DNA of 64,000 nucleotides from Comamonas testosteroni. GTDB taxonomy: Bacteria > Pseudomonadota > Gammaproteobacteria > Burkholderiales > Burkholderiaceae_C. This document shows positions 1-64,000 of this stretch, in pieces. The position numbers were made by a program, and so were the translations under genes. How positions within the stretch are numbered: the first letter of the stretch is position 1; each line of letters begins with the position of its first letter. Under the pieces are notes generated by a model. The model did no database searches. It was not told the DNA's origin and saw only the letters and a list, made by a program, of their open reading frames with translations. The stretch is taken from positions 5,704,001 through 5,768,000 of the forward strand of contig NZ_CP043568.1 of assembly GCF_014076415.1 (NCBI RefSeq), given 5' to 3'.

Positions 1-95
1 AGAGTGCCCACCGCACGATGCTGCGATTCTCCACGCAAATGCGCGAGCGCAAGCCATAGACCAGAACGGAGCGGGTCTTTGCTACTCAGATGGGA

Positions 96-169
96 GCAGC
101 TTGCGCATGTTTCAAGGTCGATTCAAGGTGTTTTATGTCGACAATCAATGAACGGCATGCGCAAGCAGC
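96..169. repeat. Imperfect inverted repeat, 14-bp arms
   Basis: Arms at 96-109 and 156-169 (core CTTGCGCATG / CATGCGCAAG) match at 13 of 14 positions around a 46-base spacer. The first 246 bases contain no convincing gene on either strand. The repeat could be a regulatory or RNA hairpin upstream of the ABC exporter operon, but nothing else supports a function. Confidence 0.5.
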
Positions 170-246
170 TACGGTTTAAAGAGTGACCGCCACCACGGTG
201 CCTCACGCCCCTGGGCTATATTGTTCGCGAACCAAGGAGCGCAGAC

Positions 247-1220
<974 letters not shown>

Positions 1221-1224
<4 letters not shown>

Positions 1225-2633
1225 GCCAACGCAATCCCGAATTCCAGCGCCAGCTCTGGCTGAACTGGCGCCCCTCGCTGCTGGCCTGGAGCCTGGGCCT
1301 GAGCCTGCTCATCCTGGCCCTGCCCTTCGCCCTGTCCTCTGCCAAGGGGCTGCCCGGCATGCTGAGCATGACCGCCATCGCCGGCCTGTACCTGGCCGCC
1401 ATCATCTATGGCAGCGTGCTGGCCGGGCGCAGCCTGGCCGAGGAAGCCAGCCAGAACACCTGGGACTGGCAACGCCTGTCCGTGCTCACGCCCTGGCAGA
1501 TGGCCTGGGGCAAGCTGCTGGGCGCCACCTTGCCTGCCTGGCTCTATGTGCTGTGGTTTGCGCTGGCCGTGGCGGGTGTGAGCCACTTCTGGGCGCTGGA
1601 GCCCCTGAAGCTGCAGCACACGATTGGCCTGGCCGTGATCTGGGGCCTGGGTCTGCAGACCTGGGCCATGAATTCCGTGCTCATGAGCTGGGGACTGAGG
1701 GACAGGCCCATCAATCGCCGGCGCGCGGCACTGCTGCCTTTGCTGATCCTGTTCTTCGCACCCGGCCCCTTTATCGACCATGTCTACAAAGGCATGATGG
1801 ACGTCGACGTCGAGCCCGTCTTCTGGTGGGGCCTGAATGTGGGCGGCCTGGGCCTTGCCTATCTGGCCGGAACCCTGGTGCTGGGCCTGGGGCTGCTGGC
1901 CCTGTGGCGCCAGCTGTGCACCCGGCTCGATGTACGCACGCTGCCCTGGGCCTGGCCTCTGGGCCTGGCACTGGCGGGATTCTTCGCCGCCGGCTCGCTC
2001 AATCTGGGCATTGCCGAATTTTTCAGCAGCACCGCCTGGATCGCGCTGATCGGCACCGCCTATGTCGCCCTGCAGCATATGGACCAGCATCTGCGCGCCT
2101 GGCGCCAGGTGCAATGGTCGGCCAGCCGCCAGCGCTGGCGCGAGGCGCTGGAGGCGCTGCCGCTGTGGCCGGTCAGCCTGCTGCTGGGCTTTGCCATGGC
2201 CTTGCTGCTGCTGTTCGCCCCCCAGTCACTTGAGGCGGCCATCAGCGGCAAGCTCAACAGCTTTACCTTCTATCTGTGCCTGCATCTGCTGCGCGACTGC
2301 CTGCTGCTGACCGGCTTTGCCCTGCTGGCGGGCAGACTCAAGTCCCCCCTGGCCTCGTTTGTCGTCACCTGGCTGATCCTCAACATCGCCGCACCGCTGC
2401 TGGCCTATGGCATGGGCGGCCATACGGGCGCCATGTTTGTTCAGCCCGTGGTGGCCATGTGGATGAGCTCGCCGGACGACATAGAACAAGTCGGCGCCTG
2501 GGTCAGCTATGTGCCCTGGGCTTCTCTGAGCCTGCAGATCCTGGTCACGCTGGCCTGGGTCATCCATGTCTTCAGGGACCGCGTGCTGGGCTTTGCACGC
2601 GATAACGCGGCGGCCCACATCCGGGGGTCATAG
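1221..2633 (+). CDS. ABC transporter permease, multi-spanning membrane protein
   Basis: A 470-aa, very hydrophobic protein with about ten to twelve predicted membrane segments. It is translationally coupled to the preceding ATPase by a 4-base overlap. The start ATG at 1221 follows AGGAG at 1211-1215. An N-terminal helix, a soluble loop and paired helices resemble ABC-2 exporter permeases. I do not recognise the specific subfamily. It most likely forms the transmembrane part of the exporter energised by the upstream ATPase. Substrates could be lipids, peptides or drugs. Confidence 0.75.
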
Positions 2634-2733
2634 TTGCTTTGCCCGGACGGCTATGCCCCACAGTCGGCCGGCAATGCAGCGAAACCGTAAAATCAGGGGT
2701 TCCACTAGGCCGGGCGGCAGCGCCCTGAAGAAC

Positions 2734-3228
2734 ATGAACCCCATCCAAGTTGGCGTGGTCATGGGTTCCAGCAGCGACTGGGACACCATGCAACACGCAG
2801 TTGCCATCCTCCAGCAATTCGGTATCGCTTTTGAAGCACAGGTCGTATCGGCCCACCGCATGCCGGACGACATGTTCCGCTTCGCCGAAGCTGCGGCCGA
2901 CCGAGGCCTCAAGGCCATCATTGCCGGCGCCGGCGGTGCTGCCCACCTGCCCGGCATGATTGCCGCCAAGACCACCGTGCCGGTGCTGGGCGTGCCTGTG
3001 GCCAGCCGTCACCTGCAGGGTGTGGATTCGCTGCATTCCATCGTGCAGATGCCCAAGGGCGTGCCCGTGGCCACCTTTGCCATCGGCAATGCCGGTGCGG
3101 CCAATGCGGCCCTGTTTGCCGTGGCCCTGCTGGCCAATGAAGATGCCGAGCTGCGCAAAAAGCTCGAAGCCTTCCGCGCCGAGCAGACCGAAGCGGCCCG
3201 CAATATGACGCTGCCGGTGAACGCATGA
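2734..3228 (+). CDS. purE: N5-carboxyaminoimidazole ribonucleotide mutase PurE
   Basis: Class I PurE converts N5-CAIR to CAIR in de novo purine synthesis. The 164-aa length is normal. The phosphate-binding GSSSDW (residues 11-16) and the SAHRMP loop are present, as are the glycine-rich segment [11 protein letters not shown] and the core [10 protein letters not shown] 2734 was chosen because it gives the standard N-terminus; the frame is open further upstream but lacks family similarity. Its last bases overlap purK (ATGA), so PurE and PurK are made together. Confidence 0.96.
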
Positions 3229-4394
3229 GCAAAGACACCGATGTGATCCTGCCCGGCGCGACGCTGGGCGTGCTGGGCGGCGGTCAGCTGGGCCGCATGT
3301 TCGCCCATGCCGCTCAGGCCATGGGCTATTTCACCGCCGTGCTGGACAAGGACGAGACCAGCCCCGCCGGTCTGGTCAGCCACCAGCATGTGCGCACCGG
3401 CTACGAAGACGCCAAGGGCCTGGCCGAGCTGGCCGGACTCTGCGCGGCCGTGACCACCGAATTCGAAAACGTGCCCGCCGGCTCGCTGAACAAGCTGGCC
3501 GAGAGCCTGCCCGTATCGCCCGCCGGCTCGGCCGTGGCGATCGCCCAGGACCGCGCTGCCGAAAAAGCCCACTTCGTGAAGTGCGGCGTGCCCTGCGCCC
3601 CCTACGCAGTGATCGAGACGGCCGAGCAGCTGGCGGCCGTCAACGACGCACTGCTGCCCGGCATCCTCAAGACCGCACGCATGGGCTATGACGGCAAGGG
3701 CCAGATCCGCGTCAAGACCCGCGACGAGCTGATCAAGGCCTGGGACGAGCTCAAGCAGGTGGCCTGCGTGCTCGAAAAAATGCTGCCGCTGGCGCATGAA
3801 TGCTCGGTCATCGTGGCCCGCGGCCGCAATGGCGACATCGTCAACCTGCCCGTGCAGCGCAATCTGCATCGCGACGGCATTCTGGCCGTGACCGAGGTCT
3901 ACGAAGGCAACGTGCCCGCAGCGCAGGCAGAGCAAGCGATTGCCGCCGCAAAATCCGTAGCTATCGGCCTCGACTACGTGGGCGTGCTCTGCGTCGAATT
4001 CTTTGTGCTGGACAACGGTCAGCTGGTGGTCAACGAGATTGCCCCGCGCCCGCACAACAGCGGCCACTACAGCCAGAACGCGATGGATGTGTCGCAGTTC
4101 GAGCTGCAAGTGCGCTGCATGACCAATTTGCCCCTGGTGCAGCCGCGCCAGCACAGCGCCACCGTCATGCTCAACCTGCTGGGCGATCTGTGGTTCAGGA
4201 ACGGCGACAGTGCGCAGGCTCCGGCCTGGGACCAGGTCCTGGCACTGCCAGGCGCCCACCTGCATCTGTACGGCAAGGTCGATGCCAAGCCGGCCCGCAA
4301 GATGGGCCACTTGAACATCACCGCGGCCAGCCCCGAAAAAGCGCGCGAAACCGCTTTGAAGGCGGCCGAGATCCTGGGCATTGAAGCGTTCTGA
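3225..4394 (+). CDS. purK: N5-carboxyaminoimidazole ribonucleotide synthase PurK
   Basis: An ATP-grasp enzyme that makes N5-CAIR from AIR, bicarbonate and ATP, feeding PurE. It is 389 aa. The N-terminal [11 protein letters not shown] nucleotide-fold motif, the central ATP-grasp domain with RMGYDGKGQ, and the metal-binding [12 protein letters not shown] are all visible. Its start overlaps the purE stop. A dispersed GC-rich repeat (4400-4520) begins five bases after the stop codon. Confidence 0.96.
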
Positions 4395-4399
4395 TAACA

Positions 4400-4520
4400 C
4401 CCCCTGAGCGGCTTTGCCTAGGCGGCCCCGCCGCTTCCCCCTAGCCGGGCGCCCCTCTCTCGCTACGCGGGAGGGGGACGACGCCCTGAGCGTAAGGGGC
4501 GGCCCTTGCTCGGCGTCCTT
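4400..4520 (+). repeat. GC-rich dispersed repeat, copy 1 (3' of purK)
   Basis: The element starts with CCCCCTGAGCGGC five bases after the purK stop. It contains the CTCTCGCTACGCGGGAG inverted repeat and ends with a CCTTGCTCGGCGTCC motif. Related copies lie at 17621, 20447, 22876, 24031, 28400, 30260 and 44206, all with the CCCCCTG end facing a gene's stop codon. No protein reading is supported here. Confidence 0.85.
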
Positions 4521-4587
4521 CGCTGATGCTCTGCAAGCGCAAAAGCACCGCACATACGGCGGCGCAGTGCATGAAAGAGGAATTGAA

Positions 4588-5586
4588 ATGATCTTGGATG
4601 GAATGCTGGAAGCCTCGGTGCAAGCCGCTGCGGTTGCGCTGCAGCAAGGCCGGCTGCTGGGCCTGCCCACCGAGACGGTCTACGGCCTGGCCGCGGACAG
4701 CGACAACGACGCCGCCGTGGCGCAGATCTTTGCCGCCAAGGGCCGCCCGGCCAACCATCCGCTGATCGTGCATGTGGCCGACGCCGCCGCCATCACCCGC
4801 TATGCCAGGGAAGTACCGGTCTTTGCCCAGCAACTGATCGATGCATTCTGGCCCGGCCCGCTGACCCTGATCCTGCCGCGCCTGCCGCATGCCGCCAGGG
4901 CATCGACCGGCGGCCAGGACAGCGTGGGTCTGCGCTGCCCCTCGCACCCTGTGGCCCATGCGGTGCTGCAGGCCTGCCAGCAGCTCGATCCGCCGGTCTG
5001 GGGCGTCTCGGCCCCCAGCGCCAACAAGTTCGGCCGCGTCAGCCCCACCACGGCCGAACATGTGGCCACCGAGTTTGGCGAAGAACTGCTGGTGCTCGAT
5101 GGCGGTGCCTGCGAAGTGGGCATTGAATCCACCATCGTCGACTGCACGCGGGGCGTGCCCGTGCTGCTGCGCCCCGGCGCCATCACACGTGACGATATCG
5201 AGCGTGCCTGCGGCCTGCGGCCGCTCTCGAAAGAAGAGCTGACTGCGGATACCCCACGTGCCTCGGGAACGCTCTTGGCGCATTACGCGCCCAACGCCAA
5301 GGTGCGGCTCATGGATGCCAGGCAGCTGCAATCGGCGCTGGACATCCTGGGCAGGGATGGCAGGAATATTGCCATCTATCACCGCAGCCCCCTCAATGTC
5401 ACAACGGCCCAGCTGCTGCTGCGCCGCATGTCCGACGAGCCGCGCGACGTGGCCCGCGAGCTGTTTGGCATGCTGCGCAATTTCGACGACTGGGGCGCCA
5501 AGCTGATCTGGATCGAAACCCCGCCCGACACCGCCGACTGGGAAGGTGTGCGCGACCGCCTGCAGCGTGCGGCGGCTGCGGGCTGA
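4588..5586 (+). CDS. tsaC: L-threonylcarbamoyladenylate synthase, Sua5 type
   Basis: Makes threonylcarbamoyl-AMP from threonine, bicarbonate and ATP, the first step of t6A modification of ANN-decoding tRNAs. The YrdC domain is clear: LPTETVYGL (about residues 26-34), KGRP...HPL (51-59) and STIVD near 183. An extra C-terminal domain of about 110 residues makes it the longer Sua5 form (332 aa). ATG 4588 is preceded by AGAGG at a good distance; the upstream in-frame extension runs through repeat DNA and was rejected. tsaB, which acts later in the same pathway, is in this window at 14310. Confidence 0.93.
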   Translation: MILDGMLEASVQAAAVALQQGRLLGLPTETVYGLAADSDNDAAVAQIFAAKGRPANHPLIVHVADAAAITRYAREVPVFAQQLIDAFWPGPLTLILPRLPHAARASTGGQDSVGLRCPSHPVAHAVLQACQQLDPPVWGVSAPSANKFGRVSPTTAEHVATEFGEELLVLDGGACEVGIESTIVDCTRGVPVLLRPGAITRDDIERACGLRPLSKEELTADTPRASGTLLAHYAPNAKVRLMDARQLQSALDILGRDGRNIAIYHRSPLNVTTAQLLLRRMSDEPRDVARELFGMLRNFDDWGAKLIWIETPPDTADWEGVRDRLQRAAAAG

Positions 5587-5695
5587 GCGGCCGCTTAGCT
5601 GATTTTCAAGTAAAGATACAAATTTTTATTCGTTTTCTTTATTAGAAACCCTCTCTAACCTTGCTTGCTTCAAAGCAACTTCAAAGGTTAGAACC

Positions 5696-6712
5696 ATGGG
5701 AACCCGTCGCGACGCGCTTGGCAAGCTTCTGTCCATCAGTGCTGCATCCCTGGGCTTGGCGGCTTGCTCGCGCTCCGACAACCAGGCCAGCAGCGAAACG
5801 ACCCGCACGGCACAAAATGGCAAGGTCGTTCCCTTCAACTACCCCGACAATCCCTCTTTCGACCTGATCTATCTGGCCGACAGACTGGGCTACTTCGACG
5901 GGACCTCCACCCGCCCCAACTACGTGGGCAAGATTGCCGCCCCCCAGATCATTCCGCTGGTCGGCACGGGCGACATCCATTTCGGCTCGCGCATGGTGCC
6001 GCTGGTGATTTCGGCCATTGCGGCCGGGGCCGACATGAAGGTGATTGCCGCCGGCAGCAAGACGCTGCAGGAGGCGCCGCATATGAAGTACTTCGTGCGC
6101 AAGGATTCGGGTATCCGCACGCCCAGGGATCTGGAAGGCAAGACCATAGGCTTCAACAGCTTCGGCGCCTGCGCCGAGTTTGTCTCCAAGACCTATTTCC
6201 GCGAGCACGGCGCCGATGTCAACAAGATCAACTTCCTGGTCGTTCCCGACAACCAGGGCGAACAGGCCGTGATCGGCCGCAATGTGGATCTGGCCATCAT
6301 CCACCCACCCCATTCCGGCGGTGCCGAGGCCAACCCCGAGCTGCAGCGCCTGTGGACCGACTACGACCTGGACCGCGGCCTGGGCGGCATGGCTCCCTAC
6401 AGCGTCAATGGCAAGTTTGCGCGCGAGAACCCACAGGCCGTGCGCGATGTGGTCACCGCCATCGCCAAGGCCGGCAACTGGGTCAACGCCAACACCGACG
6501 AAGCGCGCCGCTACACGGCCGAGCGTCTGGGCATGGAGCTCAGGCATGTGGAGCGCTATGCCTATGTGGACGACCAGGTCATCACCGAGCCGCCCATCCA
6601 GTACTACATCGACGTGCTGGAGCGTGAAGGCAAGCTGCAGCCGGGCAAGGTGGCAGTCAAGGATGTGTACACCAACGAGTTCAACCCCTTTGCCAAGGGA
6701 GCAGCGACATGA
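5696..6712 (+). CDS. Sulfonate/nitrate-type ABC transporter substrate-binding lipoprotein
   Basis: An NMT1/SsuA-like binding protein, 338 aa. The N-terminus has paired arginines (residues 4-5), a hydrophobic stretch and a lipobox ending LAAC (Cys 24), so it is probably a membrane-anchored periplasmic lipoprotein, possibly Tat-exported. The body contains the family pattern FDLIYLADRLGYF and GDIHFGSRM followed by GKTIGFNSFGA. It heads an operon with ATPase, permease, a second binding protein and a flavin enzyme. The region just upstream (5600-5695) is AT-rich and is the likely promoter. Taurine, alkanesulfonate or sulfate-ester uptake is inferred from family and context; the ligand is not proven. 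Confidence 0.82.
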   Translation: MGTRRDALGKLLSISAASLGLAACSRSDNQASSETTRTAQNGKVVPFNYPDNPSFDLIYLADRLGYFDGTSTRPNYVGKIAAPQIIPLVGTGDIHFGSRMVPLVISAIAAGADMKVIAAGSKTLQEAPHMKYFVRKDSGIRTPRDLEGKTIGFNSFGACAEFVSKTYFREHGADVNKINFLVVPDNQGEQAVIGRNVDLAIIHPPHSGGAEANPELQRLWTDYDLDRGLGGMAPYSVNGKFARENPQAVRDVVTAIAKAGNWVNANTDEARRYTAERLGMELRHVERYAYVDDQVITEPPIQYYIDVLEREGKLQPGKVAVKDVYTNEFNPFAKGAAT

Positions 6713-7590
6713 GCACGGCCCGCTCCGCCATCAAGATCCGGGCACGCGATGTGCGCATGGACTTCGCGATTGCCGACGAGCACGGCCGCAAGCAGCAGAT
6801 CGCCGCCCTGGAGGACTTCAATCTCGATATCCGTGAAGGCGAGTTCTTCACCCTCCTCGGGCCCTCGGGCTGCGGCAAGTCCACGTTTCTCAACGTGCTC
6901 GCCGGGCTGGCGCGCAAGACCGGCGGCAGCATCAGCATCGACGGCCAGCCGGCCAGCGGCATCAACCGCGAGCAGGGCGTGGTGTTCCAGGGCTATGCGC
7001 TGTTTCCGTGGCGCAGCGTGCTGGAGAACATCGAGGTCGGGCTGGAGATCCGCAAGATTCCCAAACGCGAGCGCCGGGAGACTGCCGAGCAGTTTCTGCA
7101 CCTGGTGGGCCTGGCCGGCTTCGGCCAGCGCTACCCGCACGAACTCTCGGGCGGCATGCGTCAGCGCGTGGCCATCGCCCGCTCCCTGGCCTATTCGCCC
7201 AGCCTGCTGCTGATGGACGAACCGTTTGCCGCCCTGGATGCCCAGACACGCGAAATCCTGCAGTCCGAGCTGCTGCGCATCTGGGAACAGCGCAAGACCA
7301 CCATCGTCTTCATCACCCACAGCCTCGATGAAGCCATCTACCTGTCGGACCGCATCGCCGTCATGACGCACCGCCCCGGTCGCATCAAATCCGTTCTGGA
7401 CATAGCACTGCCGCGTCCGCGCCCCGCCGAGATACGCCACGCCCCGGCCTTTGTGCAGCTGCGCGAACAGGCCTGGGATGTGCTGCGCGACGAAGTCGCC
7501 TTTGCCAGCGGCCACCGCCAGCAACCGCTGGCACCGCTGCTGCCCACCGCCCCTGATTTCAGCCTGGCCTTGCGAGGATTTGCCATATGA
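6709..7590 (+). CDS. ABC importer ATP-binding protein, SsuB/TauB/NrtD type
   Basis: ATPase of the importer whose binding protein lies directly upstream (4-base overlap). Walker A GPSGCGKST (residues 51-59), signature LSGGMRQRV and Walker B LLMDEPFAALDAQ are intact, with the histidine switch in FITHSLDEA. The GGMRQR signature is typical of nitrate/sulfonate/taurine ATPases. At 293 aa it has a modest C-terminal extension. It ends overlapping the permease start, so all three parts are coupled. Confidence 0.9.
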   Translation: MSTARSAIKIRARDVRMDFAIADEHGRKQQIAALEDFNLDIREGEFFTLLGPSGCGKSTFLNVLAGLARKTGGSISIDGQPASGINREQGVVFQGYALFPWRSVLENIEVGLEIRKIPKRERRETAEQFLHLVGLAGFGQRYPHELSGGMRQRVAIARSLAYSPSLLLMDEPFAALDAQTREILQSELLRIWEQRKTTIVFITHSLDEAIYLSDRIAVMTHRPGRIKSVLDIALPRPRPAEIRHAPAFVQLREQAWDVLRDEVAFASGHRQQPLAPLLPTAPDFSLALRGFAI

Positions 7591-8420
7591 GCCAACTGGC
7601 CGCCTCCCCATCCCGGCGCCCCGGCAAGCCGGTATCGCTGCCTTCCTCCCGGCAACTCGGGCTCCAGTGGCTGGAGCGCTCGGCCTGCGTGCTGCTGTTC
7701 TTTGGCATCTGGGAATTCCTGCCGCGCGCGGGACTGGTCAATTCGGCCTTTCTCAGCCCACCATCCGCAGTTCTGGCGGCCATCGTCCAGCTGGCGCAGA
7801 GCGGCCAGTTGGGCAAGCATGTGGCGGCCAGCCTGCAGCGCTCGCTGGCAGGGCTGATTCTGGCCGTCGTGGCAGGCGTGGCGCTGGGCCTGCTGATGGG
7901 CGTGGTGCGCCGCTTCGAGGCCTTTGTCGACCCCTTGCTGCAGCTGTTCCGTCAGGTCTCTGCCCTGGCGCTGTTTCCGGTCTTTCTGCTGTTCTTCGGC
8001 ATCGGCGAGGCCTCCAAGATCGCCATCATCTTCTGGGCCGCCTTCTGGCCGGTGCTGCTCAACTCCATCAGCGGCGTCAAGCAGGTGGAAAAGCTGCTGA
8101 TTCATTCGGCGCTGTCCATGGGGGCCTCGCGCGGCTTCATCTTCTTCAAGGTCATCCTGCCGGCGGCAGCACCGTCCATCTTCACCGGCATCCGGCTGGC
8201 GGGCGCCTATTCCATCACCGCGCTGGTCGCCGCCGAGATGATCGGCTCGCATGCAGGCCTGGGCTTTCTCACGCTGAACTCCCAGGAGATCTTCCAGATC
8301 CCCAGCATGTACGCCGGCATCGTGCTGCTGGCCGTTCTGGGCCTGGCTCTCAACTATGGGCTGGCCTTGCTGGAAAAGCGCCTGACGCGCTGGCGCAGCG
8401 GACTGGAATTTCATGAGTAG
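7587..8420 (+). CDS. ABC importer permease, SsuC/TauC type
   Basis: A 277-aa inner-membrane permease of the binding-protein-dependent type with about six helices. The cytoplasmic EAA-like loop is seen around SALSMGASRGFIFFKVILPAAAP. The start overlaps the ATPase stop by four bases. A proline- and serine-rich N-terminus precedes the first helix. It completes a sulfonate/nitrate-type importer with the two genes upstream. The next gene overlaps its end by eight bases. Confidence 0.9.
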   Translation: MSQLAASPSRRPGKPVSLPSSRQLGLQWLERSACVLLFFGIWEFLPRAGLVNSAFLSPPSAVLAAIVQLAQSGQLGKHVAASLQRSLAGLILAVVAGVALGLLMGVVRRFEAFVDPLLQLFRQVSALALFPVFLLFFGIGEASKIAIIFWAAFWPVLLNSISGVKQVEKLLIHSALSMGASRGFIFFKVILPAAAPSIFTGIRLAGAYSITALVAAEMIGSHAGLGFLTLNSQEIFQIPSMYAGIVLLAVLGLALNYGLALLEKRLTRWRSGLEFHE

Positions 8421-9294
8421 CGCCACGCAATCCTGGCTGCGTCTGGTCCTGGCCGGCACTGCGCTGGCAGCCGCTGCCGCCGGCGCTGGCGTGCTGTGGC
8501 CGGCACTGCCGGATCTCGGCGGCACGGAGGCTGCAGGCCCGGTGCTGCAGCAGGCCCGGCGCCAGGGCATGCTCCATGTGGCCCTGCGCAGCTACGCACG
8601 CCCCTCCCTGCCCGGCGCACCCCTGCCGCCAGAGCCCGATGTCTACGACCTGGCCCTGGCGGACTGGCTGGGCCGGCAACTGGGCACCAGCGTCAGAATC
8701 ACCCCCGCAAGCGATGCCGACCTGGTGCTCGAAGGCGTGGCGTCACAGGACGGCCCGGTCGCTGCCGATCGACAGACCGGCGGCAGCTATATGCCGCAGA
8801 GCCTGCAACTGCTGGTGCTCAAGCAGCAGGCCTCCCTCTGGAGCCGCCATGCTCCCGGTCACTGGAGCTCCTGGCTGCCGCATGTGAGGCAGAAGGCCGC
8901 CCCTGGACCAACGGCCTGCGTCGCCATCGGTCAGGCCTCTGCCAGCACCTTGCAGGCCCAGGGCCTGCAGCCTCTTTTCGCGCCCTCCAGCATTCATGCG
9001 GTCAGCGATTTCCTGGCCGGCAAATGCCATGTTCTGGCCGAGTCGCCCGATGTCATCACGCGCCTGCTGCAACAGGACAGCTGGCGCTTCTACACCCGTC
9101 TCGGCAACCGCTTTCGCACCACGGATCAGGCCCATATCCGTCTGGCCAGGGCCGATGCGCAGTCGGCCCGCTGGCTGCAGCAGGCTGTCCAGCAGTGGCA
9201 GCGCAGCGGCCTGCTGCAACGCGCGCAGGACAACCGCGTCAGCACGATTGCGCTGGAAGCTTCCTTGCTGGAAGACGGAGCCATCTGCCACTGA
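8413..9294 (+). CDS. Second periplasmic binding-protein-like protein in the importer operon
   Basis: A 293-aa protein with an N-terminal signal or anchor helix (residues 8-32) and no lipobox. The body resembles a bacterial extracellular solute-binding protein of the amino-acid type (SBP family 3): YDLALADWLGRQLGTSV, a CVAIGQASAST domain-2 start, and FLAGKCHVLAESPDVI. It overlaps the permease by eight bases and precedes the flavin enzyme. This SBP type is not the usual partner of an SsuABC importer, so it may sense or deliver a second ligand. The call rests on fold-like patterns and is moderate. Confidence 0.6.
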   Translation: MSSATQSWLRLVLAGTALAAAAAGAGVLWPALPDLGGTEAAGPVLQQARRQGMLHVALRSYARPSLPGAPLPPEPDVYDLALADWLGRQLGTSVRITPASDADLVLEGVASQDGPVAADRQTGGSYMPQSLQLLVLKQQASLWSRHAPGHWSSWLPHVRQKAAPGPTACVAIGQASASTLQAQGLQPLFAPSSIHAVSDFLAGKCHVLAESPDVITRLLQQDSWRFYTRLGNRFRTTDQAHIRLARADAQSARWLQQAVQQWQRSGLLQRAQDNRVSTIALEASLLEDGAICH

Positions 9295-9330
9295 GCGTCC
9301 GCCTCTTTTCCGCTACCCACCTTCTTCACC

Positions 9331-10497
9331 ATGTTCTCCAGTCACTTCAACGATGTACTAGTCGCCCTGGAAAAAACCGCCGTCGCACGCGACCGCCAGG
9401 GCGGCCATGCGGCAGCGGAAAAAGCCTTGCTGCGCGATGCCGGCCTGCTGCGCCTGGCGATCCCCCGCGAGCATGGCGGCGATGCGCTGAGCTGGCCCGA
9501 CATCTACCGCCATGTCCGGGCCCTGGCCGCAGTCGACAGCGCCCTGGCCCATGTGCTGGCGTTTCACCAGCTCCAGGTCGCCACCGTGCTGATCTATGGC
9601 TCGCGCCAGCAGCAGCGCCTCTGGCTGCGCCGCACCATCGACGAGCACGGCTGGTGGGGCAATGCACTGAACCCGCGCGACACGCGCCTGCAGGCCCTGC
9701 CCCGCAGCTCGGAGCCGGCCGGCGGCTATGTGCTCGACGGTCTGAAAGGCTTTTGCTCGGGCACACGCGGCTCTCACTACCTGACGGTATCGGCCAGCGT
9801 GGCAGGCCATGCGCAGCCCGTTCTGGGCCTGCTTGAGACCGCCTCGCCCGGCATTGCCGTCAAGGACGACTGGAACCCCATGGGCCAGCGCCAGACCGAC
9901 AGCGGCTCGGTACAGTTCAATCGCGTCCAGCTTCCCGCCAGCGCCGTCATGCGCGACGAGACTGCCGAAGTCACGGCCTTTCATACGCTGCGCAACTGCC
10001 TGGCCCAACTGGTGCTGGTCAACCTGTTTGTCGGCGTGGCCCAGGGCGCACGCCGGCAGGCTCGCGACTATGCGCGCGAACATGGCCGCCCCTGGCTGGG
10101 GTCGGCAGTGGAGCGCGCCACCGACGACCCCTATCTGCTGCGCCGCATGGGCGAGATGCAGGCCCAGATTTCGGGAGCCGCCCTGATGGCCGATCACGGC
10201 GCAGAGCTGCTGCAAAAAGCCTGGCAGCGCGGCCCTGGGCTGAGCGCAGCGGAACGCGCCGAGGTCGCCATCGCCGTCTTCGAAGCCAAGGCCATGGCGC
10301 ATCGCTGCACCCTGTTCGCGACCCAGGAAATGTTCGATGTGGTGGGCTCACGCGGCACCCATGCCGACCTCGGCTTCGACCGTTTCTGGCGCAATGTGCG
10401 CACCCATACCCTGCACGATCCGCTGGACTACAAGCTACAGGCCCTGGGCCGCTGGGCCGTGCATGGCGAGGAGCCCTCGGCCCAGCACTACAACTGA
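9331..10497 (+). CDS. Acyl-CoA dehydrogenase-fold flavin monooxygenase, SfnB/DszC-like
   Basis: 388 aa with the N-terminal helical, middle beta and C-terminal helical pattern of acyl-CoA dehydrogenases. The segments AIPREHGGDALSWPDIYR, GLKGFCSGTRGSHYLTVSA and DDWNPMGQRQTDSGSV match the SfnB/DszC branch, which uses reduced flavin and oxygen to attack organosulfur compounds rather than acyl-CoA. It lies 36 bases after the importer operon on the same strand and is probably co-transcribed. A sulfur-scavenging role is inferred. It is followed by a bidirectional terminator at 10512-10534. Confidence 0.8.
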   Translation: MFSSHFNDVLVALEKTAVARDRQGGHAAAEKALLRDAGLLRLAIPREHGGDALSWPDIYRHVRALAAVDSALAHVLAFHQLQVATVLIYGSRQQQRLWLRRTIDEHGWWGNALNPRDTRLQALPRSSEPAGGYVLDGLKGFCSGTRGSHYLTVSASVAGHAQPVLGLLETASPGIAVKDDWNPMGQRQTDSGSVQFNRVQLPASAVMRDETAEVTAFHTLRNCLAQLVLVNLFVGVAQGARRQARDYAREHGRPWLGSAVERATDDPYLLRRMGEMQAQISGAALMADHGAELLQKAWQRGPGLSAAERAEVAIAVFEAKAMAHRCTLFATQEMFDVVGSRGTHADLGFDRFWRNVRTHTLHDPLDYKLQALGRWAVHGEEPSAQHYN

Positions 10498-10511
10498 GCC
10501 GCGACACAAAA

Positions 10512-10534
10512 AAATCCGGGACCAGCCCGGATTT
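10512..10534. terminator. Intrinsic terminator between convergent genes
   Basis: AAATCCGGG and CCCGGATTT form a 9-bp stem around loop ACCAG. It sits between the converging flavin-enzyme and ompW genes and has A/T tracts on both sides, so it can serve both strands. Confidence 0.8.
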
Positions 10535-10554
10535 CATGTTTCGGCCTTGCCGCC

Positions 10555-11226
10555 TCAGAAGCGGTAGCCGATGGCCAGGTTAAACACATCGGGATTGAGC
10601 CTGACGCTGATGCTCTGGCCCGAAGACAGATGGATCTTGGTCTTCAGAAAGCTCTTGGCGTAGGACGCATCCACGAACCAGCGTTCGTTGAACTGGTAGA
10701 CAAAGCCCAGTTGCGCCAGGGCACCAAACTTGTCATCCAACTTGGCGGTGGTCGGATTCGCCTGGGTGCCCCCTGTCAGGCCGTTGAGCGTGGCCGTGGT
10801 CTTCTCGCCATAGAAATGGGCATAGGTCACGCCCAGGCCCACATAGGGACGAAATGGAGCATTGGCTTCATTGAAGCGGTACTGCAACATCAAGGTCGCG
10901 GGAACGGCCTTGGTGCTACCCAGCTTGCCCACGCCGGCAATCGAGCCGGCTCCCGACAGGTCATGCTTGAAGGGCGTTGCCAGCGGCACGTCCAGCGCCA
11001 GATTGTCGGTCACCATATAGGTGATTCCGCCGCCCAGCTGGGTGTTGCTGCCGGCGTCGACCTTGGTGTTGGGAAACGATGGCGCCGACAGATTGCCGCT
11101 GCTCACATCGGGCGCCAGATGGGTCACGCCCACACGCGCCATCCAGCTTCCGGCCGATTGGGCGCTGGCCAGACCGCAGGCCGCCAGCGCAGCAGCGGCT
11201 GCAATGATCCGCACAGAAATTTTCAT
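10555..11226 (-). CDS. ompW: Outer membrane protein OmpW family
   Basis: A 223-aa small beta-barrel porin of the outer membrane. A signal peptide ends near residue 22 (ASAQS). The family pattern is clear: an N-terminal VGVTHLAPD, GGGITYMVTDNLALDVPLATPF in the middle, RPYVGLGVTYAHF, and a C-terminus ending in phenylalanine (IGYRF) as required for barrel insertion. AAGGAGAC stands before the ATG. OmpW proteins pass small hydrophobic or ionic solutes. It lies downstream of the GDSL lipase gene on the same strand with a 35-base gap, so the two may be co-transcribed. Confidence 0.92.
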   Translation of the reverse strand: MKISVRIIAAAAALAACGLASAQSAGSWMARVGVTHLAPDVSSGNLSAPSFPNTKVDAGSNTQLGGGITYMVTDNLALDVPLATPFKHDLSGAGSIAGVGKLGSTKAVPATLMLQYRFNEANAPFRPYVGLGVTYAHFYGEKTTATLNGLTGGTQANPTTAKLDDKFGALAQLGFVYQFNERWFVDASYAKSFLKTKIHLSSGQSISVRLNPDVFNLAIGYRF

Positions 11227-11261
11227 GGTTTTGTCTCCTTGTTATTGAGGTGCGGACGGAT

Positions 11262-12437
11262 TTACAGCCAGCCCTTCTGGGCCAGAGAGCGGGAAACCAG
11301 CTGGCTCATTTGCTGATGGCCGTAAGGCGTGGGATGGAAACTGTCGGCAAAGACATGGTGCTGCCACCAGTCAGGGCTGGATTTGCCGGGTGTGGCACTC
11401 AAGGCCGCTGCCGTGCAGGTGGGGAAGGTATAGGTGGGCAGGCCGCTTTGGTCCACGCCGGTGATCGGGCAGACCGGGTCCTTCACGTTGTCGAAGTCGT
11501 ACTGAGCCGGGTTGCTGATCTGGCTCTTGAACTCGGTGTAGAAATCGACCACGACCACCTGGGACTGGCCTGCCAGACTGGCTGCCAGCTGGTTGTTGAA
11601 GACCTGTACCAGGGCATCGAATGACGCTTCCTGCTTGGCGGCCGCAGCAGCCCCCTGATCCCCGCCGCCTGCGGCCTGGGCAATGCTGGCCAGGACCATC
11701 TGGAAGCGCGGTGTCTTGGTGATGGCGGGAACATTCAGCACGGCCACACGCGTGGCGCCCTTGGCGACCACATTCTGCGCAATGGAGCCGGCCAGAGTCT
11801 TGGCCAGGGTCTGCAGATAGGCACCCGCCGCCAGGCCGGCAAACTTGGAGGCATCGCCTCCGGCCTGGGTCATCAGGGCCGTGGACGTGCCCGGAGCCTT
11901 GGAATCCAGCCAGGCCACCATGGCGTTCAGCGGCTGCGAATTGCCCTTGGCCGCGGCAATCAGCGCCCCGATCACGTCGGCTGCATCGTTGGCGCCGCCA
12001 TCGATGACGACGAGATCATCAGCAGTGAAACCGGCCTTGGATGCGGCCTGGATCTGAACCAGAACCGACTTGGGCGATGTCGGCGCATCCAGCGGGTTCA
12101 CGCGGCCACCACCGACTGCGTAGTTGGTGCAGGTGGCGACTTCCTGATAAGTCGTGAGATTCTCGTCACCGGCACGAAAGTGTGCGCACAGGCTCTGGCT
12201 GAACTGGTCGGCAATGCGCTCAGGCCAGATCATGGTCGAGCCGGCACCGGTGGGCGCCGAGCCCTGTACCGTGAACTTGAAGCCGAAGGTGCCGCTGTCC
12301 GAGAGGCTGTCGCCCATGACCTTGACCGAGGTGACCTTGGCCTTGGGGGTGGTATCGGCGCCGCCTCCGCCACCGCAGGCCGCCAACAGGCCCACCGTTG
12401 CCATTGCAGCCGCCAAGAGTTTGAGTTTGCTTGCCAA
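11262..12437 (-). CDS. GDSL/SGNH-family lipase or esterase, lipoprotein
   Basis: A secreted SGNH hydrolase of 391 aa. The catalytic serine is in GDSLSD (Ser 44), block III is GGAND, and the C-terminal DSFHPTPYGH gives the Asp/His pair. The N-terminus MASKLKLLAAA leads to lipobox LLAAC (Cys 21) followed by five glycines, so it is probably lipid-anchored in the outer membrane. I placed the start at TTG 12437: AGGAGA lies eight bases upstream at 12446-12451, whereas the longer frame would add 11 unlikely residues. The substrate is unknown; ester, polyester or phospholipid hydrolysis are all possible. Confidence 0.8.
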   Translation of the reverse strand: MASKLKLLAAAMATVGLLAACGGGGGADTTPKAKVTSVKVMGDSLSDSGTFGFKFTVQGSAPTGAGSTMIWPERIADQFSQSLCAHFRAGDENLTTYQEVATCTNYAVGGGRVNPLDAPTSPKSVLVQIQAASKAGFTADDLVVIDGGANDAADVIGALIAAAKGNSQPLNAMVAWLDSKAPGTSTALMTQAGGDASKFAGLAAGAYLQTLAKTLAGSIAQNVVAKGATRVAVLNVPAITKTPRFQMVLASIAQAAGGGDQGAAAAAKQEASFDALVQVFNNQLAASLAGQSQVVVVDFYTEFKSQISNPAQYDFDNVKDPVCPITGVDQSGLPTYTFPTCTAAALSATPGKSSPDWWQHHVFADSFHPTPYGHQQMSQLVSRSLAQKGWL

Positions 12438-12596
12438 GATGATGTTCTCCTGAGGTGTTGTGAATCGCACGGTCGTGCTTTTTTCCTCAGCGTCATCCTA
12501 GCGACACTCATCCCCGCGTTGTTATCGGGCAATTACCGATGGTCGGACAAAAATCCAACGCCCAATAACCTGATCAGCAGGCTGTCACGCAACAAA

Positions 12597-12618
12597 AAAC
12601 CGGACCAGGGTCCGGTTT
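12597..12618 (-). terminator. Intrinsic terminator of dacB
   Basis: AAACCGGAC pairs with GTCCGGTTT around a CAGG loop. On the minus strand the stem runs into a T-rich tail, just downstream of the dacB stop. Confidence 0.8.
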
Positions 12619-12687
12619 GTCGAGGCTGGCAGAGAACTGGGATTGAGCGGCGATTGAGCAGGGATAGAGCGTCCGCCCTCCTGGCGA

Positions 12688-14136
12688 CTACTGGGCCGCC
12701 GTCCAGTCCACCAGAGCATCCCAGGCCGTGCGCGCCGCGGCCGCATTGGCATGGTTGGCCATGGCCACCAGCACATAGCGCTGGCCGCTGGCACCGTCGA
12801 CATAGCCGGCCAGCGCCGCCGAGTCGCGCAGGCTGCCGGTCTTGAGGTGGGCCGCGCCCGCAAAGCGGCTCTTGCTGCGGCGCAGCGTGCCGTCCACGCC
12901 GACGATGGGCATGGAGGAGACGAACTCCGGCATCACGGGCGAGACCCAGGCGTTCTGCAGCATCTGCCCCAGTCCGCTGGCCGTGATGCTGGCATTGCGG
13001 CTCAGGCCTGCGCCGTTGTCCACCACAGGCTGCTCGGCATTGCCCCAGCGCGCGGCCCACCACTGGGCCAGCGACTGCCTGGCGGAGTCGAAGCTGGCCA
13101 CGCCGGTGCGCTGCATGCCCAGGGTGAGCAGCACATGCTGGGCCATGATGTTGTTGCTGTATTTGTTGATGTCGCGCACCACTTCGGACAGTGCCGGAGA
13201 CTCCAGCTGGAATGCCGGCTGCAGGCCCTGGGGCACGCTGCCGTCGCGCACGGCGCCGGTGAGCTTGCCGCCCAGCTCACGCCACATGCCTTCTATGGCC
13301 TTGGCTGCAAAGCGCTCGGGCTGCGCCGGTGCGATGGACCAGCTCTTGTCGCCGCAGCTTGCCGGATAGCTGCCATTGAAGGCGATGCGCTGCGGATTGT
13401 TCATGTCCAGCTGCATCTTGCTGCGCCAGTCGCCGCAATCAGAAGTAGGAGCAGCCAGCGCAACTGTCTGCTGGTTTTCCATACCGAACATCGGTGGATC
13501 GTATTGAATACGAGCGACACCAGCTCCTGTATCAGGAGCAATATTCAGCGCCACGGCCTTGTAGTTGATCAGCAGCGCATCGGGCGAGGCGTTGTAGGGC
13601 CGCCAGGGCTCGTTGTCGAAGACCGCCGCATCATGCGCGGGCAGCTGAAAGGCACTGCGGTCCAGCACGATATCGCCCACGATGACCTTGATGCCCATGC
13701 CTTGCAGGCGGCGCAGCATCAGCCACAGGCGCTCCAGCACCAGCTTGGGGTCGCCCTGGCCCTGGATGTAGAGGTTGCCGCGCAGGGCGCCATCGACCAC
13801 CGGGCCGCCCAGGTAGACGGGCGTGCGCCAGACATAGGCCGGACCCAGCTGGTCGAGCGCCGCATAGGTGGTGACCAGCTTCATGACCGAGGCCGGATTC
13901 ATGGCCTGGTGCGTGCGCCAGGCCAGGCTCGGTGGCGATCTGCCATCCACATTCATCACCAGCAGCGATACGGCCTCGCGCGGAATCTTGGCGCGTTGCA
14001 GCGCCGCGTCCACGGCGGCGGGAATGCGGGTGTCGGCAGGCAGGGACTGCGCCAGCGCGGGCTGGGCCAGCAGCGCCAGCAACGATGCGCCCAGCGCACT
14101 CAGGGTCTTGCGAAGAAAGAAGGGGGTCTGCAGCAT
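12688..14136 (-). CDS. dacB: D-alanyl-D-alanine carboxypeptidase/endopeptidase (PBP4, DacB)
   Basis: A periplasmic peptidoglycan hydrolase of the penicillin-binding S13 family, 482 aa, with a cleavable signal (about residues 1-29, ending ALAQ). All three active-site motifs are present: SVMK (Ser 83, Lys 86), SNN in KYSNNIMAQ, and KTG in LKTGSLRDS. The inserted domain II typical of PBP4 lies between the first two motifs. It trims or cleaves peptide cross-links during wall remodelling. The gene is transcribed away from tsaB, with about 170 bases of shared upstream DNA. Confidence 0.94.
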   Translation of the reverse strand: MLQTPFFLRKTLSALGASLLALLAQPALAQSLPADTRIPAAVDAALQRAKIPREAVSLLVMNVDGRSPPSLAWRTHQAMNPASVMKLVTTYAALDQLGPAYVWRTPVYLGGPVVDGALRGNLYIQGQGDPKLVLERLWLMLRRLQGMGIKVIVGDIVLDRSAFQLPAHDAAVFDNEPWRPYNASPDALLINYKAVALNIAPDTGAGVARIQYDPPMFGMENQQTVALAAPTSDCGDWRSKMQLDMNNPQRIAFNGSYPASCGDKSWSIAPAQPERFAAKAIEGMWRELGGKLTGAVRDGSVPQGLQPAFQLESPALSEVVRDINKYSNNIMAQHVLLTLGMQRTGVASFDSARQSLAQWWAARWGNAEQPVVDNGAGLSRNASITASGLGQMLQNAWVSPVMPEFVSSMPIVGVDGTLRRSKSRFAGAAHLKTGSLRDSAALAGYVDGASGQRYVLVAMANHANAAAARTAWDALVDWTAAQ

Positions 14137-14309
14137 GGGGCCAGAGTCTACGCCGGGCTTCGCCCATGCCGGGCATTGGCAGCGCCCGCGGCAAGCTGGC
14201 GGCGGGCGTCCGATAATGCAGGGCTACGCTGCCCTCTTCTGCAGCCCAGTGCAGTCCAGTGCAGCCCTTATTGCGCTCCAGCCCGCCCGCGGCTGACGCC
14301 CCGCCGAAC

Positions 14310-15017
14310 ATGAATCTTCTCGCCATCGACACCAGTACCGATACCTTGTTTGTTGCCGTCCAGCGTGGCGATGCCATCTGGCAGCACAGCGGGCCGGGTG
14401 CGCAGCAGTCGTCGGCCCAGTTGCTGCCAGCCATCCGCCAGCTCATGAAGGAGGCAGGGCTGAGCTTTGCGCAGCTGGACGCCATTGCCTTCGGGCGCGG
14501 TCCCGGCTCCTTCACGGGCCTGCGCACGGCCTGCGCCATCACCCAGGGTCTGGCGTTTGCCGCCAAGGTTCCCGTGCTGCCCGTGGACTCGCTGCTCACC
14601 GTGGCCGAAGAGGCCCGTCATCTGCATGACTGCACCGAGGTCGAGGCCGTGCTCGATGCGCGCATGCACGAGGTCTATCACGCCGCGTTCCGCTATGTGG
14701 ACGGCCAGTGGATCGAGCCCGAGGACTTCGGCCTGTGCGCCCCCGAGGCGCTGCAGGCCGCAGCCGGCCATGCCGTGGCGGGCAATGCCCAGCCCGTCTA
14801 CCCCGAGCTGCTGGCACCCGCCGCCCGCCATGTGCACGCCATGCCCACGGCCACGGCCATGCTGCGCCTGGCACCGGCACTGTTGGCAAAAGGCTGCGCG
14901 GTGCCGGCCGAAGAGGCGCTGCCGCGCTATATCCGCGATAAAGTGGCAAAAACCACGGCCGAACGCGAAGCCGAGAAGGCCGCCGCTGCCACTGCCTCCG
15001 ACGCCGCCTCCCGATAA
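14310..15017 (+). CDS. tsaB: tRNA t6A biosynthesis protein TsaB
   Basis: A 235-aa partner of TsaD/TsaE that helps transfer the threonylcarbamoyl group to tRNA A37. The ASKHA-like N-terminus (NLLAIDTSTDTLFVAV) and GRGPGSFTGLR are hallmarks, followed by GLAFAAKVPVLPV. ATG 14310 gives the standard N-terminus. It is followed after seven bases by rimI, a very common order in proteobacteria. Confidence 0.95.
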   Translation: MNLLAIDTSTDTLFVAVQRGDAIWQHSGPGAQQSSAQLLPAIRQLMKEAGLSFAQLDAIAFGRGPGSFTGLRTACAITQGLAFAAKVPVLPVDSLLTVAEEARHLHDCTEVEAVLDARMHEVYHAAFRYVDGQWIEPEDFGLCAPEALQAAAGHAVAGNAQPVYPELLAPAARHVHAMPTATAMLRLAPALLAKGCAVPAEEALPRYIRDKVAKTTAEREAEKAAAATASDAASR

Positions 15018-15024
15018 GCACCTC

Positions 15025-15537
15025 ATGACCTTGCCCAGCAGCTCCACACTCGCCACCGACGCCAGCACCCAGGATGCGGCATCCCTGGTGCATTTCGAGC
15101 CGCTGTCCGCGCTCTGGCTGGACACCCTGCTCCCAATCGAGGAGCAGGCCTATGTCCATCCATGGACGCGCGGCAACTTCCAGGATGCCATGGTGGCCGG
15201 CTACCAGATACAGCTGCTGGTCGATGCCGATCACCAGTTGCTGGGCTACTTTGTCGCCATGCAGGCGCTGGACGAGGTGCATCTGCTCAATATCACCGTC
15301 AACCCGGCATGCCAGCGCCAGGGCTGGGCGCGCGTGCTGCTCGATGCGCTGGCGCTGTGGTCGCGCCAGCAGAATGCCCAATGGATCTGGCTGGAAGTGC
15401 GCGAAAGCAATGCCCGCGCCCGCGAGGTCTATCTCAGGCACGGCTTTGCCGAAGTCGGCCTGCGCAAGAACTACTACCCCAACCCCAACGGCCCGCGCGA
15501 ACATGCGGTGCTCATGAGTCTGAAACTATGGCCCTGA
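15025..15537 (+). CDS. rimI: Ribosomal protein bS18 N-alanine acetyltransferase RimI
   Basis: A GNAT-fold acetyltransferase that acetylates the N-terminus of ribosomal protein S18. It is 170 aa. The acetyl-CoA motif is seen as HLLNITVNPACQRQGWARVLLD, with the downstream WLEVRESNARAREVYLRHGF and the C-terminal RKNYYPNPNGPREHAVLM motif characteristic of RimI. An N-terminal extension of about 20 residues precedes the fold. It is seven bases after tsaB and overlaps the next gene by ten bases. Confidence 0.95.
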   Translation: MTLPSSSTLATDASTQDAASLVHFEPLSALWLDTLLPIEEQAYVHPWTRGNFQDAMVAGYQIQLLVDADHQLLGYFVAMQALDEVHLLNITVNPACQRQGWARVLLDALALWSRQQNAQWIWLEVRESNARAREVYLRHGFAEVGLRKNYYPNPNGPREHAVLMSLKLWP

Positions 15538-16421
15538 ACCTGGACGCCCGCCAGCGGGCCATGCTGGAAGCCATGGGCATCACCGTCTGGTTGCCCGAGC
15601 CCGTGGAACCCGTGGCAGTGGCTGCTGTCACTGCAGTCGCCGCCGCACCGTCACCGGTCGTCGAGCCCCTGCCCGTCGCGGCACCGGCAATGCGCGTGGC
15701 GTCGCCCGCCCCCGTGAGCCCACCCGTGGTGCAGGCCGCCGCGCCCGCAGCCGAGGCAGCACCGGCCCAGCCGACCAGACCTGCCAGTCCGCCGCCCCAG
15801 AATCTGTCCGGCCACCGGGCGCACGAACCGCGTCAGTTTGTGCAGCAACCCGCCGCAGGCCCGGCAGGCGAGCCCGGCCTGGGCTGGACCATCAGTCCCG
15901 CCCAGCTGGTCTACCCCCATGCGCCTCAGCATGTGCACAGCGCCGGGCAAGGCGGCTGGCTGATCCTGCTGGAGCCTGCCGCCAACCCGCCCCTGCTGAG
16001 CCCGGCGCAAAGGCCTGCGGCCGACTGCGCCCAGACGGCTCTGCAGGGCGATGCCGCCAGGCTGCTGGACAATATGCTGCGCGCCCTCGGACTGCAGGAA
16101 AAACCGCGCGTCTTCAGCGCTGCGCTGCACCGCGCGCCGCCCGATGCCGATCTCAGCCATGCCCAGGCACTGCAACCCGCGCTGGAAACGCTGCTGCGCG
16201 AGCTGCGCCCCGACTGCGTGCTGGTCCTGGGCCTGGCCAGTGCACGCGCCGTGCTGGGCCGTCATGATGCGCTGGGACGGCTGCGGGCCGAACCGCACCA
16301 CATAGCGGGCGTGCCCACGGTGGTGACCTACGACCCCAACTATCTGCTGCGTGCGCCGCAGGCCAAGGCCGGAGCCTGGGCCGACCTGGTGCAGGCCGAC
16401 GCGTTTACCAAGGGGCTGTGA
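15528..16421 (+). CDS. Uracil-DNA glycosylase-like protein with degenerate active site
   Basis: 297 aa: an N-terminal 25-residue piece, a long Ala/Pro/Val linker (about residues 25-95) and a C-terminal domain resembling family 4 uracil-DNA glycosylases. Resemblance is strongest at ARLLDNMLRALGL, LRELRPDCVLVLGLASARAVLG and TYDPNYLLRAPQAKAGAWADL. The catalytic GEAPG loop reads LEPAA, the usual histidine of TYHP is Asp, and the four iron-sulfur cysteines are missing. It may therefore bind DNA or protein without normal glycosylase activity. It overlaps rimI by ten bases, so it is coupled to the tsaB-rimI unit. The fold call is fair; the function is unknown. Confidence 0.65.
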   Translation: MALNLDARQRAMLEAMGITVWLPEPVEPVAVAAVTAVAAAPSPVVEPLPVAAPAMRVASPAPVSPPVVQAAAPAAEAAPAQPTRPASPPPQNLSGHRAHEPRQFVQQPAAGPAGEPGLGWTISPAQLVYPHAPQHVHSAGQGGWLILLEPAANPPLLSPAQRPAADCAQTALQGDAARLLDNMLRALGLQEKPRVFSAALHRAPPDADLSHAQALQPALETLLRELRPDCVLVLGLASARAVLGRHDALGRLRAEPHHIAGVPTVVTYDPNYLLRAPQAKAGAWADLVQADAFTKGL

Positions 16422-16531
16422 CAGGCGGGCGACAAGCCCCGCTTACCCACTCTCCCAACTATGACGCACGCGACATGCTGCAGTGCAACGTAGCATAATC
16501 ACTCGCTTCGAATTATTGAAAGACATCCGTG

Positions 16532-16633
16532 GAAACCTACCCTAGTTGGTAGCTTTCAGCTCCCGGTGAAGACTGTGGGGGTTGAAAGCGCCCTGATCCC
16601 TGCAGAACCTCAAGAACAACCGGGAGTGAGCTG
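16532..16633 (+). promoter_or_regulatory. Structured 5' leader of corA with alternative pairings and a masked ribosome site
   Basis: Three pairings can be read. GAAA/CTACC at 16532-16541 pairs with GGTAG/TTTC at 16548-16557. Bases 16553-16564 pair with 16577-16588 as a 12-bp stem with two G-U pairs. Bases 16560-16567 (CTCCCGGT) pair perfectly with 16619-16626 (ACCGGGAG), covering the corA Shine-Dalgarno. The second pairing excludes both others. This is the architecture of a translational on/off leader. No known riboswitch class was recognised. Confidence 0.6.
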
Positions 16634-17620
16634 ATGCTCAACATCTTTACGCTAGCCAATGGTCGACTCGTTCAGGAAGAAATCGAGTCCCTGGCAGACC
16701 TTGAACGCTTTCGCCCCGTCTGGGTCGACCTGGAATCGCCAACCCTCGAAGAAAAGCGCTGGATCAAGCAGCACTACGAGCTGTCCATCCCCGAAGATGC
16801 GATGGACGACGATATCGAGGAGTCGGCGCGTTTTTACGAAGAAGACAATGGCGAGCTGCATATCCGCAGCGACTTTCTGATCGACGACGACGAAGACCCC
16901 CGCTCGGTGCGCGTGGCCTTCATCGTCAACCAGCACAACGCAGCGCTGCGCAGCCATGGCGTGCTGTTCTCCATCCATGACGAGGATGTGCCTGTCTTTC
17001 GCCTGCTGCGCATGCGGGCGCGCCGTGCGCCCGGCTTGATCGACGATGCCAAGGATGTGCTGCTCAAGCTGTTTGACGCCGACGCCGAATACTCGGCCGA
17101 TACGCTGGAGCGCATTTACGACGACCTGGAAAAAGCCAGCAAGATGGTGCTGTCCGGCGATGTGACCGACGAGATGGCCAAGGAAGTGCTGGGCGCGATC
17201 GCCCGCCAGGAAGACTTGAACGGCCGCATCCGCCGCAACGTCATGGACACGCGCCGCGCCGTGAGCTTTCTGATGCGCTCCAAGATGCTCAATGCCGAGC
17301 AGTTCGAGGAGGCGCGCCAGATCCTGCGCGACATCGAGTCGCTGGACAGTCACACCGCCTTTCTGTTCGACAAGATCAACTTCCTGATGGACGCCACGGT
17401 CGGCTTCATCAACATCAATCAGAACAAGATCATCAAGATCTTCTCGGTGGCCAGCGTGGCCTTGCTGCCGCCCACGCTGATTGCCAGCGTCTACGGCATG
17501 AACTTCAAGTTCATGCCCGAGCTGGAATGGGAATTCGGCTACGGCTACGTGGTCGCCCTGATGATTCTCAGCGCCGTCGGCCCCATGCTGTACTTCCGCA
17601 AACGCGGCTGGTTGAAATAG
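16634..17620 (+). CDS. corA: Magnesium/cobalt transporter CorA
   Basis: A 328-aa pentameric divalent-cation channel of the inner membrane. The N-terminal two thirds form the acidic cytoplasmic funnel. Two C-terminal helices carry the signature YGMNF (GMN at residues 288-290) and the periplasmic loop MPELEW, followed by a basic tail RKRGWLK. GGGAG stands before the ATG and is predicted to be masked by leader pairing. A dispersed repeat starts immediately after the stop. Confidence 0.96.
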   Translation: MLNIFTLANGRLVQEEIESLADLERFRPVWVDLESPTLEEKRWIKQHYELSIPEDAMDDDIEESARFYEEDNGELHIRSDFLIDDDEDPRSVRVAFIVNQHNAALRSHGVLFSIHDEDVPVFRLLRMRARRAPGLIDDAKDVLLKLFDADAEYSADTLERIYDDLEKASKMVLSGDVTDEMAKEVLGAIARQEDLNGRIRRNVMDTRRAVSFLMRSKMLNAEQFEEARQILRDIESLDSHTAFLFDKINFLMDATVGFININQNKIIKIFSVASVALLPPTLIASVYGMNFKFMPELEWEFGYGYVVALMILSAVGPMLYFRKRGWLK

Positions 17621-17743
17621 CCCCCTGTGGCGCTACGCGCCTTTCCGTTGCACGGCGCCCCACAAGGGGGACGACACATTTGCTGGGGCAGCCTTTGCTG
17701 GGGCAGCCCTTGCTGGGGCAGCCCTTGCTCGGTGTCTACTCAG
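17621..17743 (+). repeat. GC-rich dispersed repeat, copy 2, with internal short tandem repeats
   Basis: It starts CCCCCTGTGGCGC at the base after the corA stop and ends CTTGCTCGGTGTCT. Inside, the unit TTGCTGGGGCAGCC occurs three times in tandem (about 17680-17724), where other copies have a single GGCCCTTGCT, so this copy has expanded. No gene is seen between 17621 and 17877. Confidence 0.85.
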
Positions 17744-17846
17744 ATGCGCCGCACCAGGTTCAAGGCGTTTCCCGTCAAAAAAGGAGCTGTTTACGCCTGA
17801 CTGACGGTCATCTCAGACTCCAAAGATGCTGAAACCCATAAAAAAT

Positions 17847-17868
17847 GAGCGCCAGGCGCTCCTTTTTT
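17847..17868. terminator. Intrinsic terminator between corA and the MFS gene
   Basis: GAGCGCC and GGCGCTC form a short-looped stem flanked by an A tract on the left and a T tract on the right, so it can stop transcription from both sides. It lies just before the end of the minus-strand MFS gene. Confidence 0.7.
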
Positions 17869-17877
17869 GCAAGCGCA

Positions 17878-19149
17878 TCACGATGACTGCGCTTCGGCGC
17901 TGCGCTCGCGCACCCAGAGCACGATGCCGCACAGCATCACGATCACCTGCGTGCCTATCAGCGCAGCAAAGCCCGCGAAGAATCCCGCACCCACGCCGCC
18001 GCGGGCCGACAGCGCGCCTATCACCGCACCCATGATGGCCGGCATGAAGCCCGCGACCAGGCTGCCCGCGCCGTTGACCACGCCATAGGCACTGGCCACA
18101 TGCTCGGGCCGCGCGCAATGCTGCACGGTGCTCGGAATGGCCGGGCTCATCAGCCCCCAGCAGAAGTTGGCGGCAATCAGGCAATAGGCTGCCGCATAGC
18201 GGTCTTCCATATGGATGGCCAGCCACACGGCAATCGCCACGCCGAGGCTGCCGAAGACAAAGATCAGCGGCACCTGCCGGCGCGCGATGCGGTCGATGAT
18301 CATGCCGCCGACGAAGACCGCCGCCACGCTCGCGTATTGCGGCAGCGAAGCCAGCCAGCCCATCTCGCGCATGGAAAAGCCGCGCGACTCCTTGAGATAG
18401 GCGGGCAGCCAGTTGCTGCTGCCCCAGAGATAGGACAGAAAAGCCGCCGTGAGAATGGTGATCAGCCACAGATAGCGCGTATGCATGGCACCGCGCACGA
18501 TCTGGCCGACCTGGCCCACGGCCTCGCCCAGCGACTGGGGCTTGGGCATGCCGGTGTCCACCTTGGGCATGCGCACAAAGGCCCAGACCAGCGGAACGCC
18601 CAGCAGCACGTTGATCAGGCCCAGCACATGGAAGGAGGTTTCCCAGTTGTGGCCCACGACCAGGTAGCCGACGAAGGGATAGCCCACCGCCAGGCCCAGT
18701 CCGGTGCCCATATTGACCAGGGAGTTGGGTTTGCCGTTCTCGCGGCTCTCGAAATGCGCCTTGATGTAGCTGCCGGCCAGCGAGAACAGCGGCCCCTCGG
18801 ACACACCCAGCAGAATGCGCGATGCCAGCAGCAGCCCGTAGCTGTTCATGGCCGGCGACAGAAAGGTCACCACACCCCATAGCAGCAAACCGGCAAACAG
18901 GCTGCGGCGCACGCCGAACAGCGCCGCACAGAACGGCGTGAGCACAAAGGACGAAACACCGTAGCCGACCATGAAGGCCGTGGCCAGCAGGCCCTGACGC
19001 GTTCGGTCGTCGGGCGTGAGGCCGATATGCGACAGAAAGTCGTGATCGGTGATGAGGACCGAGATATTGATCCGATCCACGTAGGAAATGGCGACGATCA
19101 CGAACAGCGTGACCACGCCCCACCAGCGCAACGAGCGTGAGTCTTTCAT
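17878..19149 (-). CDS. MFS transporter, anion:cation symporter (ACS) type
   Basis: A 423-aa inner-membrane carrier with about twelve helices. The segments SYVDRINISV and LLGVSEGPLFSLAGSYIKAHF match the ACS family, which imports organic anions such as phthalate, hexuronates or benzoate-like acids. The ATG at 19149 was preferred to a GTG at 19197 because the latter overlaps a terminator-like hairpin, although neither has a strong ribosome site. It is the last gene of the minus-strand catabolic block, next to the porin, and is a natural candidate for inner-membrane uptake of the pathway substrate. Confidence 0.85.
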   Translation of the reverse strand: MKDSRSLRWWGVVTLFVIVAISYVDRINISVLITDHDFLSHIGLTPDDRTRQGLLATAFMVGYGVSSFVLTPFCAALFGVRRSLFAGLLLWGVVTFLSPAMNSYGLLLASRILLGVSEGPLFSLAGSYIKAHFESRENGKPNSLVNMGTGLGLAVGYPFVGYLVVGHNWETSFHVLGLINVLLGVPLVWAFVRMPKVDTGMPKPQSLGEAVGQVGQIVRGAMHTRYLWLITILTAAFLSYLWGSSNWLPAYLKESRGFSMREMGWLASLPQYASVAAVFVGGMIIDRIARRQVPLIFVFGSLGVAIAVWLAIHMEDRYAAAYCLIAANFCWGLMSPAIPSTVQHCARPEHVASAYGVVNGAGSLVAGFMPAIMGAVIGALSARGGVGAGFFAGFAALIGTQVIVMLCGIVLWVRERSAEAQSS

Positions 19150-19177
19150 GAGAGGAGTCCGGCTAGCGTTGAGAGAG

Positions 19178-19195
19178 AAAAAAGCCGGGACCGGC
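19178..19195 (-). terminator. Weak terminator after the porin gene
   Basis: GCCGG/CCGGC with a two-base loop (or a 4-bp stem with a 4-base loop) is followed on the minus strand by six T residues. It lies about 100 bases past the porin stop. Confidence 0.45.
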
Positions 19196-19300
19196 ACCCG
19201 CCGGCCCCGCCAGGGCGCACGTCCTGGCGGGCGCGCGGTACGGCAGCCCTGCTGCTGCCGAAACCCCGTGGCCGGCCCATGCCGGCCCTGCGGGGCAGGA

Positions 19301-20365
19301 TCAGAAGAAGTGGCGGATGCCCAGTTCCAGGCCGTTCGCGTTGCCGCCCGGCGTGGTGCCTGGAGCGCTCAGCCCCTGCACGCCGATGGACTTCGCCGCC
19401 GAGCCCTTGTTCTTCAGGAAGGCATAAGTGCCGTAGACCTGGGTGCGCTTGGAGAGGTTGTAGCCATAGCCCACGCTGATCTTGTTCCAGTCCGCATTGC
19501 TGCCGGACAGGTTGTAGTGGCCGAAGGAGGCTCGGGCCTCGCCATTGCCCACGGGAGCGGTCACGCCCAATTGCACGGCCGTGATCTTGGTGCCGCCGCG
19601 CTTTTCCGAGGCCCACAACAGCATGGGCTTGGCGACCCCGAAGTCGTAGGACAGGCCTACATTGTTCGCCGTCAGATTGGTGTCGCTGGTGTTGCCATAG
19701 AGGCGGCCCGTGGCCAGCGCGCCGTTGAAAGCGCCCTGGCGATAACCCAGGCGCAGGCCACGGTAGTCACCCTCGCGCTTGTTGGGGGCGCCGCTGGGCT
19801 GCTCGCCGAATGCCAGCTGAGCCTGGCCGTAGAAGCCACCCAGGTTCTGGGGCAGGAAATAGCTCACTGCATTGCTGATCTGTATGGGCGCACCGCCGGT
19901 CGAGGGAACGCCCGGAATACCCAGCATGGTGAAGGCACCGGTGCCGCCCACGCCGTTGGTCAGGAAGGGATCGAAGATCAGCGTGTTCAGAAAGGTCGCC
20001 GAATCATCGCGCCCCAGGCGCACCTCGCCCCAGTCTCCCATCAGGCTGACTGTGGAGCGACGGTTGAAGCTCAGACCGCCGCCCGAGGCCTTGCCGGCGC
20101 CGCTGTCCACATCCAGGCCGGCCTCCAGCCAGAATCCCGCCTTCAGGCCCCCGCCCAGATCCTCTGTGCCTCGAAAGCCCAGGCGGCTGATGTTGGCACC
20201 GCCTGTGGAAAGGCCGGTCTTGGAGGCTCCAGAGCCGCCCAGATGGGCAACGCCGACGTCGACGACTCCGAAAAGCTCGACCTTGGACTGCGCAAAAGCC
20301 GCGCCGGGCAAAGACGCCAGGCAGGCTAGCGCCACGCCGAGGGCCGGCGTATGGATGGATTTCAT
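19301..20365 (-). CDS. General porin, Omp32-like (Porin_4 family)
   Basis: A 354-aa outer-membrane porin. The signal peptide ends AFAQS near residue 26. Family features are QSKVELFGVVDVGVAHLGG at the start of the barrel, RLGFRGTEDLGGGLKAGFWLE, the constriction-loop region following RLGRDDSATFLNTL, and a C-terminal RHFF. GAGGAGA stands before the ATG. It lies between the MFS gene and the Rieske/reductase genes, so it probably admits the anionic substrate or a related nutrient. Such porins are frequent companions of Bug receptors and catabolic genes in Comamonadaceae. Confidence 0.9.
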   Translation of the reverse strand: MKSIHTPALGVALACLASLPGAAFAQSKVELFGVVDVGVAHLGGSGASKTGLSTGGANISRLGFRGTEDLGGGLKAGFWLEAGLDVDSGAGKASGGGLSFNRRSTVSLMGDWGEVRLGRDDSATFLNTLIFDPFLTNGVGGTGAFTMLGIPGVPSTGGAPIQISNAVSYFLPQNLGGFYGQAQLAFGEQPSGAPNKREGDYRGLRLGYRQGAFNGALATGRLYGNTSDTNLTANNVGLSYDFGVAKPMLLWASEKRGGTKITAVQLGVTAPVGNGEARASFGHYNLSGSNADWNKISVGYGYNLSKRTQVYGTYAFLKNKGSAAKSIGVQGLSAPGTTPGGNANGLELGIRHFF

Positions 20366-20446
20366 GGTTTGTCTCCTCTAGGGGTGGTGGTTTGTCTTCA
20401 GTTGCTAGCCCAGGGCCTTGCTCGTCAATCCAGCAAGGTCCAACTC

Positions 20447-20559
20447 AGGGACACCGATGAGGGCGCGGGCCTGCCGCGCAGCCCCGCGCCGAGGGTGCCG
20501 TCCCCCTCTCCCGCAAAGCAGATATAGAGAGGGAGAAAGCGCGAAGCGACTCAGGGGGC
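20447..20559 (-). repeat. GC-rich dispersed repeat, copy 3 (3' of the reductase)
   Basis: Reading on the minus strand, CCCCCTGAGTCGCTTCGCGC starts one base after the stop of the reductase gene and the element runs into the porin promoter region. Confidence 0.85.
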
Positions 20560-20560
20560 G

Positions 20561-21520
20561 TCATATGTCCAGGACCAGGCGCTCGCTCTTGCAGCCGGAG
20601 ACGCAGACCATCATGACCTTGTTGGCGGCGCGCTCCTTGGGGCTGAGCACCGAGTCGCGGTGGTCGGGCACCCCTTCGAGCACGCGGGTCTCGCAGGAGC
20701 CGCAGACGCCTTCGCAGCAGCTGTGGTCCACATCGATACCAGCGTCCAGCAACGTGTCCAGCAAGGACTTGTCGGGCGTGATCTCGATGAAGCGGCCGCT
20801 GCGCTTGAGCTCCACCGTGTAGTTGCTGCGCGCATCGGACGATGCCTTGACCTCCACCGGCGTGAAGCGCTCGATGTGGGCGTTGGCGTGACCGAGCTCG
20901 GCGCAGAACTTCTCGAAGGCGTCGAGCATGGGCGTCGGACCGCAGGAGTAGTGGTGCAGGCCCGCATCGGGTGCGCGCTGCGCCAGCAATGCCCGCAGAT
21001 CGGGCGGGCCGCCCGCTTCCGCATCGAAATGCAGCTGCAGCGGCATGCCCAATGCCTGCAGTTCCTCCAGAAAGGCCGCGCTCTTGCGCTCGCGCGCAAA
21101 GTACAGCATCTCGAACGAATGCCCCAGGCTCTTCAAGCGGCGTGCCATGCACAGCATGGGCGTGATACCGATGCCGCCGGCCACCAGCACCGAATGCGTC
21201 GCCGTCTCGTCGAGCGCGAAGTGGTTGCGCGGCTCGGAGATGGTGATGGGCATGCCCACGCGCAGCGACTCGTGCACGCAGCGCGAGCCACCGCGGCTGG
21301 CGCGGTCACGCAGCACACCGACCACGTAGCGGTGGCGCTCGCTGCTGTCGTTGGACAGGGAATAGCTGCGCACCAGCCCGTTGGGCAGGTGCAGATCGAT
21401 GTGCGAGCCGGCCGTGAAAGCCGGAAACTCGCCGCCATCGACCGGGCGCAGCTCCACGCTGATGGTGTCCTGGGCCTCGAAGCGCAGCGTGTGCACAAAG
21501 GCCTGCAAGCTGTTGCTCAT
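20561..21520 (-). CDS. Phthalate-dioxygenase-reductase-type oxidoreductase (FMN, NAD, 2Fe-2S)
   Basis: Electron donor for the adjacent Rieske oxygenase, 319 aa. The order is FMN-binding barrel (RSYSLSND), NAD domain (VAGGIGITPMLCMAR and SCGPTPMLDAF), then a C-terminal plant-type 2Fe-2S ferredoxin. The four cysteine ligands are in CCEGVCGSC and the later MMVCVSGC. This domain order is that of PDR, VanB and related class IA reductases. Its ATG overlaps the oxygenase stop (ATGA), showing one two-component enzyme. Only the reducing partner is identified here; the substrate is set by the oxygenase. Confidence 0.93.
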   Translation of the reverse strand: MSNSLQAFVHTLRFEAQDTISVELRPVDGGEFPAFTAGSHIDLHLPNGLVRSYSLSNDSSERHRYVVGVLRDRASRGGSRCVHESLRVGMPITISEPRNHFALDETATHSVLVAGGIGITPMLCMARRLKSLGHSFEMLYFARERKSAAFLEELQALGMPLQLHFDAEAGGPPDLRALLAQRAPDAGLHHYSCGPTPMLDAFEKFCAELGHANAHIERFTPVEVKASSDARSNYTVELKRSGRFIEITPDKSLLDTLLDAGIDVDHSCCEGVCGSCETRVLEGVPDHRDSVLSPKERAANKVMMVCVSGCKSERLVLDI

Positions 21521-22542
21521 GATGCGATGCCTTCGTCAATCTGTTCCTGGGCCTGGCGGCGCAGGTGACGGCGCAGGCGCACCAGGCCGATGTCGTGCTG
21601 GTAGAGGTTCTCGCGCTCGTTGGCGTCGGCTTCCATCTGCTCCATCATGATGCGGTCCTGCTCCAGCACGGCCCAGTGGCGCGCCTCGAGGCGGTTGCGG
21701 TAGAGGAAGCGCCAGGTGTCGCGCATCCAGCCCTGCACCTTGCGCGCACGCCAGAAGAACACTGCGCACAGATCGGCGCTGATGGGCGTGACGCAGGCGA
21801 CGATGGCGAAGTTGCCGCCGGGGCCGCCGGTCTTGGGATAGGGAATCTCCAGGCGCATCCACTGCACGCCGGTTTCGCCGTATTCGGTCCAGTCGAAGTT
21901 CACGCCGCGCTGGCCGACCTTCTCGAACACAAAGCCGTGATCGGTGTCACGCACCTGGAAGCTGGCCTTGCTGTCGCCCTCGGCCATGGAGTGCGACTGC
22001 TTGTGCAGGAAGGTTCCGTGCATGGGATCCATGACGTTGTCCAGTGCATAGCGGTAGTCGCTGCGCCACTCGGCATAGCACAGGAAGTTCGAGTACTCGG
22101 CAGAGCTCAGCTCCTCGGGCAGGCTGAACTCGGGAGCCTCGTCCACATGCTTGTCGCTGTTGTAGAGAAAGATTGCGCCATGCATCTCGCGCACATGGAA
22201 GGCCAGCGCTGCGCGCGAGCCTTCGAGCTTGCAGCCGGGGCTGCCGGGCACCTTGGTCACCGTGCCGTCGCAGCGCACTTCCACGCCGTGGTAGGGGCAG
22301 GCCAGGCGGTCGCCCAGGATCACGCCCTGGGACAGCGGCGCGCCGCGGTGCGGGCAGTGGTCTTCCAGTGCATGGACCTGGCCGGCGGCATCGCGCCACA
22401 GCGCGATCTTGCGGCCGAAGCGGCGCAAGGAGACGGGCTCGGTCTTGACGAAATCCGAAGGGCAGACTGCATACCAGAGGTTCTTCAGACCCGTGTTGAG
22501 CAGACGGTCCACCGGATCGATGGTGATGGTTTGTACGTTCAT
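21517..22542 (-). CDS. Rieske non-heme iron oxygenase, large subunit (phthalate/vanillate oxygenase-like)
   Basis: A 341-aa aromatic-ring hydroxylase or O-demethylase. Rieske ligands are Cys63-x-His65 in CPHRGAPLSQG and Cys82-xx-His85 in CPYHGVEV. The catalytic iron site is in ALDNVMDPMHGTFLH: bridging Asp172, with His175 and His180. The size without a beta subunit, together with a PDR-type reductase, fits the alpha-only group (phthalate 4,5-dioxygenase, vanillate demethylase, carbazole-type). GAC/CAGGAGT lies just before ATG 22542. It is 24 bases after the small HTH-like gene and translationally coupled to the reductase. Confidence 0.93.
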   Translation of the reverse strand: MNVQTITIDPVDRLLNTGLKNLWYAVCPSDFVKTEPVSLRRFGRKIALWRDAAGQVHALEDHCPHRGAPLSQGVILGDRLACPYHGVEVRCDGTVTKVPGSPGCKLEGSRAALAFHVREMHGAIFLYNSDKHVDEAPEFSLPEELSSAEYSNFLCYAEWRSDYRYALDNVMDPMHGTFLHKQSHSMAEGDSKASFQVRDTDHGFVFEKVGQRGVNFDWTEYGETGVQWMRLEIPYPKTGGPGGNFAIVACVTPISADLCAVFFWRARKVQGWMRDTWRFLYRNRLEARHWAVLEQDRIMMEQMEADANERENLYQHDIGLVRLRRHLRRQAQEQIDEGIAS

Positions 22543-22566
22543 GGAGTACTCCTGTCCTGTTCTGTC

Positions 22567-22788
22567 TCAATAGCCCAGACGTGCCATCAGGGCCTGGAAG
22601 CTGTCTTCGGTCCAGGGCTCGCCGTTCTCGCCGGCGGGGCCGCTGCGGTTGATGTAGGCCACCAGTTCGGGCAGCGTCTGCACGCCCTCGCCAAAGGCAC
22701 GCTCAATGGAGTCGCCCAGCAGGTCCTCAAACAGGGTGGAGGCGCGCTCGCGCGCCTGATGCGGCTCGAGATATCGATCAGCGGCCAT
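22567..22788 (-). CDS. Small recombinase-HTH-like protein upstream of the Rieske gene
   Basis: 73 aa, soluble, starting MAADRYLEPHQ. ATG 22788 is chosen because AAGGAGAG precedes it. The C-terminal half (LPELVAYINRSGPAGENGEPW, then TEDSFQALMARLGY) resembles the helix-turn-helix found in large serine recombinases, where a glycine, a GxxW and an SF/TV helix recur. There is no catalytic recombinase domain. From memory, stand-alone proteins of this kind are annotated as recombinase-like HTH proteins and often lie next to aromatic oxygenase genes. It could be a small regulator or an accessory of the oxygenase; its function is not known. Confidence 0.7.
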   Translation of the reverse strand: MAADRYLEPHQARERASTLFEDLLGDSIERAFGEGVQTLPELVAYINRSGPAGENGEPWTEDSFQALMARLGY

Positions 22789-22875
22789 GGTTCTCTCCTT
22801 CGAAAACTGTCTTGAATCGTGGTTCGGTTTCATTGCCCGGAGCGCAGCGCGTCAAACTGCCACAGCCCGACCCCA

Positions 22876-22980
22876 GTGACACCGAGGAAGGGTCCGGGTC
22901 AGCTGCACCGCGCCACACCGAGGGTGTCGTCCCCCTTGGGGGCGCCGTGCAACGGGAAGGCGCGAAGCGACTCAGGGGGT
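22876..22980 (-). repeat. GC-rich dispersed repeat, copy 4 (3' of Bug receptor 1)
   Basis: On the minus strand it starts with ACCCCCTGAGTCGC seven bases after the stop of the Bug gene at 22988 and ends with a CCTCGGTGTCAC-like tail at about 22876. Confidence 0.85.
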
Positions 22981-22987
22981 AGGTCAT

Positions 22988-23965
22988 TCAATCAGCCCGG
23001 ATATCCAGGTCCTTGATCAGCTTGCCGAAGCGGTTGTAGTCGGCAGCGTTGGTCTTTTCCAGACGTGCCGGCTCGCCGCCTGCAGGCAAAGCGCCGAAGG
23101 CCGCCATCTTGCTGACCACATCGGGCATCTTCAGAATTTCATTGAGATGGGTGTTCAGCAGCTTGACGGTCTCGGGCTTCATGCCCTTGGGACCGAACAG
23201 GCCTTGCCAGGCCGACACTTCCACGTCCTTGACGCCCTGCTCGGCCAGCGTGGGCACATTCGGTGCCAGCGGACTGCGCTGTGCATCGGCCACGGCCAGC
23301 ACATTGACCTTGCCGCCTGCGTAGGGCGCGATGGGGCCCCAGGTCATGAAGGTCGTGGGCACATGGCCGCCGATCAGGTCGTTGACTGCGGGCGCCACGC
23401 CCTTGTAGGGAATGTGGGACAGCTTGGTGCCTGCGGCCTTGTTGAACATCTCGCCCAGGATGTGCATGGGCGAGCCGCTGCCGGGGCTGGCATAGGTCAG
23501 GCCGTCGCGCTTGCCCTGGCTCGCCAGGGTCTTGATGTCCTTGATGCCCGAGCCCTGGCTGGCGGCCACGAACATGGGCTGCACGCTGGTCTGCACGATG
23601 GGCGTGAAGCCGCCGAGCACGTCGTAGCTCGAACCCGCATTGGTCTTGAGCACGAACTGGGCGATGGCAAAGGTATTGGGTGCCAGCAGCAAGGTGTAGC
23701 CGTCGGGCGCGGCCTTGGCCACATGCACGGTGCCGATGGTGCCGCTGGCACCGGGCCGGTTGTCCACCACCACGGGCTGGCCCAGTCGCTGGCCCAGCTT
23801 CTCGGCATACAGGCGTGCCATGGCATCGGTATCGCCGCCGGCCGGATAGGCCACGACGATGGTGATGGGCTTGCTCGGATAGGCTTGCGCCAGCGCGGAA
23901 CCGGACATCTGGGCTGCAGCCAGCAATGCAGCAGCGATAACTACCTGGCGACGAATGTTTTTCAT
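22988..23965 (-). CDS. Bug-family (TTT) periplasmic solute receptor 1
   Basis: A 325-aa tripartite tricarboxylate receptor. The signal peptide ends SALAQ near residue 27 and is followed by the diagnostic YPSKPITIVV and, further on, NRPGASGTIG. Later family motifs are YASPGSGSPMH, HIPYKGVAPAVNDLIGG and PNVPTLAEQG. Bug proteins bind carboxylates, amides or aromatic acids in the periplasm. No TctA/TctB membrane partners are nearby. It is flanked by dispersed repeats on both sides and lies between the HTH/Rieske genes and the extradiol dioxygenase, so it probably recognises the pathway substrate. Confidence 0.93.
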   Translation of the reverse strand: MKNIRRQVVIAAALLAAAQMSGSALAQAYPSKPITIVVAYPAGGDTDAMARLYAEKLGQRLGQPVVVDNRPGASGTIGTVHVAKAAPDGYTLLLAPNTFAIAQFVLKTNAGSSYDVLGGFTPIVQTSVQPMFVAASQGSGIKDIKTLASQGKRDGLTYASPGSGSPMHILGEMFNKAAGTKLSHIPYKGVAPAVNDLIGGHVPTTFMTWGPIAPYAGGKVNVLAVADAQRSPLAPNVPTLAEQGVKDVEVSAWQGLFGPKGMKPETVKLLNTHLNEILKMPDVVSKMAAFGALPAGGEPARLEKTNAADYNRFGKLIKDLDIRAD

Positions 23966-24030
23966 GAAATAGCCCGTGGGGTTGTGGTTAAGCCTCTAGC
24001 CAGCCAGAGGATCTGGAGAATTCGCTCACA

Positions 24031-24152
24031 TCAGAGACACCGAGCAAGGGCCTGAGCCGGCCGCACCGCCCCGCAGCGAGGGTGTTGTCCCCCTCCCGCG
24101 AAGCGAGAGAGGGCGCCGTGCACACGGGGGAAGGCGCGAAGCGACTCAGAGG
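24031..24152 (-). repeat. GC-rich dispersed repeat, copy 5 (3' of the extradiol dioxygenase)
   Basis: On the minus strand ACCCTCTGAGTCGCTTCGCGC begins about five bases after the dioxygenase stop. The distal end carries GGCCCTTGCTCGGTGTCTC. The central CCCTCTCTCGCTTCGCGGGAGG hairpin is well conserved. Confidence 0.85.
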
Positions 24153-24157
24153 GTGTT

Positions 24158-25129
24158 TCATTTCTTGTCTGTCAGGAACTTGCCGTCGGCAGCGCCCACG
24201 CCCTTCTGGCGCCGGGTGTTGCCGTCCAGGCCGCCGTCGATGGCCCATTCGGCGAACACTGTCGGACCGGGTTCAAACTCGCGCGGCTGCCATTCGGCCG
24301 TGAGCTGGTCCTCGTCGGCGTAGTACTCGACCAGGGCACCGGCCGGATTCTTGAAGTACCAGAAATAGGCCGAGGACACGGGGTGGCGACCCGGGCCGAG
24401 CTGGGTGTCCCAGCCGCAGCGCGAGATGTGCATGCCGCCGCCGAAGACCTCGTGGATGTCTCGCACCGTGAAGGCCACGTGGTTCAGACCGGCATGCTTG
24501 TCCGGGCGCTGCAGCAGGAAGATGTCGTGGTGGCCGCCATCGGGCGCGGTGCGCAGAAAGGCGCCGCGCTCGGGGTAGCGGTCCGAGGCCGCGAAGCCGA
24601 AGTTCTCCACATAGAAGCGCTCGCAGGCCTGCACATCCTTGACGAAGAACACCACATGGCCGACCTCGATAGGCTGGGCGCGTTCATAGGCCGGGCTGGC
24701 CTGGTTGATTCGGCCCTTGCGGTCCCAGGTGTTGTACTCGGCGCTTTGCATCTGCACATCGCGCTTTTGCGTGAGCTGCAGGCGCACGGCCAGGCCGTTG
24801 GGGTCGGTGCAGCCGATACGTCCGCCGTTCGGGCCACCCTGCTTCACAAAGCCCGGCAGCTGCGCAATACGGGCTTCGTAAAGCGCCAGGTCGGCTTCGC
24901 TTTCCACTCCCCAGACCACTTCGCGCAGCGTGGGGCCGGGCTCGATGGCGGGCGGCAGATCGGGATGCTCGGTGGCGGCCACGATCACACGGCAGCCGTT
25001 CAGTGTCTCGAACACCAGCCGGTCGGCCTGCTCCTCGGCCAGGCTCAGGCCCCAGTCGAGAAAGAACTGGCGGCAGGCCGCCAGGTCGTCGGCGCCGTAG
25101 CTGATTTCGTCAATGCCCAGTACGCTCAT
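24158..25129 (-). CDS. Two-domain type I extradiol (VOC) ring-cleavage dioxygenase
   Basis: 323 aa in two vicinal-oxygen-chelate domains. The C-terminal domain carries the iron ligands: His158 in VGHVVFF, His217 in LNHVAF and Glu268 in VEYYAD. The conserved NPAGALVEYY just before the glutamate is typical of catechol 2,3-dioxygenase-like enzymes. AAGGAG precedes ATG 25129. It would cleave a catechol-type ring next to the hydroxyls. It is 11 bases after the aldehyde dehydrogenase stop, in the order ThDP enzyme, ALDH, dioxygenase. The about 50-residue C-terminal tail is longer than usual. Confidence 0.88.
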   Translation of the reverse strand: MSVLGIDEISYGADDLAACRQFFLDWGLSLAEEQADRLVFETLNGCRVIVAATEHPDLPPAIEPGPTLREVVWGVESEADLALYEARIAQLPGFVKQGGPNGGRIGCTDPNGLAVRLQLTQKRDVQMQSAEYNTWDRKGRINQASPAYERAQPIEVGHVVFFVKDVQACERFYVENFGFAASDRYPERGAFLRTAPDGGHHDIFLLQRPDKHAGLNHVAFTVRDIHEVFGGGMHISRCGWDTQLGPGRHPVSSAYFWYFKNPAGALVEYYADEDQLTAEWQPREFEPGPTVFAEWAIDGGLDGNTRRQKGVGAADGKFLTDKK

Positions 25130-25140
25130 GTCGTGCTCCT

Positions 25141-26616
25141 TCAATTCGCCCAAGCGATGGGGCTCTCGTTCAAACCCCAGTACATGCTTTTCTGCTCCAT
25201 GTACTGCTGTATTCCCAACCGCCCCTTCTCGCGCCCCAGGCCGCTGTCGCGCCAGCCGCCGAAGGGCGTGGAGATGGAGAACTGCTTGTAGGTGTTGATC
25301 CACACGGTGCCGGCCTGCACCGCGCGGCCTATGCGCCATGCGGCCTTGTAGTCGCGCGTCCAGATGCCGGCGGCCAGCGCGTAGACGCTGTCGTTGGCCT
25401 GCTCGAGCAAGGCCTCTTCGTCATCGAAGGGCATGGCCACCAGCACAGGGCCGAAGATTTCCTGCTGGCAGATCTGGTCGGTGTTGCTTACGCCTTCAAG
25501 GATGGTCGGGCGGTAGTAGTAGCCGCGCTCGTACAGCGCGCCCTCGGGGCGGTGGCCGCCGGTGCGCAGCCTGCCGCCTTCGGACAGGCCCAGCTGCACA
25601 TAGCTCTCGATGGATTCGCGGTGCTTGGCGGTGATCAGCGGCCCCATCTGGGTGCGCTCGTCGGCCGGATCGCCCACGCGTAGCGCGGCGGCCTTGGCCG
25701 TGAGGCGCTCCATGAAGTCGCCATAGAGCTTGCGTGCCACGAACAGGCGCGAACCGGCAATGCAGGATTCGCCCGAGGAGCTGAAGATGCCGTAGAGCAC
25801 GCCGTTGACGGCATGGTCGAGGTCGGCGTCTTCCAGCACCATGGTGGCCGACTTGCCGCCCAGCTCCAGAGAGACGGGCATCATCTTGTCGGCAGCGATG
25901 CGGGCGATGTGCTTGCCCGTGGAGGTGCCGCCCGTGAAGGACACGCGCTTGACCAGCGGGTGCTTGGTGATGGCGTCGCCAATCACCGAACCGCGGCCGG
26001 GCAGCACGCTGACGATGCCCTTCGGAACACCCGCTTCCTCGCAGATCCGGGCCAGCTCCAGCGCCAGCAGCGGCGTGGCTTCGGCGGGCTTGACGACCAC
26101 GGCATTGCCGGCCGCCAGCGCGGGAGCGAGCTTTTGCGCCTCGCTGGCGATGGGCGAGTTCCACGGCGTGATGGCCGCGACCACGCCCATGGGCTCATAG
26201 ACGCTCATGGTCATGAAGTCGCCACGCGACGGCGTGATGGTCTCTTCCATGGTCTCGCAGGCCGCGGCGAAGAACTGGAAGGTGCCGGCAGCGCTGGCTA
26301 CCAGCGCACGCGTCTCGCTGATGGGCTTGCCGTTGTCCAGGCGCTGCAGCTGGGCCAGCGGCTCGGCACGCTCGCGGATCAGCTGGGCCACGCGATGCAG
26401 CACGGCGGCGCGCTCATGGGGCTTCTTCTGGGCCCAGCCGCTGGTTCGGAAGGCATGGTCGGCCTTCTCGATGGCCTCTTGCACATCGGCCAGGCTGGGG
26501 GCGCGCAGGCGGCCCACCACCTCGCCGGTCGCGGGGTAGAGCGTGGCGGACTCGTCGCCGCCGCCAAGACGCCATTCGCCGCCGATATTGATGGGGAGCA
26601 GTTCTAGGTTCGACAT
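25141..26616 (-). CDS. NAD(P)-dependent aldehyde dehydrogenase
   Basis: 491 aa. The catalytic cysteine is Cys285 in GESCIAG, the general base Glu251 in ELGGKS and the Asn153 in PWNSP; the NAD-binding FTGGTSTGK is intact. It resembles betaine-aldehyde, benzaldehyde or hydroxymuconic-semialdehyde dehydrogenases. ATG 26616 is the start that gives the normal N-terminus; the longer frame runs into the upstream gene. It lies 35 bases after the ThDP enzyme and 11 before the dioxygenase. It would oxidise an aldehyde made either by ring cleavage or by decarboxylation of a 2-oxo acid. Confidence 0.92.
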   Translation of the reverse strand: MSNLELLPINIGGEWRLGGGDESATLYPATGEVVGRLRAPSLADVQEAIEKADHAFRTSGWAQKKPHERAAVLHRVAQLIRERAEPLAQLQRLDNGKPISETRALVASAAGTFQFFAAACETMEETITPSRGDFMTMSVYEPMGVVAAITPWNSPIASEAQKLAPALAAGNAVVVKPAEATPLLALELARICEEAGVPKGIVSVLPGRGSVIGDAITKHPLVKRVSFTGGTSTGKHIARIAADKMMPVSLELGGKSATMVLEDADLDHAVNGVLYGIFSSSGESCIAGSRLFVARKLYGDFMERLTAKAAALRVGDPADERTQMGPLITAKHRESIESYVQLGLSEGGRLRTGGHRPEGALYERGYYYRPTILEGVSNTDQICQQEIFGPVLVAMPFDDEEALLEQANDSVYALAAGIWTRDYKAAWRIGRAVQAGTVWINTYKQFSISTPFGGWRDSGLGREKGRLGIQQYMEQKSMYWGLNESPIAWAN

Positions 26617-26651
26617 CGTGAAGCTCTTTCGTTCTTGCTGGTCGTGCTGGC

Positions 26652-28349
26652 TCACTGAGCCTTGGTGGTGGCCGGGATCTGGTCCAGCTTGTTCACCGGA
26701 GGGCCCGAGAACGTGGTCTTGAAGCTGCCGATGGCGCGCATGTCGATCTCGAGCAGGAAGGGCCCCTTCTTGCCCCAGGCGTCTTCCAGCACCGCGGGCA
26801 GCTCGTCGAGATGGCTCACGCGGGCATGGGGCAGCTTGATGGACGCGCACAGCTGGGCGTAGTCGGGCGTATGCAGCTCCACATAGCAGCGGCGGCCGCC
26901 GTAAGAGGCGTCCTGGATGTTCTGGATCACGCCATAGCGCTGGTCGTTCATCAGCACGATCATGGTGTCGCACTCTTCCTGCACCAGGGTGGCAAGCTCG
27001 CCCAGGTTCAGGATGAAGCCGCCGTCGCCGGCCAGGCCCAGGGTCTTGCGACCCGAGCCGCTTTCGGCCGCGCCGATGGCCGCACCGATGGCCATGGGCA
27101 TGCCCATGCCGATGCCGCCGCCCGTGGCGTGCACGCCGGCGTTGGGAGCGAAGAAGCGCAGTTCGCGGTTGCCCCAGGTGCTGTTGGAGACGGTCACGTC
27201 GCGCACCCAGTTGAAGTTGCGGCCCACGGCCTGCTGCAGCTGCTGCACCAGGGCGCTGTAAGGGCCCAGGCCGTCGCGCATGGTGGCCACGACTTCGTCG
27301 TGCACCTGGCGCAGGTCGGCCAGCAGCTCGGGGTCGGCCTTGTAACCGCGCGCTTCCAGGCGGTCGGCCAGGCCGCTCAGGGCCAGCGCCGAGTCGCCGC
27401 AGACAAAGCCGTCATCCATATAGCAGCGGCCTTGCTGGGCGGCGTCCACATCGATGCGCAGCAGCGGGCGCGGCAGCTTGAGTTCGTACTTCAGCGTCTC
27501 GTTGCTGCGCAGGCGCGTGCCCACGGCCAGCATGGCGTCGCAGCGCTGGTAGAAGGCTTCGACGGGCTTCTGGATGTTGTAGGCGCCCAGGGATGCGGGG
27601 TCGTCTTCGGGCACGATGCCACGGCCCTGGCCGGTGCTCACGATGCCGAAGCCCAGGGCCTTCAGACGCTGCACGGCAGCGCCGGCATGGCGGGCGCCGC
27701 CGCCCAGCCACAGCAGCGGGCGCCTGGCCTTGGCCAGTTGGTCGGCCAGCGCGTCGAGCGCGGCCTCGCCGGGAGCCAGCACGGCCACCGGCAGGGGCGA
27801 CAGATCGGCGGGCATGGCTATCAGCGCCTGCTGGATGTCGATAGGAATCTCCACACTGACCGGGCCCGTGGGAGCGGTCATCGCGGTCTGCACCGCGGCC
27901 TTGAGCGTGGACAGGCAGGTCTCGGCGCTCAGCACGCGGAAAGCGGCCTTGGAGACGGACTTCAGCATGGTCAGCTGGTCCGGCGCCTCGTGGATGTACG
28001 ACAGCTTCTTGTCCAGGTACTGGGTCTCGATCTGGCCCGTGATGTGCAAGAGCGGCGTGCCGGCCGTATAGGCCTCCACCAGGCTGCCGGCGATATTGCC
28101 CGAAGCCGGCCCGGTGCTGGTGATGCACACGCCCAGACTGGAGGTGGAGCGCGCGCAGGCATCGGCCATATTGCCGGCGCCGGCCTCGCCGCGCGCCATC
28201 ACGAAGCGCACCTTGCCGCGGGCAAACATCGCGTCGAGGATGGGCATGTTGTGGATGGAGATCACCCCGAAGGCGGCCTTCACGTCGCAGTGCTCGAGGA
28301 ATTCGGCAACGACGGCGCCGACGGTGATTTGGTTTGCGGTGGATGTCAT
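26652..28349 (-). CDS. Thiamine-diphosphate-dependent decarboxylase/synthase family enzyme
   Basis: 565 aa with the three-domain plan of acetolactate synthase and benzoylformate decarboxylase. The activating glutamate is Glu55 in ARGEAGAGN. The central domain includes LLWLGGGARHAG, and the ThDP/metal motif GDGGFILNLGELATL...NDQRYG is in the C-terminal domain. Next to an aldehyde dehydrogenase, a 2-oxo-acid decarboxylase giving an aldehyde is the simplest reading; a carboligase is the alternative. It begins a likely operon with the ALDH and the extradiol dioxygenase. The substrate is not deducible. Confidence 0.88.
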   Translation of the reverse strand: MTSTANQITVGAVVAEFLEHCDVKAAFGVISIHNMPILDAMFARGKVRFVMARGEAGAGNMADACARSTSSLGVCITSTGPASGNIAGSLVEAYTAGTPLLHITGQIETQYLDKKLSYIHEAPDQLTMLKSVSKAAFRVLSAETCLSTLKAAVQTAMTAPTGPVSVEIPIDIQQALIAMPADLSPLPVAVLAPGEAALDALADQLAKARRPLLWLGGGARHAGAAVQRLKALGFGIVSTGQGRGIVPEDDPASLGAYNIQKPVEAFYQRCDAMLAVGTRLRSNETLKYELKLPRPLLRIDVDAAQQGRCYMDDGFVCGDSALALSGLADRLEARGYKADPELLADLRQVHDEVVATMRDGLGPYSALVQQLQQAVGRNFNWVRDVTVSNSTWGNRELRFFAPNAGVHATGGGIGMGMPMAIGAAIGAAESGSGRKTLGLAGDGGFILNLGELATLVQEECDTMIVLMNDQRYGVIQNIQDASYGGRRCYVELHTPDYAQLCASIKLPHARVSHLDELPAVLEDAWGKKGPFLLEIDMRAIGSFKTTFSGPPVNKLDQIPATTKAQ

Positions 28350-28399
28350 GTTCTGGTCTGAATTTCGTTAGTGGTCGAAGCCGGCGCGCCTCATGCACG

Positions 28400-28517
28400 G
28401 GAGGCCAAGCAAGGGCCTAGGCGGCCCCGCCGCCCCGCAGCGAGGGCGTCGCCGGCTGCCCGTACGCCCCCCTCCCGCGTAGCGAGAGAGGGGGAAGCGG
28501 CGCAAGCCGCACAGGGG
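28400..28517 (-). repeat. GC-rich dispersed repeat, copy 6 (3' of the atypical SDR)
   Basis: On the minus strand it starts CCCCCTGTGCGGCTTGCGCC three bases after the SDR stop, contains the CCCTCTCTCGCTACGCGGGAGG hairpin, and ends GGCCCTTGCTTGGCC. It separates the SDR from the ThDP operon. Confidence 0.85.
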
Positions 28518-28520
28518 GTG

Positions 28521-29321
28521 CTACGCATATCTCGAAAGGCCACCGGAGACATCGATATGGCTGCCGGTCGTGTATGACGACAAGGGCGTGGCGAGGTAGA
28601 AAATGGCGCGGGCGGCTTCAGCGGGTGAGCCCAGGCGACCCAGTGGAATGGACTTCTTGCGGGCCAGATCGGCGCTCCACTGCTCCCAGGTCTGGCTGCG
28701 GTCCTCGCGGGCATCGAAGCGGCGGCGCCACTGGCCGGACTCGATCAGGCCGACCAGGATGCCGTTGACGCGCACACCCTTGGGGGCGAACTCGGTGGCC
28801 ATGGAGCGCACCAGGTTCTTGAGGCCGGCGCGCGCCGCCGAGGTCGCAACCATATGCGGCTCCGGCTGGGAGGCCAGCAGCGAGTTCACGCAGACAATCG
28901 CAGACTCCGTGCCGCGCTCAAGCTGGGGCAGAAAGGCGCGCGTGGGATGCAGCACCGAGAAGAACTTCAGGTGCAGCTCCTCGGTCCAGGCTTCATCACT
29001 GGTGTTCTCGAAGGTGGAAACGCGGCCCTGACCGGCGTTGTTGATGAGAATGGAAGCCGGGCCCAGAGCCGCTTCGCTGGCGCGGGCGAACTGCTGCACC
29101 TGCCCGGCATCGAGCACGTCGCAGGCCTGGGCGAACAGGCGCTCGCGAGCCTCGGGGTGGCGCTCCAGCAGCTGCTTGACGGCCTGCTCCAGACGCTCGG
29201 GGTTGCGGCCGCACAGGGCCACGCGGGCTCCCTGGGCCAGCAACAGCTCCACGGTGGCCAGGCCTATGCCCGAAGAACCGCCGGTGACGACGGCCGTGGC
29301 GTCGAGTTTGAAATCATGCAT
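28521..29321 (-). CDS. Atypical short-chain dehydrogenase/reductase lacking the Tyr-Lys pair
   Basis: 266 aa with an intact Rossmann nucleotide site TGGSSGIG (residues 13-20) and NNAG (94-97). The catalytic region reads NSLLASQPEPHMVATSAARAG: Ser147 is kept, but the Tyr-xxx-Lys that should follow is Thr160-xxx-Arg164. The C-terminal GSHIDVSGGLSRYA is normal. A SGQWRRRF segment is unusual for the fold. Either the enzyme uses other residues or it binds a nucleotide without ordinary reductase chemistry. Its start overlaps the IclR gene end by eight bases, so the two are coupled. Confidence 0.85.
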   Translation of the reverse strand: MHDFKLDATAVVTGGSSGIGLATVELLLAQGARVALCGRNPERLEQAVKQLLERHPEARERLFAQACDVLDAGQVQQFARASEAALGPASILINNAGQGRVSTFENTSDEAWTEELHLKFFSVLHPTRAFLPQLERGTESAIVCVNSLLASQPEPHMVATSAARAGLKNLVRSMATEFAPKGVRVNGILVGLIESGQWRRRFDAREDRSQTWEQWSADLARKKSIPLGRLGSPAEAARAIFYLATPLSSYTTGSHIDVSGGLSRYA

Positions 29322-30204
29322 GGCCGCCTCCTGCGCGCCTTGAAGTGATGGACAGAACCTGCGCGCTGGACTGCGGCCGGTAGTTGAGCAGCTCCGACAG
29401 TTCGTCGGCCGCCGCGCAGACGCGCGGCACCAGCTCCGTCTGGCGCCCGGGGTCGATCTGGGCCGAGGCCAGAGTCACACCCAGGGCCGCGATGACGCGG
29501 CCGCTGTGGTCGCGCACGGGCGCGGCGATGGTGGAGATCGAGCTTTCGTAGAAGCCCGCACCGGCCACATGGCCACGCTCGCGATCGGACTGAACCAGGT
29601 CGAAGAGCTCGATCACGGTCTTGGGCGTATTGGGCGAATGGCCTTCCAGCTGCTCTTCGGGATAGAGGGCTCGCAGCTCTGGCAGCGACAGATCAGCCAG
29701 CAGAATGCGACCCAGCAGCGTGGCATGGGCGGGCAACCGCGTGCCCACGCGCACCGAACTGGTCAGCGGTGTCGGCGGTGTGACCTTGGCCACATAGACA
29801 ATGGAGCGGCCGTCGCGCACCACGATGTTGCAGGGGAAGCGGATTTCCTCGCACAAGCGCGCAATCACGGGCTGGCCCAGCTCGGTCAGGTCCATGGAGG
29901 ACAGGAACTCGAAGCCCAGGCGCAACACTGACAGGCCCAGCCGGTAATCGTTGCCGCCCTCGGCGCGCTGCAAAAAGCCCATGCTCTCCAGCGTGTTGAG
30001 CATGCGGAAAACCGTGGCGCGCGGCAGCTGCAGGCGACGCGCCAGCTCGGGCGCGCCCAGCGTGGCGTTGTCGCGGCCGAACTCCTGCAGCAGGCGCAGA
30101 CCGCGCTCCAGCGCCGGCACCATGTACTTGTCGGAGCCGCCGTCCGGCGCGCCACCCGCATCTTCAGGAATAGTGGAAGCAGACATATCCAACTTTCGGT
30201 TCAT
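29314..30204 (-). CDS. IclR-family transcriptional regulator 1
   Basis: 296 aa from ATG 30204 (the frame is open to 30273, and ATG 30186 is also possible). An N-terminal winged HTH contains ELARRLQLPRATVFRMLNTLE. The C-terminal effector domain contains RVGTRLPAHATLLGRILLA and GFYESSISTIAAPVRD, which are family hallmarks. IclR proteins bind small aromatic or aliphatic acids and control catabolic genes. It overlaps the atypical SDR. A candidate operator region lies to its right at 31137-31175. A second IclR (34351) is about 40% alike by eye, so the block probably answers to two related effectors or steps. Confidence 0.92.
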   Translation of the reverse strand: MNRKLDMSASTIPEDAGGAPDGGSDKYMVPALERGLRLLQEFGRDNATLGAPELARRLQLPRATVFRMLNTLESMGFLQRAEGGNDYRLGLSVLRLGFEFLSSMDLTELGQPVIARLCEEIRFPCNIVVRDGRSIVYVAKVTPPTPLTSSVRVGTRLPAHATLLGRILLADLSLPELRALYPEEQLEGHSPNTPKTVIELFDLVQSDRERGHVAGAGFYESSISTIAAPVRDHSGRVIAALGVTLASAQIDPGRQTELVPRVCAAADELSELLNYRPQSSAQVLSITSRRAGGGHA

Positions 30205-30259
30205 TCCAGCTTGTTGCACCCAAGCTTGAAGCGCCCCCGCTGCATGCACCGTTTCCGTC

Positions 30260-30341
30260 GCCAGAGACAGCAAGCAAGGGCCGCCCCGCAGCGAGGCTGT
30301 CGTCCCCCTGGGGGGAAGGCGCGCAGCGACTCAGGGGGCAA
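30260..30341 (-). repeat. GC-rich dispersed repeat, copy 7 (3' of SDR 2)
   Basis: A shortened copy. On the minus strand CCCCCTGAGTCGCTGCGCGCC begins six bases after the stop of SDR 2 and ends GGCCCTTGCTTGCTGTCTC. The central hairpin region is partly deleted. Confidence 0.8.
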
Positions 30342-30347
30342 TTCATA

Positions 30348-31124
30348 TCAATTCATGACGAAGCCGCCGTTGACGGGCAGGACCTGCCCCGTCACAAAGC
30401 GCGCACCGTCCGACAACAGATAGGAAACGGCACCCGACACATCCTCGGGGCCCTGCTCGCGCTGCAGCGCGCGCTGGTCGATGTAGAGGCGATGGCGATG
30501 CTCGGGCACGTACTCGGTGGCCTCGACCAGCACCAGGCCCGGCGCCACGGCATTGATGGTGATGGCATCCGCGCCCAGCTCGCGAGCCATGGAACGCGTC
30601 ATGGCCATCACGGCGCCCTTGCTGGCCACATAGGCCATCAGGTTGGGAGCGCCCCACATGGCGGTGTCGGAAGCCAGATTGACGATGGCACCGCGCCCGC
30701 TGTCCTTGAGCGCCGCACGGCAGGCACGGGTCATCAGCCAGACGCCGCGCACATTGACGTTCATCACCTGATCCCACTTTTCCAGGGCGATGTCGTCCAT
30801 GCCCTTGCCGCCGGAGTCCGTCACGGCCGCGTTGTTGACCAGGCCATCCAGACCGCCAAGGGTCTGCACGGCCTGCTGTGCGCACTGCTCGATGGAATCC
30901 GGGTTGCTTGCATCAAAGGCGACGCCGTGAGCCTCGAAGCCCATGGCGCGCAGCTTGGCAACGGCTTCGCTCAGCAACTCGGCGCGCAGATCGGCCATCA
31001 CAAGCTGCGCCCCCTGCTGGCACAGCGTCTGCGCAAAAGCAAAACCCAGGCCGCGCGCAGCGCCGGTCACAAGAATCCGGCGCCCAGCGAGCTGACCGGT
31101 GGAAGGCATGGTGTTGAGGGTCAT
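30348..31124 (-). CDS. Short-chain dehydrogenase/reductase 2 (canonical)
   Basis: 258 aa, NAD(P)-dependent. TGAARGLG is the nucleotide site and NNAA follows beta-4. The catalytic Ser152, Tyr165 and Lys169 (YVASK) are all present, unlike the neighbouring SDR. The C-terminus VTGQVLPVNGGFVMN is standard. ATG 31124 is preceded by AAGG. It could be a cis-dihydrodiol dehydrogenase-like step if the Rieske enzyme makes a dihydrodiol, or an alcohol/ketone step later on. The upstream DNA carries CTTGTTT-type motifs that may be IclR sites. Confidence 0.9.
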   Translation of the reverse strand: MTLNTMPSTGQLAGRRILVTGAARGLGFAFAQTLCQQGAQLVMADLRAELLSEAVAKLRAMGFEAHGVAFDASNPDSIEQCAQQAVQTLGGLDGLVNNAAVTDSGGKGMDDIALEKWDQVMNVNVRGVWLMTRACRAALKDSGRGAIVNLASDTAMWGAPNLMAYVASKGAVMAMTRSMARELGADAITINAVAPGLVLVEATEYVPEHRHRLYIDQRALQREQGPEDVSGAVSYLLSDGARFVTGQVLPVNGGFVMN

Positions 31125-31136
31125 CTTAAACCTTGT

Positions 31137-31175
31137 TTGTTTCAAATATGAAATGACACTTTTTTCTTGAAACAA
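31137..31175. promoter_or_regulatory. Inverted repeat upstream of SDR 2, possible IclR operator
   Basis: TTGTTTCA at 31137-31144 is the exact reverse complement of TGAAACAA at 31168-31175. The right half is itself in CTTGAAACAAG (31166-31176), and CTTGTTTTAAG recurs at 31193-31203. TTTCAAATATGAAA nearby (31140-31153) is another small inverted repeat. The region is AT-rich and directly in front of SDR 2, so promoter/operator function is likely but unproven. Confidence 0.45.
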
Positions 31176-31254
31176 GCCTGCAGTTTAGTGAGCCTTGTTT
31201 TAAGTCAATACCCGGAGAAACCCGTAGTCCCCACCCCACAGCGACACATGGGCG

Positions 31255-31279
31255 TAAAAAAACCGCGACAAGCGCGGTT
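31255..31279 (-). terminator. Intrinsic terminator downstream of the nucleosidase gene
   Basis: AACCGCG and CGCGGTT pair around ACAAG and are followed on the minus strand by seven T residues. Confidence 0.75.
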
Positions 31280-31350
31280 GAAAGGAAAACGAGGCAACAA
31301 AAGGTATCCAGTCTGCAACTGTGTGCAGGCCAGATCGAAGTTCATCAACA

Positions 31351-31436
31351 TTGATAGCTTCTAGCGCATGTCAATAACAGAACTTAGATTTGAAACATCA
31401 TGAAAGCCATGCTTAACAAGCGGTAAAAGCTATCAA
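31351..31436. repeat. AGCTATCAA-type palindromic element, diverged copy
   Basis: TTGATAGCTT (31351-31360) and AAGCTATCAA (31427-31436) are exact reverse complements. The element lies five bases beyond the nucleosidase stop and before its terminator. Between 31176 and 31440 no gene is seen. Confidence 0.55.
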
Positions 31437-31440
31437 TAAG

Positions 31441-32199
31441 CTAGCAAACAACTCTTTCCTTCGCAGGCGTCAGGCGCAGAAAGTCCAGCACCACGCACTG
31501 CGCGTAGCGGCTTGCCACCGTGCGCACAAAATCCGAAAAATCCACATGCGCACTGTCGTCCGCCCGGTCCGAGATGGTGCGCATCGCGGCAAAAGGCGTG
31601 CCGTAATCCAGGCAGGTCTGGGCCACGGCAGCGCCCTCCATCTCCACGGCCAGCACGGCGTGGCCGGCGGCCTCCAGATCGGTTCTCAGCTGCGCGCTGG
31701 CCTGGCGCGAACTGACAAACTGATCGCCGCTGGCAATCAGTCCCTGATGCACGCGGGCCGAAGCATACGAAGCCGCGATGCCGGAACGAACCGCCGAGTC
31801 GGCGGCCTGCGCCAGCCGGTCCGTCGCCGCCTCGTCGCAGGCCAGGGTGCTGCGGCCATAGCCGGGCAATTGCCAGCGCGGAAAGATCGGCGAGGCATCC
31901 ATGTCATGCTGCACAAAGCTCCGGGCGATCACCACATCGCCCACGTTCACATCCGCGCCGATGCCGCCCGCCACGCCGGTGAACAGAATGCCGCGCACGC
32001 CGAAGCGCTCGATCAGCGCGGCGGTAGTGGTGGCAGCGGCCACCTTGCCTATGCCCGACAGCGCGCACACCACCTCATGGCCATGCAGTCGGCCTAGCCA
32101 GAAGTCGCGCCCGGCATGGCGCAGGCATTGCATGTCCTGCATGGCGTCGACCAGGCCGTGTTGTTCTTCGGCAAGAGCGCTGAGTATGGCAAGCGTCAT
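31441..32199 (-). CDS. mtnN: 5'-methylthioadenosine/S-adenosylhomocysteine nucleosidase
   Basis: 252 aa. It removes adenine from methylthioadenosine and SAH. Landmarks are the N-terminal ILSALAEEQ with catalytic Glu11, the TGVAGGIG loop, the substrate-binding VEMEGAAVAQ (Glu186/Glu188) and the catalytic Asp211 in RTISDRADD. ATG 32199 was chosen over an upstream frame that lacks family similarity. Its placement inside the catabolic block, between SDR 2 and Bug receptor 2, may be accidental, or it may recycle by-products if a SAM-dependent step exists. Confidence 0.9.
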   Translation of the reverse strand: MTLAILSALAEEQHGLVDAMQDMQCLRHAGRDFWLGRLHGHEVVCALSGIGKVAAATTTAALIERFGVRGILFTGVAGGIGADVNVGDVVIARSFVQHDMDASPIFPRWQLPGYGRSTLACDEAATDRLAQAADSAVRSGIAASYASARVHQGLIASGDQFVSSRQASAQLRTDLEAAGHAVLAVEMEGAAVAQTCLDYGTPFAAMRTISDRADDSAHVDFSDFVRTVASRYAQCVVLDFLRLTPAKERVVC

Positions 32200-32269
32200 G
32201 AATGGGGTTCTCCGGAACATGGGCCGGGCGGCCCTGGTGAAAGCACAAAAGAAAGTACAAGGAAAGCAC

Positions 32270-32292
32270 AAAAGCGGCACCAGGCCGCTTTT
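32270..32292 (-). terminator. Intrinsic terminator of Bug receptor 2
   Basis: AAAAGCGGC and GCCGCTTTT pair around ACCAG, directly downstream of the Bug 2 stop on the minus strand. Confidence 0.8.
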
Positions 32293-32329
32293 GGGGGATG
32301 CGCAAGAGGCGCGATTAGAGCACGAGGGC

Positions 32330-33316
32330 TTACTGCGCCTCGATCTCATGACTTTTGATGATGGGCGCCCAAAGCCCTGTTTCCTTGCGGATCAGCTCGC
32401 CGAAAGCCTCGCCCTTGACCACCCAGGGCGTCATGCCCTGTGCCTTGAGCTGATTGAGGGCTGCCGGGGTCTTGAGAATCTTGTCGATATCCTCGCCCAG
32501 CTGCCTGACCACCTCGGCAGGCGTGTTCTTCGGAGCCAGCACGCCATACCAGGAGGAAATGGCAATCCCCGGCACGCCGGCTTCGGCCAGAGTCGGCACA
32601 TTGGGCAAAAAGCCCGAGCGCGCGCCGTCGGTCACCGCCAGCGCGCGCAGCTTGCCCGACTGCACATGGGGCAGCACGGTGGGCAGATTGGCCACGATCA
32701 TGGGAATGGTGCCGCCCAGCACATCGGTCACGCCCTGGGCAGAGCCCTTGTAGGCCACATGCATGATGTCCGCGCCCGACTTGTCCTTGAACAGCTCGCC
32801 CGCCAGGTGCAGGCTGGAGCCCACGCCGGGCGAGGCGTAGCTGATGGAGTTGGGCTTGGCCTTGGACAGCGCCACCAGTTCCTGAACCGACTTGGCCGGC
32901 ACCTGCGGATTGACAGCAATGACATTGGCCGTGCGCCCCATGGAAGCCACGGGCACAAAGTCGCCAAACACGCTGTAGGGCAGCTTGGGCATCAGCGTCG
33001 GGTTGATGGTCAGATTGCCTTGCGGCACGACCAGCAGCGTATGGCCGTCGGGCTTGGCACGCTTGACCATATCGATACCGATATTGCCGCTGGCGCCGGG
33101 GCGGTTGTCGACGATGGCGGCCTGCTTGTAATGCTCGGTCAGGCCGGTCGCCAGAATTCGCGCCAGGATGTCCACAGGACCACCTGCAGGGAAAGGCGCA
33201 ATGACGGTGAACTGCCCGGCGGAAAGCTGCTCGGCGGCAGTCGCCGCATGGGCGACGGGCAGGGCCAGGACGCTGGCCAGCGCCAGGCAGGATTTGAGAA
33301 AGTCGGAGCGTTGCAT
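32330..33316 (-). CDS. Bug-family (TTT) periplasmic solute receptor 2
   Basis: 328 aa with a signal peptide ending AHAAT/AAE near residue 25. The family motifs FTVIAPFPAGGPVD, NRPGASGNIG, YASPGVGSSLHLAGE, HVAYKGSAQGVTDVLGG and PNVPTLAEAGVPG are present. It differs clearly from receptor 1 and so may bind a different compound. No TctAB permease genes are nearby. It sits downstream of the aspartate-dehydrogenase-like gene with a 190-base gap (33317-33507), in which no gene or clear signal is seen, and ends at its own terminator. Confidence 0.92.
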   Translation of the reverse strand: MQRSDFLKSCLALASVLALPVAHAATAAEQLSAGQFTVIAPFPAGGPVDILARILATGLTEHYKQAAIVDNRPGASGNIGIDMVKRAKPDGHTLLVVPQGNLTINPTLMPKLPYSVFGDFVPVASMGRTANVIAVNPQVPAKSVQELVALSKAKPNSISYASPGVGSSLHLAGELFKDKSGADIMHVAYKGSAQGVTDVLGGTIPMIVANLPTVLPHVQSGKLRALAVTDGARSGFLPNVPTLAEAGVPGIAISSWYGVLAPKNTPAEVVRQLGEDIDKILKTPAALNQLKAQGMTPWVVKGEAFGELIRKETGLWAPIIKSHEIEAQ

Positions 33317-33507
33317 GAGGGTTCCAGAGGGTGGGGATGCCAGGCCGGCCGAGCTTCAATGCGCGCCCTGTTTGACGATGCGCAAGGAAATATTCGCCCA
33401 ACCGTGACACCATGCTGAAGTGGGAAAGTCTGTTTGCAGGCTTGCAACAACAAGCAAGAGAGGTGCCAAGCCCATGGCGTGCATGACGCCAATGACCTGA
33501 CGCCGGA

Positions 33508-34308
33508 TCAGATGGCCAGTGGTGCCACGTTGTTGAGTACCGAGCGCACGACGCTGTACACCGTCAGCGCCGATGTCTTGGGGTTGGCCGCCAGAGGCTT
33601 GCCGCGCATGGTCAACTCCATGGCGCCGAAAGCACCCCGCGCCTCGACCTGGTGCACGTTTTCGTGGACGCCAGGGTCGGCAAACAGACGCACCATGGTC
33701 TTGTCCAGCCCCAGTCCGGCCAGCGACAAGGTGGCCGCCACATTGGCATTCTTGGGATAGAGCTGTGCGGCCTCGCGCGCCGAGCCTTCAAAAATGCAGA
33801 AGGCCTCGGTCAAGCCGTCCAGATCGCAGACTTGCTCGGCCGGGGTACCGCTCCAGGCCTTTGGCGGCTTGCGGCCTGTGTAGACCACCGTCTCCAGTCC
33901 GCCCACGCGCGCCGCCGCCAGCGCATCAATGCCGCCGATGGCGCCCGACAACAGCTGGGCCTGCGTCCTGCCAGCCTCGGCCGCAGCCTGTACCCGCTCG
34001 GCCATGCCCGGGGCACTCAAGGCGCCTATGGATGCGATGACCGCCGGAATGCCGCGCGCCAGGGCCGGCAGCACATGCTCCTCTATGGCTGCATGACCCG
34101 CGCATTCCACCAGCAGATCCGGCACCGCGTCGCCGGGCAAGGCCTGCAGCAGCTGCGCCTGTGGCGCCAGGCGGGCAGCCGTCTCGCGCACGGCTGGCGT
34201 GATCTCGGGAACCAGTACCCAGCCCACCTGCAGCCGGGTATCTCCGCTCAAAAGCTCCAGCACACTGGAGCCAATCGCGCCGCAGCCAATCAAAGCAATA
34301 TTTTTCAT
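33508..34308 (-). CDS. L-aspartate dehydrogenase-like oxidoreductase (NadX family)
   Basis: 266 aa. An N-terminal Rossmann fold (IALIGCGAIGSS) is followed by LLSGAIGGIDALAAAR and the C-terminal YPKNANVAATLSLAGLGLDKT, both typical of aspartate dehydrogenases. The family interconverts aspartate and oxaloacetate (iminoaspartate) with NAD(P). Nothing near it makes NAD (no nadA or nadC), and it lies with IclR, ThDP, ALDH and SDR genes. A catabolic amine oxidation is therefore more likely. From memory, an aspartate dehydrogenase in Pseudomonas aeruginosa (PA3505) has a similar gene company. It starts 42 bases after the IclR 2 stop. Confidence 0.85.
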   Translation of the reverse strand: MKNIALIGCGAIGSSVLELLSGDTRLQVGWVLVPEITPAVRETAARLAPQAQLLQALPGDAVPDLLVECAGHAAIEEHVLPALARGIPAVIASIGALSAPGMAERVQAAAEAGRTQAQLLSGAIGGIDALAAARVGGLETVVYTGRKPPKAWSGTPAEQVCDLDGLTEAFCIFEGSAREAAQLYPKNANVAATLSLAGLGLDKTMVRLFADPGVHENVHQVEARGAFGAMELTMRGKPLAANPKTSALTVYSVVRSVLNNVAPLAI

Positions 34309-34350
34309 CTCTAGCCTCCTGAAAAATGCGCTGGCCCGGCGTGATCGGGG

Positions 34351-35157
34351 TCAGCGCAAATGGTCCGGGTGCTGCTGGCGCAAATGAGCGGACAAAGTCT
34401 CTGCCGCCTGCTGCACCTTCTGCACCCAGAGCTGGGTTTTTTCGGGCCCCAGCTCGGTAAACGGAATGGCCATGGCCAGCCCCGCAACCACCCGCCCGTC
34501 TGCGGCGCGCACCGGCGCTGCAATACTGGAAACGCCAGGCTCGTAAAAGCCCTCGCCCATGGCATAGCCGCGCTCGCGATCCTCGGCCAGCAGGCGCAGC
34601 AGCTCGTCGACGTTGCGCGGCGTGCTCTCGGAGAACTGGGGCAGTTCCTCGCCGCCAAACACCGAGCGCAGCTGCGCGCCATCCATGTCATGCAGCAGGG
34701 CCCGCCCCAGCACCGTCGCATGCGCCGGCAGACGCGAGCCCACGCGCACCGCGCCCTGGAATGCCCCGGACGGAGTGACGCGTGCCACATAGACCACGGA
34801 AGTGCCGTCGCGCAATGCAAGATTGCTGGTCATGCCCAGCTCATCGCACAAGGCCTGCAGCACAGGCTCGGCCAGTTGCGCCAGCGGCTGGGTGGACAGA
34901 TAGTCATAGCCCAGGCGCAGCACGGCCAGACCGAGCCGGTATTCGGTACCGCTGCGCTGCAGATACCCCGAGTTTTCAAGCGTGGTCAACATGCGAAACA
35001 CCGTGGAGCGCGGCAGCTCGAGGCTGCGCGCCAGCTCGGGCGCACTCCAGACCGGCTGCTCCGGACCAAAGCAGGCCAGCAGGCGCAGTCCTCGATCCAG
35101 GGCTGGCACGGTGTAACGATCTTGTTCGTTGGTTGAAATCTCAGGGGTTTCGCTCAT
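34351..35157 (-). CDS. IclR-family transcriptional regulator 2
   Basis: 268 aa from ATG 35157 (TTG 35181 possible). The winged-HTH segment is ELARSLELPRSTVFRMLTTLE and the ligand domain carries RVGSRLPAHATVLGRALLHD and GFYEPGVSSIAAPVRA. It is a close paralogue of the IclR at 29314, and the two share the DRGLRLL/ERGLRLL entry and HTH helix sequence. It follows the alpha/beta hydrolase by five bases, and the hydrolase and cupin precede it, so it is probably co-transcribed with them and may autoregulate the unit. Confidence 0.92.
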   Translation of the reverse strand: MSETPEISTNEQDRYTVPALDRGLRLLACFGPEQPVWSAPELARSLELPRSTVFRMLTTLENSGYLQRSGTEYRLGLAVLRLGYDYLSTQPLAQLAEPVLQALCDELGMTSNLALRDGTSVVYVARVTPSGAFQGAVRVGSRLPAHATVLGRALLHDMDGAQLRSVFGGEELPQFSESTPRNVDELLRLLAEDRERGYAMGEGFYEPGVSSIAAPVRAADGRVVAGLAMAIPFTELGPEKTQLWVQKVQQAAETLSAHLRQQHPDHLR

Positions 35158-35162
35158 AGCAA

Positions 35163-36041
35163 TCAGCTGGTATTGGGGCAATAGCTTTGGTTCAACAAAG
35201 ATGCCAGCCTATGCGCGACCTCCATTGGTTGTTCCACGGGTGAAGCATGACCGGCAGCCGCAAGCGTACCGTAGTGCGCGCCCAGCAGTTCGGACCAGGA
35301 CTTGCAGGCTGCAGGTGTGGTCACCACATCGTGCTCGCCGACCCAAACCTCGACCGGCATGCCCAGCCTGCCCTGTGCCTGTGCCAGATCGCTGCCGCAT
35401 AGCAGCTCGACCGCCTGCGCATAGCCCTGCGGCTGCATGCGTGCCGTATTCCAGCGCACCCATGCACGCACGGCTTCAGGAGCCTCGGAGGACACCAGGC
35501 GCTGATCGATGACGGCCGCCAGACCCGCGACCCCCTTCTCGGCCAGTGAAGCCAGACGACCCTCGCGCACCTTGGCCTGCTGCTCGGCCTTGGCCGTCGC
35601 GCCGTAGCCGCCCGCCGGGCTGATGAGCACCAGTTGCTCGACCAGTCCCGGCGCGGCCATGGCAGCCAGCCTGGCTGCCATCAGGGCGCCCAGCGAGTGC
35701 CCGACCAGGATGCAACGCCGAACGCCCAGCACCAGCAGCGACTGAGCCAGCGCCTGTGCATAGTCGGCATCGGCAGGCGCCGATTGGGCCAGCGGCGTCG
35801 AGACGCCATAGCCAGGTGCATCCCAGGCCAGAACGCGCACTTTGTCAGCCAGCTGCAGCGCCACATCCAGCCAGGATGCTGCCCCGGAGCTGATGCCATG
35901 CAGCAGCACCACCGCAAAGTCGGAGCTGGCGTCGCCTGCCTCGCGCCAGGCGACCTGAGCCTTCTGCGGAAGCTTCACCAGCCGCTCGGGAAAACCGGTC
36001 TGCAGCAGCTGCAGTTTCAGCGACAGCAAATCTTCATGCAT
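35163..36041 (-). CDS. Alpha/beta-fold hydrolase
   Basis: 292 aa. The oxyanion motif LLHGISSG, the nucleophile elbow VGHSLGAL (Ser116), an acidic residue in GEHDVVT and the histidine in AAGHASP form a complete catalytic set. The size fits meta-cleavage-product hydrolases (C-C bond hydrolases of ring-cleavage pathways) as well as general esterases. Given the extradiol dioxygenase in the same block, ring-fission product hydrolysis is an attractive inference. ATG 36041 is eight bases after the cupin stop; the longer frame would overlap the cupin. Confidence 0.85.
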   Translation of the reverse strand: MHEDLLSLKLQLLQTGFPERLVKLPQKAQVAWREAGDASSDFAVVLLHGISSGAASWLDVALQLADKVRVLAWDAPGYGVSTPLAQSAPADADYAQALAQSLLVLGVRRCILVGHSLGALMAARLAAMAAPGLVEQLVLISPAGGYGATAKAEQQAKVREGRLASLAEKGVAGLAAVIDQRLVSSEAPEAVRAWVRWNTARMQPQGYAQAVELLCGSDLAQAQGRLGMPVEVWVGEHDVVTTPAACKSWSELLGAHYGTLAAAGHASPVEQPMEVAHRLASLLNQSYCPNTS

Positions 36042-36049
36042 GGCGAAGC

Positions 36050-36583
36050 TCAGCGCTTGATCTTGGCCAGAGGATGCTCGGGCGGATAAGTCGGGGTGAC
36101 GGGCTTTTTGGCGCCCAGCATCACGCACATCAGCGCATCCTCATCACCGACATTGATCTCTTCGCGGTAGACGCCGGGCGGCACCGAAACCACATCGCGA
36201 TCGGTCAGGATGGTCTCGAAACGCTCGCCGTCCTTTTCCAGCACCAGCTTGAGCTTGCCGCGCATCACGAAAAACACTTCTTCCACATCGGTGTGCAGAT
36301 GCGAAGGGCCTTCATGGCCGGCGGGAATCACCATGGTGGAGAAGGTGAAGTTTTCCGACGGAATGGTGTTGCTGTCGGAGGCCACGCCCGTGCCGCCCGT
36401 GCCGATGTAACGCATCTGGCCGCGGCGGTATTTGGGGTCAAAGTCGGCCTGGAACTTCAGGGCATCGAAGTCGTACTTGCGCGTGGCAAAGCGCGCAATG
36501 CGTGTGCTCATCCAGTCTTCAAAGCTGGAACCCTCGGGGCGATCCCAAGTACGGGCGCTGTTGTCTTGTGCGATCTCGCTCAT
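36050..36583 (-). CDS. Single-domain cupin protein
   Basis: 177 aa. Cupin motif 1 is present: GHEGPSHLHTDVEEVFFVMRG with metal ligands His95, His97 and Glu101. In motif 2 (VSVPPGVYREEINVG) the usual histidine is Arg, so the metal site is incomplete. AGGAGAG precedes the ATG. Such cupins in catabolic blocks act as dioxygenases, isomerases or ligand-binding helpers; no specific reaction can be assigned. It is the first gene of the unit with the hydrolase, IclR 2 and aspartate-dehydrogenase-like gene. A strong inverted repeat lies 28 bases upstream. Confidence 0.82.
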   Translation of the reverse strand: MSEIAQDNSARTWDRPEGSSFEDWMSTRIARFATRKYDFDALKFQADFDPKYRRGQMRYIGTGGTGVASDSNTIPSENFTFSTMVIPAGHEGPSHLHTDVEEVFFVMRGKLKLVLEKDGERFETILTDRDVVSVPPGVYREEINVGDEDALMCVMLGAKKPVTPTYPPEHPLAKIKR

Positions 36584-36610
36584 ATGTCTCTCCTGAAACC
36601 GTTGGTGAAC

Positions 36611-36633
36611 ACAAAAAGCGATTTGCTTTTTGT
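36611..36633. promoter_or_regulatory. Perfect 9-bp inverted repeat before the cupin gene, candidate operator
   Basis: ACAAAAAGC (36611-36619) and GCTTTTTGT (36625-36633) are exact complements around GATTT. The element sits 28 bases upstream of the cupin ATG in AT-rich DNA that should contain the promoter of the hydrolase-IclR-dehydrogenase unit. It may be an IclR or other operator; it could also act as an RNA hairpin. Confidence 0.5.
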
Positions 36634-36790
36634 TTTACTAATAAAACCAGGTTCATTTGGCGAAACAATTATAAGAAGACTTGCCCGATATCAACAAGCA
36701 CATTTCCTTGTTGCTGCGGTGGAGACAGGTATCGGTGTGGCGTTTTGCCCCCGCCCACACAGGCACCGGCCTGAAAACGGGCATAAAAAA

Positions 36791-36809
36791 AGGAGCGCCA
36801 AGCGCTCCT
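36791..36809 (-). terminator. Intrinsic terminator of the acyl-CoA ligase gene
   Basis: AGGAGCGC pairs with GCGCTCCT around CAA and runs into seven T residues on the minus strand, 34 bases past the ligase stop. Confidence 0.8.
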
Positions 36810-36843
36810 GTGAACTCGCCTTGAAGGACAAGATGAAAAACTC

Positions 36844-38520
36844 TCAGGCGTCGCGCAGCTCCCTGCGCAGGATCTTGCCCACGGGAGTCTTTGGCAGATC
36901 GGTGCGAAAGACGATGTGGCGCGGACGCTTGTAGCCAGTCAGATTGGCATGGCAGTAGTCGCGGATGGCCTGCTCCGTCAATGCCGGGTCTTTTTTGACG
37001 ACGACGAGCTTGATGGCCTCGCCGGACTTTTCGTCGGGTACGCCGACCACCGCGCACTCCAGCACGCCGGGGCAGTTGGAGACCACGTCCTCGACCTCGT
37101 TGGGATAGACATTGAAGCCGCTGACGATGACCATGTCCTTCTTGCGATCCACGATCTTCACAAAGCCGCGCTCGTCCATGGTGCCGATGTCACCGGTCAG
37201 GAAGTAGCCGTCGGCCGTCATGACCTTGGCGGTTTCGTCGGGGCGCTGCCAGTAACCGGCCATGACCTGCGGGCCCAGCACGGCGACTTCGCCGGGCAGA
37301 CCCGGCTCGCTCACGTCCTGGCCGTCGTCGCCGACCAGCTTCACATAGGTGCTGGGCAGGGGCACGCCGATGGTGCCCGAGTAAGCCGTGGCCGTGACCG
37401 GGTTGCAGGTCACCGAAGGACTGGTTTCCGATAGGCCATAGCCCTCGCAGATGGGGCAGCCGGTCTTCTTGAGCCACAGCTCGGCCACGGCGCTCTGCAC
37501 GGCCATGCCGCCGCCCACCGAGACCTTGAGATGGCTCCAGTCCACGGTGCCGAAGTCGGGGTGGTTGGCCAGTCCGTTGAACAAGGTGTTCACGGCCGGA
37601 AAGCTGTGGAAACGGTGCCTGGACAGCTCCTTGAGCGTGGCCTTGAGATCGCGCGGATTGGGGATCAGCACGGTCTTGCCGCCGGTACGCATGGCCAGCA
37701 TCATGTTCACCGTGAACGCGAAGATGTGATAGAGCGGCAGCGCACAGATGCTGGTGGGCTGTTCACCGGCCGGCACCTTCTTCATGGCGGGCTCGTTCCA
37801 GGCTTCGGACTGCAGCACGTTGGCGATGATGTTCCTGTGCAGCAGCACGGCACCCTTGCTCACGCCCGTGGTGCCGCCCGTGTATTGCAGCAGCGCCATG
37901 TCGTCGGCCTTGAGCACCGGCGCGTTCAAGGTCGCACCGCGACCCTTGGCCAGTGCGTCCTTGAAGCGCACGGCACCGGGCAGGCTGAAGGGCGGCACCA
38001 GCTTCTTGACGGAGCGCACCACGTAATTGACCAGCATGCCCTTCAGAAGCCCCAGCTCGTCGCCCATGGCGCAGAGCACGATGTGCTGCACGGCGCTGCC
38101 ATGCATGCCGTCCTGCAGCGTCTTGGCGAAGTTCTCGATGATGACGATGGCCTTGGCGCCCGAATCCTTGAGCTGATGCTCGAGCTCGCGCGCCGTGTAG
38201 AGCGGGTTGACGTTGACCAGCACATAGCCGGCACGCAGCACCCCGGCCACGGCCACCGGATACTGGGGAATATTGGGCATCATCAGCGCAACACGGTCGC
38301 CGCGCTGCAGCCCCAGGCTTTGCAGATAGGCGGCAAAGAGCTTGCTCTGCGCATCGACCTGGGCGAAGGTCAACTCCTTGCCCATGAAGGAATAGGCCAC
38401 CTTGTCGGCATGCTTGGCAAATGCCTCCTCCATCAAGGCCACCAGCGATGGATACTGGGACGCATCGATGTCCGCAGGAACTCCCTCTGGATATGCTTTC
38501 AGCCAAGGACGGTCACTCAT
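36844..38520 (-). CDS. fadD: Long-chain fatty acid-CoA ligase
   Basis: 558 aa AMP-forming acyl-CoA synthetase. The ATP-binding P-loop is YTGGTTGVSKGA. Further motifs are EGYGLSETSP, the GEVAVLGPQVMAGYW segment, TGDIGTMDERGFVKIVDRKKDMVIVSG (hinge) and the C-terminal KTPVGKILRREL with the adenylation lysine. The whole matches FadD rather than aromatic CoA ligases. It has its own terminator and so is probably not part of the catabolic block to its left. Confidence 0.93.
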   Translation of the reverse strand: MSDRPWLKAYPEGVPADIDASQYPSLVALMEEAFAKHADKVAYSFMGKELTFAQVDAQSKLFAAYLQSLGLQRGDRVALMMPNIPQYPVAVAGVLRAGYVLVNVNPLYTARELEHQLKDSGAKAIVIIENFAKTLQDGMHGSAVQHIVLCAMGDELGLLKGMLVNYVVRSVKKLVPPFSLPGAVRFKDALAKGRGATLNAPVLKADDMALLQYTGGTTGVSKGAVLLHRNIIANVLQSEAWNEPAMKKVPAGEQPTSICALPLYHIFAFTVNMMLAMRTGGKTVLIPNPRDLKATLKELSRHRFHSFPAVNTLFNGLANHPDFGTVDWSHLKVSVGGGMAVQSAVAELWLKKTGCPICEGYGLSETSPSVTCNPVTATAYSGTIGVPLPSTYVKLVGDDGQDVSEPGLPGEVAVLGPQVMAGYWQRPDETAKVMTADGYFLTGDIGTMDERGFVKIVDRKKDMVIVSGFNVYPNEVEDVVSNCPGVLECAVVGVPDEKSGEAIKLVVVKKDPALTEQAIRDYCHANLTGYKRPRHIVFRTDLPKTPVGKILRRELRDA

Positions 38521-38645
38521 TCTTCTGTCTCCGTGTCTTATCGTCTGATCCGGCCATTGTGATAAAAAGCACGGTCGTTCGATACTGTAGTAACCCTAGG
38601 AAACAAGCCGGGTCACCTTGGTAACAGAAGTCATAAGCCATGAAA

Positions 38646-38675
38646 AAAGCCCGCAGGCAACAGGCTGCGGGCTTT
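38646..38675 (-). terminator. Intrinsic terminator of fba
   Basis: An 11-bp perfect stem AAAGCCCGCAG / CTGCGGGCTTT closes an 8-base loop and is followed by T residues on the minus strand. Confidence 0.85.
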
Positions 38676-38688
38676 GAATGTTTTCTGC

Positions 38689-38732
38689 CTCAAGCGCTTA
38701 CTGGTAAAGCGCTGACAGCTATCAAACTTGAG
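38689..38732. repeat. AGCTATCAA/AGCGCTT palindromic element between fba and its terminator
   Basis: Outer arms CTCAAG/CTTGAG enclose AGCGCTT (38693-38699) and AAGCGCT (38707-38713), with CAGCTATCAAA beside it. It ends one base from the fba stop codon. Related elements occur near 44136, 45838 and 54440. Confidence 0.65.
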
Positions 38733-38733
38733 T

Positions 38734-39798
38734 TTACTTGACCAGCTGGGCCAGATCGCCGGCGGCGTATTTCTTGGCCATTTGCTCCAGGCTGTAGCCC
38801 TTGATCTTGGCGCCCTGGCCTTCGCAGCCGAACTCGATGTAGCGGGCCTTGCAGACTTGCTTGGCCGCTTCGCGGGCAGGCTTGAGCCATTCGCGGGCGT
38901 CGAACTTGTCGGGGTTCTCGGCCAGGAACTTGCGCACCGCGCCGGTCATCGCCAGACGGATATCTGTGTCGATATTGATCTTGCGCACGCCGTACTTGAT
39001 GGCTTCCTGGATCTCTTCCACGGGCACGCCGTAGGTTTCCTTCATCTTGCCACCGTACTGGTTGATGATGGCCAGCAGCTCCTGGGGCACGGAGGAGGAG
39101 CCATGCATCACCAGGTGGGTGTTGGGGATGCGGGCATGGATTTCCTTGACGCGGGAAATCGCCAGGATGTCGCCTGTGGGCTTGCGGCTGAACTTGTAGG
39201 CGCCATGGCTGGTACCGATGGCGATCGCCAGCGCGTCCAGCTGGGTGGCCTTGACGAACACGGCAGCTTCTTCGGGGTCGGTCAGCATCTGGCTGTGGTC
39301 CAGCTTGCCCTCGGCACCGATGCCGTCTTCTTCGCCGGCTTCGCCGGTTTCCAGGTTGCCCAGGCAGCCCAGCTCGCCTTCCACGGTGGCGCCGATCTGG
39401 TGGGCCATGGCCACCACCTTCTGGGTCACGTCCACGTTGTAGTCGAAGGACGAAGGCGTCTTGCCGTCGGCCATCAGCGAGCCGTCCATCATCACAGAGC
39501 CGAAGCCCAGGTTCAGCGCGCCCTGGCAGACTTCAGGCGTGGTGCCATGGTCCTGGTGCATCACCAGGGGGATGTGGGGATACATCTCGGCAGCAGCCTG
39601 GATCAGGTGCTTGATGAAGGGCTCGCCGGCGTATTTGCGGGCGCCAGCGCTGGCCTGCAGGATCACGGGCGCACCGACTTCGTCAGCCGCCGACATCACG
39701 GCCTGGACCTGTTCCAGATTGTTCACGTTGAAGGCGGGGATGCCATAGCCGTTTTCAGCAGCATGGTCCAGCATTTCGCGCATCGAGATCAAAGGCAT
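38734..39798 (-). CDS. fba: Fructose-1,6-bisphosphate aldolase, class II
   Basis: 354 aa zinc enzyme that cleaves fructose 1,6-bisphosphate in glycolysis and forms it in gluconeogenesis. Metal and phosphate motifs are visible: [41 protein letters not shown] and [10 protein letters not shown], as in the CbbA/Fda branch of proteobacteria. Its upstream side faces the two-component system genes across 130 bases with no gene. Neighbours further right (pyk, tkt, gap) complete much of lower sugar metabolism. Confidence 0.95.
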
Positions 39799-39928
39799 GG
39801 TGGGTTCCGTTCAAAGTTTTGAGAGGCAACGCCCCCGGCGATGAATCACTGCAGTGCGCCGCACGACAGCTGTGGTCCGGGGAAAGACCAGCGGCCACGC
39901 TTCGGTAACCGCTTAGTAACCGGGCATT

Positions 39929-41278
39929 TTAACCGGCTAGCGGTATTTCCATGCGATAGCAGGTGGTGAAGCCTTGCGGTGCCTCGGCCACCATGAAGCG
40001 CCCGCCATGGGCCTGCATGACGCGGCTGACGATTTCATGGCCCAGATGCAGACTGTCCACGGGCGGCACATGGACCGGCGCGGCATCGCGCCTGCCGTCA
40101 TCGCAGACCTGCACCCAGGCCAGCGCACGGGTCGAATCAAGACCGGCCTGCACCTCGATCTGTGTGCCCGTCGGCGTGTGGCGCACGGCGTTTTCCACCA
40201 GGTTGCGCAGGGCTGAGTCGAGCAGCAGCGCATTGCCGCGCACAGGCAGCTCCTGCGGGGCGTCCACGGAGATCATGTCTTCACGCTGCCAGGCATGCTG
40301 AGCTTGTGCCGCCGCCACATCGCGCACCACATCGGCCCAGTTCACGGGCTGCAAAGGCGCATCCAGCATGCCGCGTCCAGCCCGGGCCAGGGTCAGCAAC
40401 TGATCGAGCACATGGCCGGCATGCAGGGCGTCCTGGCCAATGCGCTGCAGCGCGGCCTGCATGACAGCAGTATCGGTCTGCCCCCCCGACTTCAGTGCCT
40501 GGGCCTGCAAAGCGATGGAGGCCAGCGGCGTGCGCAGCTCATGGGCCACTTCATTGGCCAGATTGCGCTCGCGCTCCAGTGCCTCCTGCTGGCGGTCGAG
40601 CAAGGTGTTGATGGAGCTGACCATGGGCGAGAGCTCGCGCGGCACATGGGCGTCGGACAGGCGCTGGTCGCGGCCCAGATCCAGCGCCTCCACGCGTTGC
40701 GTGAGCTGATTGAGAGGACGCATGCCGCGGCGCATGGCCACACCCAGCGCAATCACGATCACGGGCAGCAGCCAGAAGCCCGGCTCTATCATCTGCATGG
40801 CGATGTCGTCGGCCAGACTGTCGCGCTCGGCCAGGTCGATCATCACCGTGACCTTGGCTGTTTTGTCGTGGCTCCACTGGGTATAGCTGCGCCAGGCCTT
40901 GCGTTCATCCGCGCCAATCGTGGCAAAGCCCTGCTCGATGTCGAAATCCGGCAAAGGCGCCTGTCCGGTGCGCGAGATCAGCAGTCCTTGCGCATTCCAG
41001 AGCACCACGCTCAGCGACTCCTGATAATCGTGGGCACGCAGCCCAGGCGGACGCTGCACCGGTGTCGAATCTCGCACAGGAACATCGTCCTGCACATGCC
41101 AGTTCAAGGTCAGCGCAGCCACTCCTGCCAGGTGTCCGTCGGTCAGCTCATCGGCCTCGTGCACCCCGGTCTGGTAGCCCCAGATGACAAAGCTGCCCCA
41201 GACAAGCGCCAGCGCGCCCAACATCCAGGCCAGCAGATTCAGCTGCAGCGAGCTGCGGCGCATGCCGGTCTGCGGCAT
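39929..41278 (-). CDS. Two-component sensor histidine kinase with altered ATP lid
   Basis: 449 aa inner-membrane kinase. One N-terminal helix, a periplasmic domain of about 130 residues, a second helix, a HAMP-like linker, the H box NEVAHELRTPLA and the N box RNLVENAVRHTP. The G1 box reads CDDGRRD instead of DxGxG, the F box is absent and G2 reads LGHEIV, so the nucleotide lid is short. ATG 41278 has AGGAG eight bases upstream; a GTG at 41287 has no spacing. It begins just after the response regulator, its cognate partner. The class resembles QseC/PmrB sensors. Confidence 0.87.
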   Translation of the reverse strand: MPQTGMRRSSLQLNLLAWMLGALALVWGSFVIWGYQTGVHEADELTDGHLAGVAALTLNWHVQDDVPVRDSTPVQRPPGLRAHDYQESLSVVLWNAQGLLISRTGQAPLPDFDIEQGFATIGADERKAWRSYTQWSHDKTAKVTVMIDLAERDSLADDIAMQMIEPGFWLLPVIVIALGVAMRRGMRPLNQLTQRVEALDLGRDQRLSDAHVPRELSPMVSSINTLLDRQQEALERERNLANEVAHELRTPLASIALQAQALKSGGQTDTAVMQAALQRIGQDALHAGHVLDQLLTLARAGRGMLDAPLQPVNWADVVRDVAAAQAQHAWQREDMISVDAPQELPVRGNALLLDSALRNLVENAVRHTPTGTQIEVQAGLDSTRALAWVQVCDDGRRDAAPVHVPPVDSLHLGHEIVSRVMQAHGGRFMVAEAPQGFTTCYRMEIPLAG

Positions 41279-41283
41279 GGCCT

Positions 41284-41979
41284 TCACTCCTGCTCCTGCG
41301 GCATGAAGTAGCCCACGCCGCGCATGGTCACAATGATCTTCTGGCCCAGCTTCTTGCGAAGATGGTGGACATAGACCTCCACGGCATTGCTATCCACCGT
41401 ATCGCCCCAGCTGTAGAGATGCTCCTCGATTTGTGGGCGCGACAGCACCCGCCCGCGCGCAAGCAACAAGGCCCAGAGCACGGCAAATTCGCGCGGTGAA
41501 ACCTCCACCTTCTGCCCCGCCTGCCTGATGGTGCGGGCAGCCGGGTCCACCTCCAGATCCGCATGGCGGATCACCGGCGATGCCTGACCGGCCGCGCGGC
41601 GCATCATGGCGCGCAAGCGGGCCTCCAGCTCGTCCATGTCAAAAGGTTTGACCAGGTAGTCATCGGCACCCAGATTGAGCCCCGCGACCCGGTCCTGCAC
41701 CTGATCGCGTGCCGTGAGGATCAGCACCGGCGTGGCCGGATCCGGCAGTTGCGGCACGCCGGGCCGGCCGGTCTGCTGGCGCAGGCGGCGCACCACCTCG
41801 CTGCCATCGCCGTCGGGCAGCCCCAGGTCCAGCAACACGGCATCGAAGCGCTCGGCACTCAGGGCATGCCAGGCCTCGGCCACGCTGGCGCACACGTCCA
41901 CCGCATAGCCGCGCTGCATGAGATTGGTTCGCAGCCCCGCTGCAATGCCTTCGTTGTCTTCGACCACCAGAATTCGCAT
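41284..41979 (-). CDS. OmpR-family response regulator
   Basis: 231 aa. The receiver domain has the acidic pocket EDN, phospho-acceptor Asp51 in LLDLGLPDGDG, Thr/Ser in LTARD and Lys in VKPFD. The C-terminal winged-helix DNA-binding domain ends EVYVHHLRKKLG followed by MRGVGYFM, the OmpR/QseB/PmrA pattern. An eight-residue insertion lies before the LTARD strand. It precedes the sensor kinase on the minus strand and is divergent from three PAP2 phosphatase genes, which are likely targets. Confidence 0.93.
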   Translation of the reverse strand: MRILVVEDNEGIAAGLRTNLMQRGYAVDVCASVAEAWHALSAERFDAVLLDLGLPDGDGSEVVRRLRQQTGRPGVPQLPDPATPVLILTARDQVQDRVAGLNLGADDYLVKPFDMDELEARLRAMMRRAAGQASPVIRHADLEVDPAARTIRQAGQKVEVSPREFAVLWALLLARGRVLSRPQIEEHLYSWGDTVDSNAVEVYVHHLRKKLGQKIIVTMRGVGYFMPQEQE

Positions 41980-42134
41980 GCACGCATTGTGCGCGGCAAT
42001 CCCCAATCCACTCAACTTGCCGGTCAACGCCGATGCACACCTCCCCTGATCGCGCATGGGCTTGACATCCGCAAGCCAGCATTTCGCCTTAACATCGGCC
42101 ACCCTCCATTGCCGCAACCTGCCGCAGCGCCTTC

Positions 42135-42725
42135 ATGTTCTTCTTCGATCCGTTTCTGTTTGCGCTGTTCAATGCCGATGCTCAGACGCACTGGTTCAGC
42201 ATCCAGCTGGCACGTTCGCTCTCGGCCTGGTTGCCCAATCTGAGCGGCGCTCTGGTCCTGCTGGCCCTGGTGTTCGGCTCACCGGCAACGCGTCGCACCA
42301 TGCTGATGCTGCTGCTGTCCATGGCCATGGCCTGGCTGATCGCCAGACTCATACGCTGGGGCTTCCCGGCTCCGCGCCCATTCCAGCTCAATCTGGGTAC
42401 GCTATGGATTCAGCATGGCGGACGTGCCGGCTTTCCCAGCCTGCATGCCAGCGGAGCCTTTGCCCTGGCCATGGCCCTCAGCCTGGGCGCAACCCGCCAC
42501 CGCAAGCCGCTGGTCTGGCTGGCCTGGATAGCCGCCATCGGCATCGCCTGGAGCCGCGTCCATCTGGGGGTGCACTTTGCCTCCGATCTGATGGCCGGCG
42601 CGCTGGTAGGCATCAGCGGTGCCCTCATCGTCTGGCATATCGCCTTCCAGCTGCGCCGCCGCCGTCATCTGCGCGTCATGCCGCATCTCAGACGCCTGCG
42701 CAGCGCATGGACGGCCCAGGGCTGA
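42135..42725 (+). CDS. PAP2-family phosphatase 1 (membrane)
   Basis: 196 aa with five or six helices. The phosphatase signature is spread as RWGFPAPRP (Arg replaces the usual Lys of Kx6RP), FPSLHASGAF and SRVHLGVHFASD. Such enzymes remove phosphate from undecaprenyl diphosphate, phosphatidyl-glycerol phosphate or lipid A on the periplasmic side. It is 155 bases from the divergent response regulator and is followed by two more PAP2 genes; the third (43555) is a recognisable paralogue (MFFFDPFLFALFN versus MLLFDAPVFHFLN). Confidence 0.88.
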   Translation: MFFFDPFLFALFNADAQTHWFSIQLARSLSAWLPNLSGALVLLALVFGSPATRRTMLMLLLSMAMAWLIARLIRWGFPAPRPFQLNLGTLWIQHGGRAGFPSLHASGAFALAMALSLGATRHRKPLVWLAWIAAIGIAWSRVHLGVHFASDLMAGALVGISGALIVWHIAFQLRRRRHLRVMPHLRRLRSAWTAQG

Positions 42726-42772
42726 GCAAGACCTTAAGCGCTTGTTAAGCAGCGCTTTCTATCGTGGCGGGC

Positions 42773-43528
42773 ATGAAGTCGTCCGCCCCCTCGATCCCTT
42801 ACCCTCCTCTTCGCCCAGCCTCCTCTCCAGCCCTTCTGGGCTGGACTGTCATCGCCCTGGCCTGCGTACTGGCCTGGGACATGAGCGCCCTGGACATGCC
42901 CATGGCGCACTGGTTTGGCAACCGCCAGGGCTTTGCCCTGCAGAACGACTGGTTCATGGTCAATATTGCCCATGAAGGCGCGCGCAAGCTGGCCTGGATC
43001 ATCGTGATGGGGCTAAGCCTGACGATCTGGTGGCCCGTCGGCTGGCTGCGCAACGTGCCTTATCCACGCCGGATACAGTTGGTGGTGGGTTCATTGATCG
43101 CGCTCGTCGTCATGACCCTGATAAAACGCATCAGTGTCACCAGTTGCCCTTGGGATCTCAGCGATTTTGGCGGCGTGGGCCACTATGTCTCTCACTGGGC
43201 CTGGGGAGTGACAGACGGTGGCGGCGGCCACTGCTTTCCAGCCGGCCACGCCTCGGCGGGTTTTGCCTTCATCAGCGGCTACTTTGCGCTGCGCCACGAC
43301 CTGCCGCGCGCCGCGCGCCTGTGGCTTGCTGCGGCCCTGGTGGCTGGTTTTGCCCTGGGCCTGGCGCAGCAGATGCGCGGCGCCCACTTCATGAGCCACA
43401 CCCTGTGGACCGCCTGGCTTTGCTGGACGGCCAGCTGGTTTTGCGATCTGCTGACCACCCGCCGCCTGGCGCGCCAGGCACCGGCGGATACAGCCATGTC
43501 TCCCGACGAGCTGCTTGCCCAGGACTGA
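42773..43528 (+). CDS. PAP2-family phosphatase 2, LpxE-like
   Basis: 251 aa from ATG 42773 (a GTG nine bases earlier is possible). The catalytic pattern is KRISVTSCPWDL, then CFPAGHASAGFAFISGYFA and QQMRGAHFMSHTLWTA. CP in place of RP in the first motif and the GGGGHCFPAGHAS run recall lipid A phosphatases and PAP2 enzymes found beside polymyxin-response regulators. It differs from the PAP2 genes on each side. A role in removing phosphate from lipid A or isoprenyl phosphates is inferred. Confidence 0.85.
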   Translation: MKSSAPSIPYPPLRPASSPALLGWTVIALACVLAWDMSALDMPMAHWFGNRQGFALQNDWFMVNIAHEGARKLAWIIVMGLSLTIWWPVGWLRNVPYPRRIQLVVGSLIALVVMTLIKRISVTSCPWDLSDFGGVGHYVSHWAWGVTDGGGGHCFPAGHASAGFAFISGYFALRHDLPRAARLWLAAALVAGFALGLAQQMRGAHFMSHTLWTAWLCWTASWFCDLLTTRRLARQAPADTAMSPDELLAQD

Positions 43529-43554
43529 GCGCAGCACACATGCAAAGGTCATTC

Positions 43555-44130
43555 ATGCTGCTCTTCGATGCCCCCGTATTTCACTTTCTGAATGCCAACA
43601 CCCAGAGCCCGCTGTGGTGGATTCAAGCCTCGCGCTTTGCCTCCAACTGGTTGCCCGGCCTGTGCGCCCTGCCCGTGATTGCTGCCATGCTGGCGCTTGC
43701 CAAGGGCTGGCAGCGCAGCCTGCAACTGGCCTTGCTGTCCATGGCATGTGCCTGGCTGGCCTGCCGTCTGATTCGCTGGGGCCTGCCCATGCCCAGGCCG
43801 GCGCAACTGGGCATGGGCATGCAGTGGATAGCACATGGTGTCAGCGCCAGCTTTCCCAGCATGCACGCCGCCGGCGCCTTTGCCCTGGCTCAGGGCATCA
43901 ACCTGGGAGTGGGCAGACACCAGCGCTGGCTGGTTGTTGTCGCATGGCTTCTCGCCACCAGCGTGGCACTCAGCCGCGTGGTGCTGGGCGTGCATTTCCC
44001 GTCGGACGTTCTGGCCGGCATGCTGGTCGGTGCCGCCAGCGCCGTGCTGGTCTGGCGCAGCGCCCTGCAGATTAAACAAGCCCGGCGCCGCCAACGGCTC
44101 AAGCGCCGGCTGCAAACCCAGATCGGCTGA
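43555..44130 (+). CDS. PAP2-family phosphatase 3 (paralogue of phosphatase 1)
   Basis: 191 aa. ATG 43555 was chosen over 43540 because AAAGG stands seven bases before it and the N-terminus then aligns with phosphatase 1. Motifs: RWGLPMPRP, FPSMHAAGAFALAQG and SRVVLGVHFPSD. The tail is strongly basic (KQARRRQRLKRRLQ), as in phosphatase 1. The pair looks like a duplication that now brackets the LpxE-like gene. Confidence 0.88.
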   Translation: MLLFDAPVFHFLNANTQSPLWWIQASRFASNWLPGLCALPVIAAMLALAKGWQRSLQLALLSMACAWLACRLIRWGLPMPRPAQLGMGMQWIAHGVSASFPSMHAAGAFALAQGINLGVGRHQRWLVVVAWLLATSVALSRVVLGVHFPSDVLAGMLVGAASAVLVWRSALQIKQARRRQRLKRRLQTQIG

Positions 44131-44135
44131 GGCAC

Positions 44136-44192
44136 GCTATCAAAACAAAAGCTGCCAGCGCTTTATCCATGAGCGCTGGGAGCTTTTTTGAT
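44136..44192 (+). repeat. AGCTATCAA/AGCGCT palindromic element acting as terminator
   Basis: GCTATCAAAAC is followed by AAAAGCTGCCAGCGC (44147-44161), which pairs with GCGCTGGGAGCTTTT (44173-44187) with one mismatch and an 11-base loop; six T residues follow. It is the best-preserved copy of the family and would terminate the PAP2 operon. Confidence 0.75.
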
Positions 44193-44205
44193 GAGGCATG
44201 CTTCA

Positions 44206-44287
44206 AGTCAGAGGCATCGAGCAAGAGCCGCCTCGCAGCGAAGATGCCGTCCCCCTCGGGGGGAAGCGGCATAGCCGCTCAGGGGGC
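44206..44287 (-). repeat. GC-rich dispersed repeat, copy 8 (3' of pyk)
   Basis: A short copy. On the minus strand CCCCCTGAGCGGC begins at the base after the pyk stop and runs to GGCTCTTGCTCGATGCCTC at 44206. The central hairpin is reduced to CCCCTCGGGGGG. Confidence 0.8.
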
Positions 44288-45724
44288 TTATTCCACCCGG
44301 CAGATCTTGAGCATATTAGTACCACCGGGCTGGCCCATGGGTTCGCCGCAGGTGATGGCGTAGACATCGCCGGACTGCACGATGCCGCGGGCCAGCAAGT
44401 GGCCCTTGGCCTGGTCCAGCGCCATGTCACGCTCGGCGCTGGTATCCATCAGCAAAGGACGCACGTTGCGATACAGCGCCATCTTGCGCTGCGTGGCCAG
44501 CTTGGGCGTCAGGGCGTAGATGGGGATATGGATGCGATGACGGCTCATCCACAGCGCGGTCGAACCGGAGTCCGTCAGCGCCACAATGGCCTTGGCACCC
44601 AGGTGATGCGCGGTGAACAGCGCGCCGATGGCGATGGCCTGGTCGGTACGCTTGAACTGGCTGTTGCTGAAATCAGCATCCTTGACGCGGTCTTCGGCCG
44701 CTTCCGCAGCGGCGCAGATGGCGGCCATTTCACGCACAGTCTCCAGCGGGTATTTGCCGGCAGCGGTTTCGGCGCTCAGCATCACGGCATCGGTACCGTC
44801 CAGCACGGCATTGGCCACGTCGCTCACTTCGGCACGGGTGGGCACGGGGTTGGTGATCATGGACTCCATCATCTGGGTCGCGGTGATCACCACCTTGTCC
44901 ATGTCGCGCGCCATGCGGATCATCTTCTTTTGCAGCGCGGGCACGGCGGCATTGCCCACTTCCACAGCCAGATCGCCACGGGCAACCATGATGCCGTCGG
45001 AGACCTTGAGAATCTCTTCCAGACGCGGAATGGCCTCGGCACGCTCGATCTTGGCGATCAGGCCGGGCCTGTGGCCGTACTGGGCAGCGGCCACATTGCA
45101 CAGCTGGCGTGCCATTTCCATGTCGGTGGCGTTCTTGGGGAAGCTCACGGCCACGTAGTCGGCCTGGAAGGACATCGCGGTCTTGATGTCTTCCATGTCC
45201 TTGGCGGTCAGTGCGGGAGCCGTCAGGCCGCCACCTTGCTTGTTGATGCCCTTGTTGTTGGACAGCTCGCCACCCAGCTTGACGACGGTGTGCACCTCTT
45301 CACCACGTACTGCGTCCACGGTCAGCACGATCAGACCGTCGTTGAGCAGCAGCACATCGCCAGCCTTCACGTCACGGGGCAGCTCCTTGTAATCAAGGCC
45401 CACGCCGTTGATGTCGCCGAGTTCGGTGCGCGATGCGTCGAGCACAAAGCGCTCGCCTGGCTCGAGCATGACCTTGCCCTCGGCAAACTTGCCGACGCGG
45501 ATCTTGGGACCCTGCAGGTCGGCCATGATGGCCACTTCGCGGCCCGCACGCTGTGCGGCTTCGCGCACCATGGTGGCACGGTCGATATGGTCCTGCGCCT
45601 TGCCATGGCTGAAGTTCAGGCGCACGACGTTCACGCCTTCGCGCACCATTTGTTCAAGCAGTTGCGGATCGCTGGAAGCGGGGCCCAGTGTGGCGACGAT
45701 CTTGGTAGCACGACTCACTTGCAT
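44288..45724 (-). CDS. pyk: Pyruvate kinase
   Basis: 478 aa, last step of glycolysis. N-terminal KIVATLGPASSD, then RLNFSHGK, the catalytic block KIERAEAIPRLEEIL and VARGDLAVEVG, and SAETAAGKYP with the potassium/Mg site; the C-terminal domain holds the allosteric fold (LTDSGSTALWMSRHR). It resembles the PykA type. ATG 45724 gives the normal start; the frame continues upstream without similarity. Confidence 0.95.
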   Translation of the reverse strand: MQVSRATKIVATLGPASSDPQLLEQMVREGVNVVRLNFSHGKAQDHIDRATMVREAAQRAGREVAIMADLQGPKIRVGKFAEGKVMLEPGERFVLDASRTELGDINGVGLDYKELPRDVKAGDVLLLNDGLIVLTVDAVRGEEVHTVVKLGGELSNNKGINKQGGGLTAPALTAKDMEDIKTAMSFQADYVAVSFPKNATDMEMARQLCNVAAAQYGHRPGLIAKIERAEAIPRLEEILKVSDGIMVARGDLAVEVGNAAVPALQKKMIRMARDMDKVVITATQMMESMITNPVPTRAEVSDVANAVLDGTDAVMLSAETAAGKYPLETVREMAAICAAAEAAEDRVKDADFSNSQFKRTDQAIAIGALFTAHHLGAKAIVALTDSGSTALWMSRHRIHIPIYALTPKLATQRKMALYRNVRPLLMDTSAERDMALDQAKGHLLARGIVQSGDVYAITCGEPMGQPGGTNMLKICRVE

Positions 45725-46034
45725 GAAATGTCTCTCTCGCGATGGAATGTAATCGGGTTTCAATTCTGGCACGAATGCGGTTACATGACTGCATCTTGCA
45801 CAGCACTGCAGCACCAGGCAAGCGCGTCGCAGAACAGAAAAAACAGTAGCTTCTTGCGCCTACCCATCATTGATATCAGGGTAAATAAAGCTTGAAATGT
45901 TTATATTTCAAGCGCTTGCAGCTACTGATTCGGAAGCATAAGAGGGAAACTTGCAGCCGAATCGACAAGCGTTGTGCAGCGCATCAATGGCAGCGTCGAA
46001 ACAGTTTTGCCCGGCAGGTTCAAATGTGCAGGCC
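45725..46034. other. Intergenic region between pyk and the CPBP gene
   Basis: 310 bases with no supported gene. It contains the pyk promoter region and, at 45838-45932, an imperfect palindromic repeat element. The rest shows no clear structure. Confidence 0.6.
45838..45932. repeat. AGCTACTG/AGCGCTT palindromic element, 95 bases
   Basis: CAGTAGCTTCTTGCGC on the left and GCGCTTGCAGCTACTG on the right are imperfect reverse complements at the two ends of a roughly 90-base element, with a second inner inverted repeat TTGAAATG...ATTTCAAG. It has the look of a small non-autonomous repeat and lies upstream of pyk. Confidence 0.55.
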
Positions 46035-46814
46035 TCAGATCAGCCCGTGGGAGAGCAGATAGGTCACCACATGCGTGAGCATGGCGGCCTCGAGTCCGTA
46101 GCGCCAGAGCATGATGCCCGCCAGCAGTCCATAGACGCTTTCACACACCAGCAGCTGCAGTACGACCGGCGCCGGCAGCTCGCCGACCATGGTCCAGCCC
46201 AGAAACACCGGAATGCAGCCGGACAGCAGGGCAGCCAGCGCGATGGCCGACCAGCCCAGCCGCCAGTCCGGGCGCTGCCGGGGGCTGCCGAAGGCCTTCC
46301 ACAACATCCACATCACGCCCGTCAGCATGCCAAGACGCAACAGCAACTCTTCGGTAATCGCGCCGTATAGCAGCTTGGGCCATAGCGGCAGACCGTAGAC
46401 CGGGTCCACAAAAGACATGCTTTCGGGCCAGAGCACGGCCAACGTCACCAGCCAGGCTGCACCGATCACGCCACCGGCCACGCCGGGCAGGCTCAGCACG
46501 CGTACGCCACGCCAGGGCATGCGCCCCTCGGCCAGGGCATGAATCAATGGTGCACTCAAGCCCAGCCTCGGGCCCAGACTGACCCCCAGGCCCACGCTCA
46601 GCGCCAGCAGGATGCTCAATCCCGCCGTCGCGGCCCAGCCAACCACAATGTCGGAGCCGCCACTCGCCAGAACGGCCAGCCAGGCCGGCGGCGTCGTCCA
46701 GGCCAGCGCCACCACACCCGGCAGACCCAGCAACCAAAGCAGCAAACCCATGCGCGCGACAGACTGTGGCCTGGCAGCTGTGCGATGAGACAGGTGGGCA
46801 AAGGTCTGCGGCAT
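46035..46814 (-). CDS. CPBP-family intramembrane protease
   Basis: 259 aa with six to eight helices. The glutamic protease signature EELLLR is in GAITEELLLRLGML, and a later histidine is in AMLTHVVTYL, as in CAAX/bacteriocin-processing (Abi) proteases. ATG 46814 has GGAG at the right distance; a GTG at 46844 would overlap the pepP stop. It follows pepP directly (22-base gap) and may be co-transcribed. Whether it cuts prenylated or other membrane proteins is unknown. Confidence 0.82.
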   Translation of the reverse strand: MPQTFAHLSHRTAARPQSVARMGLLLWLLGLPGVVALAWTTPPAWLAVLASGGSDIVVGWAATAGLSILLALSVGLGVSLGPRLGLSAPLIHALAEGRMPWRGVRVLSLPGVAGGVIGAAWLVTLAVLWPESMSFVDPVYGLPLWPKLLYGAITEELLLRLGMLTGVMWMLWKAFGSPRQRPDWRLGWSAIALAALLSGCIPVFLGWTMVGELPAPVVLQLLVCESVYGLLAGIMLWRYGLEAAMLTHVVTYLLSHGLI

Positions 46815-46836
46815 GCTGAGCTCCGGTTCAAGCCTC

Positions 46837-48219
46837 TCAGTCACGCATCAACGCTTCGATCTCGTCGACCTTGACCGGCACGCCGCGAGTGATGAGCTCG
46901 CAGCCGGTTTCGGTGACGATGGCATCGTCCTCGATGCGGATACCGATGTTGTGGAACTGTTCGGGCACACTAGGTGCCGGACGCACATAGATGCCCGGCT
47001 CTATCGTCGTGACCATGCCGGGGCGCAGGATGCGGCTGGGGCGATTGGCAATGGTTTCACCAGAGATCGGGTCCTTGCGCTCGCTGACCACGCCCAGCTC
47101 GCTGGGCTCCACATAGCTGCCGCAGTCATGCACATCCATGCCCAGCCAGTGGCCGGTGCGATGCATGTAGAACTGGAAGTAGGCACGCGACTCGATCACA
47201 TCCTCGGCCGTGCCGTACTTGGTACGGTCCAGCAGTCCCAGGTCCAGCATGCCCTGGGCCAGCACGGCAACAGTGGCGTCATGCGGGTCGTTGAAGCGCT
47301 TGCCGGCCTTGGTGACGGCAATCGCCGCTTCCTGGCTGGCCAGCACCAGCTCATAGAGCGCACGCTGCGCTCCGCTGAACTTGCCGTCGGCCGGGAAGGT
47401 GCGCGTGATGTCGCTGGCATAACCATCCAGTTCACAGCCCGCATCGATGAGCACCAGCTCGCCCGCGCGCACCGGCGCCTTGTCTGCCTGATAGTGCAGC
47501 ACGCAGGCATTGGCACCGGCGGCCACGATGGAGCCGTAGGCCACGTACTGCGAGCCATGCTGGCGGAACTCGTGCAGCAGCTCGGCGTCCAGATGATATT
47601 CACGCACCTCCTCGCCATTGCGGATCATGCGGGCCGAGCGCTGCATGGCACGTACATGGGCCTGGGCACTGATCTGCGCGGCGCGGCGCATGATGTCCTG
47701 CTCATGCTCGTCCTTGAGCAGACGCATTTCATCCAGCAGCGCACAGGCGTCGCCCTGCTGTGTGGGACAGAGCACGCCAAAGCGCGAGCGGGCGCGCACC
47801 TGGCTGAGCCAGCCTTCGACCTGTTCGGCCAGGCCCTTGTGGGTGGCGAAGGGGAACCAGACACGCTCGCGGTTTTCCAGCAGGCGCGGCAGGCGGGAAT
47901 TGATTTCATCGCTGGAGCAGGCCTGATCCATGCCCAGCCTGGCCTTGGCCGCCTCGGGGCCCAGGCGGTAGCCGGTCCAGACCTCGCGCTCCAGATCCTT
48001 GGGCTGGCAGAACAGCACGCTCTTGCCGTCGCTGGTCAGCACCAGGCAGGCATTGGGCTCACTAAAGCCCGTGAGGTAGTAGAAGTAGCTGTCGTGGCGA
48101 TACAGATACTCGGTATCGCGGTTGCGATGCAACTCGGGAGCCGTGGGGATGATGGCGACACCGCCGTCGCCCAACTGGGCGGCCAAGCGTGCGCGGCGTT
48201 GGGCATATACAGAAGTCAT
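46837..48219 (-). CDS. pepP: Xaa-Pro aminopeptidase
   Basis: Removes N-terminal residues preceding proline. The creatinase-like N-domain starts YAQRRARLAAQLG; the pita-bread metal site has Asp in LIDAGCELDGYASDITRTF, His in GHWLGMDVHD, Glu in TIEPGIY and Glu in GIRIEDD. About 460 aa. The start is uncertain: ATG 48219 matches family members, while ATGs at 48225 and 48246 are in frame and none has a clear ribosome site. It is followed closely by the CPBP protease gene. Confidence 0.94.
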   Translation of the reverse strand: MTSVYAQRRARLAAQLGDGGVAIIPTAPELHRNRDTEYLYRHDSYFYYLTGFSEPNACLVLTSDGKSVLFCQPKDLEREVWTGYRLGPEAAKARLGMDQACSSDEINSRLPRLLENRERVWFPFATHKGLAEQVEGWLSQVRARSRFGVLCPTQQGDACALLDEMRLLKDEHEQDIMRRAAQISAQAHVRAMQRSARMIRNGEEVREYHLDAELLHEFRQHGSQYVAYGSIVAAGANACVLHYQADKAPVRAGELVLIDAGCELDGYASDITRTFPADGKFSGAQRALYELVLASQEAAIAVTKAGKRFNDPHDATVAVLAQGMLDLGLLDRTKYGTAEDVIESRAYFQFYMHRTGHWLGMDVHDCGSYVEPSELGVVSERKDPISGETIANRPSRILRPGMVTTIEPGIYVRPAPSVPEQFHNIGIRIEDDAIVTETGCELITRGVPVKVDEIEALMRD

Positions 48220-48273
48220 GGGCATATCGTAATGCTGGCCGGGCATCTGTACATCAGCTTACATCTGCGGATG

Positions 48274-49104
48274 TCAGCTATTGCGCTCCTGCCCCTGTGT
48301 CGATCTGAATCCGGTGGTCAGCAGCGCCATCGCATCATCGGGCACCAGGACCTCGGGCTGGCTCGCGCGCCAGCCCGACCAGAGCAGACTTGCGCCCGAC
48401 AGGATCAGCAGGCCGCAGACCAGCCACTCCACCAGCCTTTTGGGCCAGGCGGGCGGATGTCTGGCACTCCACCAGGTCACGCCCGTGACGACAGGAAAGG
48501 CCAGCGCCGTCCAGCCCATGACCGCCCAGTTCAGCTGTCCCTCCACAGCCACCATGGCAGCGCGCAGCAACGAGCAGGAGACAAACATGGCAAACAGGCA
48601 GTGGCGCACCAGCATGCGATCCAGCGGCTGACGATAGAGGTGATAGACCATGGGCGGGCCAGGCGTGGCAAACAAGCCACCGAGCAGTCCCGACGACACG
48701 CCGGCCACCCACATGGAAACGGGGCCCGAGGGCTGGTCCAACGCCTTCTTCTGCATCAGCAGCAGCATGGCGCACAGCACGATCACCAGGCCCAGCAGCA
48801 TGCGCAGGCCGTTGAGCGTATTGCCGCTGAGCCAGTGCAGCAGCAGCACCCCGCCGACCACGCCCAGCACGCTGCTGATGAGCATGGGCTTGAGCATGGC
48901 CCAGTCCGGCTCGAAGCGGTAGGCGCGCATATAGCTGACGCCGTTGATGATGGACAGCAGACAGGCCACATTGGCCGCATCGGCAATATTCATCAGGCCA
49001 GTGGCGCCTGCCACGCCGACAAAGATCAGCCCGAACGCGAAGCCCGTGAGGTTCTGGCAGAACGCGGCCAGCCCCACCAGAGCCATGAAGAAAACGATTT
49101 GCAT
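48274..49104 (-). CDS. Sulfite exporter TauE/SafE-family membrane protein
   Basis: 276 aa with about eight helices. The N-terminal half AALAAFCQNLTGFAFGLIF and the second-half repeat AGVSSGLLGGLFATPGPPMVYHLY match TauE/SafE permeases, which move sulfite, sulfoacetate or other small organic anions. ATG 49104 was selected over a start 24 bases upstream. Its promoter region holds a perfect 20-bp palindrome at 49186-49205. Given the sulfur operon at 5.7 kb a sulfur role is possible but unproven. Confidence 0.85.
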   Translation of the reverse strand: MQIVFFMALVGLAAFCQNLTGFAFGLIFVGVAGATGLMNIADAANVACLLSIINGVSYMRAYRFEPDWAMLKPMLISSVLGVVGGVLLLHWLSGNTLNGLRMLLGLVIVLCAMLLLMQKKALDQPSGPVSMWVAGVSSGLLGGLFATPGPPMVYHLYRQPLDRMLVRHCLFAMFVSCSLLRAAMVAVEGQLNWAVMGWTALAFPVVTGVTWWSARHPPAWPKRLVEWLVCGLLILSGASLLWSGWRASQPEVLVPDDAMALLTTGFRSTQGQERNS

Positions 49105-49185
49105 GCACTCACCCGATGACGGCCACAAGAGGAACTGTGGATTTGCATCCGGTTGCGCCAGTCAGAAAAGTAAAAAGCATAGCAG

Positions 49186-49205
49186 ATGCTTGCCATGGCA
49201 AGCAT
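49186..49205. promoter_or_regulatory. Perfect 20-bp palindrome upstream of the TauE-type gene
   Basis: The ten bases ATGCTTGCCA are followed directly by their reverse complement TGGCAAGCAT. It lies 82 bases before the TauE start in otherwise gene-free DNA (49105-49276), a typical place for a dimeric repressor or activator site. No regulator gene is adjacent. Confidence 0.55.
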
Positions 49206-49276
49206 TCGTGCAATCCACAGGGATACGCCTCAACTCATAGCTTCATGCGCATTGCTGGCATGAGTTCCAAAGCAGT

Positions 49277-50305
49277 TTATGGAGCAAGTATTTTGATCTG
49301 CTGCGCCGACCATTCGACCAGCTCGCCACGCTGCGCATGCCAACCTTGGGGCGCGAAATCCGGCCAGTGGCAAAGCAGCTCGCGGGTTGGCACATCCCAG
49401 AGCCAGCACTGCCCTTCGCCCACCACCAGCAAGCGACCGTTCACGCAGTGCAGGTGCCGGGCGCGCGGCAAGCCGGGCATGGGCCAGAGCTGGCCCGCAT
49501 GGCCTTCCTCGGGCACAGGCGCATGGATATCGAAGATCACTACGCCCGGCGCATGCAGGCAGTCGCCAAACCCATCGTCATCCCAGTTGCCCACGTTCCA
49601 GATCGCGACGCGCGAGTCATCCAGCCACACGCAGGGCTGGTCCCAGCCCTCGCCCTGCGCCAGCCGCTTGCGCGAGGGGCCGTCTTCGGACTCCCAGCGG
49701 TTGCCATCCAGCCAGGCAGACAGCGACCACACGACGGGAATGCCCACGGGCGCCCAGACCCAGCCGTCGTCCAGCAACCATTGCTGAGCAGGGCTAGGCA
49801 GAAGACGACCATGGAAATAGTCCAGATAGTGCGGCTGCTCGAACGCCAGCCCGTCGCGCTCGGTCAGGTTCTCGCCCGTCGCGCAATCCATGACATCGAG
49901 CCGGTTCCACTGCGTGCGGTGAATCAGCACATCGCGACCCTGGTGCCGAATAAAGGCGATGGAAAAAGGCACGGTTTGGGGGTGGTAGTCGCCCCCGAAA
50001 AGCTGCGCGATGCGCTCACCGGTACGCAAGTTCACCAGCACGCCCCATGTACCGCCATCATTGGCAATCACCGCGTAGTCGCCACTGAGCGCGCAATGTA
50101 CTTTGAAGCCATGCGGCCAGTGCGGCGTAGGCGGTGTGGGTTCCGGCAAGTCCAGCAGCGCCAGTTGCTGGCTCCGCCCATTTGGCAGCTTCAGCGCATG
50201 CAAGCCACCGTCCCGGGTCAGCAGCAGCAACTGCCCCCAGCCAGCCTGCGCAGTGCAGGCATGGACGATGTGCGGGCCTGGCCAGTCGATGCTGCGTGCG
50301 CTCAA
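49277..50305 (-). CDS. Hypothetical protein, probable beta-propeller-like repeat protein
   Basis: 342 aa, soluble, no signal peptide, rich in Trp, His and Pro. Repeated short strands with W/G-D patterns (LLLLTRDGGLHALKLPNG, GGTWGVLVNLRTGERI, LDVMDCATGEN, VVIFDIHAPVP, CWLWDVPTRELL) suggest a WD40- or YVTN-like propeller. I do not recognise a family. It begins three bases after the murU stop and so is almost certainly co-transcribed with it. The function is unknown. Confidence 0.6.
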   Translation of the reverse strand: MSARSIDWPGPHIVHACTAQAGWGQLLLLTRDGGLHALKLPNGRSQQLALLDLPEPTPPTPHWPHGFKVHCALSGDYAVIANDGGTWGVLVNLRTGERIAQLFGGDYHPQTVPFSIAFIRHQGRDVLIHRTQWNRLDVMDCATGENLTERDGLAFEQPHYLDYFHGRLLPSPAQQWLLDDGWVWAPVGIPVVWSLSAWLDGNRWESEDGPSRKRLAQGEGWDQPCVWLDDSRVAIWNVGNWDDDGFGDCLHAPGVVIFDIHAPVPEEGHAGQLWPMPGLPRARHLHCVNGRLLVVGEGQCWLWDVPTRELLCHWPDFAPQGWHAQRGELVEWSAQQIKILAP

Positions 50306-50308
50306 GTC

Positions 50309-51076
50309 TCAGCCCTGGTTGAGCTGGGCCAGTCGCTCGGGCGTGCCCACATCGACCCAGCGACCGCGGTAGAGCGAGGCACCCACCCGGCCTGCCCGCA
50401 TGGCGCGGCGCAGCAGCGGGGCCAGCGGCTCGCGCAGGCCCTCGGGGTTTCCCGGCTCCACATCGAACCACGGTGCTGCAAACAGCTCGGCTTTCAGCAG
50501 CGCAATCGTGCTGTAGGTATAGCGTGGGCGCTCGTCGTCGGCAGGCAGGTCCAGCGCCTTGCCGTCCTCGCTCAGGCCAAAGTCGCCACGCGGATTGTGT
50601 GCAGGATTGGGTACCAGCCACAGGTGGGCCAGTTCATCGCTGTGCGCAAACGCCTGGGCAGCCTTCGCCGCAAAGCTGAAATCCGGCGCATAGACATCGC
50701 CTGCAGCCAGCCAGAAAACCCGGTCCAGCTGCGGCAGGGCGCGGCTGATGCCTCCAGCGGTTTCAAAGGCTTTCTCGGGCTCCGCCGAATAGGAAAGCAA
50801 TAATTTCGCACTCGCGCCCCCATCGGGCTGCGGCACAAATTCATCGCCGAAATACCCAGGAATCTGCGCCCCCAGCCAGCCGGTATTGATGACGGCTCGC
50901 GGCACGCCGGCAGCCAGCAGCGCCTGCATGTGCAGCTGCAACAGCGGCACACCCTGCACCTTGAGCAGCGGCTTGGGCGTGACATCGGTCAGCGGCCGCA
51001 TGCGCTCGCCCCGGCCTGCGGCCAGCAGCATTGCAGGGGGTTGCACCAGGAGGGAAGCAGCGTTTTCTACAGTCAT
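50309..51076 (-). CDS. murU: Nucleotidyltransferase, probable N-acetylmuramate 1-phosphate uridylyltransferase
   Basis: 255 aa sugar-nucleotide pyrophosphorylase. The signature AMLLAAGRGERMRPLTDVTPKPLL is at the N-terminus, the metal site in FWLAAGDVYAPDF, and YRGRWVDVGTPERLAQL at the C-terminus. The length and ends match MurU, which makes UDP-MurNAc in wall recycling. The usual partner kinase AmgK is not next to it here. ATG 51076 is the family start; the frame stays open for 2 kb further as an antisense shadow of tkt. Confidence 0.85.
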   Translation of the reverse strand: MTVENAASLLVQPPAMLLAAGRGERMRPLTDVTPKPLLKVQGVPLLQLHMQALLAAGVPRAVINTGWLGAQIPGYFGDEFVPQPDGGASAKLLLSYSAEPEKAFETAGGISRALPQLDRVFWLAAGDVYAPDFSFAAKAAQAFAHSDELAHLWLVPNPAHNPRGDFGLSEDGKALDLPADDERPRYTYSTIALLKAELFAAPWFDVEPGNPEGLREPLAPLLRRAMRAGRVGASLYRGRWVDVGTPERLAQLNQG

Positions 51077-51229
51077 TGCAATCAGCTTGTCAACATGGTT
51101 TGAGGTGCGCAAGACACCTGTTTCTGGGGTTGCACTGTAGAGCATTGACCCGCATCCCGCCTGCGAAAATTGGGCCTCCATTAAAATAATGGGCTTAGCA
51201 GAATTACCCCTCCTTTTCGGAGCGCCCTG

Positions 51230-53278
51230 ATGGCCAACACTCAAAATATGGCGAATGCAATCCGTGCACTCGCAATGGATGCCGTTCAACAAGCCAATTC
51301 CGGCCACCCCGGTGCCCCCATGGGCATGGCCGACATGGCCGTAGCGCTGTGGAGCCGCCACCTCCAGCACAACCCCGTGAACCCTCACTGGGCCAACCGC
51401 GACCGCTTCATTCTGTCGAACGGCCATGGCTCCATGCTGATCTATGCGCTGCTGCACCTGAGCGGCTACGACCTGCCCATCGAAGAGCTGAAGAACTTCC
51501 GTCAGCTGCACAGCAAGACTGCAGGCCACCCCGAAGTGGGCATTACCCCCGGCGTGGAAACCACCACCGGCCCTCTGGGCCAGGGCATCACCAATGCCGT
51601 GGGTTTTGCACTGGCTGAAAAGCTGCTGGCTGCCGAGTTCAACAAGGACAAGCACGAGATCGTCGACCACCACACTTATGTGTTCCTGGGCGATGGCTGC
51701 CTGATGGAAGGCATCTCGCATGAAGCCGCCGCCCTGGCTGGTGCCTGGAAGCTGAACAAGCTGATCGCCCTGTACGACGACAACGGCATTTCCATCGACG
51801 GCAAGGTCGCCCCCTGGTTCATCGACAACACGCCCGAGCGTTTTGAAGCCTATGGCTGGAACGTGATCCGCGCCGTGGACGGCCACAACGTGGACGCCCT
51901 GGACAAGGCCATCGCCGCTGCCAAGAAGAGCGCCGACAAGCCCACGCTGATCTGCTGCAAGACCCATATCGGCAAGGGCTCGCCCAACCGTCAGGACACG
52001 GCCAAGGCCCACGGCGAACCTCTGGGCGCCGAAGAAATCGCACTGACCCGCGCGGCTCTGGGCTGGACTCATGGCCCCTTCGAGATCCCTGCCGAGGTCT
52101 ACACCGACTGGAACGCCAAGGATCTGGGCACCAAGGCCGAAGCTGCCTGGAACGAAAAGTTCGCAGCCTACACCGCTGCCTTCCCCGAGCAAGCCGCCGA
52201 GTTCACCCGCCGCATGGCTGGCGATCTGCCCGCCAACTTCGGTGAAATCGCCGCCAAGATCGCCTCCGACGCCCATGACGCCGGTGCCACCGTGGCCAGC
52301 CGCAAGGCCAGCCAGCTGGCCCTGGAAGGCCTGACAGCTGCCCTGCCCGAGCTGCTGGGCGGCTCTGCCGACCTGACCGGCTCCAACCTGACCAACACCA
52401 AGTCCACTCCCTCTTTCCGCGTGGATGACAAGGGTGCCGTGGTCAAGACCGAAGAAGGCCAGATCGGCCGCCACATCAACTACGGTGTGCGCGAGTTCGG
52501 CATGGCCGCCATCATGAACGGTGTGGCGCTGCACGGCGGCTTCATCCCCTACGGCGGCACCTTCCTGACCTTCTCCGACTACAGCCGCAACGCCATCCGC
52601 ATGGCCGCCCTGATGAAGCAGCGCGTGATCCATGTGTTCACGCACGACTCCATCGGCCTGGGCGAAGACGGCCCCACCCACCAGTCCATCGAGCACGCAG
52701 CCTCCCTGCGCCTGATCCCCGGTCTGGACGTGTGGCGCCCCGCCGACACCACCGAGACCGCCGTGGCCTGGACCGTGGCCCTGAGCCAGAAGAACAAGCC
52801 CACAGCCATGCTGCTGAGCCGCCAGAACCTGGCTTACTCGCCCAAGAGCGAAGACGCGCTGGACGACATCGCCTGCGGCGCCTACGTGCTCTCCGAGCCC
52901 AAGGATGTGGGCCTGAAGGGCAAGAAGGCCCAGGCCGTGATCATCGCCACCGGCTCCGAAGTGCAGCTGGCTCTGGCTGCCCAGAAGCAGCTGGCCGAAC
53001 GCAAGATCGCCGTGCGCGTGGTCTCCATGCCCAGCACCACGACCTTCGACAAGCAGGATGTGAAGTACAAGAAGGCCGTGCTGCCCGCCGGCCTGCCCCG
53101 CATCGCCGTGGAAATGGGCGTGACCGACTTCTGGTGGAAGTACGGCTGCGCCGCCGTGGTCGGCATCGACACCTACGGCGAGTCCGCTCCCGCAGGCGTG
53201 CTGTTCAAGCACTTCGGCTTCACCGCCGAGAATGTGGCCGATACCGTGCAGGTCGCCCTGCAGAACGCTGCCAAGTAA
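51230..53278 (+). CDS. tkt: Transketolase
   Basis: 682 aa ThDP enzyme of the pentose-phosphate pathway. N-terminal [22 protein letters not shown], ThDP motif [18 protein letters not shown]...YDDN, catalytic histidines in [12 protein letters not shown] and [19 protein letters not shown], and [15 protein letters not shown] at the C-terminal domain. CGGAGCG precedes the ATG. It ends 143 bases before gap with a terminator between, so the two are neighbours with separate signals. Confidence 0.97.
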
Positions 53279-53281
53279 GCG

Positions 53282-53306
53282 AAAAAGGGGCCTCGTGCCC
53301 CTTTTT
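53282..53306 (+). terminator. Intrinsic terminator of tkt
   Basis: AAAAAGGGGC and GCCCCTTTTT pair around CTCGT. It directly follows the tkt stop codon. Confidence 0.88.
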
Positions 53307-53315
53307 TCCGGCTGA

Positions 53316-54419
<1,104 letters not shown>

Positions 54420-54439
54420 TCTTCGCAGATTACAAGCAA

Positions 54440-54481
54440 AATCAGGCTCTAGTGCTTATCTGATAAGCACTGGCAGCTATC
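54440..54481 (+). repeat. AGCTATCAA-type palindromic element behind gap
   Basis: AGTGCTTATC-T-GATAAGCACT (54451-54471) is a perfect palindrome with a one-base centre, followed by GGCAGCTATCAAAAAA. It lies between the gap stop and the gap terminator, like the copies behind fba and the nucleosidase. Confidence 0.7.
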
Positions 54482-54517
54482 AAAAAAGCCAGCATGGGAC
54501 GCCATGCTGGCTTTTTT
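54482..54517 (+). terminator. Strong intrinsic terminator of gap
   Basis: A 16-bp perfect stem (54482-54497 with 54502-54517) closes loop GACG and ends in a T run. Confidence 0.92.
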
Positions 54518-54630
54518 TCGTCCCACAAGACCGGAGCCGGCCGGAGCATGTCTCGGATACATTTGTAACACGCAGCCACCACCAACGCCCAAGAGCGTGA
54601 AGCGCTGCCACTTCCTCAGACAAGGCCGCC

Positions 54631-56133
54631 ATGTTTATTGCAATTCCTCTTGAGAACAAGCCTTCATGGCGCAGCCCGCCCTGGATGACGGTGCTACTCA
54701 TCGTCATCAACTGCGTGATCTTCTGGGGCTGGCAGGCGCCCGAGGAACATGCCGTGGAAAAAGCGGCCCAGCAATATGCCCAGACCGCTTTGCCAACGTT
54801 GGAACTGCCACCATTCCTGGCCTATCTTGAGGAGCAATCCGCCCAAGGCAGCAAGCGCTTCGACCAGCAAACGCTGCAGGCCGTGCGCAAGCTCTATCAA
54901 CACAAGGCCTATGCCCAGCTCTATGCGCTGCTGTGGCAGGAAAAGAAATTCCGCCAGCACCTGCTGGACGGCCAGGTCATCACCGCCAGCCACCCACGCC
55001 ATGCGCAGTGGCAAGCTGCACGGGCCGCCTTCGCGCCCCATGAGCCGAGCGGCAGCTTTACCGAGCGCTGGTCCATGAGCTATGAGCCGAGCGCGGGCTG
55101 GCAGCCTCTGCAGGCCTTCACCTCCATCTTTCTGCACGGCAGCACCAGCCATCTGCTGGGCAATATGGTGTTTCTTTTCCTGTTCGGCTTCACGCTGGAG
55201 CTCGCCCTGGGCTCCTTCACCTATCTGGCTTTTTACGTGGTCGGCGGTGTGGGGGCGTCACTGTTTGCGCTGATGTTCTATGCCGGCATGGGCGGCTACG
55301 GCCTGGGGGCCTCGGGCGCGATTTCAGCGCTGATGGCCATGTATGCGGTGATGTACCGCATGCGGCGCATACGCTTTTTCTACATGCTGCTGTTCTACTT
55401 CAACTACGCCACCTGGCCGGCCCTGGTCATGCTGCCGGTCTGGATGGGGGTGGAGTTGCTGCAGCACCTGTGGGGCAGCAAGCAGGTGGCCTATATGGCC
55501 CACTTTGGCGGCCTGCTGACAGGGGCGGTGCTGATGTGGGTCTATATGCGTTTGCAGACGGTGGAGGCTCCCGTCAACGAAGAGGAACTGGCCAGGGCCG
55601 CCGCAAAGCCGCTGGCCGATGCCGTGGCCCGTGCGCAGCACCTTACCGACACCCTGGAGTTCGGCCGTGCTGCGCCAGCCTGGCGGGAGGCCGCGCGGCT
55701 GGCCCCCAAGGACCCCGCCATTCTGAAGGCCTGGTTCGAAAGCTCGCGCCATCAACCCGCCAGCGAGGACTTTCATGCTGCGGCACGACGCATCTTCAAG
55801 CTGCCGGCCACCACGGACGCCGAACGCCAGCTGCAGCTGGCCAGCTATCGCAGCTATCAGCAGCGCGCACAGCCCGGCATGCGCATGAGCGCCGACACCA
55901 TGCATGGACTGGTGCGCAGCTTCGTGCGCCTGGGCGCCCTGCCCGAGGCCGAAAAGCTATGCCGCTCCCTGCACAAGCTGGCAGACCATCCCCAATGGCC
56001 GGCAAGCCTGCTGCTGCTGGTCAACGGACTGGCCCAGGCCGGACGCGTTCAGGAAGCCAAAGCCTGGCTGCCTGTGCTGCAGCAATCGGCTCCAGAGGAA
56101 GCTCTCACGCGCTGGCTGGCACAGCAGCGCTAG
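54631..56133 (+). CDS. Rhomboid-family intramembrane serine protease with TPR-like tail
   Basis: 500 aa. After a first helix (residues 18-33) comes a soluble insertion of about 120 residues, then the six-helix rhomboid core: HLLGN (His174, Asn178), GLGASG with catalytic Ser228, and the histidine partner His291 in AHFGG. The last 180 residues look helical and repeat-like (TPR style: AWREAARLAPKDP, LPEAEKLCRSLHKLADHP). It cuts membrane proteins. The gene converges with a minus-strand membrane/TPR gene just 17 bases away. Confidence 0.88.
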   Translation: MFIAIPLENKPSWRSPPWMTVLLIVINCVIFWGWQAPEEHAVEKAAQQYAQTALPTLELPPFLAYLEEQSAQGSKRFDQQTLQAVRKLYQHKAYAQLYALLWQEKKFRQHLLDGQVITASHPRHAQWQAARAAFAPHEPSGSFTERWSMSYEPSAGWQPLQAFTSIFLHGSTSHLLGNMVFLFLFGFTLELALGSFTYLAFYVVGGVGASLFALMFYAGMGGYGLGASGAISALMAMYAVMYRMRRIRFFYMLLFYFNYATWPALVMLPVWMGVELLQHLWGSKQVAYMAHFGGLLTGAVLMWVYMRLQTVEAPVNEEELARAAAKPLADAVARAQHLTDTLEFGRAAPAWREAARLAPKDPAILKAWFESSRHQPASEDFHAAARRIFKLPATTDAERQLQLASYRSYQQRAQPGMRMSADTMHGLVRSFVRLGALPEAEKLCRSLHKLADHPQWPASLLLLVNGLAQAGRVQEAKAWLPVLQQSAPEEALTRWLAQQR

Positions 56134-56150
56134 CCAACGCCTCGCCGCGC

Positions 56151-57485
56151 TCAGGTCTTGGCTTCCAGCTCCTGCAGCTCATCACGCAGCACCCACTGCG
56201 CCTCCTTGGTGCTCTCGTGCTCGGGAAAGAGCTGCTTCATGCGCATGTAAACGGCCACCCCCTGCATGGGCTGCTCCATGCCCTGCTTGTAGGCGCGCAC
56301 CACCAACTCCAGCATGAACGGAATCAGGGGGCTGCCGGCAAAGCGCTTCTCAAAATCCTTGGCCAGGATCAACACATACCTGGGCTTGCCGGCCTTCCAG
56401 GCCTGCTGTGCCAGCTCGTAGCTGAGCTGGGCCGAGTCAGGCTTGAAGTCCGGCTTGCGCTTGACGCAGCTCACCCAGGCCTCAAGGGCCTCGCTGGCGC
56501 GCTGCTGAGCAAGCAGCATGGGAATGAAACGCTGGCCCAGCTCCGCCAGGGCATCCGCGCGTTCGGTCAGCTTGAGCACCCGGAAGTAACGGCGGCAATC
56601 GGGCAGGCTCTCATAGTCCTCCCGCTGCCATTCGCGCGCCTGGTTCACAGCCTCGTCCATCTTGTTGTCCTGCACCAGTCTGGCCACCAGCGCATCGCGA
56701 CGCTTGGCCTCCAGGGCCGCAGGGTCGATCTGCACGGTCGCAGGCCCCTCAGGCGCTTGTACGGGATCGATATCCAGAGCCGCATGGTGCTGGTACATGA
56801 CATAGCCGATCATGGCCGCCATCACCCAGCTGAAATAAATCATCACAAAGCTCACCAGGGGCAGTACCAATCCGGGTGCCGCAACCTTGAGCAGCATCGC
56901 CAGGACCATGGGCGAGCCCTGCTGCAGCAGAAACAGGAAAAAGCACAGCAGCAGATAGGACTTGCCGATACCGAAAATCGTCGCCAGCAGCTCGAACGGA
57001 TTAACGGCCGAGCTCAGGCTGTTGGTATTGATCAGCACCATCCAGGTAGCAGGAATCAGGAAGGCCACCAACAGATTGGCAACCACGCCCAAGGTCAGGC
57101 TGCGGGTCGCCATAAAGCCCACAAATATCCCGAAAACGACGAGCACCCCGAAAAATTTCCAGGGCAGCCATTTCCAGTCTTCATCGACCTGACTGGACCG
57201 GAAATCGGAACTATGGGTAATTCCACGAGATGCGAGTGCCGAAACCTTGAATGCATAACGGCTGACTGCCAGCATCAAGCCCAACCCCACAAACAAGATT
57301 CCAATCCACCCGAACATCAAGCCATAACTGCATGCCGACAGCAGCAATGCATAGAGCAAAGGCTCGGTCTGCAGAGGAAACAAGAAGAAGCTATTGAGCT
57401 TTTGCCAGAACGGAGGGATTTTCCACTCGGAAGAATCACCTTTTTGGTGAACACCATGTATCGAATTCAATGCCTGCTCTCCCAC
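56151..57485 (-). CDS. Hypothetical membrane protein with C-terminal TPR-like domain
   Basis: 444 aa. About six N-terminal helices (roughly residues 38-230) resemble uncharacterised DUF4013-like membrane proteins; the C-terminal 190 residues are helical repeats (LVARLVQDNKMDEAVNQARE, ALEAWVSCVKRKP, AQQAWKAGKPRYVLILAKDFEKRF). It has the same membrane-plus-repeat layout as the converging rhomboid gene, which may be coincidence. Function unknown. Confidence 0.7.
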   Translation of the reverse strand: MGEQALNSIHGVHQKGDSSEWKIPPFWQKLNSFFLFPLQTEPLLYALLLSACSYGLMFGWIGILFVGLGLMLAVSRYAFKVSALASRGITHSSDFRSSQVDEDWKWLPWKFFGVLVVFGIFVGFMATRSLTLGVVANLLVAFLIPATWMVLINTNSLSSAVNPFELLATIFGIGKSYLLLCFFLFLLQQGSPMVLAMLLKVAAPGLVLPLVSFVMIYFSWVMAAMIGYVMYQHHAALDIDPVQAPEGPATVQIDPAALEAKRRDALVARLVQDNKMDEAVNQAREWQREDYESLPDCRRYFRVLKLTERADALAELGQRFIPMLLAQQRASEALEAWVSCVKRKPDFKPDSAQLSYELAQQAWKAGKPRYVLILAKDFEKRFAGSPLIPFMLELVVRAYKQGMEQPMQGVAVYMRMKQLFPEHESTKEAQWVLRDELQELEAKT

Positions 57486-57786
57486 TCTCGGTTTGATGAA
57501 TCATCTGCAAGCCCGCTTGCAATGACCGAATCCGCTCTGGTATTGCCCGATTTTTCTTTGAAATCGGGTCATTGCGGAATTCTGCGGTAGAAATTCGCCC
57601 TGAATCCAAATACCGATAAACAGCTGGCATATTGCTTTTTTCGCTTGCCAGAAACCCCGTAAATGCTTTTGCAGCCAAGCCGGCCTGCGCAACCGCCTTG
57701 AACCGTGGACTCAACCGATAACGGATAGGACTGCAAGGATTGCAGGCAGCGCTTAAAGTGGCCCAGGTTTTATGGAGAAGCAGCGA
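57486..57786. other. Intergenic region before osmC with nested inverted repeats
   Basis: 301 bases with no supported gene. At 57519-57527 and 57567-57575 GCAATGACC/GGTCATTGC pair; inside, CCCGATTT (57546-57553) pairs with AAATCGGG (57561-57568). The two pairings compete for a couple of bases. The stretch probably holds the divergent promoters of the hypothetical membrane gene and osmC. Confidence 0.5.
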
Positions 57787-58203
57787 ATGATTCACAGCGC
57801 ACACGCACAAAGCAGCCCCACCCCGTACCGCATCACCCTGACCGATGCCCAAGGCCATGTCTGGCATGCCGATGAACCCGTGAATGATGGCGGCGCCGAC
57901 TCCGCCCCCAACCCCATGCAGCTGATGCTCTCGGCCCTGGGAGCCTGCACGGCCATCACCCTGCATATGTACGCGGGTCGCAAGCAGTGGCCGCTAAGCC
58001 ATGTCGATGTGGATCTGCAGCTCAACCCCGATGGCAAGCCCGCGGATGCCAACCAGATCACGCGCAGCATCACCCTGCATGGCGAGCTGGACGACGAGCA
58101 GCGCCAGCGCCTGCTGCAGATTGCCAATGCCTGCCCCGTGCACAAGCTGCTGGAAGGCAAGGTTTCCATTCCCACCGCTCTGACCGAAGCCGCGCAGGCA
58201 TGA
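57787..58203 (+). CDS. OsmC/Ohr-family protein
   Basis: 138 aa. The two redox cysteines of thiol peroxidases are present: Cys54 in LGACTAI and Cys116 in NACPVHK. NPMQLMLSALGAC matches the family core. ATG 57787 has GGAG at 57774-57777 nine bases upstream; the ATG at 57772 overlaps that site. It is likely to protect against organic or fatty-acid hydroperoxides. It converges with a small hypothetical gene across a shared terminator. Confidence 0.88.
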   Translation: MIHSAHAQSSPTPYRITLTDAQGHVWHADEPVNDGGADSAPNPMQLMLSALGACTAITLHMYAGRKQWPLSHVDVDLQLNPDGKPADANQITRSITLHGELDDEQRQRLLQIANACPVHKLLEGKVSIPTALTEAAQA

Positions 58204-58286
58204 AAAAAGCACCTCACGCACTCGCTGTGTAGGCTCGCCTCCTGCCGGAAAGCCAGCTTCATCCTTGGGACTGCCCGGCGATAAAA

Positions 58287-58314
58287 AAAGCCCTGCAGTC
58301 ACCGGCAGGGCTTT
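58287..58314. terminator. Intrinsic terminator between convergent genes
   Basis: AAAGCCCTGC pairs with GCAGGGCTTT around an 8-base loop, with A and T tracts on the two sides. It serves osmC and the convergent small gene. Confidence 0.85.
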
Positions 58315-58337
58315 GGTCGCTGTTGTGTGTAACTTGA

Positions 58338-58619
58338 TTACACCGTCACCTCCAGCGCACCCACTTCCACATAGTGTTCGAACTCACGTTTGGCCAGAGA
58401 TGCGGTTTCGGGCTGCTGGTCCTCGGGGTCGACCCAGGACAGCACATAGCTGGCGATGGCGGTATCGACCTTCATCTCTATGCCCATGGGAATCTGCTCG
58501 GACGGACCATCTCCGACACGATGCTCCACCTTGCCTGTGACACGAGCGGCAAAGTGCTCGGGGTACAGCTGGATCTCGACTGCCGAGATCTGGTTGCCTT
58601 GAGTGCTGTGTTCGTTCAT
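58338..58619 (-). CDS. Small hypothetical protein
   Basis: 93 aa from ATG 58619, which has a very strong AGGAGG at the right spacing. The protein is acidic, soluble and without signal or helices that span membranes. It alternates strands (AVEIQLYPEHFAARVTGKVE, EMKVDTAIASYVLSWVDP), suggesting a small beta-rich domain. I do not recognise the family. The strong ribosome site argues that it is real. Confidence 0.65.
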   Translation of the reverse strand: MNEHSTQGNQISAVEIQLYPEHFAARVTGKVEHRVGDGPSEQIPMGIEMKVDTAIASYVLSWVDPEDQQPETASLAKREFEHYVEVGALEVTV

Positions 58620-58852
58620 GTTTATTCCTCCTGCAGTTGTTAGGTCGCTGCGCACGAATTGCGCCACGTGAAAGCCACTGCTAGCGGCCTACGCCTTTAA
58701 CTTAGCCGACTCCTGGCGGAGTCCTTGTCAGCCTATTGGCTGAATCCTCACAGTGATGTAACTGCGTGCAAGGCGTTGCTGCATTCTGCCGTCTGATTGC
58801 GCGAATACCGCATATCCCTGACACTCGAATCTCTTCGCCGTCAGGATTTGTC

Positions 58853-59785
58853 ATGAGTGAATCAAAGAACTTACAACGTCTGCCCACCCGTATAGCCGAT
58901 GTCGGCGGCATCCCCATCCACCGTGCCATTCCTCAGGCCGCGCTGCGCAAAGTAGGGGCCTGGTGCTTCCTCGACCACGCCGGCCCGGCCGTCCCCCCTC
59001 CACCCGGCATGCAGGTCGGGCCCCATCCCCATATCGGCCTGCAGACTTTCACCTGGATGATCGAGGGCGAGGTGCTTCACCGCGACAGCCTGGGCAGCGA
59101 GCAGATCATCCGCCCCGGCCAGGTCAATCTGATGACGGCTGGCCGCGGCATTGCCCATTCCGAAGAAGCCCAGACACTGGGCGTGCATGCAGCCCAGTTG
59201 TGGATTGCCTTGCCCGACAGCCATCGCAATACTGCGCCCCGCTTCCAGCATTATCCCGACCTGCCCAGGACCGAGATCGGCGACTTTGCCGTAACCGTTC
59301 TGGCCGGTGAAGCCCTGGGACTGACGGCGCCCGCAGAAGTCCACTCCCCGCTGATGGGCGTAGACCTTCTGGCCGACGGCACAGCCGGCCAGGCGTGCGC
59401 CACCATGCCGCTGCGCGTCGACTTCGAGCATGCGGTGATGAGCCTGTCAGGCGAGGTGAAGGTTGAAGGCCAGGTGTTGCCCTCGCAGGAGCTGATCTAT
59501 CTGCCTGTGGGCACGCGGGAAGTGCAGCTGGAATGCACGCCCGGCAGCCGCCTCATCATCATCGGGGGCGAGCCCATGGATGAAGCCATCTTGCTGTGGT
59601 GGAACTTTGTGGCCCGCACCACCGAAGAGATGCAACAGGCCCAGCAGCAATGGGAGGCGGAGGCGGCCACCGATGCGGAACTCGTCAACGGACAGCCACG
59701 CCGTTTTGGCAAGCCCGTGGCCTCGCCTCTGAAGTCGCTGCACTCTCCCTCACTGGCTGGCGTCAGCCTGCGCGCCTCCAGATAA
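58853..59785 (+). CDS. Pirin-family protein
   Basis: 310 aa bicupin. The N-terminal metal-binding cupin is plain: VGPHPHIGLQTFTWMIEGEVLHRDSLG followed by MTAGRGIAHSEE, giving the His/His/His/Glu set. The second domain (about 170-290) lacks metal ligands, as in other pirins. Members act as quercetin dioxygenases or as metal-dependent regulators. A large palindrome follows the stop codon. Confidence 0.92.
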   Translation: MSESKNLQRLPTRIADVGGIPIHRAIPQAALRKVGAWCFLDHAGPAVPPPPGMQVGPHPHIGLQTFTWMIEGEVLHRDSLGSEQIIRPGQVNLMTAGRGIAHSEEAQTLGVHAAQLWIALPDSHRNTAPRFQHYPDLPRTEIGDFAVTVLAGEALGLTAPAEVHSPLMGVDLLADGTAGQACATMPLRVDFEHAVMSLSGEVKVEGQVLPSQELIYLPVGTREVQLECTPGSRLIIIGGEPMDEAILLWWNFVARTTEEMQQAQQQWEAEAATDAELVNGQPRRFGKPVASPLKSLHSPSLAGVSLRASR

Positions 59786-59799
59786 GCCTGCCGGCGCTT

Positions 59800-59832
59800 A
59801 TTCAATTCGCACCAATTTGGTGCGAATTGAAT
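59800..59832. repeat. Perfect palindrome with 16-bp arms behind the pirin gene
   Basis: Arms ATTCAATTCGCACCAA and TTGGTGCGAATTGAAT flank a single central T at 59816. It starts 14 bases after the pirin stop. It may be a terminator stem (no long T run follows) or a large binding or recombination site. It shares no sequence with the two dispersed repeat families. Confidence 0.7.
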
Positions 59833-59946
59833 TTCTCAAAAAGAAGAATAAAAGCATCTTTGCAAGATTTTGGTGGATTTTGGAAGCTTTTAGAGACAAC
59901 GCACTCTCTTCAAGCGAAGACAAGCCAGACGTTATGCATGAAACGT

Positions 59947-59976
59947 TTGGACTCATGCACGCCAAGCTTTCATAAT
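59947..59976 (+). promoter_or_regulatory. Candidate sigma-70 promoter of aspA
   Basis: TTGGAC at 59947-59952 and CATAAT at 59971-59976 are separated by 18 bases in AT-rich DNA about 100 bases before aspA. Confidence 0.5.
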
Positions 59977-60072
59977 CGAGCCAACGCCCTGGCCACGAGA
60001 ATGCGACCGCCGCTTCTCGTCCGGGGCGTTGCCACGTCCTGCCCAACTCAACTTTGCAAAGAAAGCCGATCA

Positions 60073-61473
60073 ATGCGTCAAGAACATGACTTCATTGGCA
60101 TCAAAACCATCCCTCCCGACGCGTACTGGGGCGTTCATTCCGCACGCGCAGTGGAGAACTTCCCCATTACCGGTCACTCGGTCGCGCACATGCCCGAGCT
60201 GATCCGCGCGTTTGCCTTTGTCAAAAAGGCAGCGGCCCAGGCCAATCTGCAGTTTGGTGCCATCAATCTCAAGCAAGCCACCGCCATCTCCCAAGCCTGT
60301 GATGATCTGATTTCCGGCCAGCTGCACGAGCAGTTTGTGGTCGATGTGATCCAGGGCGGCGCCGGCACCTCCACGAATATGAACGCCAATGAGGTGATCG
60401 CCAACCGTGCACTCGAGCACCTGGGATTGCCCAAAGGCACTTACGACATGATCCACCCCAACGATCACGTCAATGCTTCGCAGTCCACCAACGACTCCTA
60501 CCCCACAGCCGTCAAGCTTGCCACCTACGCTGGCATCCAGAAGCTGCTGATCGCCCTGGCCGAGTTGCGCTCTGCTTTCGAAGCCAAAGCCGGCGAATTC
60601 GCCCATATCCTGAAAATCGGCCGCACACAATTACAAGATGCCGTGCCCATGACTTTGGGCCAGGAGTTTTCCGCTTTTGCAGCCATGATCGCCGACGATG
60701 AAAAGCGTCTGCGCGAGTCCGCCTATCTGATGACCGAAGTGAACATGGGTGGCACTGCCATCGGTACCGGCATCAACGCTCCCGTAGGCTACGCAAGCGC
60801 CGTGACCAAGGCCTTGGCTGAAATTTCGGGCGTTCCCGTCGTCAAAGCCGGCGATCTGATTGCCGCCACGGGAGATACCGGCGCCTTTGCCGACATTTCC
60901 GGTATCTTGAAGCGTGTTGCAGTCAAGCTATCCAAGATCAGCAACGACCTGCGCCTGCTTTCCTCGGGCCCTCAAGCAGGTGTGGCAGACATCAAGCTGC
61001 CGGCGCGCCAGGCCGGCTCGTCCATCATGCCCGGCAAGGTGAATCCCGTGATTCCCGAGGTAATGAACCAGGTCTGCTTTGAAGTGATAGGCAACGATGC
61101 CGCCATCACCATGGCCGTGGAGGCCGGCCAATTGCAGCTCAACGCCTTCGAGCCGCTGATGGCCTGGGCTCTGCACAAAAGCCTGAGCCACCTGAGCAGC
61201 GCCTGCAAGACGCTGCAAGTCAACTGCGTGGAAGGCATTGTGGCCAACGAAGCGCTGCTGGATTCCCGCATTGCCGAGTCGGTGACGCTGGTGACGGCGC
61301 TGAACCCTTTGATCGGCTACGAAAAGGCCGCCAAGATTGCCAAGACCGCCATTGCCAACGGCAAGCAGATTGCCGTGGTGGCGGAAGAACTGGGCATCAT
61401 GAGCCAGATCGAAATGAACAAGCTGCTGGTCGCCGACAAGCTGACCCAGGCCGGCGCATTGACCGCTGCATAA
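60073..61473 (+). CDS. aspA: Aspartate ammonia-lyase
   Basis: 466 aa, converts aspartate to fumarate and ammonia. Motifs: GGAGTSTNMNANEVIANRA, NDHVNASQSTNDSYPTA, and the flexible loop GSSIMPGKVNPVIPE with the catalytic serine. The residues match aspartase rather than fumarase C by the DFIGIK N-terminus. ATG 60073 begins the conserved MRQEHDFIG; the open frame further left carries no similarity. Confidence 0.94.
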   Translation: MRQEHDFIGIKTIPPDAYWGVHSARAVENFPITGHSVAHMPELIRAFAFVKKAAAQANLQFGAINLKQATAISQACDDLISGQLHEQFVVDVIQGGAGTSTNMNANEVIANRALEHLGLPKGTYDMIHPNDHVNASQSTNDSYPTAVKLATYAGIQKLLIALAELRSAFEAKAGEFAHILKIGRTQLQDAVPMTLGQEFSAFAAMIADDEKRLRESAYLMTEVNMGGTAIGTGINAPVGYASAVTKALAEISGVPVVKAGDLIAATGDTGAFADISGILKRVAVKLSKISNDLRLLSSGPQAGVADIKLPARQAGSSIMPGKVNPVIPEVMNQVCFEVIGNDAAITMAVEAGQLQLNAFEPLMAWALHKSLSHLSSACKTLQVNCVEGIVANEALLDSRIAESVTLVTALNPLIGYEKAAKIAKTAIANGKQIAVVAEELGIMSQIEMNKLLVADKLTQAGALTAA

Positions 61474-61495
61474 GCACGCTCTTTATCGACAATGC

Positions 61496-61528
61496 AAAAG
61501 GGCATGTTCGCCATGAACATGCCCTTTT
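61496..61528. terminator. Strong terminator between aspA and the hpf-like gene
   Basis: A 14-bp stem AAAAGGGCATGTTC / GAACATGCCCTTTT closes loop GCCAT, with a T run on the plus strand and A residues on the other side. It lies between convergent genes. Confidence 0.9.
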
Positions 61529-61597
61529 TGATTGATATCGTTTTAATAGCTTTCCACGTCTGGTTTCAGAGGGCAGAAAGCCAAAAACGCTTCATAT

Positions 61598-61975
61598 TCA
61601 AGCCACTGCGGCATTCTCGTCACTGGGGTCATCCACGCCGCGTACGCTTTCACGCAGATTTTTGTCCTTGAGCTTGCCAAGATCAGTCTCCACCGCGCGT
61701 TTGAGCTTTTCAATCGCGGCGCTGAAGGCCTCCTTGACCTTTTCGGCTTCCGCATTCACTGCGATGGGGGGGCGACCTGTAGCCCGGGTCTCGAGCACAC
61801 AGCGTTTGCCTGGGCCACCCGTGGTCTTGAGGGCATCAACGCCCGTGAGGAAGACCTCCACACGCACCACATACTCCTTCAGGCGGGCCAGCTTGGCATT
61901 GATCTCCTCCTGCGCCCATTGAGCCAGAGACTCTCCACCCTGGATGGAATCGTCGGCATGAACCTGTACTTGCAT
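61598..61975 (-). CDS. HPF/RaiA-family ribosome-associated protein
   Basis: 125 aa. The fold pattern MQVQVHADDSIQGGESLAQW, ARLKEYVVRVEVFLTGVD and RPPIAVNAEAEKVKEAFSAA matches the short ribosome hibernation/interface family used in stationary phase. AGGAGG precedes ATG 61975. The tail (GVDDPSDENAAVA) is disordered and acidic. It is smaller than the long-form HPF. The 280 bases upstream hold no gene. Confidence 0.78.
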   Translation of the reverse strand: MQVQVHADDSIQGGESLAQWAQEEINAKLARLKEYVVRVEVFLTGVDALKTTGGPGKRCVLETRATGRPPIAVNAEAEKVKEAFSAAIEKLKRAVETDLGKLKDKNLRESVRGVDDPSDENAAVA

Positions 61976-62254
61976 GCAAATCCTCCTAGTCACCAAATGC
62001 CGCAACCGCTGCGGCGAAATCTGTAGGGGTGCCATAAAGGCAGGCGAAAACATCGTAACGCCAGAACCTTGTTCTGCCCATCGGGGCTTGTTACGCCAGT
62101 AAAGGACAGGGGCTTTGACCATTGTGGAGGCAGCTTCGCCCTGATTTGAAAGAGATAGCAACAAGGGTAGGCTCTACGAGCTTTGCCCTTGAGCCAAAGC
62201 AAAAAGTGCTGGCCGGTGATTTGCAAAAAGTAAGCGTTTTTACGCCTCGGGCCG

Positions 62255-62698
62255 TCAGTTAATGCCAGCCTTCGATTCAGGCTCGGCCACAAAGCCGATG
62301 CGCGTCAGGCCTGCTGCGTGGGCCCAGCCCATGACCTGTACCACGCGACCATAGGGAACGCTGGTGTCGGCGCGCAGTTGCACTTCGGCCTGAGGATTGC
62401 GCCGCCCCAGCTCTTCCAGTTGCTGCTGCACTGCCGCATCGTCCGCCACGGCCCCCTGAATCCAGATTTCGCCGGCAGGGCTGACCTCCACCATCAAGGC
62501 ATCGCTCTTGCTCACGGCAGCCTGCTGCACTGCTGCCTGCGCCTTGGGCAGCTGCACGCGCAAGGTGGCTGCCAGCATGGGAGCAGCCAGAATGAAGATC
62601 ACCACCAGCACCAGCATCACATCGACCAGCGGTGTGACATTGATGGTGTTGATCGGAGTTTCCGCCCCTTGACGGCGGCTCATGCGACCGAATGCCAT
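62255..62698 (-). CDS. exbD: ExbD/TolR-family biopolymer transport protein
   Basis: 147 aa. One N-terminal helix (INVTPLVDVMLVLVVIFILAAP) with the conserved Asp of the family, then a periplasmic domain ending PYGRVVQVMGWAHAAGLTRIGFVAEP. It works with ExbB as a proton-driven motor energising TonB-dependent uptake. It follows exbB by 11 bases. No tonB is in the window. Confidence 0.92.
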   Translation of the reverse strand: MAFGRMSRRQGAETPINTINVTPLVDVMLVLVVIFILAAPMLAATLRVQLPKAQAAVQQAAVSKSDALMVEVSPAGEIWIQGAVADDAAVQQQLEELGRRNPQAEVQLRADTSVPYGRVVQVMGWAHAAGLTRIGFVAEPESKAGIN

Positions 62699-62709
62699 GA
62701 TGCCGTCCT

Positions 62710-63369
62710 TTAAGAAGCATCCACGCCGAACTGGGCATGCAGATCATGTGCAAACCCTTCCAGCACAGCCTCCAGCTGGCTGGCCGAACGCCCCAGCAGG
62801 TTATAGGCCAGCACAGCAGGCAAAGCGACGGCCAGACCGGCGGCCGTCATGACCAGGGCTTCACCCACAGGCCCGGCAAGCTGAGCGATATCGACCTGAC
62901 CACTGCCCGCCAGCGTTCCCAGCGCATGGTGAATGCCCCAGACCGTACCCAACAGACCCACAAACGGTGCCGTTGCACCAATGGTGGCAAGCAAGGTCTG
63001 ACCCCACTGCAGCTGGACGGATGCCTGGCCCAGAGCCTCACGCAGGCTGCGCAGCAGGCGCTGGCCCTGCGTCGCGCTTTGTGCCAGAGAGCCTTGCGCA
63101 GCCATTGCGCCCTGCGCCACGGCATCGGCCATGGCCTGCACCAGCCCCTGTCTATCCAGAGCCTTGACCTGCGCCATGGCCTGGACCAGATCGGGCATCT
63201 GCCAGAACGCAGCCACGGCCTGCGGCACGCTGCGACGCGCCACGGCCATAAACCAGAGCTTGTAGAGGATGACCACCCAGCTGAGCACGGACATCAGCAG
63301 CATCAGGGCCGCCGTCGCCCACGTGACCGCATCGCCCTCTGCCAGCCATTGCCACATTCCTGCAGACAT
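62710..63369 (-). CDS. exbB: ExbB/TolQ/MotA-family proton channel protein
   Basis: 219 aa with three helices. The core contains TLLATIGATAPFVGLLGTVWGIHHAL and VGEALVMTAAGLAVALPAVLAYN, diagnostic for ExbB/TolQ. It precedes exbD on the minus strand in the usual order. The N-terminal helix is at about residues 20-40. Confidence 0.94.
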   Translation of the reverse strand: MSAGMWQWLAEGDAVTWATAALMLLMSVLSWVVILYKLWFMAVARRSVPQAVAAFWQMPDLVQAMAQVKALDRQGLVQAMADAVAQGAMAAQGSLAQSATQGQRLLRSLREALGQASVQLQWGQTLLATIGATAPFVGLLGTVWGIHHALGTLAGSGQVDIAQLAGPVGEALVMTAAGLAVALPAVLAYNLLGRSASQLEAVLEGFAHDLHAQFGVDAS

Positions 63370-63394
63370 CGCTCACCTCGCTCCCAGAAACAGC

Positions 63395-63415
63395 AAGGGG
63401 CCGTCACGGCCCCTT
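63395..63415 (-). terminator. Terminator of dapB
   Basis: AAGGGGCCGT and ACGGCCCCTT form a near-perfect palindrome with a central C, 15 bases past the dapB stop. Confidence 0.8.
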
Positions 63416-63429
63416 TGCAAATTGCGCAG

Positions 63430-64000
<571 letters not shown>

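Follow-up and report, generated by a model that had tools for sequence, protein, structure and literature searches.

The window, a stretch of 64,000 nucleotides from a Comamonas testosteroni-like genome, carries between positions 20561 and 36583 a block whose catalogued genes all lie on the minus strand and form one locus. We propose that this block enables the cell to take up and degrade quinoline-2-carboxylates, chiefly kynurenate (kynurenic acid), a reading to which we give an even chance; that its substrate is some two-ring N-heteroaromatic acid seems more probable still. A wider claim may also hold, at a little less than even probability: that the block gives the bacterial kynurenate pathway its first gene set, with a new lower half in which a dedicated L-aspartate dehydrogenase (AspDH) captures iminosuccinate and with modules feeding in xanthurenate and quinaldates, covering in many species every part of the quinoline branch of tryptophan breakdown.

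Derived from tryptophan and occurring in animals, gut and plants, kynurenic acid acts on both the nervous and the immune system. If the proposal is true, kynurenate consumers could be read from genomes and metagenomes, orphan enzymes would gain sequences, a 60-year-old pathway would become testable by a few knockouts, and one cluster would serve the whole quinoline branch in many species, including Klebsiella and Acinetobacter. Even with another quinoline as substrate, the block would represent a coherent, widespread catabolic cluster that puts AspDH to a new use.

Conservation of the gene cluster

A scan with one genome per species returned 397 relatives of the extradiol dioxygenase, of which 80 were kept; 66 of these named loci are full-length. 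Gene set, linkage and co-occurrence can be read directly from them. Nine genes (extradiol dioxygenase, Rieske oxygenase, its reductase, two SDRs, ThDP enzyme, aldehyde dehydrogenase (ALDH), AspDH and an IclR regulator) occur together in 66/66 full-length loci. These loci were selected on the similarity of their dioxygenases (72-95% identity), and many are closely akin to one another. Eight of the nine lie within 10.8-13.7 kb. A cupin and an alpha/beta hydrolase accompany them in 63 loci, the remaining three ending at the edge of the stretch examined. The grouping of the block genes is not chance. The original prediction had seen here an uncharacterised mixture fitting uptake, hydroxylation and meta-cleavage; uptake, hydroxylation and meta-cleavage within one pathway are supported, and the genes prove to be a cluster conserved in many bacteria, with AspDH as an invariant part.

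Versions of the cluster are present in Pseudomonas, Herbaspirillum, Variovorax, Burkholderia, Klebsiella and Acinetobacter. PA3502-PA3511 of P. aeruginosa may be the same cluster; a literature search for these locus tags found no paper. The distribution is patchy: a dioxygenase match at E <= 1e-30 was obtained in 3 of 369 genomes of a class sample and a match in 15 of 398 genomes of a phylum sample, the own genome included in both. Among 15 further stretches examined, eight held most or all of the cluster, one held part of it, three were on contigs too short to show it in full, and in three, with dioxygenases of 33-41% identity, the cluster was absent. A distant dioxygenase alone is thus no evidence of the cluster. 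Dioxygenases of 26-28% identity are found in three alphaproteobacterial clusters and in a Vibrio cluster, which has an FAD monooxygenase and lacks Rieske oxygenase and SDR1 in the stretch examined.

Proposed pathway: from kynurenate to a substituted picolinate

The quinoline (kynurenate) pathway stems from enzymology done on Pseudomonas extracts in the 1960s (EC 1.14.99.2, 1.3.1.18 and 1.13.11.10). To our knowledge no genes have been assigned to it and the three activities have been orphans since then; among the papers listed in our literature search for kynurenate pathway genes, none made such an assignment either. The intermediates described by Hayaishi, Taniuchi and Dagley reportedly call for the enzyme types of the block, and the title of Horibata et al. 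(1961) names glutamate as a product. Delftia acidovorans (as Pseudomonas acidovorans), which we take to be the classical quinoline-pathway organism, carries the gene set in strain NBRC 14950.

The classical pathway and our scheme share dioxygenation, dihydrodiol dehydrogenation, extradiol cleavage, alpha-keto-acid decarboxylation and aldehyde oxidation, with glutamate as the reported product; the AspDH, cupin and hydrolase steps, in contrast, are new proposals. Genes for Rieske oxygenase with electron supply, SDR1, ThDP enzyme and ALDH are all present, while substrate, order of steps and individual reactions are predictions from sequence.

In the first step, the Rieske oxygenase (21517..22542; single alpha subunit with PF00355 and PF19112 (VanA_C)), a putative kynurenate 7,8-dioxygenase, and its VanB-type reductase (20561..21520; Fer2 and NAD_binding_1 above cut-off) would convert kynurenate to the 7,8-cis-dihydrodiol. 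SDR1 (30348..31175), a predicted cis-dihydrodiol dehydrogenase, would oxidise this to 7,8-dihydroxykynurenate. The extradiol dioxygenase (24158..25129; two-domain), a candidate 7,8-dihydroxykynurenate 8,8a-dioxygenase, would then open the ring to 5-(3-carboxy-3-oxopropenyl)-4,6-dihydroxypicolinate. A reductase, probably SDR2 (28521..29321; NF005468, 450 bits against a cut-off of 266), would saturate the side chain, after which the ThDP enzyme (26652..28349; NF005470, 895 bits against 495; three TPP domains) may decarboxylate the alpha-keto acid to 5-(2-formylethyl)-4,6-dihydroxypicolinate. ALDH (25141..26616, start near 26620; PF00171) would yield 5-(2-carboxyethyl)-4,6-dihydroxypicolinate.

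The catalytic sets that the original prediction had called intact are indeed so, and are invariant in aligned relatives: Rieske C63/H65/C82/H85 and D172/H175/H180/D296 in 10/10, the extradiol iron ligands H158, H217 and E268 together with H201 and Y258 in 11/11, and hydrolase S118/D240/H267 in 10/10. We assume their catalytic identity from family knowledge. The intact iron site that an extradiol dioxygenase requires is therefore present, and the enzyme shares this H/H/E site and the catalytic His and Tyr with type I homoprotocatechuate and catechol 2,3-dioxygenases. Its best PDB match is 3b59, an unnamed dioxygenase-family protein, followed by homoprotocatechuate 2,3-dioxygenases. Nevertheless it scores only 63.9 bits against the HpaD (homoprotocatechuate dioxygenase) cut-off of 321, which places it in a separate family; a 3,4-dihydroxyphenylacetate or catechol 2,3-dioxygenase was rejected because neither equivalog cut-off was reached (63.9/321 and 54.6/320 bits).

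The Rieske system resembles vanillate O-demethylase (VanAB) in combining a Rieske plus VanA_C oxygenase with a one-component VanB-type reductase. Unlike VanAB, its oxygenase gene is paired with an SDR, and the cluster versions of Klebsiella, Acinetobacter and Caballeronia have ferredoxin and FAD reductase genes instead. None of the seven NCBIfam matches of the oxygenase is to a VanA equivalog, and the cut-off of no equivalog is reached (best 69.5 bits, cut-off 600); only the VanA_C domain is matched. In Klebsiella, Acinetobacter, Caballeronia, Paracoccus and others, the gene immediately after the Rieske gene is a relative of SDR1, an order that suggests a dioxygenase with its dihydrodiol dehydrogenase and not vanillate-type demethylation.

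Proposed pathway: pyridine ring and aspartate dehydrogenase

In the lower half, cupin (36050..36583; 177 aa, PF07883) and alpha/beta hydrolase (35163..36047; Ser-Asp-His triad) would break up the pyridine ring and so release iminosuccinate and a C5 acid, the latter being 2-oxoglutarate if cleavage is oxygenolytic and glutarate if hydrolytic. AspDH (33508..34308) would convert iminosuccinate to L-aspartate, and the ten carbons would be accounted for as CO2 plus five plus four.

The cupin presumably acts in ring opening or isomerisation. Its H95, H97 and E101/E102 are invariant, and the position of the motif-2 His is occupied by an invariant R140 (9/9), whereas classical cupin dioxygenases carry a 3-His-1-Glu metal motif. 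This incomplete metal site led us to reject a quercetinase-type dioxygenase and a quercetin route. The structure model is poor (pLDDT 67) and fold search yields generic cupins only. The hydrolase may cleave a pyridine-ring fragment by C-C or amide hydrolysis. Its model (pLDDT 92) has an esterase or enol-lactonase fold with a broad range of esterases as neighbours; PcaD identity was rejected (93 of 256 bits). E-2-(acetamidomethylene)succinate hydrolase of pyridoxine degradation (3kxp) has as its substrate an N-acyl enamine that arises when a pyridine ring is opened, and the hydrolase of the block matches it weakly in sequence and fold, but with 22% identity it ranks 35th and many esterases match better.

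AspDH (NF009827, 471 bits against a cut-off of 226) retains the catalytic His, its His219 aligning with His189 of 2dc1. Of 149 related genomes (kinship ignored), all 24 with the dioxygenase encode AspDH vs 14 of the 125 without it, leaving 14 genomes with AspDH and no dioxygenase. The two genes are 2.3-10.1 kb apart in the 19 genomes that have both on one contig. Since NadB is also encoded in the host genome, AspDH is not needed for NAD; its presence would be explained because a 4-oxo-pyridine-2-carboxylate ring falls apart to iminosuccinate. Of all the parts, AspDH points most clearly to a ring that contains nitrogen.

AspDH relatives also stand beside 3-hydroxyanthranilate dioxygenase in Ensifer and Roseateles (in the latter with kynureninase too), a tryptophan-catabolic context; unlike our cluster, Rieske, extradiol and ThDP enzymes are absent among the annotated genes there. 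Against kynurenate as substrate, none of the clusters in the searched loci has a TDO, kynureninase or formamidase gene next to it, the sole kynureninase match being an AspDH locus of another kind, and none of the locus annotations names kynurenate. In the host genome, TDO and kynureninase are encoded 1.1 Mb from the block.

Satellite modules and alternative substrates

A NicC-like FAD monooxygenase is present in 35/66 full-length loci, in 34 of them between dioxygenase and Rieske gene, and in 14/24 dioxygenase genomes vs 1/125 others (kinship ignored). Among PDB entries, the Collimonas enzyme is closest to 6-hydroxynicotinate 3-monooxygenase. Because NicC releases CO2 in its own hydroxylation, it is a guess that the enzyme provides a side entry from xanthurenate to 7,8-dihydroxykynurenate. 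A molybdenum hydroxylase, which might convert quinaldates to their 4-hydroxy forms as another side entry, adjoins the cluster in Caballeronia NK8, Ramlibacter, Variovorax and one further genome; its orthologue in the host genome sits with the FAD monooxygenase in a satellite locus. Its nearest solved structure is 4-hydroxybenzoyl-CoA reductase, not quinoline oxidoreductase.

These modules would also suit a cluster of the same logic that leaves kynurenate unused and serves another two-ring N-heteroaromatic acid (xanthurenate only, quinaldate or another quinoline or related carboxylate), as would the invariance of AspDH and the Vibrio version without Rieske gene in the stretch examined. We regard this as rather unlikely. 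Because Rieske oxygenase and SDR1 occur in 66/66 full-length named loci, the ring of the main substrate apparently enters the pathway unhydroxylated and has to be dihydroxylated; kynurenate is the simplest such compound to yield iminosuccinate as well.

A nitrogen-free aromatic or plant phenolic is an unlikely substrate. It would undergo VanAB-like demethylation or hydroxylation, meta-cleavage and alpha-keto-acid decarboxylation, with AspDH relegated to a side task (nitrogen balance or an aspartate conjugate). The VanA_C domain with VanB-type reductase, the PcaR/PobR-type IclR regulators (below cut-off) and the broad occurrence in soil and plant bacteria agree with this, but AspDH is present in all 24 dioxygenase genomes although NadB is encoded too, the core is without an amidase, the Rieske-SDR1 pairing suggests a dihydrodiol and not demethylation, and molybdenum hydroxylases are among the partners. 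As for named pathways, the original prediction had matched none completely; among the listed matches of 20 scanned ORFs, no curated NCBIfam model for phthalate, protocatechuate or vanillate degradation exceeds its cut-off, and neither a protocatechuate dioxygenase nor a phthalate oxygenase model appears. We also set aside the naringenin fde operon, which is not known to include AspDH or a ThDP enzyme, and the histamine/imidazoleacetate route, which presumably offers no place for an extradiol dioxygenase. The riboflavin/lumichrome catabolic operon lum likewise relies on ThDP decarboxylase, molybdenum hydroxylase, and Rieske and extradiol dioxygenases to break down an N-heterocycle, yet was rejected for its different enzyme set: a two-subunit ThDP decarboxylase, an alpha/beta Rieske enzyme, another substrate and, in the excerpts of PMC12746152, no mention of AspDH.

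That the block is a mere chance run of unrelated catabolic genes is extremely improbable: genera differ in gene order, and the window has cupin, hydrolase and AspDH in a separate part that carries an IclR gene of its own, but the same set is kept together in alpha-, beta- and gammaproteobacteria, and four kinds of the cluster's genes are co-induced in A. baumannii in the mucin table excerpted from PMC5757984. Apart from this table, none of the papers listed in a literature search on AspDH in clusters of Rieske or extradiol enzymes deals with the gene set.

Transport, regulation and accessory genes

Two Bug (TctC-type) solute receptors (32330..33316 and 22988..23965; PF03401) belong to the block. 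Alongside it, also on the minus strand, lie a porin (19301..20365; PF13609) and an MFS carrier (17878..19197; PF07690), possibly of the anion:cation symporter type (TIGR00893, 132 bits, below the cut-off of 395). IclR regulator 2 (29314..30273) is the copy common to all 66 full-length loci; regulator 1 (34351..35181), of PcaR/PobR type, is an extra copy with close relatives in 5/80 named loci (Comamonas, Delftia and one MAG). A promoter scan gave one site vs 2.2 expected.

While every gene kind that the original prediction had listed is present on the minus strand, it had missed two genes. One, MTA/SAH-nucleosidase-like (31441..32349; NF004079, 280 bits, cut-off 169), is found in 4/80 named loci (Comamonas/Delftia; plus two shorter matches, one Polaromonas locus) and is a doubtful member of the cluster. 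The other encodes a 73-aa HTH_62 protein (22567..22788; PF20552, 106 bits) directly upstream of the Rieske gene; it is present in 66/66 full-length loci, where 18-180 bases separate it from the Rieske match downstream, and is a possible partner of Rieske oxygenase and reductase.

Conservation of the gene block

The block lies in a genome of 5.95 Mb (the window being G000:C1:5704001-5768000), and its nearest named relative is that of Comamonas testosteroni JL40, whose extradiol dioxygenase is 98% identical. Gene and domain checks on the window recovered every gene listed in the original prediction, all intact and on the minus strand, and added two that it had overlooked: an MTA/SAH-nucleosidase-like gene (31441-32349, minus strand), inserted between Bug1 and SDR1, the proposed cis-dihydrodiol dehydrogenase, and a gene for a 73-aa HTH_62 (recombinase-like HTH) protein (22567-22788, minus strand), directly before the Rieske gene. 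A class II fructose-bisphosphate aldolase (TIGR01521; 38734-39798, minus strand) and a long-chain acyl-CoA ligase (36844-38520) are ordinary neighbours of the block.

Genome contigs, one genome per species, were scanned with the dioxygenase; of 397 relatives the best 80 were kept, and 66 of these loci, each of at least 20.9 kb, make up the full-length set. Rieske protein, reductase, dioxygenase, SDR1, SDR2 (the proposed side-chain reductase), ThDP enzyme, ALDH, L-aspartate dehydrogenase (AspDH) and IclR are all present at 40% identity or more in 66/66 loci, which do not amount to 66 independent events, having been picked by similarity (dioxygenase 72-95% identical) and many being closely related. 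The eight enzymes of the set fit within 10.8-13.7 kb. Cupin and hydrolase were each found in 63 of the 66; in L037, L040 and L041 (the last from Delftia acidovorans NBRC 14950) the fetched stretch stops before reaching those genes. The block is a real, conserved and coherent catabolic cluster.

The commonest order is SDR1-cupin-hydrolase-IclR-SDR2-ThDP-AspDH-ALDH-dioxygenase-Rieske-reductase; in the window this order is rearranged, and a second IclR is present together with Bug receptors. In many Pseudomonas and Herbaspirillum loci a SsuA/TauA-like ABC solute receptor (402-1403 in locus L082; counted in 49/66 loci) stands upstream of SDR1, replacing the Bug receptors. The nucleosidase-like gene has close relatives in four of the 80 named loci, each from Comamonas or Delftia.

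The HTH_62 protein is encoded 18-180 bases ahead of the Rieske match in all 66 full-length loci. Among distant versions of the cluster, the window protein matches those of Acinetobacter, Klebsiella, Novosphingobium and Caballeronia NK8 and finds no match in L118, L122, L131 and L132. Annotation nevertheless names an HTH_62-type protein in these four loci, and three of the four have it preceding ABC transporter genes. We regard the HTH_62 protein as either a putative regulator or a partner of the Rieske protein.

A proposed route for kynurenate

Rieske oxygenase, dihydrodiol-type SDR and extradiol dioxygenase together make an upper pathway of standard type. With a keto-acid-type ThDP enzyme, ALDH, a second SDR, hydrolase, cupin and AspDH, the lower part departs from the usual hydratase-aldolase route. 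Most likely, the cluster supplies the genes so far missing for the breakdown of kynurenate and related quinoline-2-carboxylates. The kynurenate route, reportedly elucidated by Hayaishi, Taniuchi, Kuno, Horibata and Dagley, leads from 7,8-dihydroxykynurenate to an oxopropenyl-picolinate, its decarboxylated formylethyl derivative and then the carboxyethyl derivative. Such intermediates call for the enzyme types of the cluster, in that order.

After side-chain shortening, the ring left would be a 4-oxo-pyridine-2-carboxylate. Its opening between C4 and C5 would give N-C(COOH)=CH-COOH, that is iminosuccinate, the AspDH intermediate, and the remaining half would be a C5 acid, 2-oxoglutarate or glutarate; the former would account for the reported glutamate. 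Since NadB is present in the genome, AspDH would be free for a role in the pathway. The cupin keeps HxH and Glu and has Arg at the motif-2 His position, which makes an oxygenase role doubtful. Delftia acidovorans (L041), the classical organism of the quinoline pathway, carries the gene set.

No kynurenate gene cluster was found among the open-access matches listed (subscription journals and preprints lie outside this scope), nor in passages of PMC11354673, PMC4938989 and PMC13151070. Tryptophan-catabolic genes exist in the genome that carries the block, with no linkage to the cluster here or in the loci searched. In two further loci, L125 and L123, AspDH relatives adjoin 3-hydroxyanthranilate 3,4-dioxygenase and a dihydrodipicolinate-synthase-like gene, in L125 also kynureninase; this is possibly another tryptophan-derived route employing AspDH.

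According to a table in PMC5757984, mucin raises expression of four Acinetobacter baumannii genes 2.2- to 3.7-fold, those for an alpha/beta hydrolase (A1S_0954), AspDH (0956), an aldehyde dehydrogenase (0957) and a ThDP enzyme (0958). The order of these genes agrees with that of our locus L116, the genes being equated by name and order, not sequence. This response lends weak but real support to co-regulation of the cluster.

Satellite genes and co-occurrence

A satellite locus in the same genome (L161, C1:1872000-1891999) contains a NicC-like FAD monooxygenase, a MarR regulator, a three-subunit molybdenum hydroxylase, a CoxG-like protein and, assigned by looking at the sequence alone, a putative Bug receptor. 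The closest solved structure to the molybdenum hydroxylase is 4-hydroxybenzoyl-CoA reductase. In the proposed scheme the monooxygenase would be needed for 8-hydroxylated quinaldates and the molybdenum hydroxylase for 4-unhydroxylated ones. In Caballeronia NK8 pNK84, Ramlibacter paludis, Variovorax BIN51 and one further genome, the cluster has next to it relatives of the molybdenum hydroxylase and CoxG-like genes of L161 (identity 59-76% for the three molybdenum hydroxylase subunits, 40-78% for the CoxG-like protein).

Among 149 related genomes, 24 were dioxygenase-positive at E < 1e-100, a cut set by us on a list of 61 matches. AspDH exceeded its family cut-off in 24/24 of these versus 14/125 others (Fisher 3e-18, ignoring kinship). 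The FAD monooxygenase (E <= 1e-140) occurred in 14/24 versus 1/125 (2e-12) and the molybdenum hydroxylase (E <= 1e-150) in 10/24 versus 3/125 (4e-7), kinship again being ignored. Within the genus, assuming 53 genomes, the Fisher values are 6e-8, 2e-7 and 8e-5, respectively. In 13 of the 14 genomes having both, FAD monooxygenase and dioxygenase are on separate contigs or more than 1 Mb apart; in G015, one of the related genomes, they share a contig. Being mostly remote, the two are tied in this genus by more than mere neighbourhood.

Distant versions

Annotated plasmid-collection records carry the cluster in Acinetobacter baumannii, Klebsiella, Caballeronia, Novosphingobium, Paracoccus, Nitratireductor and Pseudosulfitobacter, and on Burkholderia and Cupriavidus megaplasmids several of its genes match within one stretch. 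In most of these versions the order is Rieske-SDR1; in Novosphingobium it is not. Electron supply is by a VanB-type reductase in the window and the 66 loci, by ferredoxin and an FAD reductase in Klebsiella, Acinetobacter and Caballeronia, and by an FAD oxidoreductase with a flavodoxin gene in Paracoccus, Nitratireductor and Pseudosulfitobacter. All versions together, a single oxygenase lineage is served by three kinds of electron supply.

In the alphaproteobacterial L122, L131 and L132, which have an FAD oxidoreductase and a flavodoxin-domain gene, the dioxygenase is distant and the cupin is 315 aa long. For Vibrio nigripulchritudo, the stretch shown holds neither Rieske nor SDR1; an FAD-monooxygenase frame is present, breaking after about 316 aa. 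In two Klebsiella records (L117 and L119) the cluster sits between speB and tkt, adjoining MFS genes. On Caballeronia NK8 pNK84 (L151, L133) the cluster occurs twice: linked to the complete copy is a short one, Fd-HTH-Rieske-ThDP-dioxygenase, after which come the molybdenum hydroxylase and a broken aromatic-amino-acid aminotransferase.
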